Below, in pieces: positions 1 to 64,000 of a DNA stretch of 64,000 nucleotides. Numbering within the stretch: position 1 is the first letter of the stretch; every line of letters begins with the position of its first letter. A program made the position numbers and the translations under genes. Origin of the DNA: Crambe crambe (taxonomy: Eukaryota; Porifera; Demospongiae; Poecilosclerida; Crambeidae). Under the pieces are notes generated by a model. That model was not told the DNA's origin. It made no database searches and saw nothing but the letters and a program-made list of their open reading frames with translations. The DNA lies in contig OZ004588.1 of NCBI GenBank assembly GCA_963924555.1, forward strand, positions 372,001 to 436,000, read 5' to 3'.

Positions 1-110
1 GTTGTAGCTGCAAGCAGCACTTCAACTTCTTTTTATAGCAATCTGCATGTGTTTATGCGCATGCCCAGCACGTCACGCCCAAGCTTGCATCAGACACATG
101 CTATAGCCCC
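1..110 (-). promoter_or_regulatory. Promoter of a further Ig/SEA gene copy left of the window
   Basis: The first ~100 bases match the upstream regions of copies A, B and C: on the minus strand a TGACGT-like element, a GGGCATGCGCATAAA block, ATGCAGATTGC and a TATA box (TGCTATAAAA). In the other copies these sit 45-100 bases upstream of the ATG of the signal-peptide exon. The matching coding exon would lie beyond base 1, so at least one more tandem copy is expected to the left. Bases 110-474 show no gene. Confidence 0.65.
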
Positions 111-474
111 CGGCCCTCCACCTACGGAAAATTAAGGGTGCAGGCACACTCCGCCCACGCATGGTTGCTAGGGAAAATTAACTTAAAAACTATTCATGAT
201 AGAAATTTCTAACTTGCACCACATTATTAAGTATCAGAATAGTACTACATACACAAAAAATGAAGGAGGACCAATCAAAATGACTGATGTTATGACTGAT
301 TCCATTCTCAAGGTAAACTGCGTTACATCTCAATGACCACTTGGAATCAATGGCTGATTTTTGATATACAGCTTCTTATACTTATTGCCATAAAAATTAC
401 ATTTAGTTTTTGTCAATTCACATTCTACTTTTCAATTTATCCATATAGGATCTTGTGTCCTGCACATTCTGTAC

Positions 475-1284
475 TTAAGGGGCTCCGACATGACTACGCG
501 CGCGCATATAAGACAGAATAATTATTCTGCTGAAAAACCACAAGAAGGTTAGGAATGTAACTTTGTAATTGTGCAGGTGGCACATGAGCCATAAAAGCAG
601 GAAAAGTAATAATATCATGTAGCTAAAATAATGTAGGCAATCTATAATTATTTCCAGCGCCAGATTCAGAGCCCAGTACTGCAGTGTCACCGGAAGAGTC
701 TGGCCCGAGCGAGACTAACTCCAGAGCTAGTCTGGGCTAGCAGACCTCCGGTACAAAGAGGTGTTGAGATCCAGACGAGTGCGTTGGGAGAGAGAGGGCC
801 AGACTCTCCTGAGTCCAGGATCAGGGCCATCCTGCCGGATATAGTGGGTGGGGCAGGGGTGGGGCTGTGTATCGCAGATGCCTACTTGGCATGTTGTTTC
901 CGGGTAGACAGCTACGGATGGGATTAGGAAATCTTCAAAAACTGAAGTGATCAGAGCTTTCAGCAGTTCATTCTAAAGCTAGAAATTCGTGTAGCTAGGT
1001 TATATAGAGACAATTCGATCCGTAGTTGTCTTATAAGCATGCAAAAGAAGGATGTGAAACTATTTTCAACACTGTAAGTTTAGCACAAAAAAAGAAGTAT
1101 TAATTTTAGTCCTTTTAGCTTCAAGCGGTGCTAGCCTCTCGCTAGTTCTTGGGAGATCAGCGACCGTAGATAAGTCCTCCACTGTGATCTTTGTAGCTTA
1201 TCTCTGCAAGTGTCGGTAGTCTCGATATCAGTCCCTAGCAACCTGCAAAACAAGCGCGTGGGCGGGATGTCGGAGCCCCCTTAA
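475..1284. mobile_element. Non-autonomous TTAA-flanked inverted-repeat element (piggyBac-like)
   Basis: The left end reads TTAA then GGGGCTCCGACAT (475-491). The right end is its reverse complement, ATGTCGGAGCCCCC then TTAA (1267-1284). A TTAA target duplication with short terminal inverted repeats is the signature of the piggyBac superfamily. No transposase ORF is present in the ~800 bp interior, so the element would be non-autonomous. The equivalent intergenic regions of B and C lack this DNA: C runs directly from a GGGAAAATTAA stretch into sequence that here follows 1284. That comparison suggests the inserted DNA may extend left to about 183, so an older nested insertion is possible. Confidence 0.5.
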
Positions 1285-4200
1285 ATCAAAAAGGTAGAAA
1301 AATTATAGTGACAGTAGCTAGCAGTATAAAAGTCATAGAGTTAGTATGACATTAGCTAGGAACACATGACTGAATCTGAATAATTCCAATAAAAATTGAA
1401 CCTATTATGTGCAATTACATGGACAGCTAATATGAACAACAGCATTAGCTATAGCTACGTAATTATTATTATAGTCAGAAAGGCTTGGTCATCAAATGAA
1501 CTGATGATGAGTGGACATTCACTCTTGCTGGACAGCTTCAAACGGAATACATTGTAGAGGAGAGTACCCCTGGATTCACGCCAGTCCTCAATGTGCTCCA
1601 TGATCTGCTGGTCCCATTGATGGTGGCTCGGTAAATGACGTGAGTGATGAGGGAACCGGTGGACTGGCAACTGAACTCTCCGGAGAAGATGGACCTGGAA
1701 CTGAAGTTGCAATCACATCGCTCCCTCACAGCATTCTCCAGTTCCCTCCTGATGGAGGACTCCACATCTTGAGTTTTTCTCACCTGTAACAAGAAGCTAT
1801 ATGATGATGTAGCCATGCATGGTGGAAATACTCAACAGCTAGTTATGGATGGATGGTGGAACCCTCGGAACTCTATTACTCATTTGTGTCCCCTGAAATA
1901 AGGATTATTGTTTTCAGTTCAGGTTCCACTGTATAGCCTGCATATGCTACATGTATAAAATGGTTACTGTGTCTATAATCAAACTTGTATAATACTTACA
2001 TCCCAGTTGGCACAGTGAGATAATGGAGACATCTTCAGCTGGATATTGGCTTGAGCTACATGTGTATGGTATTATTATGCACAACTGTCATTGATAAACA
2101 CAAAACAAGATTCACTTGACACTGGGATATCAAATGAGGTAGAGATTTTCCTTGGTTGAGTGCTCATCCATGGAACGTGGACGGTTGCTCTGCAAGTGTA
2201 TGTCCCTTCATCGGAGGTGAGGACAGGGTTGAAGGAGAGGGAGAAGGTGGAGACACTTCCTTGAGTATTCACTGAACCCACCACAGTCATATTTCCTCCA
2301 CTCGACAGGACAGTCCCATCAGGCCCCACCCACTCAACCAAAGGGGGGAGTGTCATGCCAGGAATTGCTGTTACGGTGCATAGGAGGGAGTGCTGCTTGA
2401 GATGGAGAGCATTTTCACCACCAAGATTACTGACACTGACATGACACCAATCATTAGGAACTGCATGTGTACAAGTAGCAAGTCATGAAATCAAAATCAC
2501 TTTGAGTCCTAGCTACAGGAATAGGATATTGGGACTACCTCAATTTATTAACGAAGTCTATAATCACAATGCCCTAAAGAGAGGTCTTTTTTCAAGTGCT
2601 CCTTAGTCTTGCCACAATGACATCAGCTCTAGATATTTAAAATACCTTGAGGATTTTGTACAGTAGTGGTGTCTTGCTGTGTACCACATGGACTGGTCAC
2701 TGAACAACGATAAACTTGTCTCACTGCTGTGGTTATTGGAACTGTGATGTTAGAAGTATCATCATCTTGATACTGAGATGGGTAGATATCACTTCCTAAA
2801 AACCACTGGATTGATATTGGGTCAAGGTCACTTGAGCAAGAGCAATTAATACTATTTCCAACGATGAATTCAGCAATGGATCTGCAAATCTTTATTTAAA
2901 AAGTTACTTAAACTCATGAACATGCATGGCTATATTATGCTATAATAACTGAGTAGTGTATTCACCTTTTATTTCTATTGTCTCACTATCACTCCCAAAC
3001 TTGTTTCCCACTCGGTATGTGTAGACTCCAATGATATTTTTGGGAGTGTCACAGATCTTCAGAGTGATGTCAGTGTAAGAGCTGTACCTTGAGGTGATTC
3101 TTGTGCTCATTTGAGTGGTATTTCCATTGACTTCCAACCTCACACTATCTCTGAACCACTTGATGTCAGTAGCAGGTGCATTTTGAGTCTTGCAAAGGAA
3201 AGTCAACATATTATTCTGAGGATTAGAGTGTTCTAGCTGATAGATCCTAGGGAAACCTGCAATTATATTTATATGTTATAAATTAGCCATATTGGACTGC
3301 ATGATTTGACTTACTTCTGAATCCTTCACTGTAGAGTCCAATATTTACAGAAATACTGTTAGAATTGCTATCTTGTCTGGTGCATGTGTATATACCAGAA
3401 TAACTACTGTCTATATATAATGAGCGTCTATAGTTGATATATAATCGAGTACATCCTGCATAAGTTCCACTTGTATAATGAGCCATATAAAAATAGTAGA
3501 AATTACTACTATGCACAGAACCACTAGGACTTGTGAATCTTCCTCTTGATGTAGTTGAATTGGTGCAGCAATACATGTCGATTTTTGTATTATAAGAATA
3601 AGAGCGTCGAATAGTTGCAAAGCTGTTTTGTGGTTGTGCTGCTTGTGTGCCTCCATAATGAACTGGTGGAGATATATATACCAGCACCTATGTAATATAC
3701 ACAATAAATAGTGTAGTCTGTGTGGATGAACAAAGCAAAGTCTAATGGCAATGTAGAAAGCTACAGTGCTCAATTATAGTAACATACCCACAATCTTCAT
3801 AGTAGTCCTATTACTCCCTGTGTTGCCTATGCCATCTCTCACACTACAAGTGTGCACTCCAGCATCACGAGCAGTCAGGATAGAACTTGATATTGAACTG
3901 GAAGATGAACTAGAAGCGAAGCAGCTACTACAGGTAGAGGACCAACGATAAGAGACAGAGCCAGTGGTCTCAGAAGCCACACAGCGCAGAGTGACTGAGG
4001 AGGCAGCACGATAGTTGGGAGGGGAGTAGTCAGGGTACTGATCAGGAGGTGTGTAGGAGATTTCAATAGTAACTCAAATAGCTGTGAGATAAATAAAACC
4101 CTTAGTATCTTTCCATGCATCCAATTAGCCTCGTTGGATGGATGGTCATAGCTACGTAACTTTCTCTAGTTGTTTTAGGAAAAAGGACATAGATTGGTGA

Positions 4201-6701
4201 TGTGGTATTGATAATAATAATTATTAAGTTGTCAGTGGTGAAATATTCAAGCTCATACCTGCACTGAATGAAGTACTAGTGGTCTGCAATCCACTGGCAC
4301 ATATTGACGTTGATTGGGAGGTAACGGAAGAAGCACAAGCATAATTCCCAGAATCAGACGAACGCAAGGAACTGAATCGGAGAACAGAGTTATATTGATT
4401 TCCATAACGAGTAACTGGACTGATTGTCCTGCCATTAGTGCCTGATGTAATGATGCCTGAAGATCCTTCCCACCTGTGGGTTACACTCACGGGAGTGTTC
4501 ACCGCTGGGTTCAGATAGGTGGTACAAGTGAGGTCCAGTCGATTGGTGGTGAAGAGTTGTCCACCACTTGGATTACGTGTTATGCTGACACCATCTCTAG
4601 TAACTGCTCACAGCAGGTAATAAGGAAAGAAAAAACCATTTCTATCTACTTGTTCCAACCCAAAGCTAGTTGCAGTTAATTAGCAGTGTTATATATTAGG
4701 GAAAGTCCCTCTTCAGAAATTAAAATTCTTAATTCAGTAACCACAACTACCAGGCATGCATGCTTATTTAATGCTGCTTGGCTGTTTGTTTATTACCCAT
4801 AATAATTTTCACTTACTCTTCACTTTGATATCTTTAGTCATTAAGAAAGTGGTTTGCTAATTGTAGAGACACAGACATACTCTCCTCTATGTGCTGTTTT
4901 GAGAGGTGTGAATCTCAACTCTAGAGTGATAGTATTTCCTACAGTATGTGGGGGCCCCACCCACACATCATTTCTACTCGTCAACACTTGGTTGCTATTT
5001 GGATACAACCATTTTATCACTGGAACAAAATCTGAAGTAACAGTGCAATTCAGAGAAAAATTGCTGCCTGCATCTGGACAGCCCTGGATATCGCCAATCT
5101 CTACAGTGTGCTGCAACTCTGCATAGAACAAAATAGTAGCATTTTTGTTTACATTGTCCTTATTCCACAAAACATGAGCAGACATCTTAAAATAACATTA
5201 ATACTCTTCCGCTGGTTAGGTCAGAGTTTCTGAAGAAGATGGAAATCTTTGGAGCTATGGTCACCCATAAATGTGTCTATCAATATCGGGAAGACAAATT
5301 CACTGAAAATATAATATAGAATCAACATCTTCTCCTAAGGCTGCACAGCTTCTAATAGTAACTGGCTTTCAACTAACTGGCTGAATGACCTGAAGATAAA
5401 TAATATATGCCACTTATACTTATGTCACACAACAGACCACCTAAACCCAAGGGATGAAAGTTTCACAGAACTGTGAAATTTTGTGGGACAAAATTTTTGT
5501 GGTTTTAATATCTCGATTTTTGTAAAATCACCAAAATTTCGCCCCACGCTATACATGATATAATTTCACACTAAAAATCTCATCAGCAGTTTCACATAAA
5601 GAAAGGAGAGACACTTGGTCATATGCCATCCCTAAAAACCCAGGGTACAGAAGTATATTATTAGCTCACCTTTGACTTTGATTGTAACACTTTCCTCAAA
5701 ATTTTTTCCACTGTCTGCAGTAGTGACCCTGCATATGAAGGTGGCTCCATTCAGTGCAGTGGTGTCAGGGTTGAGTGTCAGGATCAGACTCTGTTTTCTG
5801 TCCTCACTCCTCTCCACTGGTTCCTCTATACCCACCAGCACCCACTCCATCATCGTCACATCAAGGAAAGTGGTGCAGTTTATGTCCCTTTGCAGACCAA
5901 CAATCACAGGAGATTCATAACCACTGATGTCTATAGCTGCGAGGAGGAAAATCTATTGTGGATTTGTGATGAAACCTGTCTCTGTTTAGATTAATAACTA
6001 CGTAATAATCATGTGCAATGCAAGGTTTCTCCTTCAATCAGCTTTATGAAACAAACCAGGTTTGATTCATAAAGCTAATTTTTATGAGAACTAGCTATAG
6101 ATAATTCTCCTGTCCAGCAAATATTGGCTTGTTATGCTCTCAAGATCACATAATGGTTTTTTTCATGTACTTCAGAGGATCAATTAGAGAATATGAACCC
6201 CTATGTATATGCACTTATCAAAATATCTTGTCAATTCCATTAGCAAGCACTTCAAATATTTTTGAATTGGATCACTCAAGGCTACACCCCTGACAGAATG
6301 CATCACCATCAATAGAAGTTGACATGTGAAATGAAATCAATGCCTACAAGTTTTAAGTCTATGCTGTCAGTCTGAAGCAGGCTTGGCATAGCTGCCAATT
6401 GTCCAGGGTTTCCCTAGATTGTCCAGGGATTTGGCCATTATGTCTAGGTGTCCATGGAGGGATTTGATCTATTTGTCCAGGGATTTTGCTCATTTTATGG
6501 CCAAGTTATTATTGTGGCCAGTGATCACATAGCTTAGTCTACAGCATTTTATATGTATAACTGGTAAAATCCAGGGAATCGTCTAGGATCTTTACTTCCA
6601 GGGATTGGCAGGTATGGCACTTATTATAGCCAAACATGCATTTATACTGGAGGCTACATCATTGTCTGTGTGATTCAACTTTTCTAAGCAGTTGATTTCA
6701 C

Positions 6702-7701
6702 CATAGATATAAGAGGTTTTATGGGATTGGAAACGCCCAATGAACTGCACAACCGAGGCGCGTTGATAGATGCGCACGCGCATGCAGCATTAATTATAAT
6801 TATTAATGGCTGTGAAAGGAGATCAATATTCACTCCTTTCAAGGCAGTTAAAGTGGTGTTCTGCTTGAAGAAGTGAAGAGTCAGAGAGTTGAAGTTGGAG
6901 AGTCTGAGGAAGGAAGCTATTAATTATTCTCCTTGTACTATGAGTACCTATCATTGCTCATTATACATTAATTTTATGTGATTGATTTGAAGAAAGGCCA
7001 AAATGACTTTTGGTATTAAAATTTAGACATAGATTCATTATTATTATAGCTAGGTAATTTTGCCCCGAAGTTATCTGCCAGTTTCTGCTCAGTTCTCCCT
7101 CATCAGCATTATTGCAATACTTCCAGCTTTTGGCTGTTGGATTTTGACACCATGAATTCGGCTCAGTCAGCTTGCCATCTCCATAGGATGACTATTGTAT
7201 AGAAAACAAATGCACCAATTCCATTTACTGTTCTATCCTTTCCCTGAAATAACTAATACAGTTGCAATATTGTTAATCTATTTCTTGGGAGAGGGATCAC
7301 AGTTTTAACACCACTTGTAAATGCTAGAGACAATATATGTCAGCTAATACAAAAACCAACATTACTATTCCATGTAGCTAAAGTTTACATGCCTTTTGAT
7401 CAGAAAATGGGCAACAGCAATTGATTCCATCAAGCGTGAGAGGAAATACAGTCCCATTAACCACTACAGTAGTATTTGTAGGAATAAACTTGAAATTCTG
7501 AGCTAAAATTTATTTTATACAGTAAATCTATGCCCTAGTGTATTATAGTATCATTGGCATAAGTCTTACCTCACGGATCTTGTCAGAACAGCAACTTTGA
7601 CAAAAGTGCTATGTCTATCAGCTGTCAACGTGCCTCGGTTGTTAGTTGCTAACGAGAGCACGTGATCCGTTTCCAATCTCGTAAAACCTCTTATATCTAT
7701 G
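6702..7701. mobile_element. 1.0 kb element with long terminal inverted repeats inside copy A
   Basis: The left end begins CATAGATATAAGAGGTTTTA and the right end closes with its reverse complement at 7682-7701. The inverted similarity continues imperfectly about 90 bases inward: GGATTGGAAAC against GTTTCCAATC, and an ACAACCGAGGCGCGTTG block against CAACGTGCCTCGGTTGT. The element lies in the intron between modules 3 and 4 of copy A, within ~1.9 kb (about 5960-7860) that is absent from the same intron of B (~120 bp) and C (~95 bp). I see no clear target-site duplication and no transposase; a 63-codon ORF at 6592-6783 spans the left edge and is not recognisable. The rest of the insert contains repeated TGTCCAGGGATTT-like words (6400-6610) and a small hairpin near 6040-6080. 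Confidence 0.6.
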
Positions 7702-8318
7702 AACTTCATAAACTCAAAATCTCAAGCTAAAGTGCTAATACTAGTATATTGCAATCAGAATGCAATGTGCACAGCAAGGGCCCTAGTCAAGAGCTTTGGG
7801 GACAAATCAGTACCCCTTTGGGGATGTGGGAACAAAGCTGCAATTTGGGGACCGGACTATGAATTGTATATTTGTAAAAGTCAACCTTATGGGGATCACA
7901 GTGATGGAACATGCAAACAGAAATAAGACACCAGCTATATTTAATATAGCTACTTCACAAATGAGTCAGACATTCATTGTATATCTCTATACATTATTTA
8001 GTACCTTTGACTGATTTGCTGAGCATGTTAGAAGTCCCCAACCTGTTGGCCACAGCACAGCTGTATTCTCCAATCACATCTTTTCAATGGTGCCATTGAT
8101 GGTGAGGGTATTATTGTAAGTGGAAGTTTTGCGATTCACAAGTGTCTGGGTGAGCTGGTAGATACTGGAGCTGTTGGAGTAGATTCTCTCACCATCTTTC
8201 TCCCATATGACATCAGTGGGAGGGGAGTCACAGGACAAACAGGAGATGGTGGAAGGGGAACTGAGAAGAGACTCCTTTAGTTCAGTCAGAGTAGGACCAC
8301 CTGTACAATAAAAATCCT

Positions 8319-8337
8319 CCCCCCCCCCCCCCCCCCC
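8319..8337. repeat. Poly-C run (19 C) in copy A
   Basis: This is an uninterrupted run of C in the intron between modules 2 and 3. The same intron of copy B has a 25-C run, and copy C has none. A second C-rich tract lies at 8821-8857. Run length should be treated as unreliable in assemblies. Confidence 0.9.
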
Positions 8338-8979
8338 ATAACTATAATTTTTACTAGATATTGAAGACAGGTAGAGTCCAAAGTTAACATCAACAGAGAC
8401 TCCATTTTCATCTGGTATGCAGCAGGTATAGATTCCAACATCAGCTGCCACTAGTGGTCTCACATTAGTAACCACCAGTGAGCCTGGTTCATAATTAGGT
8501 GGTATAAAAGGATCAGAACGTGAGTTAGTGATGTCCTTCCCGTTAGGATCTATTAATCTGCCAACATTCAAGGTGGAGGAACCAGAGAGACAACAAAATC
8601 TAGGGATGCGGCCAGAAGGGTTAGTGGTGGTGATGAGACTATTATTGGGAATAACTCGTCCTCCACCATGGTGCAGATAGATTCCAGCACCTGTGTGGCA
8701 AAGTATAACGTAGTTAGCTATAAAGCAGTTAGCCTATACAGCTAGACTCTAGACTTAGGAAATAATTGACTGACTCAAATATTAAATCAAGCATATCCAT
8801 GCATTTGATTGCTAAAACCAGTCCCCCCACCCCCCCCTTCCCCCCCTCCCCCCCCCAAAAAAAAAATAAAAAATTCAGTGCTTTTAGCCATTGATAAAGC
8901 TTTTTAATAACTTTTTGCAGCACATCATGTACAAGTGGCAACACGTTAATTAAATTGCAGTGCACATGTCCATCCATAA

Positions 8980-9251
8980 GGCCACTATTTATAGAATCCT
9001 AGTTTCCTGTCCAAGAAGACATCTACAAGTGCTGCGGGCGGGAGGTTATTATAATTATTCTTCATTGTTTGTCTCAAAGGTCCTGTCTTCATCATTCACC
9101 ACGGGTTTTCCCAAAAAGAGCTGTTTGTGAAGCCAGACATGCGCGCTCTACTGCGCGCATGAGCAGTAGCAGTAATAATATTTTTTGATGCAGTGACATT
9201 TTCAATACGCGGGCGGTGGACAGGAAACAATCATTCTATTTAATAGTGGCC
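8980..9251. mobile_element. 272 bp Harbinger-like MITE with TAA target duplication
   Basis: The ends are GGCCACTATT (8980) and AATAGTGGCC (to 9251), with imperfect inverted similarity extending ~34 bases to a GTTTCCTGTCC / GGACAGGAAAC pair. It is flanked by TAA (8977-8979) and TAA (9252-9254). The empty site is visible in B (near 15765) and C (near 22490) as CCATAATAATGG, exactly what removal of the element plus one TAA would give. A 3-bp TWA target duplication is typical of PIF/Harbinger elements. No coding capacity. Confidence 0.8.
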
Positions 9252-9600
9252 TAATAATGGTGCATGTAAATTCTCATAGCATTCTGTAGTGAAATGATGT
9301 GCAAACACTGCTCACCTACTACTTTGATGGTGATATTTGCAGTTCCACTGCAACCCAGTGCATCATACACAGTGCATGTGTGCACACAGAGTATGTTGAC
9401 ACAATCTTAACCTTCACGTCCCCTTTCATTAGAGAGCAAATAATAGTAGCTTAACTCTCCATGCTCTAGTAATAGCTATCAGTAGTAACTCACCAACATT
9501 GCATGGTTTGACTGGAAGGACTCCAGCCATCAAAATCAAGGCAAACACTAAGAACTCTTGCACCATCATAGCTATCTAGCTTGCTCGTTTAAAAGCTCTT

Positions 9601-9670
9601 GTTGCAGCTGCAAACTTATTTTATAGCAATCTGCATGTGTTTATGCACATGCCCAGCAGGTCACAGCCTT
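9601..9670 (-). promoter_or_regulatory. Core promoter of copy A
   Basis: Read on the minus strand: GGGCATGTGCATAAA, ATGCAGATTGC, then a TATA box TGCTATAAAA about 50 bases before the ATG at 9569. The block is shared with B, C and the window start. Copy A has lost the CpG of the GCATGCGC motif (GTGC instead of GCGC) and has CCTGCTGGGC in place of the TGACGT-like context, which fits its decay. Confidence 0.6.
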
Positions 9671-9954
9671 CCAGCCCCGCCCCGCGGGCCGGCCCCCCCG
9701 ATGGGCTGGCGCGCGCAGGAGGCAGTAAAGTTTAAACGCATGCGCAGTAGACACATGTGTGTCGACATATCATAGCAATATAAAAGTGACAGTAGTAGTA
9801 TAAAAGTCATAGAGCATCACATGACTGAATCTGCAAAAAAAGAAAAAGAAAGAAAAAGAAAACAAAAATTGAACGCAATTACATGGGACAGCTAATATGA
9901 ACAACAGCATTAGCTATAGCTACACAATTATCATTATAGTCAGAAAGGGGTTGG

Positions 9955-12900
9955 TTAGCATTCTTGGTCATCAAATGAACTGATGGTGAGTGGACATTCA
10001 CTCTTGCTGGACAGCTTCAAACGGAATACATTGTAGAGGAGAGTACCCCTGGATTCATGCCAGTCCTCAATGTGCTCCATGATCTGGTCTGCAGTGAGGT
10101 CACTGGTCCCATTGATGGTGGCTCGATAAATGACGTGAGTGATGAGGGAACTGGTGGACTGGCAACTGAACTCTCCAGAGAAGATGAACCTGGAGCTGAA
10201 GTTGCAATCACATCGCTCCCTCACAGCACTCTCCAATTCCCTCTTGATGGAGGACTCCACATCTTGAGCTTTTCTCACCTGTGATTCAAATGCTATGATG
10301 AATAGCGATAGATGGTGGAACCCTCAAATCAGTGCTGCATTCATTACTATGTGTGTCTCCAGAAATAAGGACATTCATGCACCTCTCAAATCAGGAGACC
10401 TTAAACTTGAATACTTACATCCCAGTTGGCACAGTGAGGTAATGGGGACATCTTCAGTTGGATAATGGCTGTATAATATTATCATGCATGAGTAGCAGCT
10501 GCCTTGATGAACACAAGACTCACTTGTGACTGGCATATCAAATGAGGTGGAGATTTTCCTTGGTTGAGTGCTCATCCATGGAACGTGGACGGCTGCCCTG
10601 CAAGTGTATGTCCCTCCATCGGAGTTGAGGACAGGGTTGAAGGAGAGGGAGAAGGTGGAGACACTTCCTTGGGTATTCACTGAACCCACAGTCATATTTC
10701 CTCCACTCAACAGGACAGTCCCATCAGGCCCCACCCACTCAACCAAAGGGGGGAGTGTCATGCCAGGAATTGCTGTTACGGTGCATAGGAGGGAGTGCTG
10801 CTTGAGATGGAGAGCATTTTCACCACCAAGGTTACTGACACTGACACGACACCAATCATCAGGAACTGCATGTGTACAAGTATAGCTCATGAAATCAAAA
10901 TCACTTGAGTCCTAGCTACAGGAATAGCGATGTTTATAACCTTGATTTATTAGCGAAATTTATAATCAGAATGCCCTGTAAAGAGAGGTCTTTTTTTAAG
11001 TGCTCCTTATAGTCTTGCTATGATTACATTAGCTATAGATACCTTGAGGATTTTGTACAGTAATGGTGTCTTGCTGTGTACCACATGGACTGGTCACTGA
11101 ACATCGATAAACTTGTCTCACTGCTGTGGTTATTGGAACTGTGATGTTAGAAGTTGTGATGTTATCATCATCTTGATCCTGAGATGGGTAGATATCACTT
11201 CCTGAAAACCACTGGATTGATATTGGGTCGAGGTCACTTGAGCAAGAGCAATTAACACTCTTTCCAACAATGTATTCAGAAGAATTGCAATGGATCTGCA
11301 AACCTTTATTTAAAAAATTACTTAAACTCATGAACATGCATGGCTATATTATTAGGTGAGCTATATTAACTGAGTAGTGTATTCACCTTTTATTTCTATT
11401 GTCTCACTATCACTCCCAAACTTGTTTCCCACTCGACATGTGTAGACTCCAATGGTATTTTCAGGGTTATCACAGATCTTCAGAGTGATGTCAGTGTAAG
11501 AACTGCGCCTCGAGGTGATTCTTGTGCTCATTTGAGTGGTATTTCCATTGACTTCCAACCTCACACCATCTCTAAACCATTTGATGTCAGTAGCAGGTGC
11601 ATTTTGAGTCTTGCAAAGGAAAGTCAACATATTATTCTGAGGATTAGAGTGTTCTAGCTGATAGATCCTAGGGAAACCTGCAATTATATATTCATATAAC
11701 TACCCATTTTGGATTACATGATTGACTTACTTCTGAATCCTTCACGATAGAGTCCAATATTTACAGAAATACTGTTAGAATTGCTATCTTGTCTGGTGCA
11801 TGTGTATATACCAGTATTACTATTGTCTAAATAAAATGAGCGTTGATAGATGAAATCAAATTGAGTACATCCTGCATAAGTTCCACTTGTATGATGAACA
11901 ATAGAAAAAAAAAACCAGTGGACAGTATCAAAGTAGTAATAACTACTATGCACAGAACCACTAGGAATTGTGAATGTTCCTCTTGATGTAGTTGAATTGG
12001 TGCAGCAATACATGTTGATTTTTATTCTATAATTAGATCTTTGAATTATACTTGCAAAGCTGTTTTGTGGTTGTGCTGCTTGTGTGCCTCCATATGATGC
12101 ACTGGAGGAGATATATATACCAGCACCTATGGTATCATAACACAATAAATAGTATAGTCTGTGTGGATGAAGAATATGCATGGAACAAGGGAAAGTGTGT
12201 TGGCAATACAGACACTGTTGGCAATGTAGATACTGTGCCCAATTATCATAGGAACATACCCACAATCTTCATAGTAGTCCTATTATTCCCTGTGTTGCCT
12301 ATGCCATCTCTCACACTACAAGTGTGCACTCCAGCATCACGAGCTGTCAAAAAGTTTTGTGATATTGAACTGGAGGAGGAACTAGAAGCGAAGCAGCTAC
12401 TGCAGGTGGAGGACCAACTATAAGAGACAGAGCCAGTGGTCCCAGAAGCCACACAGCGCAGAGTGACTGAGGAGGCAGCACGATAGTTGGGAGGGGAGTA
12501 GTCAGGGTACTGATCAGGAGGTGTGTAGGAAATTTCGATAGTTACTCGAATAGCTGTAAGATAATTAAATTCTTAGCTACAATCTTTGCATGGATCCAGG
12601 TAGCCTCACTGGATGGATGAAGATCTACATATTATAGCTACAGCATATTTTAGGCAAATTAAGGGACATATATCGGTGAAGGATCTTTATGTTGTCAGTG
12701 GTGAAATATTCAAGCCCATACCTGCACTGAATGAAGTACTAGTGGTCTGCAATCCACTGGCACATATTGAAGTTGACTGGGAGGTAACGGAAGAGGCGCA
12801 AACATAATTCCCAGAATCAGATGAATGCAAGGAACTGAATCGGAGAACAGAGCTATATTGATTTCCATAACGAGTAACTGAACTGATTGTCCTGCCATTA

Positions 12901-15900
12901 GTGCCTGATGTAATGATGCCTGAAGAGCCTTCCCACCTGTGGGTCACACTCACAGGAGTGTTCACTGCTGGGTTCAGGTAGGTGGTGCAAGTGAGGTCCA
13001 GTCGATTGGTGGTGAAGAGTTGCCCACCACTTGGATTACGTGTTATGCTGATACCATCTCTAGTAACTGCTCACAGCAGGAAATAAGAAAGAAAGAAGGA
13101 AAAAAGATATCACCACCACAACTTGTTCCTAATCACCCACAGCTAATTGCAGTTAGCACGTTTCACAGTTACATAATTGAGTTACATATTAGGGGAAGTC
13201 CCTCTTCAAATTAAAATTCTTAATTCAGTAACCACAACTACCAGGCATGCTTATTTAATGCTGTTTGGCTGTTTGTTTATTACCCATAATAATTTTCACT
13301 TACTCTTCACTTTGATATCTTTAGTTATTCTCTTATAAGAAAGTGGTTTGCTAATTGTAGAGACACAGACATACTCTCCTCCATGTGCCGTTTTGAGAGG
13401 TGTGAATCTCAACTCTAGAGTGGTAGTATTCCCTACAGTATGTGGGGGCCCCACCCACACATCATTTCTACTTGTCAACACTTGGTTGCTATTTGGATAC
13501 AACCATTTTATCACTGGAACAAAATCTGAAGTAACAGTGCAATTCAAAGAAAAATTGCTGCCTGCATCTGGACAGCCCTGGATATCACCAATCTCTACAG
13601 TGTGCTGCAGCTCTGCATAGAACAAAATAGGAATTTACATCTCTTTTCTGTCATTCACTTTGTTTTATTCTGGTTCATGAGCAGACATCTTAAAACAACA
13701 ATACTCTCAGCTGATTAGGTCAAAGTTTCTGGAAAAACTTGAGAGAGTTATGGTCATAGTGAATGTATCTATCAATAATTATTGGAAATGCAGATTCACT
13801 GAGAATAGCTATATCCCATTATAGGATGGAATCATCTTTATTCTAAAAGCATTTAGATGCATTATAAAAAGTTTCCAAGTAATTGGCTGAGGTAATGCTG
13901 GGAAGATAACACTGACCATGATTCATGCTATTGTGCCACTGATAAGAATGGTCAAGAAATATTGGTTATCTATAGGACCACAAGAGATTTCCTCAGCACA
14001 CAACCAACCAGAACCTTCTGGATAGTGCCTCAATGATGCCACAAAAAGGGGAAAGAGACAAGCAAGATCCCAATCTGTGGGACCACAACACATTCTGGTC
14101 ATAGCCAATGCAACCACCTTGATAACATTACAATCACCCAAAGGGATAAGGGTTCCACAGAGCTAACCATGAAATTTTTGTGGGAGGAATTTTTTGTGGA
14201 TTTGTGGTTTTGAAAAATTAATACATGAATTCATATCTCAATTTTTTATGAATCTCTTTTACCCCACAAAATTCATGCTATAGCTCTATATTATGATATC
14301 ATTATTTCACACTAAAAGAGTATCAGCAGTTTCACATAAAGAAGGAGAGAAACTCAGTCATACATATACTATATATTATTGGCTCACCTTTTACTTTGAT
14401 AGTAATACTTTTCTCAAAAACTTTTCCACCGTCTGCAGTAGTGACCCTACATATGAAGGTGGCTCCATTCAGTCCAGTGGTGTTAGGGTTGAGTGTCAGG
14501 ATCAGACTCTGTTCTCCATCCTCACTCCTCTCCACAGGTTCTCCTACACCCACCGGCACCCACTCCATCATCGTCACATCAAGGAAAGTGGTGCAGTTTA
14601 CGTCCCTTTGCAGACCAACGATCACAGGAGATTCATAACCACTGATGTCTATAGCTGCAAGGAGGAATGTATATTATATGTAAACCTTATGAGGATGACA
14701 GTAATGGGACATATATACGTACACCAGCTATATATATATATATATATATATTATACTGTATACAATCTATAGTACCTTTGACTGATTTGCAGAGTTTGCT
14801 GGAAGTACCCAACCTGTTGCTTGCAGTGCAGCAGTATTTTCCAATCACATCTTCAATGGTGCCATTGATGGTCAAGGTATTATTGTAAGTGGAAGTTTTG
14901 CGATTCACAAGTGTCTGGGTGAGCTGGTAGATACTGGAGCTGTTGGAGTAGATTCTCTCGCCATCTTTCTCCCAGATGACATCAGTGGGAGGGGAGTCAC
15001 GGGACAAACAAGAGATGGTGGAGGGGGAACTGAGAAGAGACTCCTCTAGTTCAGTCAGAGTAGGACCACCTGTGTAAAGAAGACAATAAAAAATCCTCCA
15101 ATTAACCCCCCCCCCCCCCCCCCCCCCCCCGTCACATAATTTTTACTAGATATTGAAGACAGGTAGAGTCCAAAGTTAACATCAACAGAGACTCCATTTT
15201 CATCTGGTATGCGGCAGGTATAGATTCCAACATCAGCTGCCACTAGTGGTCTCACATTACTGACCACTAGTGAGCCTCGTTCATAATTAGATGCTACGAA
15301 AGGATCAGAACGTGACTTAGTGATGTCCTTCCCATTAGGATCTATTAATTTGCCAACATTCGAGGTGGAGGAACCAGAGAGACAGCGAAATCTGGGGATG
15401 CGACCAGAAGGGTTAGTGGTGGTGATGAGACTGTTATTGGGAATAACTTGTCCTCCACCATGGTGCAGATAGATTCCAGCACCTGTGTGCCAAAATACAA
15501 TGTAGTTAACTATGAAGCAGCTAGCCGTAGCTATAGAGCTATAGACTTGGAAAATTTTGACACTCAAATATTTATTCATATCATGCCTTTGATTACTAAA
15601 GCCTAATATCGGTCCAAAAAAAAGTTCAGTGCTTTTATATTTTTAGCCACTGCAAGTAATGGCTTTGAAGCTATGCTTAATTCACACTATAATTATTCGC
15701 AGTGCATCATGTATATGACAACATGTTAATTAAATTGCAGTGCACATGTACATGCATGTCCATCCATAATAATGGTGTGCATGTATATTAATTTCTCATA
15801 GCATTCTGTCATTATGGCTAGCTAGCTACCATGTAGTGAAATGATGCACTACAAACAATCCATAATACATCACTCACCTACTACTTTGATGGTGATGTTA

Positions 15901-16349
15901 GCAGTACCACTGCAACCCAGTGCATCATACACCATGCATGTGTGCACACCACTATCTATGGAATGAAGACCATGGAGAGTGGACGCACGCCTGGAGGATC
16001 CCCTAGTAAAGCAACTGCCAGAGCAGGTGGAGGTCCACTCGTAAACAAGACTTGAAACATCTTCCACTCCCTCCACCTCACAGGAGAGGGAGAGAGAACT
16101 GGCAGCACGGTAATAGGGAGGACCAAGTGAGAAGGACGAGGGTGCAGTGTATGTTGGCACAATCTTAACCTTCACGTCCCCTATCATTAGAGAGCAAACA
16201 ATAGTTAGCTAGATTATCTTATAAGTTTGTTTAACTCTCCATGCTCTAGTAATAGCTATCAGCAGTAACTCACCAGCTCTGCATGGTTTGACTGGAAGGA
16301 CTCCAGCCATCAAAATCAAAGTAAACACTAAGAACTCTTGCACCACCAT
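9955..16349 (-). CDS. Copy B: intact 11-Ig-module secreted protein with C-terminal SEA-like domain
   Basis: Fourteen exons join in frame with GT-AG ends to 3888 nt (1295 aa): 16274-16349, 15878-16180, 15147-15482, 14776-15069, 14388-14654, 13304-13612, 12722-13066, 12260-12553, 11731-12126, 11387-11677, 11043-11303, 10524-10865, 10419-10468, 9955-10278. Residues 1-~22 are a hydrophobic signal peptide (MVVQEFLVFTLILMAGVLP). Ig-like modules 1-11 occupy about 26-1171, one per phase-1/phase-1 exon, mostly with the B-strand Cys and a D-G-Y-C-type F strand. Residues ~1172-1295 show a beta-alpha-beta-beta-alpha-beta pattern (strand IIQLKM, helix VESSIKRELESAV, SGEF, HVIYRATIN, helix TADQIMEHIEDW, VFRLKL) resembling a SEA domain, but with SGEF where cleaving SEA domains have G-S. 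No transmembrane segment or GPI signal follows, so the product is probably secreted. Module 8 (742-873) is the variable module. N-glycosylation sequons are frequent. Adhesion or immune recognition is inferred from architecture only. Confidence 0.88.
15106..15130. repeat. Poly-C run (25 C) in copy B intron
   Basis: Homopolymer directly beyond the splice donor of the module-2 exon (the donor lies at 15141-15146). Present in A (shorter) and absent in C. Confidence 0.9.
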
Positions 16350-16404
16350 AGCTAGCTATCTAACTCGTTCGATCGCTCGTTTAATGCAGATCCTTTGGTG
16401 TGTG

Positions 16405-16505
16405 AAGCTCTTGTTGAAGCTGCAAGCAATACTTCAACTTCTCTTTTTATAGCAATCTGCATGTATTTATGCGCATGCCCACTACGTCACGCCCAATCCC
16501 CGGCC
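16405..16505 (-). promoter_or_regulatory. Core promoter of copy B
   Basis: Minus strand order: GGGCGTGACGTAGTGGGC (a CRE-like TGACGT), GCATGCGCATAAA (an NRF1-like palindrome), ATGCAGATTGC, TATA box GCTATAAAA at about 16446-16454, then ~100 bases to the ATG at 16349. All elements except the exact spacing are shared with copy C and the window start. Confidence 0.6.
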
Positions 16506-16799
16506 CCCCCCCCCCGATGGCATATGGGCGGTAAAATTTAAAACGCATGCGCAGTAGACACAATATATAAAGGGAAAATTAATGTACACCAAATCAAAAA
16601 GGTAGAAAATCATAGTAATAAAGTGACAGTAGCAGTATAAAACTCATAGAGCATTAGCTAGGAACACATGACTGAATCTGAATAATTCCAAAGAAAACAA
16701 AATTGAACCTATTATGTGCAATTACATGGGACAGCTAATATATGAACAACAGCATTAGCTATAGCTATGCAATTATCATTATAGTCAGAAAGGGGTTAG

Positions 16800-19700
16800 C
16801 TAGCATTCTTGGTCATCAAGTGAACTGATGGCGAGTGGACATTCACTCTTGCTGGACAGCTTCAAACGGAATACATTGTAGAGGAGAGTGCCCCTGGATT
16901 CACGCCAGTCCTCAATGTGCTCCATGATCTGGTCTGCAGTGAGGAGGTCACTGGTCCCATTGATGGTGGCTCGGTAAATGACGTGAGTGATGAGGGAACT
17001 GGTGGACTGGCAACTGAACTCTCCAGAGAAGATGGACCTGGAGCTGAAGTTGCAATCACATCGCTCCCTCACAGCACTCTCCAGTTCCCTCTTGATGGAG
17101 GACTCCACATCTTGAGCTTTTCTCACCTGTGATTCAAATGCTATGATGAATAGCTATAGATGGTGGAACCCTCAAATGAATCAGTGCTGCATTCATTACT
17201 ATGTGTCTCCAGAAATAAGGACATTCACCTCTCAAATCAGGAGACCTTAAACTTGTACATACAATACTTACATCCCAGTTGGCACAGTGAGGTAATGGGG
17301 ACATCTTCAGTTGGATATTGGCTTGAGCTGTATAATATCATCATGCATGAGTAGCAGCTGCCTTGATGAACACAAGACTCACTTGTGACTGGCATATCAA
17401 ATGAGGTGGAGATTTTCCTTGGTTGAGTGCTCATCCATGGAACGTGGACGGCTGCCCTGCAAGTGTATGTCCCTCCATCGGAGTTGAGGACAGGGTTGAA
17501 GGAGAGGGAGAAGGTGGAGACACTTCCTTGAGTATTCACTGAACCCACCACAGTCATATTTCCTCCACTCGACAGGACAGTCCCATCAGGTCCCACCCAC
17601 TCAACCAAAGGGGGGGAGTCTCATGCCAGGAATTGCTGTTACGGTGCATAGGAGGGAGTGCTGCTTGAGATGGAGAGCGTTTTCACCACCAAGGTTACTG
17701 ACACTGACATGACACCAATCATCAGGAACTACATGTGTACAAGTAGCAAGTCATGAAATTAAAATCACTTCTTGAGTCGTAGCTACAGGAATAGGATGTC
17801 TATGGTCAGGATAACCTTGATTTATTAGCGAAATTTATAACCAGAATGCCATAAAGAGAGGTCTTTTTTAAGTGCTCCTTAATCTTGCCACGATGACATT
17901 AGCTCTAGATATTTAAATACCTTGAGGATTTTGTACATTTATGGTGTCTTGCTGTGTGCCACATGGACTGGTCACTGAACAACGATAAACTTGTCTCACT
18001 GCTGTGGTTATTGGAATTGTGATGTTAGAAGTATCATCATCTTGATATTGAGTTGGGTAGATATTACTTCCTGAAAACCATTGGATTGATATTGAGTCGA
18101 GGTCACTTGAGCAAGAGCAATTAACACTCTTTCCAACAATAAATTCAGAAGAATTGCAATGGATCTGCAAACCTTTATTTAAAAAGTTCTTAAATTCATG
18201 CATGAACATGACTCTATTATTAGGTGAGCTAGAGTAGTGTATTCACCTTTTATTTCTATTGTCTCACTATCACTCCTATACTTATTTCCCACTCGACATG
18301 TGTAGACTCCAGTGGTATTTTCAGGGTTATCACAGATCCTCAGAGTGATATCAGTGTTAGATCTGGACCCTGAAGTGATTCTTGTGCTCATTTGAGTGGT
18401 GTTTCCATTGACTGCCAACCTCACACCATCTCTGAACCACTTGATGTCAGTAGCAGGTGCACTTTGAGTCTTGCAAAGGAAAGTCAACATATTATTCTGA
18501 GGGTTATATAGAGTGTTCTAGCTGATAGATCCTGGGGAAACCTGCAATCATGTTAATAATAATTAGTATAGTTTTAAAAATCATAACCAACTTACTATTG
18601 AATCCTTGACTGTAGAGTCCAAAGTCAATGGCAATATTATTATTATTGCTATCTGGTATAGTACATGTGTACACACCAGGATAACTAAAACTATAAGGCC
18701 GGTAGTTAGGATGAATATAGAATTGAATACATCCAGCATAATGTGTAGGACTTGCATACATGTAGTTTCTATAGTATCCACTGGTATGTCTGTAACCATT
18801 GGGATAGGTTACAGTTCCTCTTGATGAACTTGAATTGGAGCAGCATACCATATTTAATCTCCTACTTCCAATAGATGGATACCAATTGTTAAAACCTCCT
18901 GTATCTACAAGGACATAACTATTTTGTGGTTGTGCTGCCTGTGTGCCTCCACAGATGGAATATGACTTCGTAGTTACATATATGCCAGCACCTGTTAATA
19001 ATTAAAAGTCTTAGCTAATGGGAGGAAGGGCATGATTAGATACACTCACCTACTATCTTTATAGTAGTCCTGTTACTCCCTGTGTTGCCTATGCCATCTC
19101 TCACACTACAAGTGTACACTCCAGCATCACTAGCTCTCAAAGAGCTTAGTGATATTGAACTGGAAGAAGAACTAGAAGCAAAGCAGCTACTGCAGGTGGA
19201 GGACCAGCGATAAGAGACAGAGCCAGTGGTCCCAGAAGCCACACAGCGCAGAGTGACTGAGGAGGTAGTGCGATAGTTGGGAGGGGAGTAGTCAGGGTAC
19301 TGATCAGGAGGTGTGTAGGAAATTTCGATAGTAACTCGAATATCTGTGCAATAAATGAACCCTTAGTATTTTGCATGCATCCAATTAGCCTCGTTGGATG
19401 GATGGTCATATCTATATACAGCAACGTAATTGTTTAGGCAAAGGGATATAGATTGGTGAAGGTAATTAGAGGTAATTATATCATGTTGCTAGTGGCCCTC
19501 ACCTGCACTGAATGAAGTACTAGTGGTCTGCAATCCACTGGCACATACTGAAGTTGACTGGGAGGTAACGGAAGAGGCACAAGCATAATTCCCAGAATCA
19601 GACGAACGCAAGGAACTGAATCGGAGAACAGAGCTATATTGATTTCCATAACGAGTAACTGAACTGATTGTCCTGCCATTAGTGCCTGATGTAATGATGC

Positions 19701-22700
19701 CTGAAGATCCCTCCCACCTGTGGGTTACACTCACAGGAGTGTTCACTGCTGGGTTCAGGTAGGTGGTACAAGTGAGGTCCAGTTGATTGGTGGTGAAGAG
19801 TTGTCCATCACTTGGATTACGTGTTATGTTGACACCATCTCTAGTAACTGCTCACCAAAAATAAATAAAGAAAGAAAGAAAGAAAAGAAAAGGAAAAAAA
19901 TATATACCAAGTAGGAAAAAAATTAGTAGGGAAAAAAAACATAATAAAAAAAACAAAAACAAAATGTAATAAATAAATAATTCAATTCAATTGCAATTAG
20001 CAGGTCAAACAGTAGGGAAAGTCCCTCTTCTAGAGTTGCAGTTAGTAGATTTCATTGTTGCCTACATATCTAGGGAAAATCCCTCTTCAGAAATTAAAAA
20101 CAACTGCCAAGCATGTATCTAAAGCCTAGCTACCATGATAATTTTCACTTACTCTTCACTTTGATATCTTTAGTCATTCTCTTATAAGACAGTGGTTTGC
20201 TAATTGTAGAGACACAGACATACTCTCCTCCATGCGCTGTTTTGAGAGGTGTGAACCTCAACTCTAGAGTGGTAGTATTTCCTACAGTATGTGGGGGCTC
20301 CACCCACACATCATTCCTACTCGTCAACACTTGGTTGCTGTTTGGATACAACCATTTTATCACTGGAACAAAATCTGAAGTAACAGTGCAATTGACAGAA
20401 AAATTGCTGCCTGCATCTGGACAGCCCTGGATATCACTAATCTCTACAGTGTGCTGTAACTCTGCATAGAACAAAATAGCAAATATGTTCAGCATTGCAG
20501 CTATATTCTAGAGAGTACTATCGTATAAGTGCAGCTGCCTGTCATTACATTGTCCTTATTTGAAAAAAAAAAGAAAGACATTTAGTGGTTCATGAGCAAC
20601 ATCATTAATACTCTCAGCTGGTTAGGTCACCTGTGTAATGCTAGTCAAGTTGGTTACAACAGCATGAATACAGAATACTAAACCAAAATTTACATAGCTT
20701 CTTTTTAGGTCCAAAGCCATGCAGAGTTGAATGGAGGGTATGTAAACTTGGTTTTGATTTCTTGTTGCAATGATCACTGTATCTATGGGACTGCAGATAC
20801 AGCTTGTTTCATCACCTTTGCAACTCAGAAAGCAGATCACACAAGCCACAGTTTACACTAATCCATTATTCCACTACTCCATCAAAGTATACCAGTACAA
20901 TAGACTGAGGTTTAGTGTGCTCTAGGCTTGTTGCAAAGGTGCTGAAACAAGCTGTAAGCCAATCTGCATGTGGGGCCAAAACACATTCTGGTTATAGCCA
21001 ATGCAACCATGATAATATTACAATCACCTACAGGGATGAGAGTTCCACATAACCATGAAATTTTGTGGTAGAATTCTTGTGGTTTTATTGAATTTATATC
21101 TCAAATTTGCCCCAATTTCATTCCAATTTCATACTAAAAATTATCACCAGCAGTTTCACGTAAAGAAAGGAACATACCATTGGGATGGAAATCCAGCAGG
21201 GTACAGAAGTATATATATATATATTATTGGCTCACCTTTGACTTTGATTGTAACACTTTCCTCAAAAACTTTTCCACTGTCTGCAGTAGTGACTTTGCAT
21301 GTAAAGGTGGCTCCATTCAGTCCAGTGGTGTCAGGGTTGAGTGTCAGGATCAGACTCTGTTCTCCATCCTCACTCCTTTCCACAGGTTCTCCTACACCCA
21401 CCAGCACCCACTCCATCATTGTTACATCAAGGAAAGTGGTGCAGTTTATGTCCCTTTGCAGACCAACGATCACAGGGGATTCATAACCACTGATGTCTAT
21501 AGCTGCAAGGGAAATCTATCATGTATAATTGTCCAAGTCAACCTTATGAGGATCATAGTTAATGGGCATGACATTCATTGCATATTCCATTATCCAGTAC
21601 CTTCGACTGATTTGCAGAGTTTGTTAGAAGTTCCCAACCTGTTGCTTGCAGTGCAGCAGTATTCTCCAATCACATCTTCAATGGTGCCATTGATGGTAAG
21701 GGTGTTGTTGTATGTGGAATTCTTGTGATTCACTAGTGTCTGAGTGAGCTGGTAGATACTGGAGCTGTTGGAGTAGATTCTCTCACCATCTTTCTCCCAG
21801 ATGACATCAGTGGGAGGGGAATCACGGGACAAACACGAGATGGTGGAAGGGGAACTGAGAAGAGACTCCTCTAATTCAGTTATAGATGGACCACCTGCAC
21901 ACAGAAGACAATAATGATATTTCCCTCTTAAAGAAAAATTAATTTTACTAGATGTTGAAGAAAGGTAGAGTCCAAAGTTAATATCAACAGAGACTCCATT
22001 TTCATCTGGTATGCGGCAGGTATAGATTCCAACATCAGCTGCCACTAGTGGTCTCACATTAGTAACCACCAGTGAGCCTCCTTCATAATTAGATACTATA
22101 AAAGGATCAGAACGTGAGTTAGTGATGTCCTTCCCATTAGGATCAATTAATCTGCCAACATTCGAGGTGGAGGAACCAGAGAGACAGCGAAATCTAGGGA
22201 TGCGGCCAGAAGGGTTAGTGGTGGTGATGAGACTGTTATTGGGAATAACTCGTCCTCCACCATAGATTCCAGCACCTGTGTGCCAAAATACAACATATTA
22301 GTTAGCAGTTGGCTTATACAGCTAGACTTGGGAAATAATGACACTCAAATATTGAATCAAGCATATCCATGCATTTGATTGCTAAGACCTAAAATTGGTC
22401 CCCAACAAATTCAGTGCTTTTAGCCATTGCAAGAATGGCTTTATAGTAATTACTTGCAGTACATCGAATTGCAGTGCACATGTCCATCCATAATAATGGT
22501 GCATGTAAATTCTCATAGCATTCTGTCATTATGGCTTTCATATAGTAAAATGATGAACACTCCATAATAATTATACTCACCTACTACTTTGATGGTGATG
22601 TTTGCAGTATCACTGCAACCCAGTACATCATACACTGTGCATGTGTGCACACCACTGTCTATGGAGCGAAGACCATGGAGAGTGGACACACGCCTGGAGG

Positions 22701-23056
22701 ATCCCCTCGTAAAGCAACTGCCAGAGCAGGTGGAGGTCCACTCATGAACAAGACTTGAAACATCCTCCACTCCCTCCACCTCACAGGAGAGGGAGAGGGA
22801 ACTGGCAGCACGGTAATAGGGAGGACTGAGTGAGAAGGATGAGGGTGCAGTGTATGTTGGCACAATCTTAACCTTCACGTCACCTATCATTAGAGAGCAA
22901 ACAATAGTTAGCTAGATTATCTTATAAGTTTGTTTAACTCTCCATGCTCTAGTAATAGCTATTAGCTAGTAGTAACTCACCAACATTGCATGGTTTGACT
23001 GGAAGGACTCCAGCCATCAAAATCAAGGCAAATACTAGGAACTCTTGTACCATCAT
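16800..23056 (-). CDS. Copy C: 11-Ig-module/SEA-like gene with one homopolymer frameshift
   Basis: Architecture is the same as copy B. Exon 1 is 22981-23056 (signal peptide MMVQEFLVFALILMAGVLP). Module 1 is ~22573-22880, module 2 ends near 21955, module 3 ~21601-21893, module 4 ~21237-21503, module 5 ~20150-20464, module 6 ~19501-19850, module 7 ~19049-19343, module 8 18596-18991, module 9 ~18247-18540, module 10 ~17922-18170 and module 11 ~17389-17720. The SEA-like exons are 17272-17327 and 16800-17126. All exons are open except module 11, where a run of 7 G (plus strand, near 17611-17617) replaces 6 in A and B and leads to a stop a few codons later. This is either a recent inactivating mutation or a sequencing error. 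Module 2 has a 9-base in-frame deletion near its start. Module 8 differs widely from A and B, although flanking modules are nearly identical. Confidence 0.75.
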
Positions 23057-23087
23057 AGCTATCTAACTCACTCGCTCGTTCAATGCA

Positions 23088-23145
23088 ATTTCAACTTTTA
23101 TAGCAAATCTGCATGATTTATGCGCATGCCCAGCACATCACGCGA
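23088..23145 (-). promoter_or_regulatory. Core promoter of copy C
   Basis: Minus strand: GCGTGATGTGCTGGGCATGC, GCGCATAAATC, ATGCAGATTTGC, TATA box GCTATAAAA about 45 bases upstream of the ATG at 23056. Shared with the other three copies. Confidence 0.6.
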
Positions 23146-23206
23146 TTCCAGGCCCGCGCGCGCAAACTTAAAACTCTCCCAGCTAGTGCTAACAGTGCAG
23201 TGGGGA

Positions 23207-23800
23207 AAAGGGGCATTTCAATACATGACCGTTTTGAGGTTGTGTTGCTTGGTTGAGGGGTGCCCCACACTTTTTCAATCAATTATTTAATGGATTATTA
23301 GTGTCCATATCAAGTGGAATATCGCCCTAGGTGTGTTAATGTAAACCCTGGAGAAAAGGGTGGAACCTTTTTCAATCCATGGCTGTTTTGTCACTTGGTG
23401 GAGGGGTGTCCCACACTTGTTCAATTAGGAAGGGGTTTGTTTTAATGGATTATTACTTTATGTCCATATCAAGTGGAATAATATCGCCATAGGTGTAAAC
23501 CCCAGTGCAGCCTTTTTCAATGCATGGCTGTTTTAAGGTCGTGTCGCTTGGTAGAGGAATGCCCCACACTTGTTCGTTCTGTTCTAATTAAGGATCTGTG
23601 GAGGGGGTTTATTAGCATCCATATCAAGTGGAATGTAGCCATAGGTGTGTTTTAATAGTGTGCAGCCTCTTGGGTACTTTTGAAGTTTGTGTCACTTGGT
23701 GGAGGGGCACCCCACACTTGTTCGATTTGTTCTACATTAAGGGTCGGGTTAGTTTAATTAGTTAAATGGTGTCCATATCAAGTGGAATAGCTAAAATAAT
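23207..23800. repeat. Four-unit minisatellite, ~155 bp period
   Basis: Four diverged tandem units each contain a core GTCCATATCAAGTGGAAT (at 23303, 23462, 23617 as a variant, and 23771; spacing 159, 155, 154) and a CCCCACACTTGTTC block preceded by CACTTGGTGGAGGGG. It lies between the Ig array and the first anoctamin. No ORF runs through it, so it is not coding. Confidence 0.8.
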
Positions 23801-23916
23801 AAAAAACAAAAATAGTGGGTACTAGCTATAAAAGAGTATTAATTTTATGCAGTCACATCTTCTCCTGTAGTGTTCCCGGAGTTGGAGTTCTGCATAAACA
23901 TAATAATACAGTGAAG

Positions 23917-26900
23917 CTACTGTGCACAGTTAAACTTTTCCCTCTCAGTGGCAACAGATGAGATTGATCTGACCTGTTTTTCATCACGAATGAGGACAAC
24001 CTCATAGGCATGCTTCTTCTCCTTTTGCATCTCCTTTCTCACACTCACTGGAACGTCAGGGATAAGGTAGCCCAACAGACCAGCTACCACGAAGACAAAA
24101 TGCTGCAACACAAAGTAAGCAACTGTAAAGTATAATTCAAAATGAAACAGCAGGGTAAGTTCAAACTGCTGAGGTTTGTGAAATAACTTTTTTTTGTCAG
24201 CCACAGTTTCAATGGAATTATTCTGGTTTAGATTCTGCTATTATGTAAAGCTACTGACCTCAAACACAACCACAAAGATGAATCGAGCTGTTAAGACATG
24301 CCAGTATTTGGCTCCAAATATTGTGACGCTACGATTACCCTTGAAACCACCATCTTCTGAAAAGGAACGAAATCTACAGAAATGAACTGCTGATGATAGT
24401 AGAGCTACTGCATGGCTAAATCTCTACGTATATTGCTAGACCTAGCTTTGTCTTCTGTTATAAAATAGTCCTTACCTGCATATAGCATTCTTATTGAAGC
24501 ATATTCCTTCTTCATTCCTTGAAGGAGAGGTGCGTCCATTCATGGTATTGATGAGGAGAACCCTGTTTGTTTTATTATTCACAATGAAAGTATTGTAGTC
24601 ATTCTTAGTCAGAGACCAGTACCTGCAGAACAAAACACAGTCTACTCAAACTAGTTTTCCAAATAACTTACTCTAGTTAACCGTGCTACACTTACAGATC
24701 TGAATTCTCCATGTTTGGTGGCAAACCAGTTGAAGTGAAACCATGAAGGGGTATTCTGGGAACATTCTCTGCAAGACATGTAAAGTTCACAAATGGCAAG
24801 TAGAGAACAGCATTGTCTTTGGTGCTGTTTCCCGTCAGTTCTGTTCCGTCGACGTCAAAGAGGGAAAGTTTCTGGAAATCATAAGCGGGGAAGGAGTTTC
24901 CATCGAGAAGCTTCTCCACTGTGAAGTTGGTGAGAGACCAATCGACAAAGCCAGAGAGAGGACTAACTCCATTCATTACACTGCAAAATGAAGGAGAAGA
25001 AGGGGAAGTTAGAAGAGAAGGTGAAATGAGGTAAAGAAGGAAGTGTATGAGCTAAGTGGAGAAGTCTATTAAGAAGGACTGTGGCTTACTTTTCTCTGTA
25101 TTCTCCACGGGTGAAGACTTCAATGGGAATGAACTGTGAAGTTGTTGCTATGATGAAGGCATTGGTCACGACTGCCAGTTTGGACACCACAGAGAGAACA
25201 TCATACCACATTCCTACAAAAGAATGATGATTTTTTTGTCTTGCAAATTTTGTGAGTTAAAAATTCAGTGGATTTCGCGGTTTTGTAAACCCACATCCTG
25301 AAATAAGTAAACCAGCGACTCACCTATGCCCCTAGCCCTCTGGGCGACAGGTCGCCTATAGTTTGAGATCAACTTGTGTGCATCCAATCGTATCTCGAAC
25401 CAGTTATTGATCAAAGAGAACAGAGGTGCAAGAGGTAGGGCGGCAGCAAACAGTGTTAGCATCCCGAACTGGGTGACCATATCTAGGTATTCTGGAATGA
25501 GTCCCAATTCATCCACAGCTATGAGGTCATAGTCTCTCTCCCAGGGCGTGTTTCGCTCCTCTTCTCTATGTTTCATACCTTTGCGTATTCGCTTCACATG
25601 ACTATGCAATATGCAAGAAGTTAAGACTGCCATGAGATAAGGTCTAGTCGTTTATACCTACATGGTAGTCTAGGGACTGAAGTTTGCTATATTATAGTTT
25701 TTGAGTATGGAAACTTTTTATCGAAGCATAATCTCTAGAGTAGGTACGGAGTAGGTATGTACTGGCAGGCTATACATCAAATTAATACTATGCTTATGGG
25801 CAAAGGGCAGGGCTAGGGCTACGTAACGAGTACTGTATTTATACATGACTTCCTGCTGGTACTCTAGCCACAATATTCAATTTCTATCAGACTGAGACCG
25901 TCCCTTAATTAGCTACAGTAGTTGTAGCACTTACGGCCAGATGAGTGCCCAAAGGTTCCGGGTGACTGTTTTTAACAGCATGAAGATGAATAGCTGTATG
26001 GTGAGCTCCAGGAGGCAACCATATTCTGGACAGATGTCTAATCGAAGGCTGCCAATGTGGCCATAGTTCCCAGGGTTACCAGCAAAGCTGAAAAAATGAG
26101 AGTTTAGACGACAAAGCATGAGATCCCATCAAGTATAAATGCACAGATCATGTGACTAATCACATGACGCACAGCCAACATGTCTTACTTTCCCCTGAAG
26201 AAGGCAAGATAAAACAGGGAAGAATACTCATTAACAAACTGGAAGAGATAAGCTTTGATGATCAGGCTGTTATCATGTTCCGATTGAAGTCGATGATTTT
26301 CTGTAATTGCATTATCATTGTCATAGCATTTGCTATACTGGGCATGCTCAGAACTCACCCCAGTTTGTCAGTATTTTAGCAAGCTTGTAGTAGACATAGT
26401 TCATCAATTTATTGAAAGCAAACTGGATGATAGCACCAGTTACAAATGCAGTGATGCTGCCGACGGAGGGGTCTAGGATCGCTATTTTCAGGGAGCGAGA
26501 CACAGCTTGTTTGTAAATAATGATTGATATCAATATTGCAACTACCACGGCAACCTGGAAAAGAAGAAAAAAATTTATATGCAGCATACAAACAGTTAAC
26601 AGAAAGAGCATATATACAGGCAATATACAAGCAGTTTACAAAAAGAGTATACAGGCAGTTTACAGAAAGAGTATACAAATAGTTCATAGCTAGGCAGTAT
26701 ACAAGCAGAATATTCAGGTAGTATCCAGGTAGTATATTAAACATGGAATGCATAAGTTTATAGAACTCACCATGGTGACAGAGACTACAATAGAACAGGT
26801 TATCTTGGAGTAGTAACGAATATAAAAAGAATCTTCCCTTTTCTCCTTCCCATTATCATCAGAACTGATGGGTCCAGGAATGCTTTTGTAGTCTTTCCTG

Positions 26901-29716
26901 AGTGATCCAGGATCACCATTAATGTAGTCTTTACTACTCTCACAGTTCTTCCCTCTAGATCTGTGGGCACCTTGTTTTGAAGTTTTCTTCTTAAATTGTG
27001 GACGAGGGTATATCTACAAAGAGTCGAGTACAATGTCAGTAACCATGCATACATGCATGGCAGCTATCCATAGAATCATGTGGTACCCTAGTCTCGCAAG
27101 CCAGACCCCTTACCTGTCCACCTGCCACACGCGCGAAGGGGGAGAAGGGCTAGAGCTAGGGCTAGCCCTTCCTCTTAGGGTCTGGCTTGCGAGACTAGTG
27201 GTACCCCACCCCGGACCCTCTCCTCAATAATATCGACCCACCTCAGTTTCATCAAATCCTACTTTATCCCAGTCATTTTGAAGTAAGTACTGACGACGCC
27301 TCCAGAATTCTAAAAAGAGCACACCTATACACAGAATTATAGTTTTCCGGCCACATAGCTAGCTAGTTCACTAGCCATCAATTCATATCTTACTCCATAT
27401 TGCCATGAAAATAGCAAAGAATAAGGTGGCCCCATTGTCAAATAGCCTGGTAAAGTGAGCAACAATGCAGGAACTCCTCAGGTACGAGAAGTCACAGTGT
27501 CCATCACAATCCGGACACATGTAGAAGTTGTAGCGAAGACCATTATCACAAACTTCATCACTGCATATAAATTAGAAATGGAAATCACTCATGGATTATT
27601 TGAGTCCAGCATGCACTGCCAGCAGCAAACGTACGATATAGGGTTCCTGAGGGTGGAAAGGCTGTAGAGGAAGACAATGATACCCACAATGGAAGCAGGT
27701 ATGAGAAAGACGGTATAGAAACCCAACAAAGTGAAGTACAAAGCAATCTTCTCCCCAAAATATCGCCTAAGAATAAATTTAAAGATTCGAGGAATAATAA
27801 GTAGCATTAGAATCACTACATTCTTCTTGTTACCTGATCGCACTGAGAGGTTGTCGTTTATACCAGTTGTACCAGTAAGACCATTTATAGTAGAGGAACT
27901 GTCTGTCAGTCATTTTCTTGTGGGTTTGGTAACCACCATCAAGTTTACGAGAACTCTAGAACCAACAAGTGCTAAAATGAATGATTCTTTCCACATCAAC
28001 TCACCTCATGGAGTGGGTAAGCAGCAGTGAAAGTTCCATCGTGGAGGAGATCCAGTAGACCCATTTTAGTCTTCTTCCCTTCATCCTTCAGTTCAATGCT
28101 GATCTTCAGCAGAATATAGTACACCTGGGAGGACCAGATGACCAGGGAAGACCAGAGGACCAGAGGATCGGGGAGGACATACCAGAGGGTCAGGAGGGGG
28201 GAGAGGATGAGAGAGAAAGGAGCGGAAATTGGAGCAAGTGGTGAATGTATGTTGTGTATGATGGGGAGATTGGGATAACCATAACGAACGAGTGATAATG
28301 TGACTAATCATCATATATTTATACGCACAATGGCACTTCTTTCAGCACTGGTGAAGAAGATCTGGTCTTTGTCTGGACCCTGAGGTCGAAGAAACCTGGA
28401 GAGTATAAAGAGGAGAGGATAGCGGAGGTTTCAAAGGAGCAGAGGTTATGCCAAATTAGGAGATGTGAATGTTAATAGATAAGAGAGAACTTACTTCTCC
28501 TTCTTGTTGCCTCTGAAAGGGGCAGTGAAGTATTCCTCCTTCTTTAGATGTTCCCTCTCCAAATGCTCAGGGAGGACCACACCTATGATACGCTCAAAGT
28601 TATGATACCAAGGGTAGACCCTCTCATTAGATTCATCTCTCTTCTGTAAAAATATTAAGTTGAATGACATGTACACCTTTTGGTTCCAAATGACCCTTTA
28701 CCTCACATGAACAATAATGCATGAAGTTATACAATTTTGAATGAGATGATTTCCCATCCTCTTCATCCTCCTTCTCATCTTTCCTCTATTCAATATCATA
28801 TGACAGTCACATGACAGGAAGGATGAAGATCGAGTCATATGAATCAATTTCTCCCACACCAAAATACAATAATTCTCTTACTTCTTTAAGAGCCATACAC
28901 ATCAGGATTTCTTCAGCCGTATCAAGCAGTGTCTCATAAGGACATTGCAACTGCACATAACATGTCGGAGAGTGCTACAGTGGTGGAGTTGATATAGCTA
29001 CACTCAACGACACTCAGCACAGCAACAGTAAGAATTTACCTGACAATTTTGTTCAGTCCATACTAGACCACTGTCTTCACACTTCTTCCTAAACTTTTCT
29101 CTCTTCTCCTCATCATCTTCCTCACTTCTTTGTCCATCTTGAGAAGTGTTATCTTTGCAGCAATTGCAAAGGACACAGCAATCTGTGAAGATAATAACAG
29201 TTCACATCGTGACATCGTAATGCTATTGTCGCGCATTTGAGCGTTCAGTCTTATACTCACTCTTGCAAAGGACACAGCGATCTGTGGAGAAAACCATAAT
29301 TCATTATCTTCTTCATCATTATGAGCATTTATTTATAGCTACGTACCTTTCTTCTCCACTTCATCTTTATCCTCTTCAAAACACAGGATGAAGTCTAACA
29401 AGGATTTTATCATGAGGAAGTAAATTAAGTCGCAGAAAAAAGCGATCAAAAAATTGAGTTCATCAGATTAATAGTTGATGTAGCTGACGCAAATGACAGT
29501 TAGCGAGTCTTAATTGTAGCTAGCTAGCAGCTATGTTAGTGTCAAGTCCATCGTTTCTTACCTATAGATGTATCTCCATCATCAACACTTATTTTGCAGT
29601 CAGATTTGCAGTCAGATATCTCAGCTTCCATCTCGATCACTTCCTAGAAGCAATAGCTAGCATAAATGATCAGCTATACTGCGAGTCTGATTTACCTGCG
29701 CTTCCATGGACGCCAT
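23917..29716 (-). CDS. Anoctamin (TMEM16-family channel/scramblase), first paralog
   Basis: About 24 short exons. Start ATG at 29716 (MASMEAQ, 29696-29716), then 29562-29643, 29347-29394, micro-exon 29261-29281, 29040-29182; final exons 24259-24373 and 23917-24102. The order matches anoctamins: N-terminal cytosolic domain beginning [23 protein letters not shown] before TM1, [18 protein letters not shown] (27640-27768), a Cys-rich [19 protein letters not shown] loop (27393-27560), [28 protein letters not shown] (~26190-26270), the pore segments (25321-26089), [15 protein letters not shown], and the C-terminal [15 protein letters not shown]7/TM8 calcium ligands are present as PEYLD and EIRLD, but the TM6 stretch ([11 protein letters not shown]) aligns without the Asn/Glu pair of TMEM16A. 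An N-terminal CVLC-rich insert is unusual. Predicted membrane protein; channel versus lipid-scramblase activity cannot be decided from sequence. Confidence 0.92.
27088..27198. mobile_element. 111 bp MITE with 7-bp target duplication
   Basis: Terminal inverted repeats of 21 bp (CTAGTCTCGCAAGCCAGACC plus C at left, its perfect reverse complement at right) are flanked by direct repeats TGGTACC (27081-27087 and 27199-27205). It lies in an intron of the first anoctamin. No coding capacity. Superfamily not assigned; 7-8 bp duplications occur in several cut-and-paste groups. Confidence 0.8.
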
Positions 29717-29827
29717 GCTACTACTGAAGTAGAAAGCTACGAATGTGATTTATATCTTACTTTTATACTTCACCATCAGCATTGTTACTAAGCTAGAGCA
29801 ATCTCAATCTGGAAGAAATTAATCATT

Positions 29828-30023
29828 GTTTACGGTCAAGGGTCAGTTTAGGTGACTAATGGGGGTCATTGCCAAGGTCAAGGAACCAAAAAATGTGACC
29901 ACACCAATGTCAGTATCATTGTTTACGGTCAAGGGTCAGTTTTTAGGTGACTAATGGGGTCAACAGGGGGTCATTGCCAAGGTCAAGGAACCAAAAAATG
30001 TGACCACACCAATGCAGTATAGT
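29828..30023. repeat. Tandem duplication, ~92-100 bp unit, upstream of first anoctamin
   Basis: GTTTACGGTCAAGGGTCAGT occurs at 29829 and again at 29921, and both copies run through AAGGTCAAGGAACC and AATGTGACCACACCAATG. The second copy has a small insertion. It sits 110-310 bases upstream of the anoctamin ATG, so a promoter role is possible but not shown. The remaining intergenic DNA (30024-30430) holds an A/T-rich tract and a GGGAGGGAGGG-rich run near 30280-30325. Confidence 0.85.
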
Positions 30024-30435
30024 GCTCATAATTTTTAACAGTTATAAAAAAAAATTTTTTTTTGTGGAGAGATTTGAGTATTCATTCTAAAAAAAAAAAA
30101 AGGATACTAATTCTTGTTCAGCTAAAAGTTAATCACATTATAATATCAAAATCACAATATTTTTTTTTTGTTCTATGGTTAATAACGATATCTTCCATGG
30201 AGATGGCTAGACATAGGAACGAGCTTCCTTGCTCTCTGTCCCTGTTTTCCCATTCTTCCCTGACTCTTCATTCTGAAAGGAGGGAGGGGGAGGGAGGGGG
30301 AGGGAGGGAGAGGGAGGGAGGGAGTGGTAAAATTACATCACAACACATACATAGTGGGATCCAGCTTTCATCCCCTGGTATGACCACATTCATTGAAATC
30401 ACAATTATTATGCTAAATGGTTTGTTCTACTGCAG

Positions 30436-30580
30436 CACCTACTGCTCCCCCACACAACATAACTACTCTCTCAACCATTTCCAGAAGTGTCAGTGTGTCC
30501 TGGACAGAAATCAGATGCATTGAACGAAATGGTCCAATCACTAACTACACTGTAGAATTCCAAGAAGTGGGAGGGGCTCT
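30436..30580 (+). pseudogene. Orphan fibronectin type III exon fragment
   Basis: After an acceptor-like TCTACTGCAG the plus strand reads APTAPPHNITTLSTISRSVS then VSWTEIRCIERNGPITNYTV and EFQEVGGA. This is the first half of an FN3 domain: the proline-rich start, the W in strand B and the NGPITNYTV strand C. It then breaks into an unrelated interspersed repeat (GCTTGTCCTCTTTTGGAGGT, also seen near 31325 and 31395). No neighbouring plus-strand exons continue the domain. It looks like a stranded exon from a receptor-type gene, cut by a repeat insertion. Confidence 0.7.
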
Positions 30581-30682
30581 GAGAGCTTGTCCTCTTTTGG
30601 AGGTTGGCTATTTAGTACAATACTGTCCTAATATGGGAGGGTTGGTGGAGTGTTCCACATTATATTAGAAGAAAGATTGGGA

Positions 30683-41076
<10,394 letters not shown>

Positions 41077-41278
41077 CTCACAATTCGGCTGCGGCAGTGC
41101 TGTGGAACCGCAGCTTAAAGAGCAAATTTAATTTAGCCCCGCCTATCCTTGTCTAATGCGCATGTGCAAATAGCAAGGTCTCTAAATTAACGAAAATGTG
41201 AGTAACATCGAAATTGATCATTGCATCAACACAGCTAATTTCTCTAAGTGTGTGAAGGTGTGAAGGGCGTACGAAAAA
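41077..41278. promoter_or_regulatory. Shared divergent promoter of anoctamin 2 and golgin
   Basis: Only about 200 bases separate the two divergent start codons (41076 minus, 41279 plus). The interval has no obvious TATA box. It contains a TAATGCGCATGTGCAAAT segment with an NRF1-like GCGCATGTGC core (41155-41172). A bidirectional promoter is inferred from the spacing. Confidence 0.55.
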
Positions 41279-44200
41279 ATGTGGAACACGTTTACAGCAG
41301 GACTGCAAATGGTGCAGGAGAAGTTGGACACTGTCCTGGACGACTCCAAGACAGAAGAGGTCAGCTCTTTGTACCTGTAATTACTAGCACCGAGCTTAAA
41401 TAATTAGCTGCAGTGTATTCTCTTAATTAGGACAGTGTGAAGAGAAAGTAAATAGTTTGACAGATTAAACATAAATGCAGTGAGTCAACTGAAGGTGTCT
41501 TGTAGCAGGGGAGAATGTGATTATAGCATCAGGGAAAAATTTACTTCTGCTCAATTTCAGGACGGAGATGACAGAGATGAGGAAGATGGTGCCCCTTCAC
41601 AGTCACCTGATGGTCTGCCACATGATAGTCATGTGACAGTCACAACCCACCCTCCTTCACCTGCCAAAGTGGAGCAGACACCTCCTGTCAGTCCTGTGGC
41701 AGACACGAAGAAACTCCAGGCCCAAATCCTGAGTCTCCAGCAGGCGTTAGTAGAGTCAGAACAACAGACCCAACTCATCAACATCGAGTACAAAAAACTC
41801 TTGGCTGAGAAGGAGGTCTGTGAGTGTGTGCTGTGTCTTGATTAAACCATAAGGTCACCCATAAATTCACTTATAAAGGTCACAAGGTCTAAAGTAGTGA
41901 TTTGTTTTATTCCAATTGAATGATGGGTTCAATGCCATGACACTTCAGTAACAATGCAACTGTCTGGGTAAAATCATTTTAACTACATTCTCCTCTAAAA
42001 GATAAAGGGTAATGGATAAGAATGACCTTTGAATGTGTATAATTACTTAACACACTTACACTTACTCAGCTGATGTTCCACCCTTGTCTGTCATGCTGTG
42101 TGGCATACAAAATACTCTCCGAGATGAGTATTTGACCATGTGATCTTTATTGCAATTAGACATTGCTTCCACCCTTGTCTGTCATGCTGTGTGGCATACC
42201 AAAATACTCTCCGAGATGAGTATTTGACCATGTGATCTTTATTGCAATTAGACATTGCTTCCACCCTTGTCTGTCATGCTGTGTGACATACCAAAATACT
42301 CTCTGGGATGAATATTTGACCACATGTTCTTTATTGCACAGAATGAAATTAGATCAGTACAAGAAACGCTGGCTCATGCTCATGTTGAGCAAGGTGTGGA
42401 GCCCTCCCCCGACAGTCTTTCCAGTCTCGAGATAGTCCAAAAGGAACTGGCAGCTCACAAAGAAATGGTGACTGAGCTCAGAGGTCAACTGGCAGAAAAG
42501 GAGATTGAGTTTCAGGTAATGTGTTTATGTGTAATCAGCAGTTGTGTAGGTCATTAGCAAGGCATTAAACAAACAATGCTTATTATCACTGCTATCATAA
42601 TGAATTGAATTTTCTTGTATGCATCCCACTCATCATATGACTATCATGTGATCCACAGAACTGAATTTCCCATGTGACAATCATGCTTGCAATGTATAGG
42701 AATTGAACACCAAAGCAGAGACCAAGTTCAATAAGCTACGGGCCCAGGCCAAGAACAAAATAGCAGCCCTCAACCGGGAGATGGAGCAGCTGAAAGAGAG
42801 AGCAGGAGGAAACGTTTCTCTCAATACTTCCTCTCTTAATGTCTCTGTGAGTGCTAGCAATCATTTGTGGCCATATTGAAATAGTAAACAGTGTAGTGCT
42901 GGTATGTTGATAAACCATTATCTAGTGTGTAAATTTGATAATTTCTTTCTCTTTCCACTGATGCAGTCGTTGGATGACTCCCTGAGTCCTGGCTCCCTTT
43001 CTCCCTCTGTGTCCATTGAGAATGTGCAGTCACAGCTGGACTCACTCAGATCTGACCTTGCTGAAAGGGAAAAGGAGCTGATGACCAGGGGGGAAGAGTT
43101 GCTCTCCCTCAGGGAGCAGGTGAATCGGCTACAGAAGGAGAGAGAAGAGATGAAGGTGGAAACAATCACTTTGAGGGATAAACTAAATGTATCTGAGGTG
43201 AGCAAGCAAATAATCATGTAAGTGAGTGGATCACTGCAGTTAAGCTTAGTGTAGTGGAAATCTCATAGTGGAGAATTCGCAATTCTAGCAAATTCAAAAT
43301 CATGAATACTTCCCCTCACATAAATTTCATACTGTAAAATCATGCTATTAATGGTTCTTTTTGTGGTTAACTTTAAATAGAATACAGAATAGGAATACAT
43401 AGAGGAACACATACATACACATGTAGGTATGTAGGCTAACAAGTCCTATAGAGGCCTCATTAGTGCAAATGTGTCCGTGTAATAGGTATGTATTTGGTAG
43501 GCTGGTATGTTATGCTTGGGTGTCTAGGTAACTAAGTATGTATTGGTGTGGTTTCTAGTCGTAACTAATTGACGATGTAATGTACGTATGCCAGTACTGG
43601 AAGTGAATGGCTACATGACATGTCATATGGAAAAATGTAATTATACTAGAGATCACTGTACTTGAGTCCATGCATGCAGGTAGTCCTAATCCAGTAGCTT
43701 TTAGAGGAAACTGAATGTCCTGCATCTTGGTAGATTCAGAGTTAGCCATCTACCATGTTGTTGGGAGACAAGTTTAATGAACTACAGTTTATATTATGCT
43801 GGTTAGGAGATTTAATCTTGCTGACATACTTTAGGTTCGTCTCCAAAAAGAGCAAGAAAACAGAGTTTCCATGGAGCTGCAAATCACAGGGATAGAGGAA
43901 CGTCTTGATCAAGTGACCTCTGACCTGACAGTAGCCAATGGAGACAAACATGAACTTCAGGAAGAGCTAGAGAGAGAAAAAGCTGCAAGCAAGGTGAACA
44001 AAGGAGTGTTTTTACTTTTGATGACCCTTTACCACAACTCTTGTCTCTACTTTTGGTGTCAGGTCCTTCAGGCAGAAGTGGAAGAATTGTCAGTCAAGCT
44101 CGAGAGTCAAGATAAAGACGCATATGTCAGTGCTGGTGATGTTCAGTCCATGGAGTCGGTGGATGGCCAGCTCAGGGAGGAGTCTGTTCTTAGCACTTCA

Positions 44201-47200
44201 CCATCTGTACTGGCAGCTGGAGAAAGGGTAAGTAACTAATTTTCGTGTGGTAGATTTTGCACTTCAGTTTTTGCAAACCTTCATGCTATATGGTACACGC
44301 AGAGTGGTACTGGTGTTTCATAATGTTGTATGTGCTTTAATATAGACAGCTTTCCATTCGTATATGATTCACTGTAGGGATCTCTCATTGATATGGAGTC
44401 TGAGATTTCCCACTTGGAATCCATCATTCGTGAACGAGACCAACAGCTCTCCAGCTTCAAGGCAGTTCTCGAAGAGAAAGAATCCCAACTCCAGGAGCAG
44501 CTTCAGAAAGAGGCGGAGCTTAGGGATCAAATACAGACTGCTCAGCAGGTGGCCGAATCAAAAGATTCTGAAATGGAACGACTCAGTATCAAATTGACAG
44601 AATCTGAGCAGAGTACTGCAGAAGCACAGGAGAGAATTAAGTGTCTTGATAAGTCTCTGGCCGAGTTAGAATCACAGGGTGAAGAGCTGAGAGAGTCTCT
44701 ACATACAAAAACTGCTAACCTTGCACAACTGGAAAATGCAATCGAGAGTGGGAAAATTGCACAGGAGAAATTGGAACGAGAAGTGGTTAGTAAATCAGAT
44801 GAGATCAAGTCTCTCTCTGGTCACATCGAGTCCCAGAAACAGCTACTTGAAGAGAAGGAAGATGAGATTTCTAAAATATCATCTGAAGTCAAGAGCTTGG
44901 AGCAATCGATGCAAGAAATTCAGACGTCAAATGAGAGTCTAAAGTGGAACATTGACAGCAGTAAACAGGAATCGGCAGAGAAACTCGTCCTTTATTCCAG
45001 TAAGATAAGTGAGTTGGAGAAACGGATGGTAGAGTTGCAAGAACAGTTGGAGGCGAAGCAAAACGAAGTTGAAGAAGTGAAAACCAGCAATAGAGAATTG
45101 AATGCAAAGCTGACTGTAACACAAGAAAATTTTCAACAGAAAGAGGAGAGACTTAGAGAAATGGACCAACTTCAGTTATCATCCAGCCACCAAAAAGAGA
45201 AAGAATTACAGGAACTTCAAGAGAAATTTTCGCTTCGGGGCAAGGAGCTACAGGACGTTACCAGGGAGAGAGATGGATTGAGGAATGACTTATCGCAGGC
45301 AGAATGTGTGATGGCCGAAAGAGAGAAATCTGTAAAGAGTTTAGAATCAGAAAAGGAATCGATTTTGGCTCAGTGTTCTGAGTTCCAATTACAAGTTACA
45401 AAGTTATCGGGGGCTTTGGAGTTTGCCCAGAAGGAACTGACCAGCAAAGATGATTCAATTAAGAGCTTTTCAGGAGCTCTTGAAGAAAAGAAAGCTGCTT
45501 TAGCTAAGCGGGAGAGCGAAATGGCACAGATGAAGTCTGAACTTGCCGACAAGCTCACAGAAGTCATGCAACGAAGTGAGCAAAGTATGCAGAGTAAGAG
45601 TTCCATTGAGAATGATTTGAGGAGTGCAAGATCTCAACTCGAAGCTAAAGAAGTGGAAATTGAAAGAATTCAAAGTGAATTGGACACGATAACGAAGGAG
45701 AAATCAGATATCAAAGTAGAGTTGGATATCATTCAATCTAAATATGAAATGCTCGAAAGAGAGCGAGAAACTTCTCGAATTGAGAGCGAAACTTTGAGGG
45801 GACAAGTTGAATCTCTTTCAGAAGCAAAAAGTAGTCTCTCTCAGGAGCAGAATAAGAGCAAGGAATCGCTTGCCGAAATCAGCTCAAAGCTGTCACAGAG
45901 CACAGTTCAAGTTCAAGATCTCCAGCAGAAGTTGCAATTTGCCAAAAAGAAGCTGAACAAAGCCATCAGTGAGAAAGACAAGGAGGTAGCAAGAAGGGAA
46001 CAGTTGGAAACAGATCTATCTAGAAATCAGAAGGAAAACGAACAGATGAAACAGCAGTTTGAATCAGCCGTGAAGCTAATGGAGACTAAGGTCTCTGAGC
46101 AAGCAAGTGCAATGTCGAGAATGCAATCAGACATTGATCAGAAACTGACCAGCATATCGAGTCTCAAGGAACAGATTTCATCAGAAGTACGCAAAAACTC
46201 AGAATTGAAAGAAAAAGTTGTGAAATTATCTGCTGATTACAAACTATCGTTAGATCGGTGTCGTATTCTGGAGAACGACAAGCAAGAACTGCAACAGAGC
46301 ATGGCTGACCTTGCTTCCAAACATAGTCATCTTGAGCACATGTACTCGGATGTTATCTCTGAGAAGGAATCACTGCAGTTGGAGAACCAGGCATCCCTCA
46401 AGGACATGCAAGGGCACGAAGCGAGGGTGTTGGATCTCACAGGCCAATTGGCTCAACTTGCCCGGGAAAAGCAAGCTCTTGAGAGTCAGCTTCGGGAGGT
46501 GAGCAAACAGCTTCTATCCAGTGAGCAGAGCAAGCTGACTGTCACATCGGAGTTGGAGGGCCTGAAGGAGGTCATGAGGACTGCCGATGACTGGAGCAAG
46601 GAAAAACAGGTACGTGCAGTATAGGGGTTAAGTAGCCATTAAATATTAGGGATATCAATGCAGTTAGTATCTCAAATTCTTATGGTATACCTTACCAGAA
46701 CATGCACTCAGCTATAGTGGTGGCCCCTACATATATGTTGAATCAGCTCATTTACATGTATTTCTCCAACACACATGCTGCCTACTAGACTCTTGTTGAC
46801 AAGACTATAGCTATGGAACGAGAGACTGCCCAGTTGCAGGCGAGTGAGACCAACTTGAAGTCTCAAGTCACTGCTCTTGAGTCCTCCTTAACCAAACTCC
46901 AGGAGGAGTTGGAACAGAATCGCACTGAGTTGGAGACTGCAAAAAGTAAATAATGTGATAGTTTAGAATACATGTAGCTATATGGCCTAATGATAATCTT
47001 GTTTTGTAGGTTCACATAGTTCATCTCAAAATGAAGAACTTCAGAAACAGTAAGTATCAAGTATATATATGTTATATATACATGTATATAGATATTTAGT
47101 AAGAAACAATATCAGAGATTAAGTATACATGTAGCTATATCAGAGAGATGTTTAGTAAGTATTAATTAAGTATATATGTAGCTCTATCAAAGAGATATTT

Positions 47201-48152
47201 AGTAAACATGCAGTACTTAGTTTGATTAACTATCTATCATGATGGTTTTCAGGATATCAGAACTGCAGCAGTCACATGCTTCTGAAATGGCCCGTCTTAA
47301 GCACGCCCATTCATCAGAAATAGCTAGCATTCAGCAGACACTGCAGGAGGAAAAGACCAAGAGAGACGCAGCAGAGAGATCTCTGGAGGCACAGAGGGAT
47401 GTGGCCATACCCTTGGAAGATGTACAGCCTTTCGCTACCTTGGGAAGTGGTGATCCAGTCCCTAAAACACTAGGTAAAACAATTCACTATCATCTATTAA
47501 AACTGGGCATGTGATGCATTTTTCTTCTTTTTTTTCATAATTATAGTTGACTATTTGAATATCATTTCAGCGTGGATCCAGCGTTTTGTGAAAAATCCCA
47601 AGTAAGTGCTTGCATGAGTAGCTATGCATGTGCACACTTCAAGCAGCCTGTGAATGGCAGGAGAACTACAAGTATGATATGGTACTTGTATGTGCATGGC
47701 AGGAGAACTACAACTAACCTGTATTTGGCAGGATTACTACAACTGCAATCAAAATGTTATAGTGGAGAGGGCCTTATTCAGACAGAGTTAATTTGGAATA
47801 GTTATCAGGAGATTTATCCCACATATATGTATAGGTAATCACATGCTTGAGTGTAATTTGGATATAATTGCATGAGAAACTGGCTAGATAATTGCACGAG
47901 GTGAAGCTGAGTGCAATTCATATGATTTTGTAGCTATGTATTTGGTTAAAAAAACACGAGCATCTCAGTAGTGCCTACGTGGCTACCTAAAGCCTATAAG
48001 TTCAGTTTGGAGGTTGATGTCTGAGTGATTATATTTCCACCTGCAGCATTGTGCTGACCAGATTATTACGTGCCACACCACAAACTAAGCTGTTTTTCTT
48101 GGCTTACTTTGTCCTGCTCCACCTCCTCATCTTCTACATCATGATCATGTGA
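41279..48152 (+). CDS. Tail-anchored golgin-type coiled-coil protein (golgin-84/giantin-like)
   Basis: Thirteen exons join in frame to 1332 aa: 41279-41359, 41561-41815, 42342-42515, 42700-42846, 42967-43197, 43835-43993, 44063-44227, 44378-46609, 46789-46945, 47010-47049, 47253-47473, 47571-47601, 48047-48152. The N-terminus is MWNTFTAGLQMVQEKLDTVL. A Ser/Pro/Asp-rich linker follows, then almost continuous heptad coiled coil from ~residue 85; one 2232-nt exon alone encodes 744 coiled-coil residues. A basic KLRAQAKNKIAALN segment lies near residue 180. The C-terminus is AWIQRFVKNP, a short basic stretch, then LFFLAYFVLLHLLIFYIMIM and stop: a tail anchor with almost no lumenal tail, as in golgin-84, giantin and CASP. 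Expected role: Golgi membrane vesicle tether. Which golgin is orthologous cannot be settled by eye. Confidence 0.88.
42077..42341. repeat. Three ~91 bp tandem units ending in a splice acceptor
   Basis: Units begin TCCACCCTTGTCTGTCATGC at 42077, 42168 and 42260. Each contains TTGACCATGTGATCTTTATT or a variant. The third unit diverges at its end so that TTCTTTATTGCACAG becomes the acceptor of golgin exon 3 (42342). Confidence 0.9.
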
Positions 48153-48596
48153 CATCCTCATCCTCTGCATCGTGTTCATGTGACATTCTCATCCTCTAGA
48201 TCATGATCATGTGATAGCTACATAGCTGCTCATAAAACTTTCATCATACCTTTATAATAGCTTTGGCTGAACAAAATTCACTCGCACAAGCTAACCAGAC
48301 AGGAACTGATTAGTGTTGTTGTTGTTGTTGTTGTTGTTGTTATTATTTTTCTTTCTTCTACTCAAAATAATTATTTGTAGCATATTGTTCGACCATGCGC
48401 CTGGCATTACCACTTATTACCTTTATTTGTGTGTATATAACCTACTTGCTTAACTGTGAAGGACCACATTCCCTCTTCCTCTACTACATACATGCATGCA
48501 TGTAGCTAAATTTGTAAAAATAACTGTGATGTCATGATTTAAAAACGATTTTTTGCGACCTCATATTCTGCATGTTGCATAAGTCTGCATACAGAC
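48153..48596. other. Intergenic gap between golgin and gene D
   Basis: No gene is seen. It contains a triplicated CTCATCCTCT/ATCATGATCATGTGA word right after the golgin stop (48125-48215) and a (GTT)n run at 48314-48340. No TATA box matching the left-block promoters was found before gene D. Confidence 0.6.
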
Positions 48597-51500
48597 ATGA
48601 AGTATTGCTATCTCTTTGCATTATTTTTGAGCAGCTTCTTAGGTAAGAAAATAGCCTATCTAGCTACAGTATTGAGTGAATTTAATAACTAAAATTTGAT
48701 CTTGCAGTTGGGAACTGCTTTCAAGTTTCTATAGTAGCAAACCCATTGCTACCTTCCAATCGGTACAGTCGTAACACTTCTCTGACTCTCTCCTGTGAGG
48801 TCCAAGGAGTGTACTATGGCAGCCTCTCTTACAACTGGACTTCTACTTCTGCCTATAACCCCCCACGATCCTTTATTGCAGGAAGGACTTCAAGCATAGT
48901 CACTACTACTTCCCTGCATTCCTATGACTATGAAGATCACACTTGCACTGCATATGATGAGTCTGGACGCAATGGCAGTGCTGTGTTTAGAATCTCTCTC
49001 AGTGGTATGATACAATTGTTTATTGAAAAATACATAATTATCATAAAATTGGTGCTGTAGATTTTCTGGCCATGCAGATATTGTCTCGATGCAAACACAT
49101 GCAGCAATTATCAGCATGTGCATGAAACATGATGTGAAAATGACTAGCTAGTTGAAAACTCAGGTCAATTAAAGTATGATGTACATAATTGGCAGGTGGA
49201 TCAAATGCTGTACTGTCCATAGTAGCCGAGTACACTCCCCCTCACTCCTCCTCCCTCAGACCTCCATCTTACTACTCCAACACTGCTCTCTCCTTCTTCT
49301 GCAAGACATTTGGACTGACCTTAAATGGTTTGCATTATGAGTGGACTTCCACTTGTTCTGGGGACTGTTTTTCCAAGGGAGCCACAACAAGTCTGGTGTC
49401 TACTACTTATCTGCAGTTTAAGGACAGTGGAGTACACACTTGCACTGTCACTGATAGGAATGGAAGAAAATACTCCACTAGTATCAATATCAGTGTTATT
49501 GGTAAGAATAATGGCTGACATGTAGCTATATGTAACTGGCTAACTTATTAAAATAGGAGTCTGCCCAAACTATAGCTAAGATTATTTGTTTGTTTGTTTG
49601 TTTTATTTTGTTTGTTTGTTTGTTTGTTTATTAATAAGAGACCGACTGAATGAAATAGCTCATACACACCATGGCTGCATGCAGGCTCACTTATTATTTG
49701 ACTAGTTTATAATAGCTATCACTTATAAACTATCTAATTTACTTGTTTAGAGCCTGCAGTATCTGTACGTGTCCATTACACACCTCCTGATCAGTACTCT
49801 TACTACTCTCCTCCCAACTATCGAGTTACTTCTGAACTGAGACTGACTTGTGAAACTTCTAACATTGTCCCAGGCCCATACAAAATATGTTGGACCTATC
49901 CTTGCCCGACATGTTATAAAACACTCTATAGGCAAGAAATGGCAGAACACTGTCACAGTGATCACACTCCTATTTCTATCTCATGGTTAAACGCTTCTCA
50001 CACTGGGATTTACACGTGTAACCTCACAGACAGTCTTGGACGTACAGGGAATAACTCCATACAGATAAATGTTGTTGGTTAGTTGAAATAATTAGCTATG
50101 CACCTCAAGTCTGAAATCTTATTATGCATGCAGGCAGTGGTATATACTTGAGTACATTCATTGATGGACACTCGTATGGTAGCAATCCTAACAACACTTA
50201 TGCTGTGGTGAACACTGGACGTAGTTATAATACTACTCGGCTTTTATTTTATTGCTGTTCCAATTATTATTATTATAACTATGGTTACTACTATGAGTAC
50301 CACTCACGTACTTCTCTCAGAACACCAAGTGGAAATATAATCGGCCATTTCTATCAAGATAATATTATTTCTGACACTAGCAGCATTCATGGCTGTTTCC
50401 ATGTGTATATTAATCAAAGACGCCATAGCAGTTATGATTTGGAGAGTGGAATATACACATGCCGAGTGCCTGAGAGTGGGGGCCGAATTCAAGAGCTGAT
50501 GATTGGACTGTATCCTGTGTCATTTGAGAGTACGTGAGTAGCTAAGCTAATACGTAGCTATAATCTCACCCTTCATGCCATAAACTTAATGCATGCAAGT
50601 GTGTCAGTGATTTACTTATAAATGAAAAGCATTGAAGTGCTAACCCTCAGACAGTACACATAAGGTGCAATAGTTGTATAGAAAGTCACAACTGACCCTT
50701 GGTTAATGAATTTAACACCCACTAACTTATTTATTTATCTATCTCATCGTAAGTTCACGATGTCATTATGTCTATTTCCCCCTTTTTTCAATATAGCTAC
50801 CATACATGATGAATATTGAATTGAAATGATACACTAGCTATTAATTTTTGGTTCACATACACGGAACTTCATGATTACTCTTTGTATTAGGCTATCCATA
50901 TGTGTATAACATATACACTATACCATCAGACCAAGTCCTCACTATCATCTGTCAAACTAGAGATGCTCCTCCTACCAACCTCTACTGGTATTGGAATGAT
51001 ACACTGATCAACATTGATGGAGACATCTTTACAGTCTCTCAGAGAGTTACTAATTACACTTCTTCTTCATACGACAACATGCTGTTGGTTGATTACAAGC
51101 AGGGAAATGCAGTAGGGACATACCATTGTAATGTGTCCAACCATTATGGCACATCAAACAGTTCTGTCATCTCTATAAAAGGTGAAGGTACAATATTAAA
51201 ATTCAATGCATTGCCATTGCATATGGCTATAAATTTATACATAGATTTCAGCATCTTCCAACTGAAACTGAGGCCTATAGATGCTAATCTTTTGAATGTA
51301 AGTGTGTATGTTAAGTAATGTGTTGGCATTATGTTGCAGGTAGTACAGTGTGCATATAAATAGCAGATGCTTGACCAACGTGCACTTTGATGTATAATCA
51401 TGCACAGCTAATATTTTACATGGGCAGACTTAGTCCATAGCTGGTAGCTAATTGTCAAAGTTTCTCTCTCATAGCTAGCTACAATCAAATCAATATTACA

Positions 51501-51903
51501 ATGTGATAGCTAAAGGTTGCTAGTTATTGTTGTTGTCATCATCGTTGTTGTCATTATTTTTGTTGTTGTTATTGTTTAATTATTACAGAGTGATGACTTG
51601 GAGAGGTCTATTCAAGATCGCTTGGTGAAGGAAATAAATCGGCGTTGTAAGTGTGGGTTCAGGAGTAGCAATATCATCTCTGGAGAATTCAGACAGCAGA
51701 TCTCCACCCATTCCATCATCTATCGAGCCAAAGTTCACATTACCAATGGTACCCATGCCACTGTGGACCAAGTCATGGGGTACATTCAGGAATGGCGAAA
51801 AGACCAAGGAACATTGCTCCTTCATTTCTTCCGTCTCACAGTTGCCAATGAGATGGAGTGTCCACTTCGCATAATGTCCTTTGATGGCACGGAATGTGTC
51901 TAA
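48597..51903 (+). CDS. Gene D: compact intact 5-Ig-module/SEA-like secreted protein
   Basis: Eight exons join in frame to 676 aa: 48597-48642, 48708-49004, 49196-49501, 49751-50077, 50134-50529, 50891-51181, 51245-51297, 51589-51903. Exon 1 encodes the signal peptide MKYCYLFALFLSSFLG. Five Ig-like modules follow (~16-554), each on a phase-1/phase-1 exon. The second resembles module 1 of copies A-C (VSIVAEYTPP, STCSGDCF, SGVHTCTV). The third resembles module 7 (HYTPPDQYSYYSPPNYR). The fourth resembles variable module 8 (GSGIY start, FYCC, SGIYTCRVPES) and has a strikingly Tyr-rich loop (YYYYNYGYYYEYHS). The fifth resembles module 9. The SEA-like domain follows (FQLKLRPI; SIIYRAKVHIT; SGEF; FFRLTV), ending ECPLRIMSFDGTECV. 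No transmembrane segment. Modules 2-6, 10 and 11 of the left-block genes have no counterpart here. Opposite orientation to copies A-C. Confidence 0.88.
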
Positions 51904-52085
51904 AGGAGAATAAACCGAATGAACATTTTTTTGGTGATCTGAGTGCTTATTCTGTAGCTATAATAATTATGTAACAATAATTCAGTTCCAGCACGCGCGC
52001 AATAGCATGCACATTTTAAATCACCAACATTGCGCATGTGATATGCGGGCTGCTCAGCTGCTGACCATGATAAAACTATATAGTG

Positions 52086-55000
52086 ATTCTTGCTTTCATT
52101 TCTAGAGCACTGGCAGTGCAGTCATGGACATGCAATAAAGGTATAGCACCGGACGCTGTACTCTACCCCATATCTGCAGTCTATCGACATGCAGTGGTGT
52201 CCATTCATGCAATGTATATGACTCAGCTGGTTGCAGTGGAATTGCTAATATCACTATCAAAGTAACAGGTCATTGGTACTATCTAGAATGGCTACAGCAA
52301 AAAAAATTATATAGCTCACTCAGCCCATTAGTAAGCAAGACTTATATGGAGCATGCATAGTACAATTATATAGTATTCTGGTTATGAGTAGGTGTTGGCA
52401 TTTATGTGGAGTCGAGTGGTGGACAGACTCTTCCTGATAATGGCCTCATAGTAATCACCATGCAATGCCAACCGTGTCCCTGATTTTCGCTGCCTTTCTG
52501 GATCTTCTAGTCGTAACATTGGAAAACTGATTGGTCCTCTTGGAAATGACATAATTTATTCCCCTTCTTGGTGACTCAACAAAACCCTGGATCACTTTAT
52601 GTCCGTAATGTGAGACCATTGCAGTTAGTAGATGTTGGAATCTATACTTATCGTACACCCGATGAGAATGGAGATATAGTGGACTTCAACTTTGGGCTAT
52701 ATCATGCTTCTGAAAGTGAGCTTTCATCTTGAACATGGAGGGAGAGCTGTATATATAATATAGCACTTGAAATGTGTTTAAGACATGGTGCACACTTCGA
52801 GTGCTGTATTACATACAGCACTCCCTCCAGTGCTCTATTGTATTATGCATGGCTGGATTACAAAGGAGCTGTACCACACTATATCTATATGTGGACATTA
52901 CTACTCTCAGCTAGCTCCATATGCTCATTGAGTCTTGATTGGAATCTCATAGGTCAATAATCACGTTGCTTTTAAACAACACAAACCCGTTACACTGTGT
53001 ATATACCTATAAAGAAGAGAGTCTTTGGCTTGTTTTGCAACTGTTCTACGTAGTTGGTGCACAGTGGCTTTGCATGATAGCACTGTGCTGTATGGGCTGA
53101 GTTTCATAAGCACAGCCTACGTATTCAAAAACAGTGCTTCATGGAAGGATATAGTTGGTACTGCTCCTTTGATCCACCCACGATACGGTATAGCTTATTG
53201 GATTCCCCTCTTCTTAAGATCCTCCTATCTTGACTGACTTACATCACTCTTCTCTTCACATTCCCTTCACTATTTCCTTCTTGTCCCACGGTTCTCCTCC
53301 TACCGAGATTGTCTGGGAGAAAGATGGTTTGCAATTGGAAGTCTTCACAAACAGCTCTAGTCTCACCCAGACACTTATGAATCGCACATCCCTGACCTAC
53401 AACAATACCCTTACCATCAATGGCACTGTTAAAGATGTGATCGGACAACACAACTTTACTGCAGTCAACAGTTTAGGAACTTCTAATTCACTTGGGAAAG
53501 AAATCCCAGGTAATAATAAGTTCCTTATGTAAATCATTTGTCACCATTTAAAAAAATATTTTTTTATGCACCTTCACCATAGGTAGGTACGTAGGTACGA
53601 GGTTATAGTGCTAAACTATCACATTTTCCCCTATAGGTCTTGAAGTGAGTGGCCATGAGTCTCCTGTAATAGTCGGTCAGTCAAGAAACATGCTCCACTC
53701 TCTTTAGTGTGATGAGAATGGAGTACTGGTTGGAGAGGGAGTGCAGAAGAGACAAAATGGAGGGAAGAGTCTGATAATGACACTAACTCCCAACAATATT
53801 GATTTGAATGGGAACAGCTTTATGTGCAGGATCATTACTCAGAATGGAAAAACCTTTGAAGAGACCATCACTCTTAAAGTTAAAGGTAATGACTAATATT
53901 AAACTAACTAAACTCCTTAGAATACTCACTCATACTTCAGCTGTCTATATTATAGCTAGCCTGAGTCTAGTCTGGTTTGCCCCATAGCTAATAGCTAGTA
54001 CTCAATGGTATAGTCCATGCATTGCCAAAGAGCTACAAATGCCCTCATGATTATTAATTTTACTATCTGCCTACTCAGAATTGAAACACATTGTGAGTGT
54101 TGATGGTCCGGACTCAAGTCTTAAAGCAGGCAGTAATGCTTCCCTAGTATGTACTGTCACTTCTGGCTTCACCCCATCAGTCAAGTGGGTTGATCCCGAC
54201 AATAACCAAGTGCTGACTACGGGAACTGACGTGAGAACAGATGACCCAGTCACTGTCGGGAATACAACTAGCCTGGTATTGAACTTTGACCTCTTAAGAA
54301 CTTCATATGGAGGAAATTATACTTGCATTTCAACTCTAAGTGAGCCTTATAGTTTCTCTTCTAAGAGAGTCACAAAATACCTCCAAGTCAAAGGTATAGC
54401 TAGCTATACGTAATTATAGCTATGGTCAATATTGAGGTGGTCTTATCTGTATTGTTGTATTACTATAGTTGGTAGAAGCAGCTTCCGAGTTTCAATTGTA
54501 GCACAGCCACAACATGCACATGTGACATATATCAGACATAATAAATTCCTATCACTCTTCTGTGAGGTTGAAGGGACATATTATGGGAAACTCTCGTACA
54601 ACTGGACTTCTAGGAGTCATCAATCCTTTGTTGAAGGAAGCACATCAAGCACTGTTTCTACTACTTCCTTGCATGATTATAGAGATGATACCCTGGTGAT
54701 ATGCACTGTTCATGATCAGTCTGGACACAACAATAGTGCTAATATTATTCTCCGAAGTAAGAAAAATCTACATGCATAGTAGCTAATTTCATGCAGATTA
54801 ATTTGCATCTATTATGTTTCGTTGATAGCTTCTGGTCATTATTCAAAAACTGTGTCCATAGTAGCAGACTATACTCCTCCTCACTCCTCCACCCTCAGAC
54901 CTCCATCTTACTACTCCAACACTGCTCTCTCCCTCTCCTGTAGGGCATATCAATTCATTATTATTCTTCGATGGAAGTTGTGCATTATAATTGGACTTCC

Positions 55001-57677
55001 ACCTGTTCTGGGGACTGTTTTTCCAAGGGAGCCACAACAAGTCTGGTGTCTACTACTTCTCTGCAGTTAAAGGACAGTGGAGTACACACTTGCACTGTCA
55101 CTGATAGGAATGGAAGAAATTACTCCACTAGTATCACAATTAATGCTGTGGGTAAGATTCTGGAATCCATGCTTTAGTTTACCAGAAGTGTATTATCTAT
55201 GAATTATTGTTGAATGGTTTTTTTGTTTGTTTGTTTATCCATCTGTTTTTTGTGTGTTATTGTTTAAACAGCCTGTAATTCAATAAATGGACCTGGTTTG
55301 CAAGTTGCCATAGTAATGTACTACAGTCAACCCCAAGATCATACTCTTAGACCACCATCTTGTTATTCTAATGCCAACTTATCCTTGTCCTGTCGAGTGC
55401 ATGGTATAAATTCAAACAGACTGACATACAACTGGACTTCCACTTGTTCGGGCAGCTGTTTCACCAAAGGAAAAACTTTAAGAAATGTTTCCACTGATTC
55501 TTTGCAAGTTAGTGATAGTGGAGTACACATCTGCACTGTCTGTGATGACAATGGACGTTGTGGGAGTAGTAATATTACTTTGAATATTGAAGGTAAGCAA
55601 TGATTATGTTGTGGGAGAGTTATGAAGCTTAATGCAACAGTTGCATGCAGTTTGTTATCATTTTGGTATGGATAAACATTGACAGAAGTTTGGGACAATT
55701 AATTGTTTGAGCATAGATAATATAGAGCACTCCGCTATAGTGCTCTATTATCTATGATTTGAGTATCAAAAATGTGGATGACATTCATCAAAGTAATCTA
55801 CTCTTGATTATAATTTTAGGAATTAAAGTATTTATGTGTGTCCATTACACACCTCCTGATCAGTACCCTGACTTCTCTCCCCCCAACTATCGTGCTGCCT
55901 CATATGTGAAACTAACATGTGGAGCCCAACATGCTGTTAGGAGATCAAGGATATGCTGGAACTATCCATCACAGTATGGTCGACAGTGTGACGATTGCTC
56001 TAGCTATTATAGGAGTCATAGCTACACGTACAGTTTTCTTAACAGCATCTAGAGCCGGAACCTATACATGTAGCTACACTGATAACTTTGGACGTACTGG
56101 AACCAGTTCTGTACAGATTAATGTTGTTGGTTAGTTGAAAAATGTTATTTAGTTTGAAATGATTGCAAATTCTATATTGTAGGTATTGGTATACTTGTGT
56201 ACGATCTCTATGGTGGAGGTTATTATGGTGTCAATCCCAACAATTCCTATGCTATAGTGAAGACAGGAGTTCCTAGGAGTAGAACCCGGATATCCTTTTA
56301 TTGCTGTACCAATTTCACTTCACCATCATATTCTCTTAAGGCACCAAAGTGGAAGAATTATCAACAGTTCTTCTCCTTATTTCACAATAGCTCTAAGAAG
56401 CCCTAGTGATCATTATTCCAGCTGTATGCATGTACAAGTAAGTAGGAGCTATAACGAGAATTATGACTTGCCTGAGAGTGGAATATACACATGCCTAATG
56501 TCTGATAGCAGAGGCCAAATTCAAGAGCATATGATTGGACTGTATCCAGCATGTTTTAAGAGTGAGTTGTGTCATTATACAAAAATAAAACTGTCATATT
56601 GTCACCAATTATACCATGCAGGTTATCCATATGTGTACAACATGTACACTAATCAGTCAGACCAAGTCCTCACTATCATCTGTCAAACTAGAGATGCTCC
56701 TCCTACCAACCTCTACTGGCACTGGAATGGCACACTAATTGACATTGATGGAGATACTTACAAAGTCTCTCAGAGAGTTACTAACTTTACCTCCTCATCT
56801 TATGATAATATTCTAACAATTACTAAAAGTGAACGAATGGTGGGAACGTACTATTGTAATGTGTCCAATAATCACAGAGCATCACAAAGTTCAATCATCT
56901 CACTATCAGGTATTATGCATAGCTTGATCTACACTGAGGGGGTCGAGAGGATTGTCCCCACCCCCTAGCGAGCATGAGTCATTTTCAATAGATTCAGCAA
57001 TGTGTATAGAGACAGGGATCATCCTCCCATTGTTCTGATACTTACAACATAGCTATGTATTATAAATATTGTGTTTACAGATCGAAACATATTCCAACTG
57101 AAATTGAGGCCAATAGGAAGTTTTGTTTTGGACGTAAGTATATAACTATTGATGATGCTAATGGTATAATGAGTCAGGCCTGTCTAGCTAGTAGTCAGAA
57201 GTTGCTATAGCTAGTTTCTGAAAGTTCTTGCATGCATTCAGCACTTTTTGAAAAATGTAGAGCATTTTTTTCCTTGTTAAAAAAGCCATCATTCTATAAT
57301 AGCCGTCTCATATTATAATATCACATACACAAACATGTTTTTTTTAAAATTGTTATATTATATAGGGTACTGAATTAGAGAAAGATATTAAAAAAAGCCT
57401 GGTCGAATACATCAATAAAAATTGCAGTTGTGGATTTAGTAGCAGCAACATAAACTCAGGGGAATTCAGATACCAAATCTCCACCTTTTCTATCATTTAC
57501 CGAGCCGTGGTTCACACTACCAATGCCCGTGTCACTGTTGACCAGCTCATGGAATATATTGAGAATTGGCGCCAGAGGGAAGGGACTTTACTCCACCGTT
57601 CCTTCCGTCTCACTGTTGTAAATGAAATGGAGTGTCCCCTTCGCATCACATCCTTCAATGATGTGGAATGCATTTAA
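52086..57677 (+). pseudogene. Copy E: degenerate composite Ig/SEA gene
   Basis: Recognisable exons in order: module-1 remnant (52100-52268, SGVHSCNVYDSAGC only in a shifted frame), module 2 (52391-52715; at least two frame breaks, F-strand Cys changed to Tyr), module 3 (53235-53510; open, but both core Cys lost), module 4 (53640-53885; in-frame TAG), module 5 (54078-54394; intact), two modules like the first two of gene D (54470-54755; 54830-55153, frame break near 54960), an extra module-1-like exon (55272-55595), module 7 (55820-56131; extra base near 56042), module 8 (56184-56563; extra base near 56345), module 9 (56622-56910), SEA strand exon (57081-57134), and a final SEA exon from ~57367, open to the stop at 57675-57677. 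No signal-peptide exon is found. The 5' half matches the left-block genes and the 3' half matches gene D. Inactive as a whole, although the 3' end is well preserved. Confidence 0.8.
55712..55756. repeat. Long imperfect hairpin in copy E intron
   Basis: CATAGATAATATAGAGCACT (left) pairs with AGTGCTCTATTATCTATG (right) with a 2-base bulge and a 7-base loop. A related perfect 10-bp stem, GAGTGCTGTA/TACAGCACTC, lies at about 52799-52823. Possibly remnants of a small palindromic element. Confidence 0.75.
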
Positions 57678-57738
57678 AAGAGAATTGGAGCTAGATTGAA
57701 CTTTAAAACTGTTTGCTACATACAGCAATGGGATAGCA

Positions 57739-58104
57739 TGTTGTGACGGAGTGTGCATGTGCATTTGAAAGGTTCTTTCAATTCACATTATACATAATAT
57801 TGCTATGTTATTAAGTATCTCACAGGAAGAACTGAGAAGATAGTAAGATCATAGCTAGCTGGAGCTACATAAGCAAACATATTTTTGAGGTCTCGCAGGA
57901 AGAACAATTGAAATCTGTAGCTATGTGTGCATGCAAGTCCTTCACCACCACACACATTTGTACTATGTACTGTTAATGTTGTACTTGTGTGGTAATATGT
58001 AATCATGTAGTTAGTCATTAGTGATGTCATGTTATGTCATGTTGTATCACGGGACTTGAGTTAGATACCATATGCTGTGTGCTTTCTCTATGCCTAATAC
58101 TACA
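57739..58104 (+). mobile_element. Putative 5' LTR of a retrotransposon fragment
   Basis: It starts TGTTGTGACGGAGTG and ends ...AATACTACA at 58104, immediately followed by TGGTGGCAGCGG (58105-58116), which has the form of a tRNA primer-binding site. The TG...CA ends and ~366-base length fit an LTR. A short ORF beginning MSRSPTPTPVTVDPPTV (58147-58245) sits where gag would begin, then stops. No pol sequence or second LTR is visible, so this is a truncated element. Confidence 0.6.
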
Positions 58105-58146
58105 TGGTGGCAGCGGTGTCAAACCTCTACAAACAATATTTCTAAG

Positions 58147-58245
58147 ATGTCAAGATCGCCAACCCCAACTCCTGTAACAGTGGACCCCCCAACAGTCAGG
58201 CCTAAGACTGACCATGTAACAGGGAACTTAATTGCATGCTGCTAA
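58147..58245 (+). pseudogene. Possible gag-start fragment downstream of the LTR
   Basis: A 32-codon ORF starts 43 bases after the LTR end: MSRSPTPTPVTVDPPTVRPK, then DHVTGNLIACC and stop. The Ser/Pro/Thr-rich start is seen in some gag proteins but is not diagnostic. The call rests on its position next to the LTR and primer-binding site. Confidence 0.35.
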
Positions 58246-58885
58246 CATTAACCACATCCTAAAGCTATCCCTGTACCACAATGATTGCTCCTAGCACATG
58301 CAGAGACAAGAAGAGATTTTGGTAGTAGTTGAAGTTGCCATTCAGCTCACACTAACCACATCCCAGTCGTTACGCCAGCGGTAATTTATGCACACTTTTA
58401 TTTGCACGGTTACGTCATAATTTTATTAAAAATGGCTATTCGACCGCGTGGAAGGTGTCCGTGTTTGGCTGATGCTGTTGGTGTGATGCTTATTGCTACG
58501 ATTATTTGGATAGTTTGTAGCTCCTTTGAAGGAAGCTTTCTATCTTTTATCACCAGTTTTAGATGCCAGGACTAAGCCTTTCCTAAGTACCACTACTAGT
58601 TTTTGTGGATGTGCTACAATTAGAAACAAATATGATGATCGAACAGAAGAGGATGCTATGCAGCATTGGCTGGACAGAACAACTCTAAATTGGATATTAC
58701 AACGGAGGTATGAGTAAAGACTGTAACTACCAAGTTTCATAACCTAGGAGAAAACAGAAAATTTGTTTGCACGTGTCCACCATTAGCTAGCTCTGTTTCA
58801 CACTAATTGAACTCATTTGCATCCAACTCCAGATTACCTTGATTGTCCTCTTCTCCAAATATCATGTCCATGATTTCTTCTGAGT

Positions 58886-59040
58886 GGTTACAAGTGCATC
58901 ACAGGCTGCTCCACCAGACGCTGCAGCTGCCTCAGGAAACAGACCCAGTGTGGCGAAGAGTGCCAGTGCCAGAATTGTGACAATCTCTATCCCCCCTCTG
59001 ATGACAACACCCAGCAAGAGGCTAGTGAACCCTTACAATG
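58886..59040 (+). pseudogene. Cys-rich CXC-type zinc motif exon fragment
   Basis: The plus strand reads GYKCITGCSTRRCSCLRKQT, then QCGEECQCQNCDNLYPP. The spacing (C-x3-C-x4-C-x-C-x6-C-x3-C-x-C-x2-C) resembles CXC/tesmin-TSO1-type motifs, which also end many transposon-derived proteins in invertebrates. A donor-like GTAAGC follows at 59041. A stop lies just upstream in frame and no partner exon is recognised, so this is probably a relic of a mobile or domesticated gene. Confidence 0.5.
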
Positions 59041-60337
59041 GTAAGCTTTACTTCCCACCCATGATTAACTAGTGGTTCCAGAATCATAGAATTTGGTCGG
59101 CTTATTGCCACATGTCAACATGTTCTTTGCCAATGTCATCTGAGGGTGTAGCCAGGTGTTTTGTTGTATATCCTCCAACCATTCAGAATGTTGTTTGTTT
59201 GTTTGATTTTGGCTTTCTAAATTTTAGAAAATGGGCTGTCGGTGATACATTAGCAAAGCCAGTGGCATATTTTTTGTCATATGCAGTTCCAATTAAATGT
59301 ATAAATACCAACTGTATATTGGTGTTAGGGTGTTATACACCATAATTATGATAGTTTGACTTGCACATGGGGGTTGGTGAAGGTACATCTATTGCTCTGT
59401 ATAGCTCTAGCTATGCTTTGTGGATTCATTTTTGTGGCTACAAATGAAGTGTCTTCACACCCTGGTACTTAGCATTTCTAACCCAATGAGCCCTTCGGGT
59501 ATGTGTTGGCATATTCATAACTTTATTGATATCCACCCTACAGGGCCGGCAGCGCAGATGGCTGCATCAAGAGGCAACTCTGGAGAGACAGGGCATACTC
59601 CCAAGCTGGCTCACATACCTATTATCTTGTGTGGCTGTGATAGCTATTACATATTTGCCTTGTATCTCTACTCATAATGACTCTTTTAATAATTCATTAT
59701 CAACAACTGATTACCTTGTGGTCAGGTATGGATGTTCATACAAAAAAGGTAGAGACGCATGTCTAGTCTACCGCCTTGATTGATAACAGCTGAAATTGTA
59801 GCGTGTGTAGCGCGCTTTCTACCGTTGGGAACAAAATGTATTTTGCGTGAGTGTAACTTCAGTTCATGGTCTCAAAGATGGTGCAGAATTTAAGTCGTGG
59901 CCACTTACAGAAAATCCAGTTGCACCTCTACCGTCAAGGCACTTGTTTCCAAGTGATCGTGACTTCGTGTATCTGGAAGTAACAACTTTTTCACATAGTT
60001 AGATAGGTCTATGTGTGATCTGTTTGTGTGAAGTGTTTTACTTACTACACGTATAAAGTGTAAGAGTTATAGCAGGAATTATAAGTTAACTAAACAGGAA
60101 AATATTCCAAATGAAGAACTTCCGGTGCAAATAAAATTGTATGGGGCCCTATGACTTCCGGTTCCGACTGATCCTACCTATATCATATTGACTTCATTAT
60201 TATTATCCTGCTATCTAACACACGCAGCAGTGACATCATGCAGTGGATTTTGTGGTAATGAGTGGGTGTTGGATGCCTGCATGCTTATATAAACTACTGC
60301 AGCTGCATGCAGTTTGACAAAGTCTGCTTGTATAATT
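59041..60337. other. Intergenic DNA before gene F
   Basis: No recognisable gene. Several 60-85 codon ORFs overlap in different frames without homology that I can name or consistent splice signals. The stretch 58440-58570 also opens with a short ORF (MAIRPRGRCPCLADAVGVML) of unknown nature. Confidence 0.4.
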
Positions 60338-63300
60338 ATGAAGAGTTATTTCCTTCTTCTCTCTGCATTAAGTTGCTGCTACTCCTCAGGTAAAAGGTGC
60401 AAGTCTTGTGAATGCAGCTACGTAGATACTTCTCTATCTTTGCATAGAACTAAAGGATTTCTCTGCCATTAACATAATAATCCTATTATCCCATTATGAT
60501 TAGTGTTTGTCCAAGCACAAAATGGGATCAGAATCAGCAGTTTTCCTAGTCCTCTGTACTTCAAGACGGGGGACAGTTTATCCATCGTTTGTGAGTACTC
60601 GGGAGATCTGGTCTTCCAGCATTGGCTCCATCCCACTGATGGGATAATAGCAGCCTCACAGGGACGCAAGGCCATACAGGTCTTCAGTGGTATCATCTTC
60701 CTCACTATTACTGATGCTCAAGAAAGTGATGGAGGAGACTATAGATGTGTCTTCAGTAAGTCCATTGCTAGAAGGTCGTAGGTAATGCTATGTATATTAG
60801 TTATTAACTATAGCTACCCTTGATCCATCCCAATAACTAGAGCAAGGTGATGCTATAAATGAGAGTCTTCCTCTGTCTGCTTTCTACCGGGTCCCTATAA
60901 CACTTCATTCTTCTGCCTCCTCCAACAGCACAGTGACTGAGGGAGAGGATCTCAGCCTTACCTGCAGTGCTTCCAACTTCTCTTCTCGCCGGTGGGTGAA
61001 GGTTTCTGACCCACAGATGCCAGTTGAAGTGGTGGCCAACAGTTCAGATGGACAGATAGTGATCACTCATGACTTCCAGCTGCAGTTTAGGGAGATCCAA
61101 TTGGAGGATGAGGCCATCTATAGGTGTGAACTCAGAAATGATATTGGACGGACACAGATTGAAGTTAATGTGCAAGTCTTAAGTGAGCTAACTGTGTTAA
61201 ACTATTTTCCAATGCTTACATAATGTGATATGTGATTAGATGCGGCTAGCGAAGGGTGTGAAGTCAACAGAAATAAATGTGATTCGAATGCTTCATGTAC
61301 TAATACTCCTGGGAGCTTCATCTGTACCTGTAACCAAGGATACAGTGGAGATGGATTCACCTGTGCTGGTAAATGCAGTTAGCTACAAGGGGAGATTCTT
61401 GTTTCGTGCAAAAATCAGTTAGTACCTATATGTATCTAGCTAGCTATACATCTATGGTGTAATAATTATCAGCTTATGGAACATCTGCAGTGCATAGAAC
61501 AGGGAATAACTGTAACACATAACAGCTGGAACAATTAACAACTGTAATGGATGTAACAATTGTAACAGCTGGAACATGTTAGTTGTTCCATGCATGCATT
61601 ACAACTGGTCAAAATGCTACGTACATGAGTCACTTATTAGAAGTCATAACTATGCAGGTGAAACCACATAAGTACATAGCCACCACCACTAACCATGCAT
61701 TGTGTGGTATAGCTACTTGCTTAAGGACATTGACATAACCACCACCACAGTGTGTGGTACTTGGTGAATACTAGCCCACGCATGTGCCAACCATCTGCAA
61801 CATGGCATTGCATAAGCACCATGCACTTCCATGCTTCTTGACCATGCATGTGGGAGTGCCTTAACTATTTGTAGCATGGCATTGTATTGGCTGTTTATTT
61901 AAAGCTGTTAATGACAGTGTTACCAGTTATATAACATTACTGCATCTACTTTATTGAGCTTTTTATTCATGTGCTGGTCCCATGCATGTTTTTACGTAGA
62001 TATCGACGAATGTGATGCTCTTATTGATGACTGTGACCAGAGTGCCAAGTGCACCAATACTCCTGGGAGCTTCACCTGTACCTGTAACCAAGGATACAGT
62101 GGAAATGGAATCACCTGTACTGGTATGAATGCTATATGCTTATTAGAACTCAAAAGTGAGATCATATTTTATAGATATTAATGAGTGCATATTTGAAAAT
62201 TGTGGCTCCAATTCCACTTGCACCAACATTCCTGGGAGCTTCACCTGTGCCTGTGATCAAGGATACAGTGGAGATGGGAAAGTCTGTTTGGGTGAGAGGG
62301 AATGATATCTTGCATGGAACATGTGCCCTATAGCTCTTGAAAATATAGATATTGATGAATGTGAGACTGATGGTGATGAATGTGATCCCAATGCTAGATG
62401 TATAAATATTCCTGGAAGCTTCACCTGTGCCTGTAACCAAGGATACAGTGGAGATGGATTCACTTGTAAAGGTAGAGCTAGCTATAGCTAATTGCTTCGC
62501 CCATTTTCTGAGAGTTGACCACTGATTAGAAATATTGGGGCTGAACCAGCCACGGTCTATCAGTTGGGTATCCTGTCTCTCAGTGGTCCCAAACCACTTA
62601 AAACATCTGCACCACCATTTTTATCAGAAGTTTGACAGTTGGGTGTTCCCTGTCTCAGTGATCCAAAACTATCTGCACCATATTTTATCAGAAGTTTGAA
62701 GCAGGGTAGATTTGTAGGTTAATCTGTAAATGTGTGGTTGTTGATCATGCCACCACAAGAGGAGGAGGAGGAGGAGGAGGGAAGAAAGTGTCTTTCTGAT
62801 TTTGGAAAGCTTGTTCTGATACAATGTTACAGTAACCACATCCTTCCATGGTATCTATAGATCATGCCTGCTATGTACATGATAACTATCTTTTCCTGTA
62901 CCTTAAGGCTTAGGTGTCTCTATCACCATCTCCTACACACCTCCTGATCAGTACCCTGATTACTCCCCTCCCAACTATCGTGCTGCCTCCTCAGTCACTC
63001 TGCGCTGTGTGGCTTCTGGGACCAATGGCTCAGTCTCTTATAGCTGGTCCTCCACTTGCAATGGCTGCTTTACTTCTAGTTCATCATCCAGTGTTACTTC
63101 ATCCAAAAAATTTAGACATTGACGAGTGTGTGGTTGGTTCTCACGACTGTGGCCCTAATGCTAGATGTATAAATATTCCTGGAAGCTTCACCTGTGCCTG
63201 TAACCAAGGATACAGTGGAGATGGATTCACTTGTAAAGGTAGAGCTAGCTATAGCTAATTGCTTCTGAGAGTTGACCACTGATTAGAAATATTGGGGCTG

Positions 63301-64000
63301 AACCAGCCACGGTCTATCAGTTGGGTATCCTGTTCCCAAACCACTTAAAACATCTGCACCACCATTTTTATCAGAAGTTTGACAGTTGGGTGTTCCCTGT
63401 CTCAGTATCTGCACCTAATTTTATCAGAAGTTTGAAGCAGGGTAGATTTGTAGGTTAATCTATAAATGTGTGGTTGTTGATCATGCCACCACAAGAGGAG
63501 GAGGAGGAGGGGGAAAGCTTGTTCTGATACAATGTTACAGTAACCACATCCTTCCATGGTATCTATAGATCATGCCTGCTATGTACATGATAACTATCTT
63601 TTCCTGTACCTTAAGGCTTAGGTGTCTCTATCACCATCTCCTACACACCTCCTGATCAGTACCCTGATTACTCCCCTCCCAACTATCGTGCTGCCTCCTC
63701 AGTCACTCTGCGCTGTGTGGCTTCTGGGACCAATGGCTCAGTCTCTTATAGCTGGTCCTCCACTTGCAATGGCTGCTTTACTTCTAGTTCATCATCCAGT
63801 GTTGTCTCTGAAACCCTGTTGAGGACTCGTGATGCCGGAGTGCACACTTGCACAGTCACTGATAGTCAGGGGAATGAAGGAAGTGCTTCTGTACAGATGA
63901 ACATTGTTGGTAAGGGGTAAAACAACAGAGTAATCCACATACATGCTTAGCTATTTATATTTCATATTTTCAGGCATTGGCATACACCTGGTTAAGTACC
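60338..64000 (+). CDS. Gene F (5' part): Ig-EGF protein joined to the family-specific Ig modules
   Basis: Runs off the window. Exons, all phase 1-1 after the first: 60338-60389 (signal peptide MKSYFLLLSALSCCYSS), Ig 60504-60755 (IVCEYSG...GDYRCVF), Ig 60841-61182 (LSLTCSASNFSSRRW...AIYRCEL), EGF 61240-61368, calcium-binding EGF 62000-62122 (DIDECDALIDDC), 62175-62291 (DINEC), 62349-62471 (DIDEC), a further EGF ~63112-63238 (DIDECVVGSHDC), then an exon like module 7 (63616-63911, SYTPPDQYPDYSPPNYR, STCNGCF, GVHTCTV). The start of a module-8-type exon (GIGIHLVKY) lies at 63974-64000. Expected to be extracellular. The module 7-8 pair links it to copies A-E, while the conventional Ig and EGF front is unique here. 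Confidence 0.82.
62349..63911 (+). repeat. Internal ~0.7 kb tandem duplication in gene F
   Basis: The EGF exon, following intron and module-7-type Ig exon occur twice (EGF at 62349 and ~63112; Ig at 62908 and 63616; offsets 767 and 708, differing by small deletions). The first Ig copy is cut at about 63100 and runs straight into AAAAAATTTAG, which serves as acceptor for the duplicated EGF exon. The truncated Ig is therefore now intronic or unused. Confidence 0.85.

Follow-up and report, generated by a model that had tools for sequence, protein, structure and literature searches.

A cluster of predicted secreted multi-immunoglobulin proteins with one fast-evolving module in the sponge Crambe crambe

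In a 64,000-nucleotide stretch of the Crambe crambe genome (contig OZ004588.1, positions 372,001 to 436,000; hereafter the window), a 13-exon gene is present three times on the minus strand, as copies A, B and C. The sponge origin agrees with a mitochondrial COX1 gene in which TGA is read as Trp. Exon architecture, terminal stop and copy number follow directly from the genomic DNA, as does an excess of replacement changes in one of the eleven modules, the eighth (exon E9). Tentatively, the locus may be read as part of a large family of secreted multi-immunoglobulin (Ig) proteins that continues to duplicate and in which E9 would be the ligand-contacting module and the rest a scaffold. No description of a sponge Ig array of this kind was found among the open-access papers searched.

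Gene copies and exon architecture

The gene plan starts with a signal peptide, continues with 11 modules, most of them recognizable as Ig and each on a phase-1 exon of its own, and closes with a SEA-like end that lacks a membrane span. The preliminary description of a tandem array was borne out: A, B and C lie on the minus strand and share one set of 11 modules and the SEA-like end, with the E2 of A shortened. Its array of three was found as described but is incomplete, since a fourth copy, Z, exists, A is a pseudogene and C is frameshifted. The copies and their relatives in the window are as follows.

Copy Z, minus strand: fourth copy, identified by blastn of the window against its flanks and by exon models; upstream region at 1..82 of the window, exons outside it at C11:365.1-372.0 kb
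Copy A, 1484..9569, minus strand: pseudogene with a longer intron between E4 and E5
Copy B, 9958..16349, minus strand: intact gene of 13 exons that encodes a signal peptide, 11 Ig modules and, ahead of the stop, a SEA-like module at the C-terminus
Copy C, 16803..23056, minus strand: 13 exons as in the other copies, two frameshifts
W1, 48764..51897, plus strand: divergent relative with E2-, E8-, E9-, E10-like and E13-like exons
W2, 52193..57671, plus strand: divergent relative with E2-, E3-, E4-, E5-, E6-, E8-, E9-, E10- and E13-like exons, some in fragments
E8 exon of the first group-II gene, 63616..63909, plus strand: the gene runs on beyond the window

Z and B are intact. Their frames are open throughout and their phase-1 exon models are complete, with AG/GT sites; in B these sites, in phase 1, are present at all internal exons. 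In copy A, E2 has lost 196 nt, E4, E6, E9, E11 and E13 are frameshifted and E8 contains a stop. The frameshifts of copy C lie in E10 (+4) and E12 (+1). One giant gene spanning the array was ruled out: a separate signal-peptide-like exon is present in every copy, and Z, B and C each end in a stop of their own. The copies are part of a 190-kb cluster on C11, in which E8-type exons span 357 to 540 kb and SEA-like ends 352 to 542 kb. It had also been claimed that the copies share a near-identical, recent background. This background is not simply a recent one: the introns differ by 21-32% between copies, and E10 and E11 (modules 9 and 10) of Z, A and C are 80-94% identical to those of B.

The exons of copy B, all on the minus strand, are the following.

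E1, 16274..16349: signal peptide by inspection of the sequence, MVVQEFLVFTLILMAGVLPVKPCRA
E2 (module 1), 15878..16180: paralogous to E8; alone, no Pfam Ig match
E3 (module 2), 15147..15482: paralogous to E9; Pfam Ig score below cut-off
E4 (Ig module 3), 14776..15069: paralogous to E10; Pfam Ig_3, 39.4 bits (cut-off 30)
E5 (module 4), 14388..14654: weakly paralogous to E11; without Pfam match
E6 (Ig module 5), 13304..13612: Pfam Ig_3, 32.2 bits (cut-off 30)
E7 (Ig module 6), 12722..13066: Pfam Ig_3, 24.5 bits (below the cut-off of 30)
E8 (Ig module 7), 12260..12553: Pfam Ig_2, 27.8 bits (cut-off 27); conserved partner of the variable module, family-wide
E9 (Ig module 8), 11731..12126: fast-evolving module; Ig fold from a model, no Pfam Ig match
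E10 (Ig module 9), 11387..11677: Pfam I-set, 37.1 bits (cut-off 23.7)
E11 (Ig module 10), 11043..11303: Pfam ig, 21.4 bits (slightly below the cut-off of 21.8)
E12 (Ig module 11), 10524..10865: Pfam ig, 23.7 bits (cut-off 21.8)
E13, 9958..10292: SEA-like module; stop directly after a conserved Cys

Pfam Ig models thus reach their cut-offs for 5 of the 11 modules (E4, E6, E8, E10 and E12), stay below them for E3, E7 and E11 and give no Ig match for E2, E5 and E9. Ig modules recognized by profile, together with the modelled Ig fold of E9, place the proteins in the Ig superfamily.

A signal-peptide-like exon, judged by inspection, is present in all four copies (Z, A, B and C). The E13 frame stops at the terminal Cys or one residue past it in Z, B, C, the C12 copy C12a, gene Y, W1, W2 and three group-II frames. 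The group-I proteins are therefore predicted to be secreted, without a membrane span. In a relative at C12:4608150 a membrane helix follows the module corresponding to E13. The SEA-like module gave no Pfam match in the scan of the copy B exons, and its structure model is of low confidence (pLDDT 68.2); with this model Foldseek returned no match at E 0.001 or better. Among known domains, its possible counterparts are the C-domain of EpCAM/Trop2 and the membrane-proximal SEA-like domains of phogrin/ICA512.

Replacement changes in the eighth module

The limits given earlier for module 8 in copies A, B and C (3315-3687, 11731-12126 and 18596-18991) coincide with the exon limits found. The E9 exons of A and C differ from that of B as follows.

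Copy A E9 (module 8), 3315..3687, minus strand: carries a 2-nt deletion
Copy C E9 (module 8), 18596..18991, minus strand: divergent lineage, nearer to a copy on contig C12

Replacement excess is confined to module 8 in a per-exon comparison within this one genome, as had been supposed. Between the intact copies Z and B, E9 has 30.5 replacement and 5.5 silent differences over 122 codons, and among the long exons it alone has a dN/dS above 1 (~1.8 by counting). In the other 12 exons dN is 0.014-0.091 and dN/dS 0.10-0.64, except for the 25-codon E1 at 1.20. Replacement divergence in E9 exceeds the values of the other exons 1.3- to 8.5-fold. A Fisher test of E9 against the 12 others gave p=0.0001. 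A small purpose-written likelihood program gave an omega of 1.45 for E9 and 0.35 for the rest, a significant difference (p=0.0013). Diversifying selection, as first proposed, is consistent with this excess, but the omega of 1.45 does not exceed 1 significantly (p=0.44) and that of the B branch, 5.0, is borderline (p=0.051). The B lineage accumulated 20.5 replacement and 1.5 silent changes (p=0.008 by simulation, p=0.07 by a plain binomial test); for the Z-B pair simulation gave p=0.052.

A mutation hot spot was ruled out for Z, A and B: silent divergence is not raised in their E9 (0.03-0.07 in DNA alignments, 0.07-0.14 in a protein-guided alignment), the Z-B values of other exons being 0.06-0.26. 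Nor is the difference of the A exon a pure frameshift artefact, as its frame is stop-free past the 2-nt deletion and differs from B by 30.5 replacement and 2.5 silent changes over 120 codons. Both Z-B indels keep the reading frame, and the segment with WFFFSIV, described before as specific to B, is, compared with Z and A, a clean in-frame insertion of 21 nt.

Module 8 had been said to differ widely among A, B and C. This holds for C, whose E9 shares 42-46% amino-acid identity with the other copies. The E9 exons of Z, A and B are ~90-94% identical in the compared codons, so the contrast among them consists of nearly all substitutions being replacements and not of deep divergence. Copy C E9 differs for another reason: it is an older lineage, with dS ~0.6 from Z/A/B compared to 0.04-0.30 in other exons, and is closer to the C12 copy. 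This kinship to C12a rests on branch length and dS and not on topology, as the grouping of C with C12a was not rejected for either exon (AU p 0.226 for E9, 0.151 for E8). The A/B/C contrast that first suggested diversification combines A, which is a pseudogene, with C, whose exon belongs to an older lineage.

The E8-E9 pair across the family

The conserved Ig exon E8 and the fast exon E9 recur as a pair across the cluster. In 371 of 406 comparisons the E9 of a pair is less conserved than its E8 neighbour, with mean identities of 47% and 72%. The E9 set consists of 29 rows, namely W1 and 28 of 32 E9 matches; two partial matches (C12:4617562 and C11:5007447) and two whose sequence was not retrieved (C11:529996 and C11:539890) were left out. 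Pattern searches for relatives gave 10 matches among bacterial and archaeal contigs and 18 among viral contigs, none of which was confirmed.

E9 in recent duplicates of groups II and III is under purifying selection. Its dN/dS is 0.15-1.01, with 23 of 29 within-class comparisons between 0.2 and 0.6; these exclude 14 comparisons involving gene Y, in which E9 dN/dS is 0.18-0.42 and E9 dN exceeds E8 dN in 9 of 14. E9 retains its cysteines and the core motifs CC, YAGC and YTC; its variation lies in three segments and in insertions that keep the frame. In the E9/E3 alignment C40 and C109 are invariant in all 20 rows and C41 and C86 are kept in at least 90%. In variable columns, defined on other groups, dN/dS between Z and B is 2.84 compared to 0.91 in the framework, which is not significant (Fisher p=0.18); for Z-C the values are 1.60 and 0.53 (p=0.052). 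For C and C12a, E9 dN/dS is ~1.0 in variable and framework columns alike. The structure model of E9 is an Ig fold, and its seven profile matches are mostly adhesion-type Ig domains (NCAM2, CRTAM, DSCAM, CEA).

It is conceivable, though on the unlikely side, that E9 is merely the least constrained module, shaped by relaxed selection, AT-rich triplet slippage and incomplete gene conversion, with no role in recognition. The absence of a significant rise of the likelihood omega over 1, the uniform C-C12a ratio and the purifying selection in groups II and III fit this explanation, and introns diverge more than most exon silent sites, as expected under conversion. Relaxation would not, however, yield the borderline replacement excess and omega of the B branch, and the retained cysteines and the frame-preserving Z-B indels also argue against it.

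Possible function and comparison with known systems

In the favoured reading, E9 would most likely contact varied ligands, microbial or other non-self surfaces, as part of extracellular recognition proteins. The remaining modules would form a scaffold, with the neighbouring E8 nearly fixed. Tandem duplication would create copies that gene conversion partly homogenises and that often lose function, as in A and C (birth-and-death), while E9 would escape or drive divergence between them. Gene conversion, ligand binding and biological use are proposed, secretion is predicted from sequence, and a recognition role, above all allorecognition, is something we infer. A more specific proposal appears doubtful: a non-self recognition system of secreted giant Ig proteins, with a 190-kb birth-and-death cluster, a cassette of constant E8 and variable E9, internal specificity and E9 lineages exchanged across contigs.

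FREPs and Dscam are Ig-containing immune proteins of molluscs, where they are lectins, and of arthropods, respectively. Unlike in FREPs, no fibrinogen domain was found in Pfam scans of the sponge exons. Unlike Dscam, the sponge genes lack mutually exclusive exon arrays, each of the four group-I copies having one E9 exon in models from genomic DNA. Both known systems are extracellular Ig-module proteins diversified in parts (PMC11999971), whereas the sponge variability lies between gene copies. The sponge aggregation factor resembles the present family in being a secreted sponge protein. It carries Calx-beta and Wreath domains; unlike it, exons E2-E13 of copy B gave no Calx-beta match in Pfam scans. 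A title cited in PMC5450542 reports it as polymorphic and a candidate for self/non-self recognition.

The proteins might instead serve in gametes, matrix or cell adhesion, with the fast module tracking a within-species partner and not foreign targets. A secreted chain of many Ig modules is reminiscent of adhesion or matrix proteins, and most of the E9 profile matches are of adhesion type. Nothing specific speaks against this function, though ~30 E8-E9 pairs would be a large number for a component of the matrix; it seems improbable.

The Hydractinia Alr family consists of clustered IgSF genes with pseudogenes, low identity among members and a variable extracellular part (PMC11067881; PMC11999971). 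The sponge locus shares the tandem IgSF cluster with pseudogenes, the low identity among members and a variable part predicted to be extracellular. It differs in its 11-module, predicted secreted group-I proteins with a SEA-like end and in its variability, which is internal and lies in a module paired with a conserved one; the sponge data come from one assembly. That the locus is an allorecognition complex akin to Alr, with polymorphic Ig proteins deciding fusion or rejection, is least probable: the single variable Ig module in clustered genes and the specific acceptance or rejection of sponge grafts (PMC5450542) favour it, but Alr1 and Alr2 are described as single-pass membrane proteins (PMC11067881) while the group-I genomic frames stop in E13 without a membrane span, the variable module is the eighth and not the exposed first, and the word 'immunoglobulin' is absent from the main text of one sponge grafting transcriptome paper.

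How sponges discriminate self or microbes from non-self at the molecular level is a long-standing question. The coordinates of E8 and E9 provide named sites for direct tests of polymorphism, expression and binding. If E9 proves to be polymorphic or ligand-binding, this would be a variable recognition Ig domain in one of the earliest-branching animal lineages, and of an unusual form, as an internal domain of a secreted protein.

Gene copies and exon architecture

Alignment of the window with its flanking sequence revealed one gene in four collinear minus-strand copies: A, B and C within it, and Z, whose exons lie just beyond its left end. DNA identity between these copies is 90-98% in most exons; among ungapped intron sites, 21-32% differ. 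Copy B begins with a signal-peptide-like E1, followed by the eleven modules E2 to E12 and finally by E13, which contains the stop; each internal exon is bounded by AG/GT sites and is in phase 1 at its start and its end. Module 8, correctly located in the preliminary description, is exon E9. The reading frames of Z and B are intact from end to end, whereas copy A is a pseudogene and two frameshifts interrupt C. A segment of ~1 kb in an intron of A (6702-7701), 86.5% identical to C12:4633028-4634136 on another contig, is possibly an inserted mobile element.

Exon scans of copy B placed five of the eleven modules (E4, E6, E8, E10, E12) above the Pfam Ig cut-off and three further modules under it, and gave no Pfam Ig match for E2, E5 and E9. 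By sequence, the blocks E2-E5 and E8-E11 appear to have arisen by duplication within the gene: identity is 37% for E2/E8 (100 columns), 31% for E4/E10 (91 columns) and a weak 27% for E5/E11 (89 columns), and E3/E9 share only 25 matched residues (52% identity). The stop of B (near 9955) lies about 385 bases from the start codon of A (9569) and C-to-B spacing is about 450 bases, leaving little space for a membrane exon.

Replacement changes in exon E9

In the intact pair Z-B, E9 has a dN of 0.119 and a dS of 0.065 (Nei-Gojobori); on two other alignments dN/dS was 1.90 (DNA) and 1.65 (protein-guided). The other exons of this pair showed dN 0.014-0.091, dS 0.060-0.255 and dN/dS 0.10-0.64, with the exception of E1 (25 codons; dN/dS 1.20), and E9 differed from the 12 other exons (Fisher test, p=0.0001). 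Polarisation of the Z-B changes with copy A assigned 20.5 replacement versus 1.5 silent changes to the B lineage (binomial p=0.07; p=0.008 by simulation with the intron kappa of 2.4) and 7 versus 4 to the Z lineage; for the pair as a whole the simulated p was 0.052. With variable columns defined from other groups only, dN/dS in variable and framework columns was 2.84 and 0.91 for Z-B (Fisher p=0.18), 2.85 and 1.46 for A-B, 1.60 and 0.53 for Z-C (p=0.052), and 0.91 and 0.97 for C and its relative C12a on contig C12.

Codon likelihood estimated omega of E9 at 1.45 (Z-B) or 1.36 (Z, A, B), versus 0.35 or 0.42 for the remaining eleven exons, E1 left out (p=0.0013 or 0.0032). A value above 1 was not supported for E9 (p=0.44 and 0.49, respectively); a separate B branch had omega 5.0 (p=0.051 against 1). 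The replacement excess proposed for module 8 is thus genuine and locally confined; diversifying selection is likely on one branch but unproven overall.

E9 of copy C is more distant from Z/B (dS about 0.6, dN about 0.41) than from the C12 copy (dS 0.21, dN 0.22), while dS of its other exons against Z, A and B is 0.04-0.30. Judged by dN as well as dS, E9 is the sole exon of 12 (E2-E13) in which C is closer to C12 than to both Z and B; in E10, dS places C12a (0.185) closer than Z (0.301) but not than B (0.158). Trees have a long stem below Z/A/B in E9 (0.87 changes per column, support 100/100), but left a branching order different from that of E8 unproven (AU p 0.15 for E8 and 0.23 for E9). Old E9 lineages spread by conversion and E9-sparing conversion both fit this pattern. 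Copies B and C are nearly identical at silent sites of E12-E13 (dS about 0.04), less so in other exons, as patchy gene conversion would give.

The wider family

Across the searched genome (143 Mb, 119 contigs), scoring of the best candidates gave lower bounds of at least 32 E9-like, at least 63 E8-like and at least 82 SEA-like matches. On contig C11, where the window occupies positions 372001-436000, the cluster extends from 352 to 542 kb. Additional groups were located at C11:4.89-5.01 Mb and at C12:4.617-4.626 Mb, and E8-like matches also occur on C16. The E8-E9 pair occurs three times each in gene Y and the group-II sets. Other features of the window are:

44378-46624, plus strand: uninterrupted frame of 748 codons between the Ig arrays, with weak ATG16/coiled-coil similarity
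62340-63095 and 63107-63803: pair of tandemly duplicated segments (89.6%) around the first group-II E8 exon
62914-63255: open frame, partial E8 followed by an EGF domain

In 371 of 406 comparisons among 29 pairs, E9 was less conserved than the adjacent E8 (mean identity 47% versus 72%); within classes this held in 28 of 42. The recently duplicated genes of groups II and III count against the diversification reading: of 29 comparisons among them, 28 gave an E9 dN/dS below 1, and E9 dN exceeded that of E8 in 15 (class a 0/10, b 7/10, c 6/6, group III 2/3). Fast evolution of E9 is therefore old and general, but a recent replacement excess was observed in group I alone, the group of Z, A, B and C. 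In class b of group II, five of the ten comparisons of E8 itself (C11:437685, 451402, 470118, 502381, 525915) had dN/dS above 1, one of them with 14 replacement and 4 silent changes; outside this class a single comparison, in class a, did so.

The SEA-like module, E13, is a large family itself, with many copies on C12 and others on C9, C10, C16 and C19. In one copy, C12:4608150-4608455, a membrane helix and a short tail follow the module, which means that membrane relatives exist. On a 19.5-kb contig, COX1 requires TGA to be read as Trp, which fits demosponge mitochondria (PMC2444032) but equally those of other animals.

Recognition as a reading of the pattern

No description of this Ig gene family was found in the titles and abstract openings listed by open-access literature searches. 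In Alr, variability is N-terminal. The pattern in this large and probably secreted Ig family is real, local and unusual. The recognition locus proposed in the preliminary description is not established, but recognition is the best reading of the E9 pattern.
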